A DNA stretch of 64,000 bases, taken from assembly GCA_011033025.1 (NCBI GenBank), contig WFMF01000342.1, forward strand, positions 124,001 through 188,000, given 5' to 3'. Each line of letters starts with the position of its first letter. Within the stretch, counting starts at the first letter, position 1. Source of the DNA: Beroe forskalii. Its lineage: Eukaryota > Ctenophora > Nuda > Beroida > Beroidae. A program made the position numbers and the translations under genes. The notes beneath the pieces are model-generated. The model did not search any database. It had not been told where the DNA came from and saw only the letters and a program-made list of their open reading frames with translations. This document shows positions 1-64,000 of this stretch, piece by piece.

Positions 1-57
1 GTCTCCGTTTGATCAGTTTTTTGGTCGCCTAATTTTCCTCACTTACCAAACTTAATC

Positions 58-1096
58 ATGAAATACTGGATCAGATTAAAGCCCTGGAAAAGCTAACCAA
101 GGATCAGTCTAATGCTTTCAACATTGAAGTTGGTAAAGTTATCACTGAACTGAAGTCCAAACAAATCAATGCCTGTTCTGACCCAGTAAACCAGGAAAAT
201 GGGCCCACAGCTAACAAACCACCTGTTTATAAGTTTAACCCTAGTACTTGCAAGCCAATCAAAGATTATGGAGAAAACTTTCTAACTGAAACAAATCATA
301 CCCAAGTTTTTAACTTCCTGGAAAACTGCAAGGATTTTCAGACTATCACATCAGGAGGCAGTAGCAGAGATGTTGCGTATTATGGAGAGTTTAGGTATCG
401 GTATGGAGCTATTCAGCATGATGCTAATCCTGTACCCAAGGCTCTTGAACCTATCATGAAACAATTGTCAACAAAATACCCAAACACAGTTGTTAACTCT
501 TGCCTCATCACTAAATACAAGAATGGGTCCAATATTTGCCCAAGTCACAGTGATGATGAGGCTTTTTTATTGCCCCTTGCTCTGATATATTTACTCTATC
601 CATTGGCACAGAAAGACCTATGCTTTTCAAATCTTCCTCAGGGGATGAGCAGTCTATAAGTTTAGCTGACAATAGTCTCCTCTCTTTCTCACGGGCATCA
701 CAAAACTTTTGGAAACATGAGATACCAGAGAATGGATGCTCCACTACCAGGTACAGCATCACATTCAGACAGTTAGCACCTTATTATCTCAACTCAACAT
801 TGGTTGTTGGTGATTCCAACACTCAAAACCTCAAATTTGGTGCAGGTAGAAATACATTTGGGGTCTGGATGCCGGGTTGTAGGGTAAAGGCAGGGAAGAT
901 TGATGATATTCCCAAACCTGATGATTTGGATTATCCATATCGTAACCTGGTAGTACACTGTGGAATTAACGATATAAGGGACAGACATCATCTCCCCATT
1001 CCAGCATTAGCTGGAAAGCTAGAGCAGAAATGTTTGGCCCCTACAGTCCAAATTCCCAGATATGAGAATCTTTGTCAGCTCACTTCTTCCCACTAA
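58..1096 (+). pseudogene. LINE ORF1: AlkB-like oxygenase plus SGNH esterase-like domain, broken
   Basis: The reading frame is open from base 58 with a coiled-coil-like start, then an AlkB fold. A conserved tyrosine-rich strand lies at about 380-415. The metal-binding HxD triad start is in SHSDDE (His codon at 545), the second iron His is in WKHEIP (cat at 716) and the 2-oxoglutarate-binding arginines lie in RYSITFR (from about 749). AlkB enzymes are Fe(II)/2-oxoglutarate dioxygenases that remove alkyl groups from nucleic acids. From about 800 an SGNH hydrolase-like part follows, with block I GDS in VVGDSNTQ and block III in HCGINDIR. Esterase-type ORF1 proteins are known in CR1 elements. The frame is shifted inside a T run near 563 and again later, so no intact protein remains. 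The Dx2H block of the esterase was not found. Fusion to AlkB is the unusual part. Confidence 0.8.
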
Positions 1097-1553
1097 GGAC
1101 CCAGGTCTCAATTCAATTGTCTGTGAATTCAATAGGGAATTAGAAGCTTTGTGAGTAGGAATACTAATATGTATATGATCTCTCATGATCACAATCTTGC
1201 AAATAGCTCTGGCTTGCTGGCCCATGATCTGGGACGCCATTACCAGGATGGAGGAGCCAAGGTGTTTGATACTGTGCATCTAGGATCCAGAGGAATCTCA
1301 ATCTTTTGCTCCAATATCAAAAACAGTATTATCAAGAAGAAACCAGCCAATAAGTCTGATGATGTGAATGCTAGAAGTCATCATCCAGCCAACAGCAAAG
1401 CAGTTGACCAAAGCTCTCAGTACTGGAATCCTAATCCCAAATATAGACCTAGCAACCGCCCCCTTCCAGCCCATCCATACCCTTGGACTGGCAATCATCA
1501 AGAAAATTTTCCATCAGGACGCTCTCAAAACTTTGAAATGTATAATTTGAACA

Positions 1554-4500
1554 ATGGATACCAACCCTAACCTGGCTACTATGCGTGAACCATGTGAGAA
1601 CTGCTCTAAAGATATCTTCACTCATCAAAAAGTCTTGATGTGTTCATCTTGTAACAAAATTCTGCATCACAAATGTGGTAAACATATTTTTGAATATGAT
1701 CAAACTGTTGACCAGTGGTTTTGCTGTGACTGTCGAGCTATGAAGGTAGTCACATATTCCCCATTTAGTTCCATAAGCTATAATAAATATAGTCCTGATG
1801 ACCCTGAAGCTTATGCTGAGATCGAGAAAATAAAAAATTCTCTAAAAAATTGCCAGCATATGTCTAACAAACTGATAAATGCCAAAAACTTTGGTTTTGA
1901 TAAACGGCCTTTGGCCATTTTTTCTAATAATATTGATGGAATGGCACAAAATTTTGATACTGCACTTGCAAAATTATCCCTGCTTCGCAATAAATTTGAT
2001 ATTCTTGCAATTACTGAAACAAATATTAATGAGTCCCATAAAGACCTCTATAAAATCCCAGGATACAGCTCAATTTTTAGTTCTAAGTATCCTAATAAGC
2101 TTAAAGGAAGTGGAATAGGTATTTATTTCAATGAAATGTACAATGGAAACATTATTGATGAGCTAACTATGATAAGCCCTGATATCGAAACCCTTTTCCT
2201 AGAAATCTCATATAAAGGCATAAAATTTATCTTTGGTGTGGTATACAGGCCCCCAAGTGGCAATTTGAAAACTTTCATCAGCACATTGAAAAAGGTATTT
2301 AGTATGTCATCAAGCAAAGCAACAGATAACCATGCTCTTATATGTGGTGACTTTAATATCAACCTGCTCAAAATGACTGCAGCAAATCTAAATTTGAAAA
2401 TATATATTTTGGCAATTGTTTTATACCAACCATCTCTCTCTCTACCCATGAAAAACCTGGTTGTGAGCCATCTTGTATTGACAATATTTTTGTTTCCGAT
2501 ATTGACTATTTACTAGGTTCTGGCTTACTTACTGACATTAAAGTATCTCACCACTATCCAACAGTTTGTTTCTATGACATAATTGATGACAGTACTCAAA
2601 ATGATGATGATGCTGAAAACCCATCTTCAATACATTATGATTATTGTGAAACTCACATTTTAGAATTTAATGCTAAACTTACTCAGAAACTCTCCAGCAA
2701 TGAATTCAGTGCTGATGAGTCTGGTTTTTCTAAATTCATTGAATGCATAAACAACACAATAGATGAATGTTTCAAAGTAGATTCCCAAATGCTTCATAAA
2801 ACCTCGAAACGTAATCGAATAGAAAATCCTTGGATTACAAATGGTCTCATTAATTCAATAAACTATAAGAATTTTCTATATGAAAAATGGAAAAAAAGCA
2901 GAGACAAGAAAAATAAAATGGGTGATTCTGAACTCTATGATAAGTACAAGAATTACCGAAAGAAATTACGAATCTTAATAAATTCTGCTAAAAATAAATT
3001 CTATTCCAAGAAATTTGATAAGTGCCAAGGAAATAGCAAGAAAACATGGGAATTAATCAATGAACTTAGGGGGAAAAGCATAGCAAAATCTAAATGTTCT
3101 TTTCTTGTGAATGGAGATTTGGTGAAGGATAGAAGAATAATTGCTAATGAATTTAATAAATATTTTGCATCAGTTGCTCACAACCTAAATGAAAATGCTC
3201 TTAGACCTGAAAATCTTCCTATATCCCCCATACCTGACTTTTCGACTTATATTTAGCACAAGAGTTAATGACAGCCTGTTCTTTGAACCATGCTCCTCAT
3301 TGGAAATAGAACATATAATTAATGAGTTGGAAAATGGGAAGGCTAGTGATATACCTGTTAGAGTTCTTAAGAGTTGTAATTCAATTATTAATCCTCATCT
3401 AACAAAATTTTACAATAAATTCATTGATTTAGGTATATTTCCAAATATTCTAAAAGTTGGTCATATTACTCCTGTTTTTAAGAAAGACAATGCTCAATTA
3501 TTAAAGAATTATAGGCCTGTCTCAATGCTACCAAGCTTTGGAAAAATTTATGAGAAAATAATATACCCCGTTTATACAATTTTGTTATGTCCAAAAATAT
3601 TCTATATGAAAACCAATATGGATTTCGTAGTCACCATTCAACTTCTCATGCTGTGAACTACTCAATTGATAAGATAACAATAAACATTGAAAATAAAAAC
3701 CAGGTACTTGGCATATTTATAGATCTGAGTAAAGCTTTTGACACCATCTGTCATGATAAACTCTTAGTTAAACTTGAAAACTATGGTATCAGAGGCACAC
3801 CTCTGAATCTTCTGAGAAGCTATTTGACTAATAGGCAACAACTAACTAACTTTGATACTGTTAAATCTGATTTATTGCCAGTAATCTATGGTGTCCCTCA
3901 AGGATCTGTTCTTGGACCATTACTTTTTATTCTATATATAAATGACATTGTCAACTGCTCAAAGCTTGGACACTTTGTCATGTTTGCTGATGACACAAAT
4001 ATATTTGTAACTGGAAACTCTGAAGAAGATGCTTATCACAAAGCCAATGAAGTACTTAAACAAGTCAATTTGTATATGTTAAGCAATCAACTTCATATCA
4101 ACACTGAAAAGTGTGTTTATATGCACTTTAGACCAAAGCTTAATCACCATGAGCAAAAAACTTGTGCCAGAACTAAAGTTATAGGCAGCAGTGTTGAAAC
4201 TAATTACCTACAAATATGAATTAAGATACCAGAAAGTTATTATCAAAAGTGAGCAATAAATTATTATGCAGTTTAGAAAAGGTTAATGCTTATGTCAGCT
4301 TAAAACCACTTTCAAAAATATGCGCAATCATAACCATAAAGAATTAGCTATATAATTTATCTACTTCTACAGAATTGAGTCTAAATAAATAAGTTTTCAA
4401 TTTTGATTTGAATTCATTCACATTAGCTGCTGAAGAGATGTTAGCTGGGAGTCTATTGAAAATCCTTGGAGCAATATGAGAAAAACATCGTTTACCATAT

Positions 4501-5382
4501 TTAGAGTTCGAAAAGGGTGTAACAAGTCTAATAACATGTCCATGATGAGCATACTTAAACATATCCTGGATGTAAAAAGGGGCAGTTCCAATAATAGCCT
4601 TGTATGTCAGCAGTGCAATTTTGAATAAGGCACGATACCTAGGAATTATCATAGATGAGCAATTAAATTGGGAAAGCCATCTTGAATACTTAGAACAAAA
4701 ACTGAACAGCTCAATCATCACTATTAAAAGAATAAAGAAATTCATCCCACAAGAGCACTTTCGGAAACTCTATCATTCACTTTTTACCTCTCACCTAACC
4801 TATGGGATATCAGCATGGGGCTCTGTGTCCAACAGCAAACTGAAGTATGTATTCAGTATTCAAAAGAGGTGCATACGCCTACTTTTTGGGAAGAAATTAA
4901 ACTTTGATCATGCTGAGTATTATAAAACTTGTGCTCGAACTAGATCAATTGATGAACAACTAGCTCCTAAGGAATATAAAGTAGAACATACTAAGCCTCT
5001 TTTCACAGAATTAAAATTCTTGACTGTGCATAACCTACACAAATTATTCTTATTGAATGAAATTTTCAAAATTAAAAAGTATAGATATCCAATTCCTTTG
5101 TACACATTAGTCAAAAAATCACCGGAATCGATTAGGAATAGCCAAAGAAATAATATTGTTGTACCTAATTATAATCTAGAAACATCAAGACAACAATTTT
5201 TGTACTCTGGCTCTACTGTATGGAATAGGATCAACCATAAAACTGATCTACTTGATACCAACATGCTCTCTGACTTTTCAATATCATGTTGTGTTGCAAA
5301 AAATAAGTTCAAAAAAATTCTTCTCAATCAACAGTCTTCAGGACACACTTTGCTCTGGGAGAATCACAACCTTATTTTCTAA
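1554..5382 (+). pseudogene. LINE ORF2: PHD finger, endonuclease, reverse transcriptase, broken
   Basis: The ORF begins with a PHD-like zinc finger (CENC, CSSC, HHKC, then CCDC near 1590-1730). An exonuclease-endonuclease-phosphatase domain follows: ITETNIN near 2005, VVYRPPSG near 2240, CGDFN near 2345 and, in a second frame, the closing VSHH near 2550. The reverse transcriptase has GFRSHHST (about 3617), DLSKAFD (about 3725), GVPQGSVLGP (about 3890) and FADDTN (about 3985). After an antisense insertion at about 4210-4630 the frame resumes at YLGIIIDEQLNW and runs through the CR1-type tail with the TCART-like motif to the stop at 5380-5382. The frame changes near 2370 and again between 3190 and 3600, so this copy cannot make a full protein. 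The order and motifs fit the CR1/L2 clades. Confidence 0.9.
4210..4630 (-). mobile_element. Nested antisense 3' fragment of a second LINE
   Basis: On the minus strand from about 4630 to 4344 the translation gives a typical end of a LINE ORF2. Motifs include LLTYKAIIGTAPFYI, a conserved R-x-V-TPFSNSKYG segment, APRIFNRLP and FKSKLKTYLF. A stop and about 130 bp of 3' sequence follow. It sits exactly where the sense LINE should continue from its palm domain to the YLGIIID motif, and so interrupts that LINE. The bounds are inferred from where each LINE frame stops and resumes, and are good to about 20 bp. It is a 5'-truncated insertion from a different LINE family and is younger than its host. 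Confidence 0.75.
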
Positions 5383-6118
5383 CTTATTGAGTTTAATGAG
5401 CTACTTATCTCAAGGTTTCAAACAATTTTAATTAAAAACATGATAGCAAAATCTAAAGCAGTTCTCACGAAAACTGAACTAAATTCATATTATATTGCTC
5501 TGAATATGATACTTATCTTATTGACATTTTGGGCATATCCACTTATCTAGGTTATTAGGTATTTTAATTCAAAATGACCTCACTGTTAGTTGTTTTATTG
5601 GATTTCTGTTGTTAGTATTTTATATTTATGCATTTATTTAACTGACAACTTATTAGAATAACTTAAACTAATACCTAAATCATGATAAATTTTTCTTGAA
5701 TTTATTTAATGTTGTACCAAGGGTGGTACTCAAGTTCCCACAAGTATTTCCTGTAGCCGCAGCACAACTCAATTGCTCTTATCTTCTACAGTTTTATTTT
5801 GCTGCTTATTACTTTATTATGTTAATATTAATAATTGGTTAAGGTACTTCATATGCCATTGCTATCGTTTTAATATTATACCGTTTTAATGTATAAAAGG
5901 TAGATATTGTTTTTAATTAGCTTAATATTATATTATCTAGAATATTCTCAATTGATTTTTATATGTTCTAGTTTAAATTATTGAATATGTTCTATGCCTA
6001 TTGACAATGAAATCTGAATCATAATTGCTATAGCATTGAAAAGAATTGATATGTTAAGACTTTGGTGTAATGGCTACAAAATATAAATTACTTGTTTTAT
6101 TAAATTACTTGTTTTATT

Positions 6119-8040
6119 ATTGATAATGCATATTATTACCTATTGTGGTTTCTTGAATTCATTTTTGCATAACTTGCAGCTGATAATAATTGTCCATTAT
6201 AATAATATGTATTCACATTAATCGTGCATGATAGTCGTATATATAGCGCACCCGCGATGATATTGTTAAAGTTATTGAAGTGTGCATAATCTTACGTTTT
6301 TATTCGTCTCGTATACAAAACGTATATAAATTAACAATAACTGTATAAACAATGATTCGTATTTTAAGTCGGTAAACAATTAAAACAATGGAATAGACCA
6401 ATGATTTACTAATAAAGAACCACTATGTCCCAAGTATAAACCCCCTAGATTGTACACGAAATGTATGATGTATACCATGTATATACACTGCAGGTGCTAT
6501 GATAAACATTAAACAGTCCCTACGTAAGTAAGACACACCCATCCCCTGTGACCACTCTCCGTGCTCATGTGTACTGTGAAATCATCAAGCTCTCTATCTT
6601 TGCAATAGCAACAACAGAGGAGGCGTTGTTATTGGACCATATGAGTCGTGCGTTCATGTCTCGCCTCACATGCACTCGTCGTGTTTTTGACACTGACAAG
6701 CAATCTGACCTCTCACTGACAATTAACTGAGATTTGTTTGTCTAATGGAAGTTTGTTTCGTTTACGTACTGGCTGTTATTTTGTGGATCGTGGTACGGCG
6801 TTTTGATGACAACGCAAAGTTCTTTGTTGGACTTTGTTTTTGATTTTTCATTAAATTGTTTCGAATTGCCATGAAATATTTTGTTTTTGTGGCCTGTAAA
6901 TTTAGTTTAAACCGGAACAAAGTAAATTTTTTAGCGGTTTTTATTGTTCATTGTTTGTATTCATGTTGCAAAATTTTGTTGCAATTTGAAGTTTTTTCAG
7001 TCGCAATTTGTTACAATTTTGCAACTTGTGGTATAATTCGACTTGCAAACTTCCACTTCATGGCCACTTTTAAATTTCCCTGATTCTATTTTTGGATCAT
7101 TTTTAACAAATTCTAACCAAGAACTGAAGAAGTATATAAATCATTTCCATGCATTCGAAGATCTCAAGTTCAAATTGTACCTAACTGCCGTGTCAAAGTG
7201 GAGTTGATAAATCTGCGTCCAGTTATTAAACCATTCTACTTGCTAAGTACTAAAACGGAGCATCGACCTCCGACATTACCACAAATTGCAATTCATCGCA
7301 CTGTATACTGACCCTGGAAACCAGGCGATTTGACCTGCTCAATTCGCCATTTTAAAGCCTGATAATGACGTCACTCGCAGCCACCTAGTGCTCGTCCAGG
7401 ACTCAAAACATCTACACAAAGTGAAATTGTTCGCGGGGCGGCCTTGTCTTGGAATTATATGCTCATATTTTATCACGCGTTTTTAGTGCTGCTCGCTCTG
7501 ATATTTGGACTGAGTCTTCTGTTTTGATTTGCCGATTTTAGTTGAGTTAAATGATTTTTTACAGTCACTAACTCTGTTACTTAACCCGCTTGAACTTTTA
7601 CTTGTGAATGATTTGACCGTTATCGTAATAATGCTTTGTGTGTCTAAGATGGGATACGTTAAACTGCAAGTGGCCCCCGGGGTTCACAAACTTACTACAC
7701 CAACAACCTACACCCCAAGGAGCTCAACGTTGTGAGGTAACTGGGGTGGTAGCAGGAGAGGTAACTTTGCCAACTGGGGTGGTAAAGGATCCATTGATTC
7801 AAGTAAAACAATGAAACCATGAAACAATGAACATAATCCTCATTCATCAGCTAACTGCAGATATCTGATATAATGATAAATGATCAAAGTATCACGGATA
7901 GAAATGAGAATCATCACAGTGGCCATGTGATTACATGATATTTACCCGATCATTTCATGATTTACGAAATTGTAGTGCTTACATTCATAAATTGTACCTT
8001 TTGTCTATACCGTATATTATTTTTTCCCTCCCCAACGACT
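6119..8040. other. Left-arm non-coding sequence, counterpart of DNAJC7 intron 1
   Basis: This stretch is the reverse complement of about 38860-40775, which is intron 1 of DNAJC7. No exon is seen in either copy. A 60-codon open stretch (6548-6730 here, 40165-40347 in the other arm) differs by a single residue, which only reflects the recent duplication. Near 6980-7015 the left copy has about 32 bp that the right copy lacks, bounded by similar short T-rich direct repeats. Confidence 0.75.
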
Positions 8041-9380
8041 TTTTTGTCTTACAAAAGGCATTAAAGGGGGGGAAGAGACGGTTCGGGGGGATAAAGGACT
8101 GTGGGCTTGGTTGAACAACATGTAATTTAAAAGTCCCCGGAAAAGGGTTGTAAAAACGTCATGGGGAAAAAATAAAAAAGGGGCAAAACGCCCAAAAGTG
8201 GCAAAAACGTTAAAGGGGCCAAGTCCCCCAAAAATTTAATTTGCGCCAAAAAGCCCGCGCGGAGATAAAATTTTGAAATTTTTTGGGATGGTCAAATTGT
8301 GTCCGCAGTTATCAAAAAAATTTTAAGTGGTAATAAGGTGAGTCCTTTTTCCAAGGAGCTGTTCTTCAAAAGGCAAACAAAAAGTTTTCGAAAAATTAAA
8401 AAATTTTTTTTATCTTCAATCAATCAAGTGCGAAGGTTCTGCCCCCGCCTGAGCCCTTGAGCGAGGGGCCGGGTTTTTGACGGGGTAATAAATCAAACTG
8501 GACTGATGTCAATCTTTTAAACGTAAACCCCTTTTAATATTTAGCTTTTCAACCGGGGGCGGGGTTGGCAAGAGTTTTTTTGTCTTTTTGGGGGTTTTTT
8601 TCAAAACATTTATTTGGGGGCTAAATTTTAAAAAAATTTTTAAAAGGTGACCATTAAAAGGCTATCAAAGGGGTAAAAGATCATTAAGTTTTTTTGGGGT
8701 TTTTTAACACCCTTTGCGAAAAAAATTTTTTGCCCCTTTCCCACGGCTTTGGAATCGGGCGGGTTTAAAAAATGTTTTTAATCTTTTTCCAGTTTCAAAG
8801 GTTTCGTCTTTTTTTGGGATTTTATAAAACGACACCCAAGTCTTTTAAAGGTTTTTTCCCCAAAAGGGCCAAAAGAATGTTTGGCGCGGAACCTCCTCAT
8901 TTCGATTGATAAATCGTCTTGACCCGAAGATCAAAAAAACCCGTTTTTCCTTTTGCATCTTCATATCAATGCTTGGGGAAATCCAGTCAAAAAAACATAT
9001 TTTCACCGAATTTTCCCGGGCCACCCCTTTTGCTTTCGGAGAATGGAAAGGTTTTTTGGGGCCTTTGTGAGAAAAAGTCATTGTAAAATTTCACAAATAT
9101 GATTTTTTGTTTTAAAAGTCACACTAACGGGGGCTAAGTTTGTTTTCTGAAATTTATCATTCCCCGGCCCCTCGAAAGTTTAAAAATTTTCACAAACCTG
9201 TTTTTTTTCCAAAAAAAGGTTTAAAAACATCTTTGGTACCTTTTTTTGGAAACGAATGTTTTTGGGGAACGGTGCCGGCTTTTTTCCCGGTCGATTCCCC
9301 CTCATTGATAGAAAACCTGGCCCCAAAAGAAAAAAAACCCTGCCTATATTCACCGTGTCTTGAGAGTAGAACTTGCTGAA
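8040..9380. other. Homopolymer-distorted, probably low-quality sequence
   Basis: Runs of A, G, C and T of four to eight bases dominate this stretch, unlike any flanking DNA. Its first 500 bp clearly correspond to the clean right-arm sequence at about 38250-38880. For example, the GAGCTGTTC and GTGCGAAGGTTCTG words recur in the same order, but intervening bases are replaced by homopolymers and compressed. The GC-rich GCGCGC tract and the four 22-bp repeats of the right arm are collapsed here. This pattern looks like poor base calls or a weakly covered assembly gap fill rather than biology. Open frames within it should not be trusted. Confidence 0.75.
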
Positions 9381-9429
9381 GTTCTGGGCGAAGCGCTTGC
9401 TAGCCTTGCCACTTTTCGCATACAGCTTG

Positions 9430-9690
9430 ACTGTTGCTCAGCCGTGAAATGAAAATCAGCCTGACACCGGGAGCATTAAACACCAGGATGTCCAAGGTGC
9501 CAACCACCACCAATCGGTCGTTGGTCGTTTTTGATTTCAGTGCTATAGACATCAATAAAAAATCAAAAGCAAGTTCATTAAACTTAGCAAAATTTGATTT
9601 CAAAGGATTTTTCCCGATGCAAACTGTTCCGATACAAATTTCAAATGAAATGTGTTAGATATGTCATTGTCACGGATGGACAAGTTAGAA
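9430..9690 (-). mobile_element. SINE-like copy, minus orientation, tRNA-like head
   Basis: This is the reverse complement of the sequence at about 10058-10280, with a 350-bp spacer between the two. On the minus strand it starts with a degenerate tRNA-like head (a box A-like TTGGTGGTGG near 9510) and continues into a shared AT-rich body that ends near 9690. The pair faces each other tail to tail. The head is more decayed than in its partner. Confidence 0.5.
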
Positions 9691-10049
9691 TTTGAAGTCC
9701 TACTTCAAAAAGGAAATCTCCGGTCAGGGGAACGGACATTTTATCAAAAACTTTTCCTACGACACTTAACCGCATGATATGCTCAACTGTAGGTAATGTT
9801 CAGGGTCTCCGTAGGTTATGGTTAGGTCTGGGATTAGTGTTAAGGAGTTAAGGGGTTTGGGGTTAAGGATTGTGGTTGGAGCCAAAGGAGAGCAAGAGAT
9901 GAAATTTCGTGAGGTAAAACGCCTGATGTTATAAGTTGAGCCTCCTGGCCCCTGAAGGTTTCAGTTCATGAATATTGTAAAGGCAAAAATTCTGTATTCG
10001 TCGGCCGACTGAAAACAAAGAATTTTAATTCATGCCAGAGGTATCTTTT

Positions 10050-10420
10050 TGAGAGTAGGACTTCAAATTCTAGCTTCCCATCCGTGACAATGACATATCC
10101 TAACGCATTTCATTTGAAATTTGTATCGGAACTGATTTTGCATCGAAAATCCTTTGAAATCAAAATTTTGCTAAGTTTAATGAACTTGCTTTTGATTTTT
10201 ATTGATGTCTATAGTTTACTGAAATCAAAAAACGACCAACGACCGATTGGTGTAGTGGTTAGCACCTTGGACTTCAATCCTGATGACTCCAAGATCAACC
10301 CTGGTGAATCTTGTTTTAGTTTTCGATTTTCACATCCTGAACCAACCAGATCAAGAACAATATATAAAAATTATAGCAAAAATTTGCTAAATGATGACCT
10401 TCACCCTGTAAGGCCACCAA
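10050..10420 (+). mobile_element. SINE-like copy with tRNA-Gln-like segment
   Basis: At about 10240-10310 there is a tRNA-like segment. It has a box A match (TGGTGTAGTGG, consensus TRGYNNARNGG), GGTTAGCACC following it as in glutamine tRNAs, a TTGGACTTCAATCC anticodon-arm-like stretch and a box B-like GATCAACCC. It is not a functional tRNA, since the acceptor stem and T arm do not close. The shared AT-rich part (10058-10235) is inverted relative to 9465-9690. The likeliest reading is two copies of one tRNA-derived SINE family in opposite orientation. Confidence 0.5.
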
Positions 10421-10429
10421 TTTAAAAGT

Positions 10430-11563
10430 TCTACCTCAAAAAAGATACAGTTAATGAATATAGGCAAGGACTTTTGTTTCCTCGGCCAGTTGGAGTACCT
10501 ATGACTTTACTTATCATCAAATGAGCGGGAGAATCGACCAGGAAAAATGCTGAAAAAGAACTGTGACCCATGCTCCTCCACAAGTTTTATCTATATCCAA
10601 AAAGTTATCCAAAAAGTATGGGTGACCTGAAATGTATAACAAGTTTATATATATCAAGGCATTCCGTGGATACAAAATCTTCAGTTCGTCGATGGATCCA
10701 ATATTCAAGCATTGGCAAACATGCATGGTGGGCATCGGGCAACCATCGATAAATTGATCTATGAATTTATAAGAAGCAAAGCTCCGTCAGTTGGCCAGTC
10801 TCCAGTGTAGTGCTGACAATATTAAAGCATAAATATCATATATTAACATTGAATTTCAGCTTAATTGACCTAGTATCGTAACACAATGAAATATTCCAAA
10901 CTAACCTTTAATATCCCTGTATTCTCCAATAAAACTTGTCTAAGCAGTGTGCTGCTGAGCATGAAAGGGATTCGAGCTGATAATTACTATGCTCTCCCTA
11001 TTTTGATTTCTGGTATTACCTCTCGCAAGACGGGTTGATTGATATGATAGATGCAAAGGAAAATCGAAATGATTTTAGGTTGCGCTACAGAGCTGCTCGG
11101 CAAATTATCTACAATTTGAAGTCGCAACCTCATTCGATAAATTTATACCAATTTTACACCCGACTCGTGGTGTCGTTCCTATAGAAATCCATTATTTTGA
11201 AGATAGAGACTTGAAACCTTCGGGAATCGCTAGAGGATAAAAATTTGTACTTCAAGTTGATCTACATTTTGGATATCACGCTCCTGAGCTTTCACAATGA
11301 ACCGTGGGAAGACGCAATTAGAAAACTTTGTTTTCTGTCGCAGGCTGTAATTGAACATAACTCCTGACAGGAATAATGTATCTTAATGATCTTTTCACCC
11401 TAAACTTTGCATGATTGAGCTCTATTGAATGGTCACCTTCCAATATTCATTTTTCTAAAAGTTTAGCCCCTCAAATCGCGCGATGTTGTCGCCAAATTGG
11501 TGCGATCCCCAAAACTGCGCACAAACAACTAGCATGTAGCGCAACCTCGCGCATCGGGGTTGG
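10430..11563. other. No gene recognised; rest of the 3-kb left-arm insertion
   Basis: This is the remainder of the segment that has no counterpart in the right arm. Only short frames with no recognisable motif are present. At 11564 the sequence rejoins the duplicated arm (counterpart near 38247). Confidence 0.6.
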
Positions 11564-12624
11564 TTATAGTGATACAGATACGAAAATATTGGGATCTTTT
11601 ACACTTAAGCCTTTTTGCAATTAATGCAACAGTATAACTACGCGTCGTTAGATTAGCTTAGATTATACTCTTTTACTAGGGAGTAGGGATAGCCTGCACA
11701 TGATACTAATTCAACATCAATTTCAAGCACCACGGGAGGGAAATTAAGCGCCGCATACAAACGGACAAACAAGAGTTGTGCCCGCAGGCGCAATTTGCTG
11801 TTTACAATGCTGGAGCTTTTCGTTGACGAAATCACCACTACGATAACTTCGTAAAGAACTGAAGTCTGAATCCATTCAACTCGTTTTGCTTTATATCACT
11901 CGAATGCGTAATTCTTTTCAAGCACACATGTTTCTAAAAGTTCTACTCGTATTTCACTGTACAACTCCGTGTATGTCGTGTAATGAGTGTCTCTAATCAC
12001 TGTCTTGTATCATGAGTGCTTGTGTAGATTTAGTGTTTTAACCATGGAACTCACTGCACTTACCGAGCTTACCATGCAACAACAGGGCTATAAATAGGAC
12101 TTTATATGACGCGCTGCATAGTCATAACGTTTGGATTGGTTAAGTACACCATATCCTTCTATCATTGAAAAGCTAGATTGGTACTGCTAGGTATTTTAAT
12201 TACCTGTGATTAATTTATCTCTAATCTACAGACGTACAGATAGAAAAACTAGGTTATGGCAACTAGGTTACAGACGTCGTAGCTTAAGTTAGAATTGGTT
12301 ATGTAATTGGCTGAGTTTCAACTGTCAATAGAAATTTCATTGTTTCTAGAATTGTCAAGTTGTAGAATTGGTTTTCGTTTCGGCTGTTTCACTGTCGTAA
12401 TTTTATCAATTAATCTTAAGAAGATCCAGTGAGCAAGTCAACCACACAAAGTGACTGCCACAATAGGCCAGCTCATTTATGATCTACTCGAAGTCGCTAA
12501 GGTAATATTACATTCGCTAAAATTATGTTATTGAAGCCTTGAAAATTATCGCACACACGGCGATTGAATATAATTTGTAATTTTTCTTGGAATTACACCT
12601 AAATGTCCGCCTGACATTTTGCAG

Positions 12625-12845
12625 CGAGCGGAAATACGAGGACGCTATGAACAAGGGAATTCGGCGTACAAACTGAAGGACTACCACCGTGCTATCAAGT
12701 GCTATACGACGTTATCAACCTGCAGCCGGGAGAAGGCTGCATTACCACGGCAACAGGGCTGCCAAGCTACATGATGATTAATAACTACCTGAACGCCCTG
12801 GAGGACTCCACTAAGTCAGTGGAGAAGGATCCTAACTTCTTCAAG
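12625..12845 (+). pseudogene. Broken copy of DNAJC7 exon 2
   Basis: It matches the working exon 2 (36955-37174, minus) along its whole length, including the acceptor TTTTGCAG before it and the donor AAG|GTACATTGC after it. The copy is damaged. A base is missing around AAGTGCTATACGACG, a base is gained in the CCGGGAGAAGG stretch, and further small changes in the following 40 bp remove the TPR reading frame (221 bp against 220). It lies in the left arm of the inverted duplication and has no downstream DNAJC7 exons on this strand, so it is a dead by-product of the duplication rather than a second gene. Confidence 0.9.
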
Positions 12846-13239
12846 GTACATTGCTAACGGGGGGTTATATTAGTGGACAGTTGGTTTTAATACGGTGTAA
12901 TCTGGTTATGTCTGGTGTAGAGGTGTCCTCTTCTACCCATTGAATATCCTTCCAACCCCTCTTCTACACCTTCAAGGGCAACTGCCTGATGTCAAAACTA
13001 CAAATCTCAATTCATGAAATTAAGGGGGGGATTGTAGCCCAAAAAAAACCAAGCCCTACCCCATTTTTCGATTCTTGGGCTAGGTTTTTTTTGGTTTTTT
13101 TTGGGTTACATTTTGGTTATTTCTGAGGCTTTTTCCAATGAATTTTAACTCAAAAATCTGTTGTTTTTGAACATATATTTCACAGTCAGCGGCTCTAAGG
13201 GTTATTTGATGGATAAAAACGGGTTATTTTCACACTTTC

Positions 13240-14010
13240 GAGCTTGATGTGGGCTTTGGCAGTCACCTAGCAGTAAAATGCCCAATATTGCCTGATTAAC
13301 TGGTGTCTCTTGCTGACCTACTGGCGACTCTGCCTCAGTGATCATGACCATACCATGTTGGGACCCAGCTTGTCACTGCTGCCTAACTCACTGGCAACTA
13401 TAACCTGATCCGATGGGAACTCACCCCTTGCTTGAGCAAGACTTCTGGCCGAAACTCCTGGCTGACCTGTTGAGTGCTGACCCAGCTAATTGCAACTCGT
13501 ATAACCACTGGTAAACTAGACCTGACCAAGTAGGGCCTCGGCTCTCTTGTCTGGCTGAATGACGAGACTTTGCTCAGACCTATTTGGCATTTTGACGCTA
13601 GTCTTACCCAACCAGGTGGCGACTTGTGCCTGACCAAATTGTGACCCTGGCACAATTCGACCTCTTTCCTGAATGCCTCACTGACTGGTGATTCCCCGCT
13701 TGACCCAGCTGCCCATTGACCACACTGGTAACTCTTAACTGATGATCTCCTGGCGCTCTCACTGACCCTGACATGCTGCCCTTACCTAATCTAATGATCG
13801 ATCCCACCTGACCCACTCCCAGGTTAGGGCCCCAGGTTAGATTGCCTCGATTAGATTCTTGAATCCAATCTGGACCTACTGGCGACTTTTATCTGGCCTA
13901 GTGATGATTCTTTACCTGATTATACTGACGAATCTTCTCGACCTATTTGCGACTTTTTACTTAACCTTCTTTCGCATTGCCTGACTTAATGGCCAGTGAC
14001 CCAGTGAATA
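13240..14010. repeat. Degenerate tandem repeat rich in CTGACC and TGGCGACT words
   Basis: Words of the type CTGACC, ACTGGCGACT, TGCCTGA and GACCCAGCT recur irregularly every 35-55 bp over about 770 bp. No two units are identical, which suggests an old minisatellite. It begins about 215 bp beyond the inner break of the left duplication arm. The minus-strand open frames here (for example 13398-13655) follow the repeat and are not taken as genes. Confidence 0.5.
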
Positions 14011-16599
14011 ATATGAGGAATGCTGGAGCGACAATCCCAGCCAAAATTTTGTCCAAAAATCGGAAAAAAAAAGCCCATTTAGGGGTTGACAGAAACTTTA
14101 GATATTAATATTTGGCTATTTTACGCCAAAGCAATTATCATGGTCTCAACTCATGGTTTTTGATAAAGGAGCTATTTCCAAACTGCGTCAGAATCCAATT
14201 AACGCACAAAAAACGCGTCATTCATTCCTAAAAAGCTACCAGGATCCTAATCTAGCCAAAATATTCCCAAACTAGCTGCCAGACTCAAAGTAGCCAGGGA
14301 CTCCTAAAATCCGCTGCAAGGATTCCATTGCTTGTTTATACATCCAGGAACTCATTGTATCAACTTTTTGTCGTGAAGCAGTGTTGTTGTGATTCATTGG
14401 AATGTGGGAACCTTATCAGCCATATGGCTCAATATGTTTTGAAATAATGTACTTAGCAATGTTGACTTCGAGGTCCCTGTTGGATAGTGAAATCTTTTAT
14501 GACGCAAAAAGGCATTTTTGCTACTTTATGACTCCATGATAGTATAAATTATAATGAACGTGCAGCTCTTTTTGTTATATCGCCCGAGTTCCAAGCTTAA
14601 TTTAATGGATGAGTAGGTTTGCGTGAAAGGACGCGCAAACACACTCACTAATAACATTACTTGCTTTGCATACGAAGTAACCTCCGCAGAACTTCCATCT
14701 TTGCTGATACATACTAATGCGGGCGCATGTAGTGAAAAGAAAGTGATTTCGCATTATTCCATTTGTATCTGTTATTTCGTAACGTCATCGTCTCATGTTG
14801 CCTAGTGAAGACATGTAATTCAACGCTATCGAGAATGAAATCATGACTGAAGATCACTCACCAATGCGTTTACACAGTGTTAGATTGCGTTTGTTTTGTT
14901 TAGGCCATTCCTCATACCTTCTGCGTTCAAATTCGTGCCTGTGCGTTTATTTCCAATAAGAGTCAAACAGAAATGCGTTTATTGTGGAGTGAGGCGTCCA
15001 TTTATACTAGTAATGGACGCAAGGATAGAAAATAAAAACGCTGCGCCTAATTGAATTTGCGTTTATTCTCTAAGAATGCGTTCATTTTCTTTAGAATCGT
15101 ATTATATTATGTACTAGACGTTTTATTTTCGTACCGTTGCGGCCACCTTGTTGAAAAGGGGCCTTTATTACTGTACAGTAAACAGCGCAGATAAGAATAG
15201 ATAATGATGCATTCCCTTAGCTAGACTTTTTTTAAATTGAGCTTGCGTGCTGTTTTCTCTTAAACCCCGGGTTCCCTGTCACTCATTGGGGTTGGATATG
15301 CAGCGCAGTTCCAGCTGCGAATCTCCTTGAATTTCCCACGCACAACCCAGCCTGCACTGCTGACAAATATTCATCGTTAAATTCATTAAATATCTTGTGT
15401 CTGAAGAGCTTTCTGTGGCAGTTCATGCTACCTCAACTCTCTCACTATATGGCAGTCTCCATATTCTGCTAACTGTTTCTGTTCTAACTTCCAGTTCCTC
15501 TGTAGATTTTATGGCAGTAGGTTCTGTCCGAACTTCCAGTTCCTCTGTTGATTGTGATAGTGGGAGTTTGATGTGGTCGGGATGGTTTATTGTTAATAGT
15601 TTTAGTGCTGTATTTGATTTGAAAACGACCATGCCGCTCCGTGCTGCTGCCAGACATCACACTTCGTAATATTAATATTATGATGGTATTACTTGTAACT
15701 CTATATAAGCTCTTTATCGAAATGTTGTAATGTTACGCTTGTAATGTCAAGTGAATTGAATATGTGTCACTGCAGCGGAATTTCGTGGGTTTACTGCTGT
15801 CATTTTATAGCAAATATAACTTAATTCCGATAGGTCATTAAAAGACGTGATGTTCTACTTGTTCATTGGCCAAAACGTGACATTGATTAACGCATTGCTT
15901 CAGTAAAATAGCAACATTATGATGGAATAACTTAGCTTTTAGCTATGGCCTCTGTATATTGTATAGCAGACTGATGGTCCTGTAAAATACTTTTGGTACC
16001 TACTACTCTACTAGAATATTGATCTGGGTTACAAAGAGCAGTTTTAGTGCAGTTTTTGTTCAAAAGGCCTACGGCTGACTATTCCATTCATTGAATTTAT
16101 CAGAGGATAAGATGATTTAACCATATATGGTTAAATAAATTCTGCTAATCTGCATTCATTAATATACAGTTTATAATTATTTGCTGGGCGTTATCACTAT
16201 ATCCTATGAAGCGGTATGTAACATTGTAACCACGCCTCACTTCACGTGTTGTACCACGCCCTATTTCATACCCTGTCCCTCTACAAGCTCTTGTCTTCTA
16301 CGTCTTTGATACATTTATTTCTAGGGGCACGCTCACTTTTAGCACCTGTCATTAAGATGGACGTGTACACTGTGTAGTGTGTACAGTATAGTATAGGTCC
16401 CTTACCATATTGTATTTCGAAAGATCCACTTCTCCTATACAAGCCTTGCATCATTGTACTTAAACGATTTCCTTATTCCTTCAACTCTCCAGATCTATGA
16501 TAGCGCAATTTGCTAACCCTTTCCCCACTGGATTTACTCCTAACCCAAGGCCTCCTTTCCACTTTATATATCCTAGTTTACCTAAAACTCTATTTTCAG
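14011..16599. other. Region upstream of UBTD, first UBTD exon not found
   Basis: AT-rich sequence with no supported exon. UBTD exon 1 (expected to encode a short N-terminus beginning with Met-Gly) should lie here or further left. No ATGGG followed by a donor in the needed phase was found. A 50-bp unit at about 15480-15580 occurs twice. A 90-codon open frame over it at 15397-15669 is explained by that duplication. Confidence 0.4.
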
Positions 16600-17445
16600 C
16601 TAAGAATCAGCCAGTAAAAGGAGAGTTGCCGGTTTGGTCGGCTGAGCGCTCCATCACCACAGAACAGTTGCTCCGTAAGAGGGCCGAGTTCTGGGACACT
16701 TCGCCCGCCTACGAGGGTAGGAAAGAGATCTGGGATGCGTTGAAAGCCGCTGCAGAGGCCCTGGAGTCGGGGAACAGAGACTTGGCCCAAGCAATACTGG
16801 ATGGGGCCAGCATTACCCTGCCGACTGGTACGTGATAGTAATAATGCTACATTGATGTAGATGCTTTAAATTCAGAGTGAAGGTACAGGTTTCACCTCTT
16901 ACCACACCCCACTCCAATAGTTTCTCATCTTACCACTCCACAGTTTCCCCTCTTACCACTCCCCACTCCACAGTTCCCCCAATACACCCCAGTCCACAGG
17001 TTTCCCCTCATACCACTCCCCACTCCACAGTTTCCCCTCCTACCACTCCCACTCCACAGGTTTTCTGTCCGACTGCTACGATGAGTTAGGGTGCCGGTAT
17101 GTGCTGCCTCCATACGTTCTCTCCCAACCGACTAACATCCTAACGAGCAAGCCTGAGCCAGCTGATGCCCTGCTGCCCTCGTCGCCTGTCACCATGACAC
17201 CAGACATGCACCTTCGAGTCCGCATGTCTATCGGGGACCAGATCTCAGACGAGAAGCTGCCCGTAAACTCCCTGGAGAGGGTGGCTGACGTGAAGGAACG
17301 CATCAGACAGAACCACAACCTGGGCAAGAGCAGGATCAGACTGATTTGTTGTGGCAAGGTCCTCAGCGATAAGACGGCTATCAAAGACGCCAAGGTCCCC
17401 AAGAGTTTTGTAGTTCAGGTTATAGTAACGACGGAACAAGACTGA
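16600..17445 (+). CDS. UBTD: Ubiquitin domain-containing protein UBTD1/2, last two exons
   Basis: Exon 16600-16827 follows the acceptor TATTTTCAG and ends in phase 1 at a GTACGT donor. Exon 17060-17445 follows CCACAG and ends with TGA. The first exon encodes the family-specific UBD: the REFWDT-like [19 protein letters not shown], then [17 protein letters not shown]. The second begins with [19 protein letters not shown] and carries a C-terminal ubiquitin-like fold (about residues 130 onwards: [10 protein letters not shown] to SFVVQVIV). UBTD proteins bind E2 ubiquitin-conjugating enzymes and are around 230 residues. The 205 codons here are nearly all of one, lacking only the N-terminal exon. 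A possible in-frame ATG at 16497 would extend into the intron and is not preferred. The intron between the two exons is largely a minisatellite that repeats the 3' splice site. Confidence 0.93.
16886..17059 (+). repeat. Minisatellite repeating the UBTD 3' splice site
   Basis: Six imperfect units of about 23-33 bp fill the last 170 bp of the intron. Each unit ends in a polypyrimidine tract plus CACAG (or AATAG) followed by GTTTYCCC or TTTCCCC. The last copy is the real acceptor CACTCCACAG|GTTTTCTG at 17059/17060. The repeat therefore multiplies polypyrimidine tract, acceptor and first exon bases. Confidence 0.85.
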
Positions 17446-17804
17446 CACACGACCTGTCTACGCCGCCTCAGTCACCTTATCAGTGGTGGCTTTGGTGGCA
17501 GTTTTACGAGCATTCGGTGGCTGAATTTTGAGTTATATTTGCTGATTTCATTTAACGAACTTCAATTCATCGTGTACGAGACCCATGATGTCAGATCGTT
17601 CATCTTGTTTCAGTTCTCTCAAACTGTGGTGAAAGCCGTGCAAGCTCAATCGCTACCTTTTCTTGATGTTGATGAACCGAATATTTGGTCCTTGTTCGAT
17701 ATGGTCCTATTTGCTGCTATTCTTCATTTGATTCCGTGAAAATATTTGTTACTGAATTTGTGTATCTTATAATGTCTAGGGGGCGGGTGATGTTTTTATA
17801 AGCT

Positions 17805-17810
17805 AATAAA
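17805..17810 (+). terminator. Candidate UBTD polyadenylation signal
   Basis: AATAAA lies 360 bp after the UBTD stop codon in AT-rich sequence, with a GT/T-rich stretch downstream. It is the first canonical hexamer after the stop that I noticed. Confidence 0.5.
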
Positions 17811-18657
17811 TTAGGAAGTTAATCATCGTTCTTATTTCAAAGTTTTATCGTAGAATGCGCTGTTCAGCAATCAATACACCGTGCAATGATTTTAGAAAAA
17901 TAACGAAATTCTCGAGGACTTGGAAGTCCATTATCCCTTACACGGCTATAACGCACAACTAAAATGCCTTCTAGCTTGTACTGCAAATGGTACCAGCGTA
18001 ATATGTTTCTAATTATTCTCACACAATCCATTTCCCGAGGCTTCTGACAATAGAAAGTACTGTATTGCTGCATTGTAATATTCAATCGCTTGGTGATATT
18101 CTATCGGGCTCAATAGAGAGCAGTAACGAATTATATAAGAGTAATGTATGTGAGATCTTAATCAACTTTCATTGGCAACCAAAATATCATTTACGAAAAC
18201 ATACCGATACCGTTCACGAAGAATGTGAAATGTTAGATTAGTTGAAATTAATATTCGTTGTTTTTGATTTAATTGTTCTTTATTAATTGAGACCACTTCT
18301 TCCAAAAGAAATACCAATAAAAGAGAAATTGTCTGCTGCAGACTAAAAACTGATCAAATATCAATGTATCGGGTTAAAGCTGGTTTTGATGATCAAGCTC
18401 GGATTCCATTGATTCCATTTCATTTGTCATTGATTAAAAACGTGATCCTCCAAGAATTCAAGTCTGGATTTTATCAGTTCGAATGATAACATAACATTAT
18501 ATGTATTTCGTTTACTATGTTATTGTAATCCGAATAGCTAGACTTTAGACCTTATTAAAGATTAGAAATGTTAATTGATTATTAGATGTAAGTCTTAGAT
18601 AAGTGATCGTCCACAAAACTAAGAGTGTTTCGAATAAAAAGGGATAAACTAATATTA

Positions 18658-18817
18658 GGGATGGTTCACATTTTACGCAATCGGCAAGGGGATCTGGTTT
18701 TCAAATAACTTCACTTTACGTTATTCTGACAAATACAACTCATTTTAACTTGATCACGGGTTACGGGGGGAGGGGATAAAAGGGATGAAATTGAATACGT
18801 AATATGTGAACGATCCC
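18658..18817. mobile_element. Short inverted-repeat element, same family as 29495-29707
   Basis: The ends are GGGATGGTTCACAT on the left and ATGTGAACGATCCC on the right, preceded by TTA and followed by TCA. The GGGATCGTTCACATATTACGT-type end matches the element at 29495-29707, where the flanking TTA is exact on both sides. A three-base target duplication of this type fits PIF/Harbinger-like MITEs. There is no coding capacity. Confidence 0.65.
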
Positions 18818-19986
18818 TCAGTTGGAATTAAGAGTAAAGTGATATTTAATTGTAAAAAAATCCGGACCGTTCATTAAAACTGTAATAAAGCCTGTAATGT
18901 GCATCAAGGAGAATTCCAATTCATTTCGTCTTGATTAAAAAGAAATTCACTTGTTTTCATCCAATTTTATATTAAGTTGATTCCCGGTTAATTTCACTGA
19001 ATTTAGAATTAACCTTTTCGGATGAATTGGGCTTCCCTTGGAATTTGTTGAATACAAATAGTTTTCCTTCTAAAAATTCCTTTTTTACAAGTTTTTCTTC
19101 AAATTTGCTGAACATTGATGTTAACAATAATAACATATTTGTTTCTATCGAATATTCCGATCTTTTCTTTCTCAAAGCATATTAGTGAGGCCTTGGTTTC
19201 TCTTATTTCACTGTACACAGTCGCTGTGTTCGAATAATCACGCAGTAGACCAATTAAGGAAGTTTAATACAAAGAATTTTTCATGATTCCCTTGGGATAG
19301 CTTATTTTGAGTTTATTTCATGAGGCAGTAGTAGCTTTGAGCTCTTTTATTGTCCTCCACATTTCAGATGAACATATAAGGGCTCAATCTAACAAATTGT
19401 GTTGTGGCAATTTTGTGTCACAAATTATTTTGTACATATTTGTAGGGCGCGTGGCTTTTTTACTGACAAAATGTTCTAGTATTTAGCAATTTTGTTGCGC
19501 GCATTCTAATTTTATAATTGCGCGCGTCATTAGACAAACATTCTGCTAATTTGTGATGCGACGTACGGTCATCGGCCGTTGTCTATTCCGACTTGTGTCA
19601 GCACCATGCATGTCGGCATTTTGATAATCACGAACATGGAAACGACAGGATTTGACTTTGAAATAAAATTGTGTTGACAAATCCGTTACCGTGCGGACAG
19701 CAATTCTGGACGATTACAATAGATTGAAAGCATGATGAATTGACAGGTAGTCAGATAATACCCATAATTAGAAATATTAAAGTCTAATAGCATCAACTAC
19801 AATCATTACTAGATAAACTAAACTATACCCATAAACAACTTTGGCATTGCGTCGAAAGTGAAACAGTTCCGATAGATGTCAGATGTTTTCTGACCCCCTT
19901 GATAAGATGTTAATAACTTAAGATGCTTAAGATAAAAAATTAAATGAATGGATCTGATCATGATGGTATGACAAAACACCAAAAGG

Positions 19987-20145
19987 GACTAAACACCACC
20001 CGGATATAAAACCACATTAGAGCAGAAATTGAGCGTTGGGAACCCTCGTGCGGACCATACGTCTTGTTCCTATAGAAGGTAAAATTGTCACAGGACGAGC
20101 GTCCCTTTCGCGCAATTGGTGCTATGTCCGGGTGGTGTTTTGTCC
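19987..20145. mobile_element. Putative MITE with about 21-bp terminal inverted repeats
   Basis: GGACTAAACACCACCCGGATA at the left is mirrored by TGTCCGGGTGGTGTTTTGTCC at the right, about 157 bp apart. The interior does not code. The family and target duplication could not be settled. Confidence 0.55.
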
Positions 20146-20557
20146 GCGCACCAATTATTATACCTTACCAAATAAATTTAAATGAAACAATAATTCCGGG
20201 GATCGAAACGCACGTTAACTGTAAATGTGTATGTATTGATAAATGAAATTGTGGGGAAAGAAAGTATAGGGATTTTTTTTTCCGAAAAATCCTATAATTG
20301 TTTACCTTTCAAATTTGTTTCGTAAGGTAGATGTGATTTTGTCTCGCCGATATCAACATCATTTCCGAAATTCCTCTATTCACATGGTAAAATAACAATA
20401 ATTTCATTAATGCATAATTCAAAATGACATTTGACCAAAAATCAGCTATATTCAAATTATTAAAATTCGGCATAGAAATCAACAAGGATTAAAATCAGAA
20501 AAGTTTTTACATTAAAAAAGAAAAACTAAAAGTGAAAACCCTCACGAAGCATATTGC

Positions 20558-23226
20558 TCACATAATTTTAACAGTATGTAGCTTTTCGGTTGACTGAGTC
20601 CTGGAAAGGGGTTTAATTCTGGGTTCTAGGAGGGGTTTGCCCCTTCCCCCGCTAAGGATTTGAGGGAGGGAGTTGAGGGGTTGTCCGCAGTCCTCACTCC
20701 AGAGGGGCGGGTAGTAGTAGAAATAGCTGAGAGTAGCAACTATTGCCCCGATCACACTGCCCCACACTATGTCCTGAAAAGGGGGCACGTGAGCTGGGGT
20801 GGGTCTAGAATTTTAATGGAACATCTGTCAACAAGCTGACATCTGTTTGTATCAATGCGGACACTGATTAGTGGGATGGGCACTGAGCAGCATCCTAAAA
20901 CCCTGTATAACCCACGGCACACATATCACACATCTTCCCACAAAACAACTTCAGTGTAAACAACAGCTACCTGGTAGTGGTGCCAGTAGTCACAGTAGCG
21001 GGTCATGGCTATGTACAGCGCTATGATAATAGGTATGAGAGGTATCACTAGTCGCATCATGCCACGGTTTTGGGAGGGTGCAAAACTCCGTAGTTTACCC
21101 GACAAGTAGTAGGACAGGAAAAGTAGTCCAGTAAACGACCCTGCGGGTAGAAAGTGATAAAGAGGAAGAGCAGGCCAGTAAACGACCCTGCGGGTAGAAA
21201 GGGCTAAGGAGGAAGAGCAGGCCAGTAAACGACCCTGCGGGTAGAAAGTGATAAAGAGGAAGAACAGACCAGTATGCGGCAGTTGTAGGAAAATATGGCA
21301 CTCAAACATAGCATGATTGCAATTCTATCCATTGATAGATAATCGCAAGTTATCACTGTAAGACTACAATTAAACCACCTTACTTACAGCTGGAGTGTCC
21401 ACTAGGGAAGCTCTTCCGGCCCTCACTCAGTGTATCCGGTACTCCACTGCAGATTGGGGTCAGTCCTTCAAACCTCGGCTTGCCGTCCGGGAAACAACGC
21501 TCAAAGAAATCAGGGCGTGGTCGACCGACCATCAACTTTATGATGTTAGTGAAGGTTCCGTTTATCAGGACAGCTAACGAGATGGCTGGAATGGAAGGAC
21601 TGGTAATTAAGGAATTTGATGGTTCAATGAGGATTGGAGAAGGTTGGGGGGCAACCCCCCAAAATTAAGCCCCCTATTGGAAATTTGTTATATCCACCAG
21701 GGGGTTAAATTGAACCCCCCAAAATTAAACCCCCTATCGACAGCAGAAATTATTCTAGTATGATTCAAAAAAGCACCAAAATGAATAAAAAAGTACCATT
21801 TGAAAAAGTTGCCAAAAAACACGAATAAAAAAGGTACCATTTCGAAAAGGCGCAAAAAATCGGACACAAATTTGGTACCATTTCAAAAGGATACATCTGA
21901 AAAATCAGAAACGAAAAAGGTACCAATTGAAAATGATGCCAAAAATCAAAAACAAAATTGGTACCATTTAAAAAAGGGGCTGAATACCTGAAACAAAAAC
22001 GGTACCATTTCTGAAAGGTGCAAAAAACAAAAACGAAAAATGGTACCATTTGGAAAACGTGCGAAAAATCACGAACAAAACAGAACCATTTCAAAAAAAG
22101 TGCCAAAAATCACAAACAAAAAAGGTACCATTTCAAAAAAAAGTTCCAAAAATTATGAACAAAATGGTACCATTTTGAAATGGTGCAAAAAATCAGAAAC
22201 AAAAATGGTACCATTTCATAAAAGTTCCAAAAATTATAAACAAAAATGGTACCAAAAACCGGAAACATAAATGGTACCATTTCTAAAAATCGCCAAAAAT
22301 CACGACCAAACATGGTACCATTTTGAAATGGTGTAAAAAATCAGGAACGAAAATGGTACCATTTGTGAAAAAATGCCCCTTTTTGCACTAAGAATTAAGC
22401 CCCCTCAAACCCCCTTAAACCCGCCAAAATTAAACCCCCTATTGGCGATTTTTTTAATACCCCCCAAGGTTCTGCTAAATGCAAGATAATCAAATCACGC
22501 CAAAAGCCATAACGCGGTGTTATTATGCACTAGGAAATTTCAAAATTGTGCCATATTAGAACAATTACTACCTAGCAAACCAGTGACAGCATCTCTTTTC
22601 CGCCAATGCCATGTCTCGAATGCTATGATTATCAGACAGGGAATGAAAAGCGCAATCCACTGAAAGAAAAATATGTTTGTCAAGACTTGACAATTGAGAT
22701 ATAAAACCAACGTATATCAAAATAGATCGTGATTGGATCCATAAAAACTGGATTTATGATGAATCAGACGAGACTCATCATTTCAAGATTTAATTCTACA
22801 CTAATTTGAACAATGTCCTCACATGTCAATTATCAACTACAACTCACAAATAGCTGACCGGTAGTTATTGCCACATCACTAGATGGGGTGTGGGGGTTCT
22901 TGTACAACCACCACTCCTCTGTTTGGATTACTCTGATGAATGGGTCCTGGAAATCTAACCACCTGGAGAAATAAGGGGTTAGGGGCATCTCACTAGGCGT
23001 AATGGGGAAATTGGGGTAAGGGGTTCCTATTAGACTTAAAGGGGTTTTTCGTTGTAAGAGATAAGTGAACAGATGCCATAATAAAAACGGCAGAAATCCA
23101 CAGATTATTCTAAACTTTTACTCTCAATTTACAGTTTAAGATTGTAATATTTTATTTTACTTACACATAAAATATAAGGAGCACTATTCGGAGGAAGAGC
23201 TCGAAGGAAGTCTCTTTACTGATCAT
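20558..23226 (-). CDS. PLPP4/5: Phospholipid phosphatase PLPP4/5 (PAP2 family), complete, 6 exons
   Basis: The exons on the minus strand are 23165-23226, 22848-22962, 22572-22659, 21388-21585, 20971-21140 and 20558-20773. All have GT-AG borders and consistent phases, giving 282 residues (human PLPP4 is about 271). The PAP2 catalytic signature is intact. Motif 1 is KLMVGRPRP, motif 2 is PSGH in exon 4, and motif 3 is [11 protein letters not shown], whose last Asp is the first codon of exon 6. Five or six hydrophobic segments fit the known multi-pass membrane enzyme, which dephosphorylates phosphatidic acid, lyso-phosphatidate and diacylglycerol pyrophosphate in ER or plasma membranes. The start at 23226 ([13 protein letters not shown]) matches the short N-terminus of the family. 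The acceptor of exon 5 is repeated three times (21131-21271). Intron 3 holds a GGTACC minisatellite, and an 11-bp minisatellite lies about 270 bp upstream of the start. Confidence 0.95.
21131..21271 (-). repeat. 47-bp unit x3 copying the acceptor of PLPP exon 5
   Basis: Three units of 47 bp start at 21131, 21178 and 21225. On the minus strand each reads TTTCTACCCGCAG|GGTCGTTTACTGG and the following exon bases. Acceptors therefore occur at 21140, 21187 and 21234. Only the one at 21140 gives the exon that continues into the conserved [15 protein letters not shown] segment without extra sequence. Use of the others adds 47 or 94 nt and changes the frame. Confidence 0.93.
21775..22375. repeat. About 43-bp minisatellite carrying a GGTACC site in each unit
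   Basis: Roughly fourteen units of the type AAAATGGTACCATTT followed by a purine-rich GTGCCAAAAATCA stretch lie in PLPP intron 3. The array is bounded on both sides by CCCCCAAAATTAA-type sequence, which occurs in both flanks. Long open frames on both strands here are a by-product of the repeat. Confidence 0.9.
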
Positions 23227-23495
23227 CCTACCGCTCAGAAAATTGTTTATTTCGAACTAGATAACTACGCAACAGCAATGATTCATATAAAAATGGAAGA
23301 GAAATGGGGTTGGATTCAAACAGAGCAGAATAAAATAATCAGATTTTCGAGATTTGAACGAGTTAAAACTTTAAAGTTTTAAAAGAGGAAACGAGTAGAA
23401 ACAGGAATAAACTAATGAACAATGTATCATTTGGTAAACATTTTACCACAGCAGCTTTCAAATATATCTATTGTTTGGAGGGCACTTCCGATATC

Positions 23496-23645
23496 CAACG
23501 TATATCCAATGTATATCCAATGTACATTGTACATTGTATATCCAATGTATATCCAATGTATATCCAATGTATATCCAATGTATATCCAATGTATATCCAA
23601 TGTATATCCATTATCCAATGTATATCCGATGTACATTATACATTG
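23496..23645. repeat. 11-bp minisatellite (TATCCAATGTA) upstream of PLPP4/5
   Basis: About a dozen copies of an 11-bp unit with a few shifts to TACATTG. It lies roughly 270-420 bp 5' of the PLPP4/5 start codon, so it is in or near that gene's promoter or 5' leader. Each unit contains a CCAAT pentamer. Confidence 0.9.
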
Positions 23646-24624
23646 GGTTAAATCAAACAAACGTTACACATACGGTACCATCTCACAGACAAGAAATTTT
23701 CTCCTAAGGCATACTTATACTCCCAGTTTAATATTATAGTCTGATAAAAACCAGGGATTATTATATGCTGTGTAAAGAGGATGGACATAACTATGTATTT
23801 TAGGTTACAATTTATGGGTTAACCAACCACGAAATATAGGATATTTCAGGATCATAAACAAACAAGATCGTGTAGGAATTAAACAAAATCAGCGCATCCT
23901 AAAACTTATTACTTAAATCTGTGTTGGACAGCAGAAAACACCCGATGAAAAAAAGTTCAATTCTTTTCGCCTCAAAAAATGGATAGTGGAAATCTATAAG
24001 TAGTAATTTTTTGTACATTTTGAGTCTTGTTAACGAAAATAAAGGCATTGAGGCTTGAGCAGAATTCAATGCGGTGTTTTAGCTAAAAAGCACATGAAAA
24101 GGTCATTTGCTACTGAACAACACAGATACAAACACAGGTGACTATGTATCATTTCATTAACCGTGTCCCACCAATAACAAAGTACATTACTCCTGTCACT
24201 GTCACTAGTCAGCCGAACATCACTTGTTTTAAATAGTGATAGAGCTGTTGGCGTGCAAAGATACACAACCACACAGACACACTGCTATTTAATATCATGT
24301 CTGAGTGTACATGTGTCACGCAATGTGTACACATCGACTGATTGAATAAGGAACTGAAAAATACGCGCAATCTACCGTTCGCGCATTTCAACAGAAATTG
24401 TTACTAATTTAGATTGCATGAACAGTAGATTGCGCGCCTTAGAGTTATCGATCCCCTATTGAATCAACCCATGTTACATACTGTGCGACACACACAGACA
24501 CACCTACAGTGAATGTGTGTTTGTGGCACGCCCAGTTTGAGACGGTCAGAGAACGGAGAGGGGCGTTGTCAGACGACACTTGACATCTGACACACACAGA
24601 ATGAAGGAGGAGCTGTGTCGGGTG
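23646..24624. other. Spacer between DNAJC7 stop and PLPP4/5 start
   Basis: This interval must hold the 3' untranslated region of DNAJC7 and the promoter of PLPP4/5, which is on the same strand. No polyadenylation hexamer could be assigned with confidence. No further gene is seen. Confidence 0.5.
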
Positions 24625-26522
24625 TTATCCGAAAGAGAAAGTGAAGCCGTTGTGACTGCTCCCTGCCCGGCCTCCCGTAAAGAACTGGTTGTGTCCACCT
24701 CCTGCTCCTCCAAAGAAGGTCTGGAAGATCTGAGTCGGGTCCACGTCTGAAAAGGAAGGAAGGTCAATGTGTGGTGAATGATTTGACACTGTAAGATGGA
24801 ATGAGAGTGCATTTACATGGTTCCAAAATCCCTTTAATGTTGCTCAAGATTCGTAAAGAAATGGAATATTCATTTTTACATAACTTCGTTGTATTCTTAA
24901 CGGTGTACTTACTGTGCATTCCGCCCATTGGGTCGTCCAAGTCCTCTCCGTTATCGTACCTCATCTTCTTATTGGGGTCCGACAGTACAGCATACGCTTC
25001 ACCCACCTAACAGAAACAGACGGGTTGAGATGTTATATCTTCGAAATATCGCACCAACTGAGCAAACAAAAATAGGTCGTCAATTTTTCAGAAACAGCAC
25101 GAACTTTCCAACCCATGATAAACGCTATTCACCCCTCGACTCAATAAAGGTTACATATATTTACCTCTTTGAACTGCTTCTCTGCCTGGCTCCGCTCCTC
25201 CTCTGTGCCGTGACTGTGTCTGTCTGGGTGGTGTTTCAGGGCAGCCTTCTTGTACGCCTTCTTGATCTCATCCTCGGTGGCACTCCGGCTACAACCCAGA
25301 ATCTTGTAGTAGTCCTTCCTCTTGGACATCTTCAGCTTGTTGTTAGCATCTCGTAGCCTCTGCTTAGACTCCCTGGCAAGTGGAGGTGTGTCAGCAACAA
25401 CAAAGACCCCTTTTCCCGCGACAACACGATAAAGATAGTGCAACAAATAAATTAACGGGATAAACATATAACTTTCCCAGCAGCAAACATCTCCAGAAGA
25501 TGCCCCAACCACGAAATACCTGCTGTGCTCCATGTTGTGAAGTATAAATACCTGCTGTGCTCCATGTTGTGGAGCTTGTCGGCATCTCTCACAGCTTCCT
25601 CGTGCATATCCAGCTCCTGATAGCACACAACCCGCCTAATGTAAGCCTTGATGTAGTGGTCGTCCAGCCCAATAGCAGCATTGCAAGCCTGCAATGGTGG
25701 TCAACAGTTAATGACAAGTTTACCATACCAACATTCGTTATGTCAATGGAAAGCGATTCAAATCAACTTGTTTTAAAGAAATTACAGGAGAAAAGTAACA
25801 GCTGCTCCAGCCGCGCGCTGATTGACCAATGGTTCATATCATATGTTCAGAGGGGGCTTACCCCTCAAATTTCGTCACCAGTTGTTTCACATCTGCTGTA
25901 CTTACAATATCAATCTGTCATACCATAATCCACAATACAATAGTGGGATCCAATGGGTATGATAATAGCGGTATTATACGATAATAAAGTTACCTTGAGG
26001 GCCTCCTCGTAGTTTTTGAGTTTCATGTGCACTGCTGCCAGGTTCCCGTGGAGTTTGGCGTTGGTTAGCTTGTTATTGGGGCATATCAGCAGGGCGGCTT
26101 TGTAGAGTTTTAGGGCTTCTTCATTGTTACCACTGGTGAAGGCAGCGTTACCTTTCTGCTTAGTTCCTTCTAACTCCTTTACATCCTGATGTTATGCACA
26201 TTGTTTGCAAAGTTTGATTGGGCAGTGTTAGAGGTGGTAGCAAGGACTTACGTTACAAGGGCACTGGACAATCAAGTGATACAATCAGATGTAATGGGCA
26301 TCATTTATGTTGTAGGATTTTGTCAGATGTCATATTTAAATTTCCCTGCACATCGTAAGGGTGGCCTACCGATTATCATCATTTTGTATCAATAACTCCA
26401 TGAAACATTGGGGGAAGTATAAATTGTCTATACTGTACCTTGATAGCAACTCTAGCTTTAGAATGGTCCGGATCAACTCTCAGTACTTGGAGGAAGTGTT
26501 GTCTGGCCTTGTCTAGCTGGTC
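24625..26522 (-). CDS. DNAJC7: DNAJC7 exons 6-11: last TPR repeats and J domain
   Basis: Exon 6 (26439-26522) begins [14 protein letters not shown]. Exon 7 (25994-26185) holds [14 protein letters not shown] and YEEALK. Exon 8 (25552-25688) holds [19 protein letters not shown]. Exons 9 and 10 contain the J domain with HPD and [10 protein letters not shown]. Exon 11 ends with a Gly-rich stretch, FTFSFG and TAA. The exon 8 donor is chosen at 25551/25552, because joining CACAGCAG to GGAGTCT gives the conserved spacing. A second identical donor 32 bp downstream in the intron would shift the frame. Confidence 0.95.
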
Positions 26523-29500
26523 CTGAGATGGGACAACGTTAAATAGAGAGGTCAGCTTCCGGAGAATCGAGTATTGATGCTTTTACGCAGATGTGTGTGT
26601 TTGTAGATCCCTCGATTGATAGAGGGCACAATAAAGACGCGCAATTTTGGTGAACTTTCAAAAAATTTACACAAAATTTTGACGCGCGAATACTTTCACT
26701 TGAATTTGTTTTCACAAGCCATAGCTTACAAATATAAAGGCACGGATGAAATTGCTCGAAATTTGACAGATGAAAGATTGAAACATTATGTCTATGAGAA
26801 AATAACCCTCCAACAAACGGAATCTAATCATCCATCGGTCATTTAAAGACCCGTCTCTCTCTCTCTCTCCCTCTCTCTCTTGGTCTAAAATTATTCAGAG
26901 AGTAAGGTCAGGACAGCTCATAATCTTAAAAACAGCGAAATGAGGTCCATGAAAGTACTTTTAAGCACCATGAAAATAAAACTATTTGCTTTTAAGACAC
27001 TAATTATACCAAAGCCAGATTGGATTTGGTCGATGAATAAGCCATAGGAACGACCGTTTCAGTTTGAGTGGCATTGTCGTGGAGGGTACGCATTTTTAAA
27101 TGCCCTCCCTATTAAATGTCCTGTTTGAATGACATTTAACATTTGTGTCAGCATCAGTAGATCCGGCGTACGGCGCAAGAGTTCCAGACACCAAGCTAAC
27201 TCAGTTATTCTGTCATTCTGTCATCTTTAGCGAGGCAACATTCAATAGTTTCCTGGAGGCTGGAACCCCGCAGAACTGTTGAAAACCTGGTTCTTGTTGT
27301 GTAGCGATTGCAAATCTTCAATCTTTAATATGAGTGGATCGACCGAGTTACTTTCTTAGCCGAAGGTGAAGTTTCGTGGCCGAAGCCGAAGTTTGAAAAA
27401 TGCGATTGTCTAATCAATTACCTTATTAATTAATTGATTAATAAAGTTTTTTTCAATTTCTTCTGAGAAAGTTACAGTAAGATTAGACTTCAAAAAATTG
27501 AATGGCAAGAACAGAAACCAACATAACTATAATCCTATAAATGAAACATTATCTCCGAACTACGCTCGGAGATGAACCTACGGGGATACACACTATACAA
27601 TATGATTACAAGTTTGTGTTATAGTTTATTGGAAAATTTATAATTGTTGATTTGATTTCGGAAATTGATTAGAAAATCTGTAAACCTTTTGAATTCTACC
27701 AATAATTTTCCAACCCCAAAAAAAGGAAAAAAATAACATTTTGAAATTTCTAAGAAGCTTCGGTCAAACTTCGGTCGATTCATGATATGAAATTAGTGAT
27801 ATTTCGCTGATCACCTTTGAGGCGCCCGTAACGTTCGACGGTCGATCGATTGGAATTGGTCGATCGATCAATCCATTTGAACAAATGATGTGTTTTACTG
27901 GTCCCTTAAATGACTTGAATCGTGTTTAAATGATCAATATTTAGTTGTTTTCCTACTAGCTCAAACATTTTCTATTCAAAACACATCAGTCGATCAAATG
28001 AAGTTGATCGATCGACCAACTCCAATCGATCGACCGACGAACGTTACGGGCGCCTAACAGTTTAATCACATTGTGATCAGGTATAGTACGATGTTACGGC
28101 TACAGATTATCTTACTGGTTCACATGGGAGGAATATTTTGCTTCGACTCTGAAGATGAAGAATTTGGAGATGCAATGCTACAGTTAGACACAGGATTATG
28201 TGACAAACATGGCATCACCGTTTCAGATCATGCGATCAAATCATTGGAAACTAATAGTTCAATTCTATGCTGGAAGTTTTGTAAGTACATGAAATCGTGC
28301 ACATTATTCTCCTACAAAAACGACACTTCAAATTGCACCTTATACGGCGGATCACCCGATGAGTTCACTAATAACACTGTGGCGGAAGGATCGGTATCAG
28401 CGACCAAAGCCTGCTACAGGAAGGAAGTCGAGCCGAGACAGTGTATCACAGACTCGGACATCAAGGGGAATGTTAGCGTATACCTGGTGATAGCCTCTTC
28501 CACCCGATCCTGTGTTGCTGTGGAGAGGAGCCGACAGAGCAATGCCACTGACTGTGAGAACAACTTGAAGGTGTTGCCGTGTCAAGCTAACCAGGCGTGG
28601 TCCCTAGATGGGGAACCAGACCATTTCCAAGTGAGGCACGAGGAACGGGGACTGTGCCTGATAAGGTACAGGGGAAACCAAGACGAGCCCTGGCTCCACC
28701 TAGGGTTGTGCGAGGGAGAGGAAACATACTTTCAAACACGGTCCGAGGGTACGATGTGTGGAGCTCAGCTCACGTTTAAGCGTGGCATTTTCACAGAAAC
28801 CGTGAAGCTGATACGCAGTCCCGGCGCGGAGGAAATAACAGAAGTCGATATAATACCCAAGTCAGCACTGAGCACAAAGCGACTGTGTAAGAACTTGCGG
28901 GTTGCAAATGGGGCGGTTGTCGAGGAGAAACCTCTGTATCTGCCGGGCCAGCTGATTAGAATACGGTGCAAGAAGGGGTATGGAGTGAAAAGTGAGGGGT
29001 TTCAGGAAGAAATGGAGATCAGGTGCACCAATAACATGCCAAGAATCGTCTGCAACAAGATAGGTAGCGCTGACAAGAGCAAAGATACTTACATACTGAT
29101 CATTTCAACCCTTCTGATTATTATCTTTGGCCTCCTTGTGGCCAATATAATTCAATTTTTTGCAAACCGACATAAAGTTGCCCCAGTAATGAAATAACAC
29201 ACTCCTGAATCAAGATGGCCAGCCCGGAGTGTACTCAACAGGAGACAGCGACAGTAGACGGGACTCAGAGGGACAAGCAGAAGTCTACATCCCCACAGAA
29301 ATGTGTGATGGCTTGTGAGGAAGAGGCAGTTGATACAAAAGAGACTTGTTAATCGAACTCAGGTTGTGAAAGTATTTGTAAAAGAGCATAATTTTTGTTT
29401 TGAAATTTGCTTTGTTATTCTGTACCTTTCACTCATTACCCTTACAGACGAACATAGTGATAGATGTTGTCTTTTAACTATTAATCAGCTCTTAGGGATT

Positions 29501-32500
29501 GTCACATATTACGTAATCAATTTTTGGCCGATTTCAACCCCCCTCCCTCCTCGTAATCAAGTTTACAGTAGTTGTAGTTGTTACAATAACATGTAACGTA
29601 ATACGTTACATGTTATTGTAACAACTACAACTACTGTAAACTTGATTACGAGGGGGGAGGGGGTTGAAATCGGCCAAAAATTGATTACGTAATATGTGAA
29701 CGATCCCTTATAAAGTTTAAAAAACGAAAATTCATGCAGATTCAGTTACATCACTTCACACTTTCAAATGTCTATAATAAAGAACGTTTATAATCCTGCC
29801 AGGCTTGGACGTGACCGGTCAAGACAACATTCATTTTGAGCCCATAATCAGGCGGTGCCGTATCAGTTTTTAATATATATAAGATTTTTTCCCAAAACCA
29901 AAAAGGATTTGGTTGTGATGGTCCGCGGCGGTTTTAAGGCGTTCTTTACTGTAAAACCCATGATATGAGAAAGAACGCGACGGTTAAAACTGCTGCAACG
30001 TCACAATATACAGCATTCACGTAACTTTAATGCATCAAAAAAGTGCCGTTGCGGCAGTTTTAACCGTCGCGTTCTTTCTCATATCATGGGTTTTACAGTA
30101 AAGAACGCCTTAAAACCGCCGCGGACCATCACAACCAAATCCTTTTTGGTTTTGGGAAAAAATATCACCCTTTTTCTGTGCCGAGATATTGAAATTTGGC
30201 GTCAAATCGCGCGTAAAAATTCGCGTTACCTAGCATTACTGATGACGTCACAATTACGTCATAAAATTAGATAAGCTATCTGAGACCCATTCATTAACAC
30301 AATTGGGACTATGACCGACAACATATCCAAAGATGAAGTTCTGGGGTGGTCCTGTTCTCTCTCCACTAGCTTCACAAGTTTTGCCAGTTTTTGGAATTTT
30401 TTTCGTGTCAATGTGTTTCAAACAATCGCATATATCTCAATGATGCCGGGGAGCCCAGAACTTTTAGACCACATTTTTGAAAAGTACATTAAATTTCCTT
30501 TCTACGCTAAGAGGAGCATTTTTTCCTATCTCGAACGCTTCATACCGAAAAATTGCGTTGAAAAACGCCTATTTTTAGGAAAATCGACATTTGAAATTCT
30601 TAGTTTTGTGACGTCATTATGACGTCATTATCATGACGTAAAATAGTTTTTAAGGTCACTAACTGCAAGTTCTATCTTTCTTCTTTCCAACGCTGGGTCG
30701 ATGAGCTCTGTATCTTTTATGGTTCCCGAGATATCGCCGTTTAAATAGAGTACACTTCTTGCACTAAAGCGTCATCTCTCTATATGTATATACCTCTATA
30801 TATCTGTATATATATATTTTTTCCCAAAACCAAAAAGGATTTGGTTGTGATGGTCCGCGGCGGTTTTAAGGCGTTCTTTGCTGTAAAACCCATGATATGA
30901 GAAAGAACGCGACGGTTAAAACTGCTGCAACGTCACAATATACAGCATTCACGTAACATTAATGCATCAAGAAAGTGCCGTTGCGGCAGTTTCAACCGTC
31001 GCGTTCTTTCTCATATCATGGGTTTTACAGCAAAGAACGCCTTAAAACCGCCGCGGACCATCACAACCAAATCCTTTTTGGTTTTGGGAAAAAATATCAC
31101 CCTTTTTCTGTGCCCAGATATTGAAATTTGGCGTCAAATCGCGAGTAAAAATTCGCGTTACCTAGCATTACTGATGACGTCACAATTACGTCATAAAATT
31201 AGATAAGCTATCTGAGACCCATTCATTAACACAATTGGGACTATGATCGACAACATATCCAAAGATGAAGTTCTGGGGTTGTCCCGTTCTCTCTCCACTA
31301 GCTTCACAAGTTTTTCCATTTTTTGGGATTTTTTCGTGTCAAAGTGTTTCAAACAATCGCATATATCTCAAGGATGCTGGGGAGCTTAGAACTTTTCAAC
31401 CACATTTTTAAAAAGTGCAGTAAATTTCCTTTCCACGCTAGGAGGAGCATTTTTTCCTATCTCGAAAGCTTCATACCGAAAAATTGCGTTGAAAAACGCC
31501 CATTTTTGGGAAAATCGACATTTGAAATTCTTAGTTTTGTGACGTCATTATGACGTCATCATCGTGACGTAAAATAGTTTTTAAGGGCATTTGTCGCAAG
31601 TTCTATCCTTCTACTTTCCAACGCTGGGTAGATGAGCTCTGTATCTTTTACCGTTCCCGAGATATGGCCGTTTAAATAGGGTATACTTCTTGCACTAAAA
31701 GCGTCATCTCTCTATATGTATCAGCGTCGTAACCCTTTTTAACAAGAACACCCTCAATTTTGGCGATTTCAAGTAGTTATAACTCAGCCATTTCTGAACG
31801 AATTGATCTCAAATTTTAAACTCCGAGCGCGCGCACAGCGAAGGCGCGGAAACTCAATTTTCGATTGATTTGATCGTCGGGAAGGTTCCGTAAAAAATTT
31901 TGAAATTTGGCGAATCAGCAAAAACATATATATGGGGGCTGGCAAGCGCAGCGATGCGTACGCATCGCGTGTACGATTTCAGTGCGAATAAGTTGTCATA
32001 ACCTGGGCATCTTTTATCCAATCGATCTGAAATTTTGACAGTTGCACCTTTGACCCTCAAACATGCGACGTATAGATTTTGGTGGAAATCCAATAACGGG
32101 AAATTGCCCAAATTTCTTCGTGAAATGAGGGGAAATACATGAGATTTCTCTCGTTAGAATCGCCGTCCAATGCTCGCCCTCGGACCCTTCGGGTCCTCGG
32201 GCTCGCAGCTCGGGCCTTCGGCCCTCGCACTGTTAGGTTCGCCGTCCAATGCTCGCCCTCGGGCCCTTCGGGCCCTCGGGCTCGCAAACCGCCGCGGGGG
32301 GCTTGCCAGCCCCCTGATATGTATATACCTCTATATATGTGTATATATATGGTCGTAACCCTATTTAACAAGAACACCATCGATTTTGGCAATATTCAAG
32401 TTGTAATAACTCGGCCATTTTTAATCCAATCGATCTGAAATTTTGACAGTTGCACCTTTGACCTCTAAATATGCGATGTTCAAATTTTGGTACAATTTCG

Positions 32501-35500
32501 GCAACGGGAACTTACTCAAATTTTAACGTGAAATATGGCCAATCCATGAAAACATATAGTTGGGGGCTGGCAAGCAAAGTTAACAAAACTCACTTCCGAT
32601 GTCCGGAAGCTCGTTTACTGTTAGGATCGCCGTTCAATGCTCGCCCTCGGACCCTTCGGGTCCTCAGGCTCGCTCGGGGCCTTCGGCCCTCGCACTGTTA
32701 GGGTCCGCCGTCCAATGCTCGCCCTCGGACCCTTCGGGTCCTCGGGCTCGCGGCTCGGGCCTTCGGCCCTCGCACTGTTAGGACCGCCGTCCAATGCTCG
32801 CCCTCGGGCCCTTCGGGCCCTCGGGCTCGCAAACCGCCGCGGGGGGCTTGCCAGCCCCCTGATTTGATTGAACCACCTTGGTGATTCGTTTTGAGCCGTG
32901 CCTTAGCAGATAATTTTCTGTGCACACGTCAAGTTGTTATTACCTGATCTCTGTTCTCAAGCGGTCCAGATGATCCCCAGCAGGGGAGAAGGGGGTAGAA
33001 GTGAGAAGTGGTGTGGAGGATGTCGTTGGTGCTATGGAGTGTCTTAATGGGTGGGGAGTGTCTTTGTGGCTGGGGAGTGTCTTTGCGGGTGGGGAGTGTC
33101 TTTGTGATAATGGGAGGGTTTGATCCGTTGAGGATGTCCTCAGCCAGCCATACTGCTACACCTGACCATGTAGCAACTGAAGCTGTAGAGGAGAAGTTGG
33201 TACTGACAGAACTTCTGATCAGTAACAACTGATGGACGTAGTTGGTAGGGGTACCACAACTGTCCAGGATCAACTGTCAACCCAATGGGGCAGGTAATGG
33301 GGTGGAGCACCAAATAAGAGGACGTGGCCCGGCTAAGGTATCTAGCATAAGTCGCACGTCAGGATAAGGGCACGTATGCCGGTATCCTTCCTTACCCCAG
33401 GGCTGAGCTGATGAGGGAGTGGTGGTGACTGGACTGGTAAATGGAGAAAGACAGGTTTGACATGTGTGAGGGACTTTGATGTTGGCTGATGTGATGTACC
33501 CTTGTAGGGTGATGGGAGAAGAAACAGAAGTTCACAGTGGCTCAATGGGCTTGGTGGATGTGAATGTGCCCAGAGCAGAAAACCTTGAGACTGGGTGCTC
33601 GTTCGAGAAGAAATGCCCCATAAGTCCCTGTCCTTAACCAAAGATTCACCGTCGGCCGCCGTTATGGGGAACTTTGGCAGGCTTTCTTTCATGCCCACTG
33701 TGATGGATTCTGTTGTTACTGAGACAACATGCTCCCACAATACTCGAAACATCCGAATATCACCAGCCCGGCAATGCAACCCAGGGACCCAGGGCCCAAC
33801 CGGGACCGCAGCCAAAACGCCACCGACCCGAAACCCAGTTACACCAAGTGCGCCTCAACACCCCATGCACCGGGAGTCTCAAGCCAGAAGGCGCCAAGCC
33901 AACGCCCCAGCCACGCCCAAGGCCCCAGGCCACCAAGCCAAGCCAGCACACCCCGATGCACCAAACAATGCAGGCACATGTGTGTCCCAAGTCAACACAA
34001 GGATCAGCATGTGATTGATGGTCTCTTGTTGGCTTTGCCCATGATGGTTAGGCTCAAAAAGGTTGGATGCAGGTTGGATGGTCGTAGGATGGTTGGACAC
34101 AAGTTGGTTTGACACTAGTTGGTGAACTCGATCTGGTATGACACGAATTAGTTGGACTCTTTCTGGTCTGACATATTATGAGATGCCTCCTGGTACAATC
34201 TTGCTGGATTAGCCCACTGGTAGTTTTCTCTGTTAATCCAGATGAAGTGGCTGCATCGAATTGCTATCTGTGACAGTTCTTTCCTGATCTTAATCTGGTT
34301 TCCTTCGGTGATTCCAAGCATCTTGAATGTTGTCAGAGATGGTTTTGAAACAAAACCTCTGGCACCCACTTCAATTGTTTGACATTTTGCATTGTAACCA
34401 TTTGATTTTGCCTCCTCTATGAGACTCATGTATTTTGTTTTCTTCTTCATCCTCCAGTAAGATACATTTTCTTCTGCAGGTGATGTGAGTTCGATGAAGA
34501 GCACTTCCTTTTTCTCTGTACTGTAAATACAGATGTCAGGCCGCAATGATGTGATGACAATTTCAGGTGCTATGCTGTATTGTGCTTGTCGAGTATCCAT
34601 GAGTATTTTCCAGTTTCAAATGATCGAGTATCCATGAGTATTTTCCAGTTTCGAATGATCGATCGCTGACTAGACTGAACAAGGCAGCGCGCGCGCGGGG
34701 TGAATGCTCGTGCAACTGATGATTAAATGGTGTGCTTTTTACTGGCAAAATGCAGAAGTAATGCGAACTACGCCATTGTTATCATTTTCAAATGCGCGCT
34801 TTTTGCGCGCAGTATTTGTTTACACCTTTTTCTAACGGTCACATGATCGACTCCACCTTGTCGTGATCCAGTCAATCGTCAATGACAAACTGATGACGAT
34901 AAGGCATGACTTAGACGAACGATTATCAATGTTATTGCTACGGTATTTGACCGGATTTATCAGTGAAGAGTCTGCTTGAGCCGCGTGCTAACACTGTCAA
35001 TGTGATGAATTACAAACGCAAGGGCAATTGTCATCACTTATTAAAACAAGGTTACCTGGTAAAATAGGCACAAGCCCTTGACATACAGAGCACCAGCATC
35101 GAGACTGTTTACTCGTAACATTTCACTGAAATTGCAAGAGATATGTGACGAACGTGTCAATTGACGTAAAATTTGTCGTGACTGTAGTTGTAAGAAATAA
35201 CTCATTTCGTTTGGAAGCTTTCATGAGATGAATTATATCACCAAAAATCTTATCCAAAGACATCATCAAACTAACTTGGATGATTCTTGAGCCTCGTTGT
35301 ATCGGCCCAGTAAAGCCAGACATTCAGCCCTTCTTGACTTGTAGTGGGTACATGCTGGGGCCATCTCTAGTGCTCTGTCTAGCACGTAGACGACCTGAAG
35401 AAACGGGTTATTCTCAACTCTAGAATGTTTTCATGGTTTACATATAATCTAAGTGAAGTCGCTGAGACTTTTCTACATCGATTTAGATTGATGATCTCGG

Positions 35501-38500
35501 ACTTTTTATTCGTGTCTGATGAATCTGCAACGAAATGAAATTGACATGTTTCAATTGTCATAAAAAGCCCACAGCGAGTTAGAGGCAGCGATTCTATTGA
35601 CGAATGACGGTGGGTTACAGAAGTAATGATCAATAAAATGTATCAGTTTAGTTAGAGTCAATTGCAAGTAAATAATGATTGGGAGTTAGCGATACTAATT
35701 ATCAGTCTATTGTCACAACGTATACTGTCATACTAGGGCAGGCCTGTTTCAGGATAACCAGTATAATCAGGCCATGATAGATAATTTGCTACTACAGTTA
35801 AATGTTTAAAAGTTTCAATAATCACCATTGACTGCACTTATTACATTAGATTGTTAGAGTAACTGAGTAGCTATACCTCCATGAAATGATTAATCATATA
35901 TTAGACCAAAGTGAAAAATAATCAATCTACCTTTCTGTAGTCACTTTTGTTCATATCCTTCTCTGCACTAGCCTCCATTTCCCTCAGCCTGTTGATAGTG
36001 GTAGTTTCACTAGCGTAGCTGGCAGAGTTGGACGTGTCACGTGATTTTAAATCCTCCAATGAGCGTGAAGCAGCTGTCAGGTTACCCAGAGCAATGTAAC
36101 ACTTGATAACACGTAGTGACCCCTGGGGGTAAGAAGGGGTTATCACGCAGTGACCCCTAGGGGGTAAGAAGGGGTTATCACGCAGTGACCCCTTGGGGCA
36201 AGAAGGGGTTATCACGCAGTGACCCCTAGGGGGTAAGAAGGGGTTAACAGGCAGTGACCCCTAGGGGGTAAGAAGGGGTTAACAGGCAGTGACCCCTAGG
36301 GGGTAAGTAGGGGTTATCATGCAGTGACCCCTAGGGGGCAAGAAGGGGTTATCACGAAGTGACCCCTGGGGGGCAAGAAGGGGTTATTACGCAGTGACCC
36401 CTAGGGGGTAAGAAGGAGTTATCACGCAGTGACCCCTAGGGGGTAAGAAGGGGTTATTACGCAGTGACCCCTAGGGGGTAAGAAGGGGTTAACAGACAGT
36501 GACCCCTAGGGGGTAAGTAGGGGTTATCACGCAGTGACCCCTAGGGGGTAAAAAGGGGTTATTACGCAGTGACCCCTAGGGGGTAAGAAGGAGTTATCAC
36601 GCAGTGACCCCTAGGGGGTAAGAAGGGGTTATTACGCAGTGACCCCTAGGGGGTAAGAAGGGGTTAACAGGCAGTGACCCCTAGGGGGTAAGTAGGGGTT
36701 ATCACGCAGTGACCCCTAGGGGGTAAGAAGGGGTAAACAGGCAGTGATTACGCTGGATGTTTCCAAAAGGATATCACTTAATTCCATGAATTGAGATTTG
36801 TAGTTTTGACATCAGGCAGTGGCCCTTGAAGGTGTAGAAGAGGGGTTGGAAGGATATTCAATGGGTAGAAGAGGACACCTCTACACCAGATATTACCAGA
36901 TAAGACCGTATTAAAACCTACTGTCTACTAAAATAACCCCCGTTAGCAATGTACCTTGAAGAAGTTAGGATCCTTCTCCACAGACTTAGTTGAGTCCTCC
37001 AGGGCGTTCAAGTAGTTATTAATCATCATGTAAGCAGCAGCCCTGTTCCCGTAATACGCAGCCTTCTCCGGCTGCAGGTTGATAGCATTGGTGTAGCACT
37101 TGATAGCACGGTAGTAGTCCTTCAGTTTGTACGCCGAATTCCCTTGTTCCTTAGCGTCCTCGGCTTCACGCTCGCTGCAAAATGTCAGGCGGACATTTAG
37201 GGTGTGAATTCCAGAAAAATTACAAATTATATTCAATACGCCGTGTATTGCGATAATTTTCAAAGGCTTCAGTAACATAATTTAGCGAATATTGTAATAT
37301 TGTAGCGACTCGCGTAGATTATAAATAGTGGTCTATTGTGGCAGTCACTTTGTGTAGTTGACTTGCTCACTGGATCTTCTTAAGACTAATTGATAATTAC
37401 GTCTTGACATATGCAAGTGAAATTTTCACTGACAGTTGAAACAGCCGAAACGAAAACCAATTCTACAGCTTGACAAATTCTAGAAACCAGTAAATTCCAT
37501 GTGCAATTTGAATGAAATATTATACCTGAATAATTCCAAATAATCTGAAAATTGTACGCCGAGTACCAATTAGATAAATTAATCACAGAGAATTACAATA
37601 CCAAGCAGTACCAATTTAGCTTTTCAATGATAGAAGGATATGGTATCGCAATCAATCAAACGTTCTAATATGCGACGCGTCATATAAGTCCTATTTATAG
37701 CCCTGTTGTTACGGCGAGTAAGCTCGGTAAGTGCAGTGAGTTCCGCGGTTAAAACACTAATTCTACACACGGCACTCATGATACAAGACAGTGATTAGAG
37801 ACACTCATTACACGACATACACGGAGTTGTACAGTGAAATACGAGGTAGAACTTTTAGAGAAACATGTGTGCTTGGAAAAGAATTACTCGCATTCGAGTG
37901 ATATAAGCAAAACGAGGATTGAATGGATTCACACTTCAGTTCTTTAACGAAGTTATCGTAGTGGTGATTTCGTCAACGAAAAAGCTCAGCATTCCGCAGC
38001 ATTGTGAACAACAAGAATTGCGCCTGCAGGCACAAATCTTGTTTGTCCGTTTTTCCCGTATGCAGGCGCTTAATTTCCCTCCCCGTGGTGCTTGAAATTG
38101 ATGTTGAATTAGTATCATGTGCAGGCTATCCTACTCCTAGTAAGAGTATAATCTAAGCTAATCTAATGACGCGTAGTTATACTGTTGCATTAATTGCAAA
38201 AAGGCTTAAGTGTAAAAGATCCCAATATTTTCGTATCTGTATCACTATAACACTAAATATTAACATGGGTTGACGTATAACAGATTGACATCAGTCAAAC
38301 AGTTAATTGATTTATTACCCTGTCAAACTTTTCAGACGGCCCTGCGCACGCTGCAAGGAGCTCGAGTGCGCGGTGTAAGTGCAGAACCTTCGCACTTCGA
38401 CTTGATTGAAGATAAAAACAATTATTTCAATTTGACGAAAACTTTCATGTTTGCCTTCTGAATGAACAGCTCTCGGAAAATGGACGCTCTACCTTATTCA

Positions 38501-41383
38501 TTCCACTGTAATCGTTACTAGTTGATAACTGCGGCGCACTTTTACATATTTTGACTCATGCTGCGCCGCGCACGAACATTCATCAACAATACATGATCTC
38601 CGCAAGCGTTTGCGCGCGCGCGTTGTGCGCGCGCAAATGTAAGAGTTGCTAGGAGACTCGTCTGTGTGACGTTTTTACGCCACTTTTATGACGTTTTTAC
38701 GCCACTTTTATGACGTTTTTACACCACTTTTATGACGTTTTTACACCACAACCATTTTCCGGGCACTTTTCAGAAATTACAGTAGTTGTATTGCAAACCT
38801 GGACCTGCAATACACAGATCCTATTTATCACCTTCCCGAACCACGATCTCTGCTAACCCTCTTCAATGCCTTTTTGTAAGACAAAAAGGCGTTGGGGAGG
38901 GGAAAAAATGTATATGGTATAGACAAAAGGTACAATTTATGAATGTAAGCACTACAATTTCGTAAATCATGAAATGATCGGGTATATATCATGTAATCAC
39001 ATGGCCACTGTGATGATTCTCATTTCTATCCGTGATACTTTGATCATTTATCATTACTATATCAGATATCTGCAGTTAGCTGATGAATGAGGATTATGTT
39101 CATTGTTTCATGGTTTCATTGTTTACTTGAATCAATGGATCCTTTACCACCCCAGTTGGCAGTTACCTCTCCTGCTACCACCCCAGTTACCTCACAACGT
39201 TGAGCTCCTTGGGGTGTAGGTTGTTGGTGTAGTAAGTTTTGTGAACCCCGGGGGCCACTTGCAGTTTAACGTATCCCATCTTAGACACACAAAGCATTAT
39301 TACGATAACGGTCAAATCATTCACAAGTAAAAGTTCTAGCGGGTTATGTAACGGAGTTAGTGACTGTAAAAATCATTTAACTCAACTAAAATCGGCAAAT
39401 CAAAACAGAAGACTCGGTCCAAATATCAGAGCGAGCAGCACTAAAAACGCGTGATAAAATATGAGCATATAATTCCAAGACAAGGCCGCCCCCGCGAACA
39501 ATTTCACTTGTGTAGATGTTTTGAGTCCTGGACGAGCACTAGGTGGCTGCGAGTGACGTCATTATCAGGCTTTAAAATGGCGAATTGAACAGGTCAAATC
39601 GCCTGGTTTCCAGGGTCAGTATACAGTGCGATGAATTGCAATTTGTGGTAATGTCGGAGGTCGATGCTCCGTTTTAGTACTTAGCAAGTAGAATGGTTTA
39701 ATAAATGGACGCAGATTTATCAACTCTACTTTGACACGGCAGTTAGGTACAATTTGAACTTGAGATCTTCGAATGCATGGAAATGATTTATATACTTCTT
39801 CAGTTCTTGGTTAGAATTTGTTAAAAATGATCCAAAAATAGAATCAGGGAAATTTAAAAGTGGCCATGAAGTGGAAGTTTGCAAGTCGAATTATACCACA
39901 AGTTGCAAAATTGTAACAAAATTTTGCAACATGAATACAAACAATGAACAATAAAAACCGCTAAAAAATTTACTTTGTTCCGGTTTAAACTAAATTTACA
40001 GGCCACAAAACAAAATATTTCATGGCAATTGAAACAATTTAATGAAAAATCAAAAACAAAGTCCAACAAAGAACTTTGCGTTGTCATCAAAACGTCAAAA
40101 ATTACGATCCACAAAATAACAGCCAGTACGTAAACGAAACAAACTTCCATTAGACAAACAAATCTCAGTTAATTGTCAGTGAGAGGTCAGATTGCTTGTC
40201 AGTGTCAAAAACACGACGAGTGCATGTGAGGCGAGACATGAACGCACGACTCATATGGTCCAATAACAACGCCTCCTCTGTTGTTGCTATTGCTAAGATA
40301 GAGAGCTTGATGATTTCACAGTACACATGAGCACGGAGAGTGGTCACAGGGGATGGGTGTCTTACTTACGTAGGGACTGTTTAATGTTTATCATAGCACC
40401 TGCAGTGTATATACATGGTATACATCATACATTTCGTGTACAATCTAGGGGGTTTATACTTGGGACATAGTGGTTCTTTATTAGTAAATCATTGGTCTAT
40501 TCCATTGTTTTAATTGTTTACCGACTTAAAATACGAATCATTGTTTATACAGTTATTGTTAATTTATATACGTTTTGTATACGAGACGAATAAAAAACGT
40601 AAGATTATGCACACTTCAATAACTTTAACAATATCATCGCGGGTGCGCTATATATACGACTATCATGCACGATTAATGTGAATACATATTATTATAATGG
40701 ACAATTATTATCAGCTGCAAGTTATGCAAAAATGAATTCAAGAAACCACAATAGGTAATAATATGCATTATCAATAGCAAAATTAGGCGACCAAAAAACT
40801 GATCAAACGGAGACAAAACAATCGCAAGTAACCAGAAATTAACGTTGTGATAGAAGATATGTGGTGAAATGTTAAACAACAGGCAGTAACGATACATTGC
40901 AATCACTTACAAGTCTCAAATAATGGTTATGAGTGTAAGACAAACAATGGGAACAGACAGAAGACAAACAGACAAACAAGTATAGAGAAAAATAGACATG
41001 CAGTCAACTTTAAGATGGACTGTCAACTTTTAAACGGACTGTAAACTTTTAAACGGACAGTAAACTTTTAAACGGACAGTAAACGTTGAGATAAAATAAA
41101 AGACAATAACAGATACTTTCTCGTTGGCTGGCAGAAAAACCGACACACAGGCAAACACAGACTTACAGGTCTCTGGGAGGTTGGTCTGACAGACAAACCG
41201 ACACACAGACACAGACTTACAGGTCTCTGGGTGGTTGGTCTGACAGACAAACCGACACACTTACAGGTCTCAGGGAGGTTGGTCTGACAGACAAACCGAC
41301 ACACAAACACAAACTTACAGGTCTCTGGGTGGTTGGTCTGAAGTGTCCATGAAGTGATCGTCACTGTCTCCGTTCTCTGACAT
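24625..41383 (-). CDS. DNAJC7: DnaJ homolog DNAJC7 (TPR2), complete, 11 exons
   Basis: The exons in coding order are 41319-41383, 36955-37174, 35931-36122, 35276-35394, 35056-35125, 26439-26522, 25994-26185, 25552-25688, 25165-25372, 24913-25006 and 24625-24746. Every border is GT-AG and every phase joins, giving 500 residues against about 494 in human. The product is a cytosolic co-chaperone with TPR repeats that bind the C-termini of Hsp70 and Hsp90, followed by a C-terminal J domain that stimulates Hsp70 ATPase. TPR motifs run from [17 protein letters not shown] to the [10 protein letters not shown] segment. The J domain starts at KDYYKILG and keeps the HPD triad in [10 protein letters not shown] glycine/phenylalanine-rich end closes at TAA. 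Three of its splice junctions lie in tandem repeats. Intron 1 and exon 2 form the right arm of the inverted duplication, and intron 5 hosts a gene on the opposite strand. Confidence 0.96.
25520..25583 (-). repeat. 32-bp duplication of the DNAJC7 exon 8 donor
   Basis: The segment AACATGGAGCACAGCAG|GTATTT of the minus strand occurs twice, with donors at 25551 and 25519. The copies are 32 bp apart and differ by one or two bases. The exon end is thus duplicated into the intron together with its 5' splice site. Confidence 0.88.
26853..26880. repeat. CT microsatellite
   Basis: An almost pure CT tract of 28 bp with one C insertion, in DNAJC7 intron 5. Confidence 0.9.
27821..28054. mobile_element. 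234-bp MITE with about 52-bp terminal inverted repeats
   Basis: The left end GGCGCCCGTAACGTTCG is mirrored by CGAACGTTACGGGCGCC at the right, and the match continues inward through several CGATCGATC words with only about two mismatches over some 52 bp. The middle is AT-rich and does not code. No clear target duplication was seen. The right end lies 37 bp upstream of the start codon of the gene at 28091, inside its leader or core promoter. Confidence 0.85.
28091..29197 (+). CDS. Intronless type I membrane protein: PAN-like, ricin-like and sushi domains
   Basis: A single open frame of 368 codons starts at ATG 28091. The more upstream GTG is not a plausible animal start. A hydrophobic signal peptide ([18 protein letters not shown]) is followed by a PAN/apple-like cysteine pattern ([22 protein letters not shown]). 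Next is a beta-trefoil-like part with NQAWSLDG and GLCLIRYRG, as in ricin B-type lectins. A sushi/CCP domain with four cysteines follows ([30 protein letters not shown]). A transmembrane helix ([20 protein letters not shown]) and an 11-residue tail ending in PVMK close it. Seven or so N-glycosylation sites lie outside. It is therefore a likely cell-surface lectin-like receptor or adhesion protein. It lies on the opposite strand within DNAJC7 intron 5. Absence of introns suggests a retrogene or a naturally intronless family. I do not recognise an ortholog. Confidence 0.85.
   Translation: MLRLQIILLVHMGGIFCFDSEDEEFGDAMLQLDTGLCDKHGITVSDHAIKSLETNSSILCWKFCKYMKSCTLFSYKNDTSNCTLYGGSPDEFTNNTVAEGSVSATKACYRKEVEPRQCITDSDIKGNVSVYLVIASSTRSCVAVERSRQSNATDCENNLKVLPCQANQAWSLDGEPDHFQVRHEERGLCLIRYRGNQDEPWLHLGLCEGEETYFQTRSEGTMCGAQLTFKRGIFTETVKLIRSPGAEEITEVDIIPKSALSTKRLCKNLRVANGAVVEEKPLYLPGQLIRIRCKKGYGVKSEGFQEEMEIRCTNNMPRIVCNKIGSADKSKDTYILIISTLLIIIFGLLVANIIQFFANRHKVAPVMK
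29198..29494 (+). other. 3' flank of the intronless gene
   Basis: Non-coding sequence directly after the stop, probably its 3' untranslated region. No AATAAA was seen before the MITE at 29495, so transcripts may run into that palindrome. Confidence 0.4.
29495..29707. mobile_element. Near-perfect palindromic MITE, TTA target duplication
   Basis: The element is a 213-bp inverted repeat with almost no loop. Its arms of about 100 bp match with few differences around a centre near 29600. The ends are GGGATTGTCACATATTACGT and its complement in CGATCCC, flanked by TTA on both sides (29492-29494 and 29708-29710). A TWA duplication fits the PIF/Harbinger superfamily. A second, diverged member is at 18658-18817. 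Confidence 0.88.
29885..31740 (+). repeat. Two tandem 0.93-kb units, each headed by a long hairpin
   Basis: Unit 1 starts at 29885 and unit 2 at 30817, about 932 bp apart. Each begins with a hairpin: about 110-bp arms (CCCAAAACCAAAAAGG to the mirrored CCTTTTTGGTTTTGGG) around a 55-60 bp loop. A body of about 640 bp follows, rich in GACGTCA words (for example 30242 and 30611), ending in CTCTCTATATGTATA. The units are about 95 percent identical by eye. The open frames in them (such as 30086-30274 and 31018-31206) follow the hairpin and have no recognisable protein. Confidence 0.85.
31735..32870 (+). repeat. Two GC-rich repeat units with GGGGGCTGGCAAGC inverted ends
   Basis: Two related units run from about 31735-32320 and 32346-32870. 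Each starts GTCGTAACCC and AACAAGAACACC, then carries GGGGGCTGGCAAGC (31933 and 32561), whose reverse complement GCTTGCCAGCCCCC closes the unit (near 32305 and 32850). Between them lie tandem GC-rich segments of about 75 bp with nested palindromes such as CCTTCGGG and GGCCTTCGGCC. The GC content is far above that of the neighbours. All open frames here on both strands are by-products of composition. Confidence 0.75.
33025..33115. repeat. 20-bp minisatellite GGGTGGGGAGTGTCTTT
   Basis: Four units of 19-20 bp, G-rich on the + strand, in DNAJC7 intron 5. Confidence 0.8.
33600..34600 (-). pseudogene. Retroelement remnant with REL-type endonuclease motif, copy 1
   Basis: The minus frame at 34600-34148 encodes a PD-(D/E)XK-like core. 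It has SLRPDICIY, then [11 protein letters not shown] 13 residues later, [14 protein letters not shown] and VGARGFVSK, as in the C-terminal endonuclease part of some non-LTR retrotransposon ORFs. A homologous remnant lies at 47190-47760, and a short match around CGGCCGCC at 33650 suggests the element's 3' part continues to about 33600. No reverse transcriptase is left. A 40-bp duplication (TATCCATGAGTATTTTCCAG) at 34595-34655 borders it. Confidence 0.65.
35056..37174 (-). CDS. DNAJC7: DNAJC7 exons 2-5: first TPR repeats
   Basis: Exon 2 (36955-37174) encodes [20 protein letters not shown] to EKDPNFFK. Exon 3 (35931-36122) encodes [14 protein letters not shown] to KSDYRK. Exon 4 (35276-35394) encodes [15 protein letters not shown] and [14 protein letters not shown]. 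Exon 5 (35056-35125, only 70 nt) encodes [16 protein letters not shown] and LCLFYQ. The order matches human DNAJC7 block by block. The exon 3 acceptor CCCCCAG|GGGTCACTA lies in the first unit of an 18-copy minisatellite. Exon 4 uses a GTTAGT donor. Confidence 0.95.
36109..36745 (-). repeat. 35-bp minisatellite, about 18 copies of DNAJC7 exon 3 acceptor
   Basis: About eighteen units of 35 bp. On the minus strand each reads CTTACCCCCTAG|GGGTCACTGCGTGATAACC, the same design as the true acceptor TTACCCCCAG|GGGTCACTACGTGTTATC at 36122/36123. Variants at the unit ends (ATCAC, ATTAC, AACAG) recur in a five-unit pattern seen twice, a 175-bp higher-order repeat in the distal half. Nearly every unit carries a pyrimidine tract plus TAG or CAG. 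Confidence 0.93.
36778..40814. repeat. Right arm of the inverted duplication (parental copy)
   Basis: It is the reverse complement of 1-36, 6119-8544 and 11564-13025, uninterrupted. It spans part of DNAJC7 intron 2, exon 2 and most of intron 1. The site matching the LINE insertion is at 40776-40778, and the one matching the 3-kb left-arm insert is near 38250. The inner break at 36778 is only about 35 bp from the end of the exon 3 minisatellite. Confidence 0.93.
38660..38755. repeat. 22-bp tandem repeat (GACGTTTTTACGCCACTTTTAT x4)
   Basis: Four copies of a 22-bp unit in DNAJC7 intron 1, preceded by a GCGCGC tract. The matching place in the left arm is collapsed and distorted. Confidence 0.85.
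41005..41095. repeat. About 20-bp tandem repeat (AAACTTTTAAACGGACAGT)
   Basis: Four to five units of 19-20 bp in DNAJC7 intron 1, next to the exon 1 donor repeat. Confidence 0.85.
41161..41345 (-). repeat. Minisatellite with four copies of DNAJC7 exon 1 donor
   Basis: On the minus strand the exon 1 end and donor CAGAGACCT|GTAAGT recurs four times. The GTAAGT elements are at 41313-41318 (real), 41259-41264, 41215-41220 and 41161-41166, spaced 54, 44 and 54 bp apart. Each unit includes CAGACCAACC of the exon and a GTGTGTCGGTTTGTCTGT intron part. All four donors are full GTAAGT. Confidence 0.93.
41319..41383 (-). CDS. DNAJC7: DNAJC7 exon 1
   Basis: The exon starts at ATG 41383 and encodes [19 protein letters not shown] then RD, plus two bases (CT) that join with C of exon 2 to make Leu before [12 protein letters not shown]. 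The N-terminus is short and acidic, as in other DNAJC7 proteins. The donor GTAAGT is the first of four copies. Confidence 0.9.
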
Positions 41384-43134
41384 AACAACTGACAGCTAGT
41401 ACATAAGGGAGGGGTGTTAGATAAAGAGGAAGGGGTAGGGAGGATTTCAATTTAAGATTAGGGAGAGAGATTTGTATTTTTGTTTGTGTTGGAAGTTAGA
41501 GTAGGGAAGGAACTACTCAAAAGATCTGTGAAGAATGTATTGAAGGAGAATTAAGTTGGTGGATGAAAGAAATGAATTAGTTGAGAATTAAGTTGGTGGA
41601 TGAAAGAAATGATGGAAAAGACATGTAATGAGCTACGAAGTTAGAAAGTAATGACACTTTCAGCAGCACTAAATAAGGAGAATGAAGCAAAAAGAAGGAC
41701 TCGATAAGTCGATAAGGAGTGCAATGATTCCAATATTGGTAATAAAGTAATAATACAATCCCTGTCAAATGTAATGGCATGTAACTCAGTAATGAAGTGT
41801 AAATGTCAAATCTGAGTGTGGGTGTTGAACTATTTATTGGTCGAAAGGGCCAGCGTTTGCTGAAATAGTGATTTTGTTTTAAACTTGATAGGAACAAAAT
41901 GAAAACCCTCACTACAATGAAATAAAGAATACCTTGTTCGTTATAATGGAATCATTAAGTTACGTCACATAAAACTCTGGAATCATATTTCATTTAATAA
42001 TGACAATTGCATTGGTATATTTCTGACAACTAAATGCACAATAATATAAAATGTCGGTAACCCAACTAGCTTTGAAAATTGCAACCCATCAAAAAAGGCT
42101 ACAGGAGCTGCCAATTTCATGCTGTTTTAGAAAAGAGGTAGCATAGCCAATACTTCAAAGGAACAGAAAAACGATTCAAGTAATCTTCTTACTATATCTA
42201 GCAGAAATTTGTATTCGCCAAAACTTTAAATACCGGGTTATTGGAATAAAGCTAGTCAAGTTAACCAAATGGTATTCATACAATCGATATAATCATAAGT
42301 TATAACAAACACGACAGTTTATTTGATGATAGATTCAAAACTAATCAACAAAATTAACGCATACATTTATTTACATTTAAAACTATGTTTCAATTTTTCT
42401 GGGTTTCTGTAAGTAAAAACGAAAATTCAAAAGTATTTGAAATATCTTCGCAATGCAAAGTAGAAATAATAAATACTTACCAATCATACAAACATCTACT
42501 AAATCTCACCATAGTAAGACTTGTAAGCATGCAATAGTGCAATAAAAGTGTAATATTTTAAAAATTTGAAATCTATAATAATGCGATTGCTTCGTATCAA
42601 TTTTATACAGTTCCTCTGACCATAATGGACAGCCGATGTATTCGAGTTCATAAAAAAAGTTTAAATCCAAGTTAATACTTTAATACAATAGTGTAGAGAG
42701 TGTTTAAGAGTCTGAAATTCTGGAATGTGCAGGGTCTAGAAATAAAATTTCTCAGAATAGTGAATAGTTATAATAATTTGTGACTGAATACAAGAATTCA
42801 ATAAAATGTCATAACTTCGGGTATATCGTCAATTTCAACAACTCTGATTCCCTAAACCCTGTGCTCTATGCAGAGCATTATACTGCAGTGTTCAATACTA
42901 TAGTCTGTACATTACTTTAAGTTCAAGACATGACAGCTATTGTTTTCTGAGAATCTATACTACAGTGCAGCAGGGAGCTTGTTACTAATTCATCAGTTGA
43001 GGGGGTGTTTTGCAATAAACGGTTTAAATCGATTCGATTAAGCGAATGAATGTCATCGTCCACGTAAAATGTGAATCTCACACTCGATCCTTGTCGTCGA
43101 TTCCCTGCCTGCTGTGTGTTTCTGGTTCAGGTGT
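41384..43134. other. Spacer between DNAJC7 and PTTG1IP
   Basis: AT-rich, no exon recognised. It should contain the DNAJC7 promoter and the 3' untranslated region of PTTG1IP, since both genes are on the minus strand. Confidence 0.5.
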
Positions 43135-43916
43135 CTAGTCGAATCTTTCATACGAGTTGGGCTTCTTCAATCCTGAGACGCAACGATAGATGAGATGAGT
43201 TTTTCAATTAAAAACACTGATATAGATTGATAATACTGAAACACCTCACAAGATAGAACTTAGAAACCCACCGTATTTCATGCGAATTGCATCATGTTGC
43301 TCTTGTCGCTCTGCCCGACTGAAATGTTATGTAAAATTAATTGACCACTATTTAGGCACCGTTTAATTTGTTGGTGTTCATCAAATGGGAAGGAAGGGCT
43401 AAGTATTATAACAAACTATCTGAAGCATTCAAGCCACAATATCCACTCAAAAAGGCTGACGTTTCTTTGTCCTTATCATACTATCATAATATGACAGTTC
43501 TGACACATTTGACTAATTAAAGCAGATGGTATACAAAAGACTCACAATATACTCTCATCTACTGTTGAGTAATTGATAAACCGAAAAATGTTTTTATTTT
43601 ATTTATCGAATCAACTGTATATTAGCCAAAAATGCAATTCATAAACTGTCCAGCATGAAAAAGGTCCAGCATGGAAATTGGAAACCCCTACATGATACAT
43701 AAATTTCTAGAATCTAGCAGGAAGTATCTAACCTCGCTTCATGCTTGGCAGAAATCTGGTCTCTCTGTCTCTGATACTCAGCCTCTTCCTTTGCAACTTT
43801 CTTGAGGCGAGCTTTGCGTCCTCGACAACAGCAACACCAGATGGTGAGAACCGTCACACCAAGCAGGAAGAGTCCAGCCCCAACACCAGCTCCAATGATT
43901 ACCAGCTTGTGGTTAA
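43135..43916 (-). CDS. PTTG1IP: PTTG1IP (PTTG-binding factor), last three exons
   Basis: The exons are 43733-43916, 43272-43318 and 43135-43172, with matching phases and a TAG stop at 43135-43137. The first encodes a transmembrane helix (LVIIGAGVGAGLFLLGVTVL), then WCCCCRGRKARLKK. That is a cysteine cluster next to the membrane, like the palmitoylated one in human PTTG1IP, followed by a charged helix. The end HDAIRMKYGL and NSYERFD matches the conserved C-terminus of the family (human RHDEIRKKYGLFKEENPYARF). PTTG1IP is a type I membrane protein that binds securin. The exons for the signal peptide and the extracellular PSI domain should lie to the right of 43916, but I could not find them in the repeat-filled DNA. 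The TYR sorting-type motif is replaced by NSYERF. Confidence 0.88.
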
Positions 43917-44078
43917 CTGGAGAGGGGGGTTGATATTAGTGGGTATACTGTTACATACTATATACAAATCTGAATGACTATGCTTATAATATGCCATTTG
44001 GGCCTCCAGGCTCCACATGCCACATGGAACCTAGTCTTTAGACCTCAAATTTTCATGCCAAATGTGATCAGTGCATAC

Positions 44079-45744
44079 ACCACCAAAACCGTTGGACGGT
44101 TGGTCTAGTAACCCCCCGCTGGTTTGGATGTGATCAGTCCATTTTGTATCTCTTCAGGTTCCGTTGTCACATCCAAACCTGCGGGGGGTTACTAGACCGA
44201 CCGTCCAACGGTTTTGGTGGTGATATCTTGACAGATGATGTAGTTTGAACCCATGTTACTTGCCCAATGGCAGTTTGGACCCACGTCACTTGCCCTCACG
44301 TAGTCCGAACCCACGTTACTAGCCCACACGCAAGTCTAACCCACGCAACTTACCCAGAAGAAGTTCCAAACTACGTTATTCTAACTTGGAATTACTAGAA
44401 TTGATATATTTCTTAATTTCTACAAATCGTCCACGTGAACTCACGTGCTAAAATATAGCAACCAGATCTAATTTCATGTGAATAAGTCGTATTTGAACTC
44501 ATTTCAACGTAAAGCAAGTCGAAAATCCCGTGTGAAAATCAATTTCTTCAAATCCCCTAATTTCTACAAATCGTCCGTGTGTACTCACGTGCTGAAAAAT
44601 AGCAACCGATCTAATTTCACGTGCATTAGTCGCATTTAAACTTATTTCAACATAATCAAGTCGAAAATCCCGTGTAAACATCAATTTCTTTAAATCCTCT
44701 AATTTCTACAAAACGTCCGTGTGTACTCACGTGCTGAAGTATAGCACATGCATCTTATTTCATGTGCATTAGTCGTATTTGAACTCATTTCAACGTAATC
44801 AAGTCGAAAATCCCGTGTAAATATCAATTTCTTCAAATCCCTAATTTCTACAAACCGTCCGCGTGAACTCACGTGATTCACTATTTCATCGTATATTTCC
44901 CACATTTAGTCACTGCGAGACATGAAGAAACCATTATTAGTTCACCATTGTATCACAGAATAGGGCAACAGTACAATTTTTCGTCATAAACGCAATTTCA
45001 ACCATTTTGCGGCTCAATTTTTAGAGGCTTCACATGACGACATTTTTCGACCGATCACCTTGAAACTATTTTTATAGCTAAATCTCGAGGTCTAAAAGCT
45101 AAAACAAAATATCGACGTAAAACATTATCCGATGAAAACTCTCTGAGTTAGAGATGTTCAAAGTAGTGCAAAATAGCGTTTTATCGCAAAATACGCTATT
45201 ATAGTGGTTTTACGCGATTTTGATGACGTCATCACAGCACCCAAATAGGCTCAAACCAACTTCCCATATAGCCTATAAGACAATTCCACCTTAGTACAAC
45301 ATACTTTGACCGGTCTCATCTCAAGATACGTTGTACATCTCACTCGTTTAAGTTTTGACCTATAATTTGGAAATCGATTTTTCACCGTACCTTAGAAAAT
45401 CGCGTATATCTCGATGAAAAATCGAGATAGCCCGATGATCCGTATGATTTTCTGAAAGCTCTTTAAATTTCCAACTAACGATTTTTCAACATTTTTGAGC
45501 TATCTCCATTCCTTCTTGGTGAAAAATGCGCACAAAGATGACCTAAAAAAGAAATAAAATTTCGCTAAGTTGATGACGTCATAGTGACGTGATAATGACG
45601 TCACCAGAACTTCTCTTATAGCCTATAACATTTTCCTATCTTAGATCAACAAAACCTGACCTCGATCATGGCTCTACCATTTCCCGTTCTTGACATCTCG
45701 GCTTTCCAAGTTTGCTCCCAATTATCATGATATTATATATTATT
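44079..45744 (+). repeat. Hairpin-headed repeat family 2, copy A
   Basis: The unit opens with a hairpin, ACCACCAAAACCGTTGGACG to its complement at about 44222, with arms of about 60-70 bp. A direct array of about 147-bp sub-units follows (44396-44850), each holding a CACGTG-type word and AATTTCTACAAA. A body with GACGTCATCACAGCACC then ends in CTCGGCTTTCCAAGTTTGCTCCC. There is no coding content. Confidence 0.88.
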
Positions 45745-48700
45745 ACCACCAAAACCGTTGGACGGTTGGACTAGTAACCCCCCGCTGGTTTGGATGTGAT
45801 CAGCCCATTTTGTCTCTTTTCAGGTTCCGTTGTCACATCCAAACCCGCGGGGGGTTACTAGACCAACCGTCCAACGGTTTTGGTGGTGATATCTTGACAG
45901 ATGTATGTAGTTTGAACCCATGTTACTTGCCCAAAGGCAGTTTGGATCCACGTTACCTGCCCTCACGTAGTCTGAACCCACGTAACTAGCCCACACGCAA
46001 GCCGAACCCACGTAACTTACCCTGACTAAGTCCAAAACTACGTTATTCTAACTTGGAATTACTAGAATTGATATATTTCTTAATTTCTACAATTCGTCCA
46101 CGCGAACTCACGTGCTTAAATATAGCAACCAGATCTAATTTCACAAACATAAGTCGTATTTGAACTTATTTCAACGTAACCAAGTCGAATATGCCATAAA
46201 AATATCAATTTCTTCAAATCCCCTAATTTCTACAAAACGTCCGTGTGTACTCACGTGCTGAAATATGGCAACCAGATCTAATTTCACGTGCATTTGTCGT
46301 ATTTAAACTCATTTCAACATAATCAAGTCGAAAATCCAGTGTAAACATCAATTTCTTTAAACCCCCTAATTTCTACAAAACGTCCGTGTGTACTCACGTG
46401 CTGAAGTATAGCACATGCATCTTATTTCATGTGCATTAGTCGTATTTGAACTCATTTCAATGTAATCAAGTCGAAAATCCCGTGTAAATATCAATTTCTT
46501 TAAATCCCCTAATTTCTACAAAACGTCCACGTGAACTCACGTGCTCCACTAGTTCATCGTATATTTCCCATCCCTATTCACTGTGAGACATAGAAAAAGT
46601 TAAGTTAAAATAATACACTGATAAGTGTTCTTGTAGCTAGTTGCACCATCACTGAGTTACCAGGCGTGCCTAATCTGGAAATACTAGCCCCCAAGATAAA
46701 TAAGTGTTAATGATGTTTACCTTTTCGTGAGTGAAGTGAGATCCCTGTTTCTGATACTGATTCATGTTTGTGTACATGTGATTGATCTGCGTGTGTACAA
46801 TAAACAAATCCTGAGAGAGAAGAATGAGGTGATGAACAACGCCATCCGGGTGCTCCAATATGAGTCACCGAATGGCTTTAACCAGGATCCACTGTCGGCC
46901 GCCATCATAGGGCATCCTGGTCTTGTCCATCTAGTAAAGAATGATACATCTATCCATCAACGACAACTGTATTTACAAACTGTCCGTTTCTCTATACTAC
47001 CACTCTCATGGGTGCTTCCCGTATGTCTGGTTACTCCTGTTCAACCAGATGAAGTGGCTACATCTTATTGCCACTTCTGAGAGTTCCTTCCGTGCCTTGC
47101 TGCACTGCTTCTGTGTTAGTCCCACCATCTTGAAAACATTCATTGAGCTCAGACACTTACGAACCCTCTTGCACCTACTTCCACAGTTCTCAGCTCAACA
47201 TTCCAACCATTTCTTTTACATCTTCTACTAAGTCTTTGTACTTTTCTCTCTTCTTGATCTTCCATGCTGAGATGTTATCTTCGAATGGGGATGTGAGTTC
47301 TACAAATAGACATGCTCTAGTTGCCATACTATAGATACACATGTCTGGTCGAAGAGGTGATGCAGCTATCTGGGGTGGTATCTGATACTGTTTGTCTCTG
47401 GTGTCCTTCAGGATTATCCAATCCTTAGTGTTGCTCAACCAACACGCTTTCTCTGTCTTTGAACTCCTTCTTGCTACGACTTTAGTTCCCTGCTTCACGA
47501 ATGACGTTGTCAATGACCGATAACTCTTATCCATTGTTCTTTCACTGGTTCTCTTATTGCCACCAGACTTTGTTGCTAGTAGGGCGATTTTGATGTGCTT
47601 CTCTATAACCTTCAACACAGTCGATTTAACACTCACGAGATCCTACCCTGATCCAATGCGACTTTGCAGCTGTAAAGGATCAATATGAGAGCAGAACCGC
47701 CACCCACACAGTGTACATTTGTCTTCCTGTGATTTACCCCATCTCCTTAGTTGACTGGGTGCATTAGTGTATTAAAATTCATTTCAACGTAAGAAGGATA
47801 GCATGGAGGGTGAGAAGCTGTACAATTTCTCCTTCCACTTGAGATCAAAACGTCCGAGTGAACTCCCATTCTATCCATTTACTCTGCTGTGACAGGTTGA
47901 GAATCTTCGTTATCTTTTCCTCTTGTGTCAGTACACCATCGTATCACAGAATATGATTACAGTACAATTTTTCCTCAAACGTAATTTCAATCAATTTGCA
48001 GTTCAATTTTCAGAAGCCTCCCACGACAACAATCTTCTGTCGATCGCCCTGAAACTCGTTTTATTGCTAAATCTCAACGTCTAAAAGCAGAATATCAAAG
48101 TAAAACATAATCCGATAAAAACTCTTTGAGTTGGAGATGTTCAAAGTAGCGCAAAATAGCATTCTATCGCAAAATACGCTATTTTAGTGGTTTAACGCGA
48201 TTTTGATGACGTCATCACAGCACCCAAATAGGTTCAAACCAACTTTCGATATAGCCTATAAAACAATTCCGCCTTAGTACAACATACTTTAACCAGTCTC
48301 ATCTCAAGATAAGTCGTAGTTCTTGACATCGCACTCGTTAAAGTTTTGTCCTATAATTTGGAAATTGATTCTTCACCGTACCTTAGAAAATCGCGTATAT
48401 CTCGATGAAAAATCGAGGTAGCCTAATAATCCATATGATTTTCTGAAACCTCTTTAAATTCTCTAAAAATCATTCTGAAAAAACAGAGCTATCTCGCTTC
48501 CTTCTTGGTGAAAAATGCGCTCGAAAATGGTTCATTTTCGCTAAAAAAGCAATAAAATTTCGCTAAGTTGATGACGACATAGTGACGTGAAATGGACGTC
48601 ACCAGAACTTCTCTTATAGCCTATAACATTTTCCCATCTTAAATCAACAAAACCTGACCTCGATCATGGTTCTACCATTTCCCGTTCTTGAGATCTCGGC

Positions 48701-48826
48701 TTTATAAATTTGCTCCCAATTATCATGATCTATCTTATATCTATCTATTATGCTTATATCACCCTGTGACACTCGTTCGTCTAATATATACCCTGGCCAG
48801 TCTTTTTTATTGCCAGGGCGGGGGTA
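45745..48826 (+). repeat. Hairpin-headed repeat family 2, copy B, interrupted
   Basis: This copy has the same head (45749-45888), 147-bp sub-repeats and body as copy A. It is split by about 1.3 kb of foreign sequence (about 46598-47925) that holds an endonuclease remnant. Copy C shows the uninterrupted order, which fixes the insertion points to within a few bases. Confidence 0.88.
46598..47925 (-). pseudogene. Nested retroelement remnant with zinc-knuckle and REL endonuclease
   Basis: On the minus strand at about 47756-47640 comes RRWGKSQEDKCTLCG with a following SHIDP, a CCHC-like zinc motif. Then, at 47636-47190, are SFVKQGTKVVARR, SPLRPDMCIY and LFVELTSPFEDN, the RPD-x(n)-E signature of restriction-like endonucleases. 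This is the downstream half of a non-LTR type ORF, without a reverse transcriptase. It is homologous to the remnant at 34148-34600. It lies inside copy B of the hairpin-headed repeat and so is younger than that copy. Confidence 0.7.
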
Positions 48827-50345
48827 CACCACCAAAACCGTTGGACGGTTGGTCTAGTAACCCCCCGCTGGTTTGGATGTGATCAGCCCATTTTCTCTCT
48901 TTTCAGGTTCCGTTGTCACATCCAAACCCGTGGGGGGTTACTAGACCAACCGTCCAACGGTTTTGGTGGTGATATCTTGACAGATGTATGTGTTTGAACC
49001 TATGTTACTTGCTCAAAGACAGTTTGGACCCACGTAACTTGCCCTCACGTAGTCCAAACCCACGTTACCAGCCCACACACAAGTCTAACCCACGTAATTC
49101 ACCCTGACGAAGTCCAAAACTGCGTTATTCTAACTTGGAATTACTAGAATTGATATATTTCTTAATTTCTACAAATCGTCCACGTGAACTCACGTGCTAA
49201 AATATGGCAACCAGATCTCATTTCACGTGCATTTGTCGTATTTAAACTCATTTTAACATAATCAAGTCGAAAATCCCGTGTAAACATCAATTTCTTTAAA
49301 TCCCCTAATTTCTACAAAACGTCCGTGTGTACTCACGTGCTGAAGTATAGCACATGCATCTTATTTCATGTGCATTAGTCGTATTTGAACTCATTTCAAC
49401 GTAATCAAGTCGAAAATCCCGTGTAAATATCAATTTCTTCAAATCCCCTAATTTCTACAAAACGTCCGCGTGAACTCACGTGCTCCACCAGTTCATCGTA
49501 TATTTCCCATCCCTATTCACTGCGAGACATAGAAAAACCATAATCAGTTGACCATCGTATCACAGAATAGGATTACAGTACAATTTTTCGTCATAAACGT
49601 AATTTCAATCAATTTGCAGTTCAATTTTTAGAAGCCTCTCACGACAACAATCTTCGACCGATCGCCCTGAATCTCGTTTTATAGCTAAATCTTAAGGTCT
49701 TAAAGCATCATATCAAAGTAAAACAAAATCCGATGAAAAATCTTTGAGTTGGAGATGCCCAAAGTAGCGCAAAATAGCATTCTTTCGCGAAATACCTACG
49801 CTATTTTAGTGGTTTTACGCGATTTTGATGACGTCATCACAGCACCCAAATAGGCTCAAACCAACTTCCAATATAGCGTATAAGACAATTCCGTCTTAGT
49901 ACAACATACTTTGACCGGTCTCATCTCAAGATAAGTCGCACTTCGTGACATCACACCCGCTTAAAGTTTTGTCCTATAATTTGGAAATCGATTTTTCACC
50001 GTACCTTAGAAAATCGCGTATATCTCGATGAAAAATCGAGATAGCCCAATAATCCATATGATTTTCTGAAAGCTCTTTAAATTTGCTAAAAATTGTTCCG
50101 AAAAATCAGACAGCTATCTCCTTTCCTTCTTGGTGAAAAATGCGCTCGAAAATGGCCTATTTTCGCTAAAAAGCAATAAAATTTCGCTAAGTTGATGACG
50201 TCATAGTGACGTGAAAATGACGTCACCAGAACTTTTGTTATAGCCTATAACATTTTCCCATCTTAGATCAACAAAACCTGACCTCGATCATGGCTCTACC
50301 ATTTCCGTTCTTGACATCTCGGCTTTCCAAATCTGCTCCCCAATT
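48827..50345 (+). repeat. Hairpin-headed repeat family 2, copy C
   Basis: The head is at 48831-48970, followed by 147-bp sub-repeats, the GACGTCA body and the GGCTTTCCAAATCTGCTCCC end. It directly abuts the GPCR fragment at about 50348. Confidence 0.88.
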
Positions 50346-50347
50346 AC

Positions 50348-50805
50348 ATGATCATATCATCGGCTTCAAAGAAGTCCTCAGAGAAACTTGGAGAAAGGTT
50401 CAAGAAAAGACACAAAGCAACTCAGAGAAAAATATCAGCCATTATTTTGACAGATTGTGCCTGCTGGATTCCCTTCATTTTTGTGTGCATACTCCACTCA
50501 GCAGAGGTCCTTGATGCCACGGAGTGGTATTCCATGTTTTCAGTGGTCATATTGCCACTTAACTCTGTCATCAACCCTTTCCTTTACGATGATGTTTTGA
50601 GTGAAAAATTGCATGCTACTTTTACTTGGATTTTGTTTCACGCAATAGAAGGGATAAAGATGATATTCCCAGCCTTGAGATGATAAAGCTGAATCAAATT
50701 CCCAAGACTGCAAGGCATTCTTCAATTAAGTTGGAAGTGATTGATATTTCAACATCCTTAACAAGCACACAAGCAACTAAAGCTCATTCAGTAAGTCCCA
50801 TTTAG
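50348..50805 (+). pseudogene. Class A GPCR 3' fragment (TM6-TM7 and tail), LGR/relaxin-receptor type
   Basis: The frame 50348-50683 encodes the end of intracellular loop 3 (KKRHKATQRKIS), TM6 with the CWxP motif (TDCACWIPFIFVCIL) and TM7 with an NPxxY-like NPFLY in ILPLNSVINPFLYDD. It then continues into helix 8. LPLNSxxNPxLY and TDxxCW are typical of leucine-rich-repeat and relaxin-type receptors. After HA near 50643 a neighbouring frame stays open for about 50 codons to the TAG at 50803-50805 with a Ser/Thr-rich tail. One small frame change is likely, whether real or a sequence error. TM1-TM5 are absent, and repeat copy C ends right at the break, so this is a truncated gene or a last exon cut off from its partners. 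Confidence 0.75.
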
Positions 50806-51410
50806 GTGCTTCTGGAACAGATCTGTTCCAATTATGTTAGCGTAGGTATAAGATCATATTATTGCTCAACAAGGTTTGCATATTTTGCATAGTTGTACAA
50901 TGAACATGATAAGATTATAACTGATTCGTGGATCTTTCAGGATTGTATTAAACCAACAGATGATGCTGTAGTGAAAAATGGAGAACACAGTTGCAAAAAT
51001 CGTGGGTTGACGCCCTCTTAATATAACTACATTTTGAGGTTTGAATTCAAAAATTATTACCATGTGATTTAAGAAGACACTAGTGTCTTCTTTTATCACA
51101 TGATAATAAGATGATAAGAAGAACAAGATAGTTCATCTTCATCAAAAATTCAAAAAGGTGCCTTATTAAATTAGACTGCACAAAGATGTAACTTATGCAC
51201 CTACTTAATGACCTTAAAAATAGGTCATAGAGCTTCTGTTATAATTAGACGAATTTAATAATAACTATTTAATAATAATGGCAATTTCTAATCCATTTGA
51301 CATAATTTCAATTATCACCATTTGTACAAACGCACTTTATTTCAATTTGCTAACAATAATAATTATTGAAATTTATCTTGCAGATCAGAAGTACGAACTC
51401 CAAAGCAACA

Positions 51411-51514
51411 GTTTAGATTACAGTTCGGATTAAAGTTCGGATTACAGTTCGGATTACAGTTCAGATTACAGTTCGGATTACAGTTCGGATTACAGTTCGG
51501 ATTACAGTTCGGAG
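51411..51514. repeat. 12-bp tandem repeat (CAGTTCGGATTA)
   Basis: Eight to nine units of 12 bp with few changes. Confidence 0.92.
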
Positions 51515-52239
51515 AGGACTGAAGATTAGAACAATCTGACTTCTTAGCTTATCAATTACGCTGAATGAAAATATAGACTCCTTATTAAGTATTGTGCTGT
51601 TAACTTCCTTCTTGTACAATGAGTGTTTTTGAACAGTTCCTGCTTTCAAGGCACTAAACCACTATTTTTTTGTGTTAACCAATATAAATCATTATTTTAT
51701 TACTGTTGCTTAAGCTCTTATTAAGATAGCATTTTATTAAACTTTTTTCATTGAAAGGTCATGTCAAGGAACTGAAAGTATCATGAAACTGACGAGAACT
51801 TTTCCCCACCTATTCGTTTATTTCAAGGAATTAATATTATTTTTGGGGATTGTGCGTTTGTAGCTTCTATTAGTCATGTTATCTATATAACAATATTATC
51901 AATTTTAGTTATACCTGCAATCTGCATATTGTGTACATTTGTTTTCTGCGCGCGCGTTGCCACTTAGTCAACAAAAAGTGTATCGCCTGTCAGAAAGCTT
52001 CAATTTAATGCTACTCAAATAATCCCAACCCAATATTCCCGCCCTGGCCAGGGCGGTAACCCCCTGCATATCAGAAAAATAAAAAGAAATAGAGAGTCGG
52101 GACCTATCTAGAACGATTCGTCGTAAAATTTTAGGTCTAGAAGAACCGTTCTTATAGATACGCGTATACTTAAATCGCACGCTACAGTAACGTAACTGGC
52201 CAGGGCTATATATGAGAGAATTCAGTGTCACAGGAGTTG

Positions 52240-52246
<7 letters not shown>

Positions 52247-52273
<27 letters not shown>

Positions 52274-52275
52274 GA
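52247..52275. repeat. AAT microsatellite
   Basis: About nine AAT triplets next to the distal end of hairpin-headed copy D. Confidence 0.9.
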
Positions 52276-52284
52276 TAATTTGTG

Positions 52285-53455
52285 ACCCAATTTAAATCGA
52301 TGAGATCTCAAGTTCTACAAATGGTAGAGACATGATCGAGGTCACGTTTTGTAGATCTAAGATGGGGAATTGCATTAGGCTATAAAAGAAGTTCTGGTGA
52401 CGTCATTATGACGTCATTATGACGTCATCAACTTAGCGAAATTTTACCTTTTTTAGCGAAAATAGGTCGTTTTCATTTTTCACCGAGAAGGAAAGGAGAT
52501 AGCTCAAAAATTTTGAAAAATCGTTGGTTGGAAATTTAAAGAGCTTTCAGAAAATCATATGGATCATTGGGCTATCTCGATTTTTCATCGAGATATACGC
52601 GATTTTCTAAGGTACGGTGAAAAATCGATGTCGAAAATTTAGGACAAAACTTAAATGAGTGAGATGTCAAGAACTGCGACTTATCTTGAGCTATGAGACC
52701 GGTCAAAGTATGTTGTACTAAGGCGGAATTGTCTTATAGGCTATATAGGAAGTTGGTTTGAGCCTATTTGGGTGCTGTGATGACGTCATCAAAATCGCGT
52801 AAAACCACTAAAATAGCGTATTTTGCGATAAAACGCTATTTTGCGCTACTTTGAACATCTTTAACTCAGAGAGTTTTCATCGGAATATGTTTTACTTCGA
52901 TATTTTGCTTTTAGACCTCGAGATTTAGCTATAAAACGAGTTTCAAGGTGATCGGTCGAAATTTGTCGTCATGCGAAGCCTCTAAAAATTGAGCCGCAAA
53001 ATGGTTGAAATTGCGTTAATGATGAAAAATTGTACTTTAGCCTTATTCTGTGATCGGATGACGAACTAATAATGGTTTCCTCATGTCTCTCAGTGACTAA
53101 ATGTGGGAAATATACGATGAAATAGTGAATCACGTGAGTTCACGTGGACGTTTTGTAGAAATTAGGGGATTTCAAGAAAATGATATTTACATGCGATTTT
53201 CGACTTGATTACGTTGAAATGAGTTCAAATACGACTAATGCACGTGAAATTAGATCTGGGTGCTACATTTCAGCACGTGAGTTCACACGGACGATTTGTA
53301 GAAATTAGTAAATTGGTCGGTTCTAGTAATTGCAAGTTAGGATAACGTTGTTTCGGAATGCGTGAGGTTTAGTTACGTTGGTTCCAACCGAAAGAAATGG
53401 ACTGACGTCACCAAATCAGCAGGGGGTTACTACGACAACCGTCCCGGTTTTGGAG
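52285..53455 (-). repeat. Hairpin-headed repeat family 2, copy D, inverted
   Basis: This is the reverse complement of the body of copies A-C: GACCTCGATCATG-type end at 52330, GACGTCA words at 52400-52440 and 52780, sub-repeat at 53120-53310. The head at 53400-53455 is degraded to one partial arm. It lies in the opposite orientation to A-C. Confidence 0.85.
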
Positions 53456-53966
53456 AGCTTAATAACTAAAACGATAATATTCAAATTCCACATCACGTCT
53501 TCAATGCGGATTTCTCTTTGAAAGGACACTCGCTTGCCGGGAACATTTCCTCTAGTCGGTACCTCGAATTGCTTTTCACTGGCCGCAATGACCAACTTTT
53601 CCAAATTTCAACTGATAGACCGAAAAGTCTACCATTGAATAATGAATAGTAGAGCTTACAAGAACATTGACCTGAGCCGATGAAACTTTTCATCGATTAG
53701 AATAGTGTAAATTCCTGGAGTACAGTAATTGATGAACCACTTTTTTGATGTGGTCGTTGGCTAAACTATCAACACAGTCCATCATAATTTCAATATCTTC
53801 GATCTCAGATTAAAAATTTTAAAGACCTTATTCTGAAAAATTGTATTTCTTACTAAATAATATTTGCAAGATTTGAATATCATCAGGTATCTGCGAGGCA
53901 ACGGATCCTGTATAAAAGTTTAAAGATAAGATGAAGATAAGATGTATCTGATGAAGGAAATCGTAC

Positions 53967-56900
53967 CTGTAGCTTTCTTGGGGGCTGTGTTCATATTGGG
54001 GACTTTAGCGGGTTTCATCAAACCCTTTATGTCGACTTTGTCTTTGATAGCATTCTTCTTTTTGTCATCTCGTTTTGCGTGTTTGATTATCGGCTGACCA
54101 ACAGGACCTAGAAAGTTTGAGTACCGAGTTCATTTCAAACAGAAATTATCGAAAACTAGATCTAAACACTTGCACATGATAGCAGAGCTGAATTCTAGAA
54201 TTCTATTCGAGTATTCGCATCAAATTAATGAAAGAATCTGGGTTTTGTATAAACCAAGATTTGACACAATGGCACGATACTACGATCTGAATAAAGTAGC
54301 AATGAAAACAGTGACTAGCACAATACTGCAACTTAAACCCACCTTTATTGGGGGCAGCAGGGCCAGGCGTGTAGGACTTCCTGTTGGGGACTCCACTCGT
54401 CACCCCCTCCGAGGGGCCAGTGGGGAGGGACCCCATGGACACGGGGCGTTTTAAGCGCGGAGTGGTGCTGCGGGGCCGGGGTATGGCCCGCTCCCCACCC
54501 TCACCCCCGCTACTGGGGGATACCAGATTCTGGGTGGATCTGAGGGGTGGGTGGGTTAGAATGGAAGAGAGGTCAGGCCAGGGGAGAAGGGGGGATGATT
54601 CTGGGTCAAGAAAGGGTTAAATGGAAGAGGTGGATAAGGAAAGGATAGAGGAAAGAGGGGCGGGGTTAGAGGTGCTAGGGAGTTAGAAGGCCTAGGGGAG
54701 GAAAGGGGTTAAAGAAAGAAGGGATAGGCTAACATTTTCCCCCTCGCTGAGATAGACGAGGGGGAAGGAGACGATGGCGAGAAGGAATGGACAGTACATT
54801 TCGAGGTAATCAGATAAAAGTTGGTTTAAGGAGTTTCTTGGACTCTGATAACGATTGTCACTACAACTACTTTGTGCTCTTGTTAGAATATTCTCCTACC
54901 ATTTCTCTTTGTTTAGAAAGAGGACACGTTTATTGACGTGAATGCTGAATAGGATCAAGAAAAGTAGCTAAAAATAACCTTCCTGAGACTGGTCAATAAC
55001 CTGTTGGATGCCGCATATCAAACATGCCCATGATATCATGAGGACAAAGAGATAATTGGATTGCATTAGTGCCATAAACTTATGTATAGATATATTGTTA
55101 TCTAAATAGCTACGTAGCAGCACAGCGAAGTAAAAATAGCCCTTAAAAAACTATATTTGTCTGAATTATCAGTGAGAAAAAAGAGATCTTTTCTTGAGAA
55201 CTCCATACCCAAGAAATTTGATCATTCATTTCAACAATGAACATTGTTAATAATAGAAATAGAGTACCGTCTATGGTAGCTATACCAAAGATTTCATGAA
55301 ATTATTCCTTAAATTCCATGATCTCAAGAGTATAAGATCTTTTGATGAATCTAGAAAATTAAACCATTACATTAGCCTTATCAATCAAAATTCCCCTTCC
55401 GCGAAGCTGCTAATGAGTAAACTTCTCAAATTGCCTTCTACATATTGTTCGCAGACACAGTTTTAAGAAGGAGAGTTTCACATACATTTCCAAAAGTTCC
55501 AATCATACACACTTCCACTGATATTTCTTATCGCACCGCTTTTGAAACAAAGAAAATAATGTTAAACTATTCATCATTTATAATGCATTGTAGAGAAGGA
55601 ACCGTCTATTGTGACCATGTACAATTTGCGTTGCTATTAAAGCTATTATCCTAAATCACATCCAGAAATCTAGAGATAGAACTTCAAATTATTTGAGCTT
55701 ACAAAAACGTTTATTTTTATGCTGAAATGATATCATTGCCTTTGAGAATGATTACGTAATTCTTGTCCAATACTCCAATATAGTGAGCTAAAACTCATAG
55801 TTCACACTCCACATTCCTAAATGAGAGTAGCGCAAAATATTAGCAAGGTATATTATATTCGGTTCTTGTCCTCAACTGACCATTCTAACACATGATAATG
55901 CCATCACCTTCAAACGTCTACTATTCTCTGTGACCAACAGCCGTCAATACAGCTATTGTTAGCAACGTGTATAGCGCAAATACAGTAGGTTTTATAACGT
56001 CATGGATAGAGAAAGGTAAAGAGAGAGGTGAATATTATCCCAACTATTCTACGTATAGAATGTCAGAGAATTCTAGGAATTATTCATAGGTTTTATTTTA
56101 ATATAAGACGCTCAGTTTTCATGTATTTTCGAGAATAAACTGCTGCCTTGATTCATCAAGTTTAGCTCATATCAATACAGTACCGACGACTGACGAGCTT
56201 ATATCTTTATATGGTTATGACAAAATAAAAAGTTTTATCAGAATTTCTCCCGGAGCTGGCTTCTGTAAGCTTGTTTTACATTTTAAGTACACTGAATGCA
56301 CTAATTTCTAATATTATTTTCATTACAGAACTACAAATTAATTTCCCCCGCATTAACTATTGACTGAAGCCTCTTACCCGGTCTTAGGATTTCCCTCCTT
56401 CATGTCGAGGCTGAGTGTAGACCTGGATCTGATCGTGGAGCCAAAAGCTTCAGACCTCCTCGGACTAGCTCGGATCCTTTCTCGTAACTGAGGAGAAAGC
56501 TTGTAGAATAAGTACAACTTTGTTAAAGTGATTTCATATGGATTAAATCGGGATAGATGATTTAGAACAAACATACAAACATATTTGGTTGATATCTGGA
56601 TTTATGCCGACAGTGGACTATTTGCCGACACCAGATTTCTAGCGACATTTCGGTATATCGTCTGTCGACAAAAAGTCTGTTTTTGGACTATGAAAGCCGA
56701 AAAGTCAATCGTTTATTTGGTTTATCGAATCACAACATACTCTCCACTACTTTTATTTTTAACTTTTACAGCTCTACTGCTACAAATACCACCTGAGGTA
56801 TTCGAGTAGGTCTAAGTTGGGGTGGTGGTTGTGGTGGTAGAGACATGGCGTCACGAGATGGCAGCTCAGACATGCCATTTTCAGGAGATGGCAGCTCAGA

Positions 56901-59900
56901 CATGCCATTTTCAGGAGGTGGCAGCTCAGACATGCCATTTTCAGGAGGGGGAGGAGGAGGAAGAGACATGTCATTGTCAGAAGGAGATGGTGGTATCATG
57001 TCAAGAGGTGGAGGAGGAGGAGGAGGGGAGGGGTTATCATCAGACATCTAGCAGTCTCAGGGGCGCGTCATGGAAGGTCCTACACGTGCAAAATATAATA
57101 AAATAGTGAGTGTTTTGACACGAAGTCAGGTGACCCAGCAGGCGAAAAGAAACAGCCGTTATCAGTTATTAGTAATATCACCCTATCTCTCAACTAAGAT
57201 AATGGAACCAACGTGACACTTTCAGACAACTATTGAGATGCCCACACAAGAAAAAGGCAGGGAAATCGTCGCCATTATCATAGCTAAAAGAAGTTCGTTT
57301 TTGACGTGCAACAGCCCATTTTTTGCGTGCGGGGGTCATTCAACCGCGCCAATCGTTAGAAATACAACACAATAGCAACCAGTTGTATGCATCAGATTGC
57401 GAGAAAGAGAAAACAACTGCGACAACATACCTTATTTCTTAATGAGACTGTACGCATATTGCGTCACTTAGACAAAACAAAACATATGAAAAGAGGCAAG
57501 TAATCAAAAGACGGATAATGTAACCGACTGGTTACATGACGAAATGGTGACCGTATACCGCAATAAACATGGTCGAGGCGAAGCCGAGACTTTGTTAGTT
57601 GGATAATGACGACAGTATACAGCTAAGATTATGCAACCGAATTAAACTCAGCTCTGGGTCTGATGACCCTCGTTTGGATTGAACGCTTTTAAAGATTTTG
57701 AGTGTGCTCCTTCATAAATTCTGATTCAGAACTATTTGTACTGGTCGTTTCAATGAACAGGGGAGGGGACATAACAAATATCCAAAGTTTGGCATTCAGA
57801 ACGACTGACCATGATGCAACCCAAGAAACACAGGTGGAAGTGTTATACAGGCTAGCTGGACCCTTATTAACTCAGGGGGCGCAGATCACTGGTCGGAGTC
57901 TGGAAGCGAACTCTGCAGAAAAGCAACGCACCCTTAATGCTTACACATGTAGCTATCTGTACTTATTGTAGTGGCATTTAAAAACCTATTACGACAGACA
58001 ACCATAGTAATAATGATAATGACATAATAGATTTGAATATGATGGTAGCAGATCCTATACACAGATAACAAAGATACAAATCCCCGTTCCCTGATCGATA
58101 TATATTTTATATCCGAGATCAGAACAACACAGAATAAATCAGGGCAAAATACATTTATATCTCACACAACGAAGCAAAGCAAGACTGTCAAGAAAGTATA
58201 GGAGCTATCAGGAGTAGCAGTAGTAGTAAGGACACCTCTAAGGTTTACATAGTATCGTTATGTTGTTGACATAACAGGGTATGTTACTCTGTTAGTCACT
58301 CTCACGAATCAGAATATGTCAGGAATTTTAACAAATATGTACGACTTCAGCATGCGTTACCGTGGTAACAGGATAAGTTGCCATGGTAACCTGATAAATC
58401 GAATGACACATCCCAACAGGGATGAAGCTCAAAACATGGGATCTACCAGCAAGGTTCAATGACCAATAAAGAAAAACAGTATCAGTTGAGGGTCAATTGG
58501 AAACGTTTATTGATACGAACACAAATGAAAATCAGGAGCCTTCGAATATCATGTGATAATCGTCGTCAATATCAGATAATAAACGTACAGATCAAACCAT
58601 GCACATAATATGCTATAGTTGTAATGGACATGTACTCTATCCAAGCTTCAAAACAACAAAATAAACTCCTGAGCTCTTGGGTACAAAGAACATAATAAAA
58701 CAGAACATCCAAGTAAAAGGCTGCATCGGTAAAACAATGTCTCATGGTATTGGTCTACAGCAAGCAACGGAAACAACGCACTACGTTGTTTTTCTACAAC
58801 AAATCGGGATAATTGCTCTGAACAAAGTACCTAATCATACATGAAGTGTACGGGAAGAGCTCAATAAACGGAGTTATTTATAAAACGTGAAATTACGCTC
58901 AAAATAGGGTGAAAGAGTGGAAAAGATCCAACTGACCTAAGAAGAAGATGATGAAACTTTAGCTTGAAAAGATAACTGAAATTTCAGCTTGTAAATTTGG
59001 TACTCAAACTTAATAAAAAAGATAACACTCTAGTTTAACAAAAGTTTAAAAAAAGAAGAAAGTTTTAAAATGTACAATCTGTGCTAGAGTAAAACGTAAC
59101 AAGAGAGTCTCTAAGCTCTCGTAGAGTAACAGAGTCACTACACCAACTAGTGACAATAAACATATATCGTATACAGCCCAGATCCCCCAGGCTCACATAG
59201 ACCTCTATAACATCATCAGCACACCACGTTAACTCATGATAACGACGTCACTACTCTACAGCAACTCCAATGTACATCATGTGTAGCAGATGTTACTAAT
59301 ATTCATATCATCTCTTTAAACGAGACGAGCAAACTACTTCTTACCTCCGGAGGAGTCTGATAATGGAACCACATAGTTTACATGGTTTATAATTGGAGTG
59401 TTACCCGAGCGTTAAACCAGGTGTGTAGGAACGTAGAATAGGTGGTTGAGAGTGACGTCATTATCAGGGTTTAGAGTAGTGTGTTATAATGTGGCGTGAA
59501 CTGCTAGTTTGCGAGGGGAGGGGTTTTATAAGCTGGAAGTAATAAGTCAATATTTAATATGCTGTGAATTGCGGAGGGTTTAATTGATGTTTATATCACT
59601 GGACATAATAGTTTCCAAATTAACCGATAATCAAGTAGTTTCACGTATTGTGTGGGAAAGTTGTAATAGTTACAAATCAAAATTCAAAATATAACTTAAC
59701 GTGTCATTGAACGAAAATGAAAGAAACGAAGTAATACAATCGGAGTGTAGAGCGAAGAAAAGCTACAATGAATTACAAGCCGGTCCTGCAGCGTAAAGAT
59801 TGCATGATGTAATGAAAACATTGTTTTTCACAACGTTTCTAATCAAAGCTCTGTGCAACTTACTACTTACAACTCGTCCGACACACACAATCACAGAGTT

Positions 59901-62900
59901 CAAATAACGCGCGGGAACACTCACTGATCATTCGATAGATGGCAGCTATAACGTGTAGAGATTGCATCATATCAGCGTGCATGGAGGATGATGACGTCAT
60001 TATCATGTATTACAGTGGTGTTTAGTTGACGTGTAGACACCTATCATTTGTGCATGACGTTTAGTAATCCAGCCACCTGGTGTTGGCTAAGGTTTAACCT
60101 CCACATTACTGGGCCTTGATGATGTAATCACAGGTAAATATGATTTAAGTGCTGTGACTTCACAAACACTTAGAGATTTTAGGAACGAGCTCAAACAAAA
60201 CAAATTTGGCAGAAGCCAGAAATTCTCCCATTCTCCTGCATTCAATCAAACTCAAAAGAACAACGCAACACAAGCCACTCTTCTCCCTGGCACACAAAAC
60301 AACAGCACAGTCAGAAAGCTAACAAGATGAATATCTGCAGGCTGGAAGGAACAAATTACAGTTAAAATGCCAGCGCGTGCGGTAAATCCGCTGCATGGTA
60401 ATTAATGGCGCGTACATACGCGGCTAAACGTGTGCTGATTACATGATAATTGCATGATTGTAATTAATGTGCCTAGGTTAATTGGTGCGCGATCTTTAAT
60501 AATCGCTTCGCGTTTTGAGAAACACTTTGGTCGAAACATGCGAGCTTTTTAGAGTCCGTCCTTCTTTGCTGAGCATCACCAAGCAGTGTTCTCGAGAATT
60601 TAGTGCTTTTAGTGATAAATTTCTTGCTGCATAAGTTTAATCTTTTGTCCACCGACAGCATAATTACGCTAATTATTAATTTCCAGGCACATGTTAGGCA
60701 TTAATCTACCACACTAAATCAGTAATCATCTCAGATTAAATATAAGGGATATGTAAAATACTAGCAGACATGAAATAGTAGTGTTTGAGTTAGACCATAT
60801 TGTTTCAGTTACGGTTGTATTAAATCCTGTAAACTATAAATTTGCGCTTTGACTTCATGAATTTACTATTCAAATCTCTGATAATGACACCATCTCTTCA
60901 ATCATCTATTTATCGTCAACTGTGTTATAAACTTATAAGAAGAGATGACTAACAGGAAGTTGCTAAAGATCGGCCTGCTTTGAAACAAAGAAGTGTAATT
61001 AACATATCATAATTGTATAATTATTTTAACCGTCATTATATCTCCAGACTCAAGAATCACGAAGAGGGATCGTGATAGAAATCCTCAAGCTGTGATCATT
61101 GAAAGCTGTGGCTTTGAATCTGCATTTAGAAGAGTACGATATGGCTGTACTACTATGTGGATAAAACGTCTTCGCCCAAAGAATTGTCTCTAAGAGAGCA
61201 ATCTACGCTGCTGCATACGCTGCTGGCAAGAAATTTACATAAGATAAGTTGTGCCACCACTATTCTTATTACCTGCATTTACAGCATGCAAGTCAGTAGT
61301 TACAACCACCGAAATTCAAGCCTCTCGATCGCTATTATAAAGCTTTGGTTTAAGTCGATAAGTCTGGTGGTCGAAACGTTGAAGTAAGCTTATTAATAAC
61401 AGCGCAATAGTACCTGGCATTCCTCATCAGTTACGAATAACCTTGCCAAGTGAGATGTATAATAAGCGTGAGTTATGTGTATATTTTATGCTTGCTTGTC
61501 GCCTGTGCGTGTAACACGAATTATTACATGGTTACTGAACAAGCAAATGTAATGTACTTATACAATGCTCTATCCCACGAGAAGTAGACGGTTTAGCCCC
61601 GTGAATTGACCACTTTAAAGTATGATATGGACGTCACAGTCAACTGCATCCTGTCCCTATATGCTCCCTTCATTAGGAGTATAGCGCCATTCTCTTATTA
61701 GCTTATTAGCTATAAGTGGATTTCTTGCCGAATGTCAGGCGCAACAATTAAAATCTTAAATGCTCCAGAAACTGGTATTATAATGGCATTTTACATGCTA
61801 AATACCACTACAAGTATGAAGAATTAGGATAGGTATGAGTTCGACAATCAACCCAAAACAACACACAGCCTACAACAAATCATAGAACACAGCACTTGCC
61901 AACACTTCCAGTATACAGCCTGTGCCTTGGACCTCGAACAGGTGGTAAAATGTGATGACATTTCTCATTTCATAGTTTGCTTCGGTTTACAAGTCCACTG
62001 TTTGACTACCGATTCAGTATCAGTTCACTGTTGAGCAATGAGCATTTACCAGGTTTTCACGGGTATTTCAGCTACATTTCGGTACTACTATGTTGTGCTA
62101 TTGGAACCCACCTGATAACACGATTATAATCTAGGATTCTATTATGTTTCTGAAGAAGTTCTTTTCAATGTTTATTGTTTTATTGACTCGTTCTATAATA
62201 AGCAGAGTCCTAATGTAACGGTAGACTGGATTTTATAATGTGTAATTACTATTACCGAAAAAGAACATCCCAATATCATATTGTACAGCTATTAGAATAT
62301 TAAAGCTATCATTATGCCAAATAGGGGCTCAGCTAGCACCCACGAAATCTTTATATATCATTGCTCCTGCAGAGAAGTACTAATACAATAGTGTATTCCC
62401 GTGGTGGATTTATTTCTATGATGCCAGGCAGTATCATACACTACACAACTAGCTACGAGAAAGAAGATTCAAGGGGACAGTATCATAGCGAATAAGCAAA
62501 AATTTATGTGAATTTATATCTATCTACCAACTACTGCAACTTAAACATGCCAATAATTAAATAGCTGAAGACCTAGGTAGTATAAACAGTTGAGAGGTAT
62601 AATGATATTGATAAAATGCAAAATCAAAAATATGCCAAGTTGTTGACAAGCAGAATAAGCGTAGGTTGTGTGGTTAAACATTTTAACCTGTAAAATGCAC
62701 TAACACATCAGGTAGCTAAGAAGCAAGTATGTATTGTATAAAGAACTAAAACAAAACGGCCATGATTCAAAAGCCTGAGGAGAGGAGCTGATACACCCAG
62801 CACACCACACCAAAGTCACAAACCACACGGTTACCAAACGAACAATGTGCTGCGTTATGAAGTTTAATCATTATTACCTGACCCCAGGGTATTGAAATAC

Positions 62901-64000
62901 ATAGCGGTGTAGTCTTACATTAAATTGTTATAGCATTTAACCTCTTATACACATAGTACAACTTAACAGCTCTCTTCAAAGTGGGACTGAGCTAATCAAA
63001 TATCAATAATCATTAATAGAGATTTGAAATTGTTATTTAAAGGTATAGTATCAATAAATCCTGGTAATTGATTTAAATTTCTCATCAAACTGCCATTGGT
63101 AGTTAATTTGAGGGCTTGGTAATTTGTTATCAAATGACATTGGAAAGGCATGAGTACCAAGTAAACATGATTTGTATATAAACTTACCCTTTGATCTGCA
63201 GCCTCATGTTTCTTCAAGATAGCAAGTCTCTTCTTCTCCATTTCCTCCTCCTGTTTCTTCCTCCTCTCCTCCTGAGCTTGCTTCTTTTCCAATTCCCGTT
63301 GCTTGAACAGTGACAAGTGACGACGGTGGTTTTCGGGAGAGAAAACTTTCTTAGTGACTTTAGGAGAACTACCTATTGGGAAGTTTTGAGAATTTGATGC
63401 ATCATTATAATAGAAAACGAGGTATTTCAGTGAGGGACAAAAACATCTGCCATAAATAGAGCTGAAACTTGAAAATTCTCTGCTTGGTATTGAGCCTGGA
63501 ATGATCGGAATACTTACCTGCCCTCTTAGGCTTGGGTGATGTCATTTCAGGTAGATTTGGAGATCTTGTGGGAATTGGAGAGGTGCTAATAGTTTCATTA
63601 TCTTCAATTGGAAGAGGATCAGAAGGTATAGGTTCAGGAGACACACTCACAGGTACTTCATGTCTATCTTGATCAGATGCCTCTTGGTCAGGAATATTGT
63701 CTAATGCCTCTATTTCTGTCTCTGTATTTGATGTGGGCATGGTTTCTTTAACATCATCTGGTGCATCTTCCTCCAATTCAAGAGGAGGTTCTGCAGAATT
63801 ATCTTGTACACTGAAGTTAAGATTTCATCAGATTTGAATACATAGGATTTTCCAAAAGTAGAATTTATAAAATTGAACAGTTTAGCATTTGAAACTTTAA
63901 ATTACTTACATTTAAAAAGGTTTCAATCAATTTATCATTATCAATATCATATTTCATTGAACTTACATTTCTGCTGGAGTTTCACCTTTATCTTCAATGT
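53967..64000 (-). CDS. Unidentified acidic, coiled-coil, proline-rich protein, six exons, partial
   Basis: The exons in coding order are 63967-64000 (cut by the edge), 63518-63810, 63188-63372, 56793-57047, 56378-56487, 54343-54467 and 53967-54107, all GT-AG with joining phases. The first part is acidic and Ser/Pro-rich (SPNLPEMTSPKPKRAG). Next comes a charged helix likely to form a coiled coil (LFKQRELEKKQAQEERRKK). A proline-rich segment with PPPPPPP and three ENGMSELP units follows, then a basic Ser-rich part (RIRASPRRSEAFGS) and a lysine-rich end (KRDDKKKNAIKDKVD). The make-up suggests a cytoskeletal or microtubule-associated adaptor, but I do not recognise the family. The C-terminal exon beyond 53967 was not found. 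The acceptor of the 56793-57047 exon (GACTGCTAG|ATG) also leaves open an alternative start at 57047. Confidence 0.75.
56860..56945 (-). repeat. 27-bp coding repeat, nine residues x3
   Basis: Three in-frame copies encode ENGMSELPP, ENGMSELPS and ENGMSELPS inside the proline-rich exon. The unit length is a multiple of three, in contrast to the splice-junction repeats elsewhere in the window. Confidence 0.9.
57048..63187 (-). other. 6.1-kb intron of the proline-rich gene
   Basis: The exons on both sides join in phase 0. No further exon, known repeat family or gene on the other strand was recognised. Open frames of 60-90 codons (for example 57702-57971 and 61157-61387) lack any motif. Confidence 0.5.

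Follow-up and report, generated by a model that had tools for sequence, protein, structure and literature searches.

The window analysed here, 64,000 nucleotides of the ctenophore Beroe forskalii (C406:124001-188000 of a 216-Mb genome), carries three neighbouring genes: UBTD, with at least 2 coding exons in the part read, a PLPP4/5-like gene with 6 and DNAJC7 with 11. The DNAJC7 protein is 80-82% identical to six proteins, that of Mnemiopsis leidyi (81%) among them, and 70% identical to another, with about 53% and less for the other animals listed. Splice junctions were set by homology. DNAJC7 spliced in this way aligns ungapped with 8/8 of the relatives shown at the exon 2/exon 3 and exon 8/exon 9 joins, and with 6/8 at the exon 1/exon 2 join, around which two proteins (P0007 and P0009) vary. 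Similarly, spliced UBTD aligns ungapped across its junction with UBTD2 of the PDB, and the spliced PLPP product gives a single continuous PAP2 match. Tandem repeats at five junctions of these genes are the subject of this work (Table 1).

Table 1. Splice-border repeats, the exons that they adjoin and the second DNAJC7 copy (window coordinates)
Feature	Position	Strand	Description	Basis
DNAJC7 exon-1 donor array	41123..41341	-	4 units, 44-54 bp; GTAAGT + last 22-23 exon bases per unit	TRF, reading of DNA
DNAJC7 exon-3 acceptor array	36110..36747	-	18 units, ~35 bp: TAAC, pyrimidine tract, AG, first 13-14 exon bases	TRF, reading of DNA
DNAJC7 exon-8 donor duplication	25514..25571	-	2 copies, period 32; 20 exon + 6 intron bases	reading of DNA, not in TRF list
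PLPP4/5-like exon-5 acceptor array	21116..21274	-	47-bp unit, 3.4 copies, 25 exon bases	TRF, reading of DNA
UBTD acceptor array	16909..17059	+	C/T-rich, period ~23-30; 7 AG sites, the working one among them	TRF; weak case
DNAJC7 coding exon 1	41319..41383	-	exon 1 ends at 41319	
DNAJC7 exon 3	35931..36122	-	exon 3 starts at 36122	
DNAJC7 exon 8	25552..25688	-	exon 8 ends at 25552	
PLPP4/5-like exon 5	20971..21140	-	starts at 21140	
UBTD last coding exon	17060..17445	+	starts at 17060	
Part of inverted, truncated second DNAJC7 copy	6112..13024	+	intron 1 + broken exon 2; interrupted at 8545-11562	

At DNAJC7 exons 1, 3 and 8 and PLPP exon 5 (E1, E3, E8 and PLPP E5 below), the repeated unit, 32-54 bp long, consists of an intron end, the splice site and 13-25 exon bases. 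The UBTD array has units of 23-30 bp and stops at the junction, with ~4 exon bases in common. The ungapped tandem score through the junction separates these cases: 75 for E1, 74 for PLPP E5, 71 for E3, 26 for E8 and 13 for UBTD, against 0-6 at the remaining 28 of the 33 window junctions. TRF run on the window listed four of the five arrays, the two-copy E8 duplication being the one missing. The first-pass annotation had placed all five junctions within repeats copying the splice site; E1, E3, E8 and PLPP E5 are clear border-spanning arrays, while UBTD is borderline. The E3 unit amounts to an almost complete acceptor module: TAAC, a possible branch point, then a C/T tract, AG and the exon start. 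In the E1 array, pairwise growth is seen as a 98-bp period of 1.9 copies with a 95% match (TRF). Independent origin of the arrays, proposed at first reading, agrees with their units, since 10/10 unit pairs resemble each other no better than shuffles do (lowest P 0.195).

At all five junctions the copy adjoining the exon codes for conserved protein, in keeping with the initial view that this copy is the working one. Relatives' proteins thus suggest that the spliceosome would choose the exon-adjoining copy and that the spare sites probably stay unused. Could the arrays instead be useful, as decoy or alternative splice sites tuning DNAJC7 or adding in-frame protein repeats? Some of the spare sites look suitable. 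The four GTAAGT donors of E1 have near-equal scores (5.4, 5.4, 4.5, 4.5), the scores of spare sites being fair in general, and two spare E3 acceptors, at -138 and -69, leave the frame open. Most spare sites tested, which were those of E1, E3 and PLPP, nevertheless lead to stops: 3/3 spare E1 donors bring one directly after the exon, 15 of the 17 spare E3 acceptors give one, and so do two of the three spare PLPP AG sites, the open one (-63) being no border copy. Moreover, nothing is inserted at these DNAJC7 joins in the relatives' proteins, at any of the three, save 3 residues in P0007 at the first. The working E3 acceptor is CAG, as in 45/60 predicted acceptors outside the window, whereas the spare copies are TAG in 15/17 cases, with one CAG and one AAG; this last argument is weak, the TAG copies possibly sharing one change. 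A function of this kind is therefore quite improbable in our opinion.

A DNAJC7 stretch (44077-36777) recurs in inverted orientation at C406:120,689-124,039 and, within the window, at 6112-8544 and 11563-13024. This second copy, which covers exons 1-2 and is interrupted by two insertions, sits across UBTD and PLPP from the gene, and the duplication breakpoint lies 30 bases from the E3 array. Piece by piece, substitution divergence from the gene amounts to 3.8, 7.5 and 10.2%, and it is very uneven, many 250-column bins showing 0-2% and a few 10-39%. Several one-base gaps relative to the gene in exon 2 make the second copy look broken. Its exon 1 and donor array lie outside the window, at C406:123422-123692; all four units recur in this array, which departs from that of the gene by one 10-bp difference in length and by two substitutions in unit 2. 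The E1 array is therefore older than the DNAJC7 duplication, and misassembly is an unlikely source of it.

Tandem arrays are a known weakness of assemblies, and copy numbers or entire arrays could be wrong. Elsewhere in this genome, two mitochondrial-carrier matches of identical score, C1080:382669-383523 (+) and 394144-394998 (-), lie inverted ~11 kb apart, and reflect either an inverted duplication or an assembly fold-back. Against an artefact at the splice borders speak the presence of the E1 array, four units each time, in two diverged places, and the substitutions by which the E3 copies differ among themselves. We regard an artefact as the least credible of the explanations, with very little probability left to it.

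One of the insertions (window 40-6111), in intron 1 of the second copy, carries an endonuclease-like ORF with weak Pfam matches, as well as ORFs that on visual inspection resemble reverse transcriptase; at its end there is a direct repeat of 17 bp (6084-6119). A 7-bp target-site duplication considered around this element was not borne out by the comparison of gene and second copy. Related element copies occupy 44076-50358 and 52195-53384 of the window; three of these copies contain arrays of 143-bp units, and one stretch is inverted.

The density of the arrays, five in 25 kb, was what had stood out. Random placement of array units in the window predicts 0.73 junctions against the four clear ones seen (P 0.0035), and limiting arrays to at most 30 coding bases predicts 0.46 (P 0.002), but the window was picked for its arrays, so that its P values come with this choice built in, and E8 was entered manually among the arrays for every window null. 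The density was noticed after the fact. When arrays are placed anywhere in the window, 3.1 junctions are expected (P 0.38) and the window looks ordinary; this null lets arrays overwrite exons and was dropped in favour of unit placement.

A sample from outside the window, comprising 150 kb of sequence on three other contigs together with 30 kinase loci, was annotated with a small self-trained gene finder. Among its 119 predicted junctions in 259 kb, of which perhaps 90 or fewer are real, a single one is duplicated (95% interval 0.02-4.6%), where random placement of 124 array units predicts 1.67. In this gene-finder sample, arrays do not fall on splice sites more often than chance. The accuracy of the finder in the window (25/33 confident junctions right) is an optimistic estimate, as it was trained partly on the same genes. 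Pfam searches with 9 of the 13 predicted proteins, some of them trimmed, matched a family at E 0.001 in seven cases, five of these nine being above Pfam's cut-off. Ten junctions of kinase locus L013, where predicted exons fall in an apparent coding repeat, were left out of the final count; five of them score high, and with this locus the outside count would be 6/129. An earlier, stricter criterion gave 1/124 outside (in L013) and 3/33 finder-predicted junctions in the window. The L013 repeat itself, a coding-looking tandem repeat at positions 34-1001 of that locus, lies beside the kinase gene. The finder also predicted a window junction at 33042 in a 19-bp array, which was taken as a false exon in DNAJC7 intron 5 and kept outside the 33; in the flank C406:104001-124000 it found no confident multi-exon gene.

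These counts bear on the idea that splice borders are hot spots of duplication, through C/T-rich acceptor tracts, AG/GT microhomology, R-loops or stalled forks. The excess in the window speaks for it, as does the position of the acceptor arrays of UBTD, DNAJC7 E3 and the duplicated outside junction (on contig C358) in C/T-rich tracts. On the other hand, such tracts are lacking at two of the four clear cases in the window, both of them donors, and so few outside junctions would be seen with P 0.04 under a three-fold and 0.002 under a five-fold enrichment, the power being limited at two-fold (P 0.15). On this sample the claim put forward at first reading, that splice borders are duplicated by a local process, fails. 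We therefore hold hot spots to be improbable, and tolerance, the second option offered at that time, remains.

The surroundings of the junctions point in the same direction. The window is not particularly rich in arrays (0.41 per kb vs 0.30-0.52), and 5.9% of its 1,374 noncoding points lie in tandem copies, vs 8.5% of 3,994 in three other blocks. Outside, 75/1,876 (4.0%) of intron points 30-300 bases from junctions are in tandem copies vs 0.8% of the junctions; the corresponding proportion in the window is 114/570 (20%), mostly owing to the five splice-border arrays. Deeper in introns the figures are 518/1,851 outside and 63/1,190 in the window. Thus junctions are not favoured and, if anything, are hit less than nearby intron, as would follow if an array may reach into the exon with its last unit only.

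The window (4/33) and the outside sample (1/119) do differ (Fisher P 0.008), and the choice of the window may be the source of its junction excess. Among the 8,646 spans of 25 kb in the genome, ~1.5 would reach 4/33 by chance at the observed rate of 0.84%, ~13 at a true rate of 1.5% and ~143 at 3%. In a genome rich in repeats, we take the cluster of four to be a peak due to chance.

The sole duplicated outside junction, on C358, is an acceptor present in 2 copies 196 bp apart, with ~79 exon bases; its exon matches Ig_3 weakly (E 0.0008), short of the Pfam cut-off. Because this case is the same in build, the phenomenon is not limited to the window locus. Genome-wide, the donor word CAGGTAAG forms 921 pairs at a distance of 20-49 bases, vs 121 for the reversed word (7.6 times), an excess that could hint at donor-containing arrays; among 100 of these 921 pairs listed, about 30 places are represented and two arrays hold 49 pairs, this count by place concerning CAGGTAAG only.

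Taken together, the arrays are probably ordinary single-locus minisatellites that arose by chance across borders and are tolerated since their surplus stays in the intron. A tandem duplication spanning a border would keep an intact junction at the exon and push the extra copy into the intron, where, being spliced out, it would be nearly invisible to selection. Later duplications of one or several units would extend the array towards the intron, while the spliceosome would take the copy adjoining the exon, that is the 5′-most donor or the 3′-most acceptor. The arrays themselves probably originate from slippage or unequal exchange. Alternatively, tandem duplication at splice borders could be raised in this ctenophore, or in this stretch of its genome, and combined with a reliable exon-proximal choice among up to 18 near-identical sites; we give this combination a small chance. 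If true, these genes would be natural tests of splice-site choice.

Border-spanning minisatellites of amphioxus were named as a precedent when the arrays were first noticed, and this precedent exists: the lancelet 'mirages', tandem repeats across exon-intron borders, are described in Adh3, the globins BflGb6 and BflGb9, TnC (troponin C) and PGBD5 (PMC3087553, PMC3902484). These papers give units of 10-72 bp in Adh3 and 150-160 bp in the globins, and describe unstable lengths with undisturbed splicing (globin RT-PCR, Adh3 data). Two features of mirages can be compared directly. A unit spanning the exon-intron border is found here at 4/33 junctions, UBTD being borderline. As for a repeat particular to its own locus, genome-wide searches with three arrays (E1, E3 and PLPP), which skip simple repeats and very common words, returned two places for E1, namely the gene and its local duplicate, matches confined to its own array for E3, and only its own locus for PLPP. 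As in lancelets, donors and acceptors are both concerned; the units measure 32-54 bp in the clear cases, 23-30 in UBTD and 196 on C358. The differences are the host, a ctenophore, the presence of an array with 18 units, and that the arrays are known here from genome sequence. We conclude that they are of the known mirage kind, now in a further phylum. A literature search joining ctenophores and minisatellites returned nothing on border-spanning arrays at the level of titles and abstracts.

In human paralogs within segmental duplications, minisatellites with ~30-bp units, some at exon-intron boundaries, are reported to change exons and introns, novel introns being proposed in some cases (PMC2812944). 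As far as that report describes them, they share unit length and border position with the arrays presented here, whose coding sequence in contrast is unchanged. In potato RdRp, a duplicated border can yield a new intron (PMC4974935). This intron gain by tandem duplication (Rogers model) has in common with our case a ready-made splice site beside the old one. In contrast, each array here lies on one side of an existing intron, the spare copies falling within single DNAJC7, PLPP and UBTD introns in homology-based models, and no new intron has come from a duplicate. Minisatellites inside an intron are also described in earthworm metallothionein (PMC12783039). With a ctenophore joining the animals that have border-spanning minisatellites, these fit a general by-product of repeat turnover and not a lancelet oddity. 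Such material has been proposed as a source of new introns, and both the 18-fold acceptor and the fourfold donor offer natural experiments on the choice among near-equal splice sites.

The DNAJC7 introns hold other features. In intron 1, a possible coding piece (39300-39195, minus strand) precedes a donor-like GGTAACT, which is repeated; the piece gave no match in a Pfam search and differs by one base in length in the second DNAJC7 copy. A PAN domain is encoded by a 379-aa ORF (28058-29197) that lies in intron 5 on the opposite strand; nested intronic genes are described in another ctenophore, Hormiphora (PMC8527503). Finally, a direct duplication of ~917 bp, 94.8% identical, is found at window positions 29874-31721.
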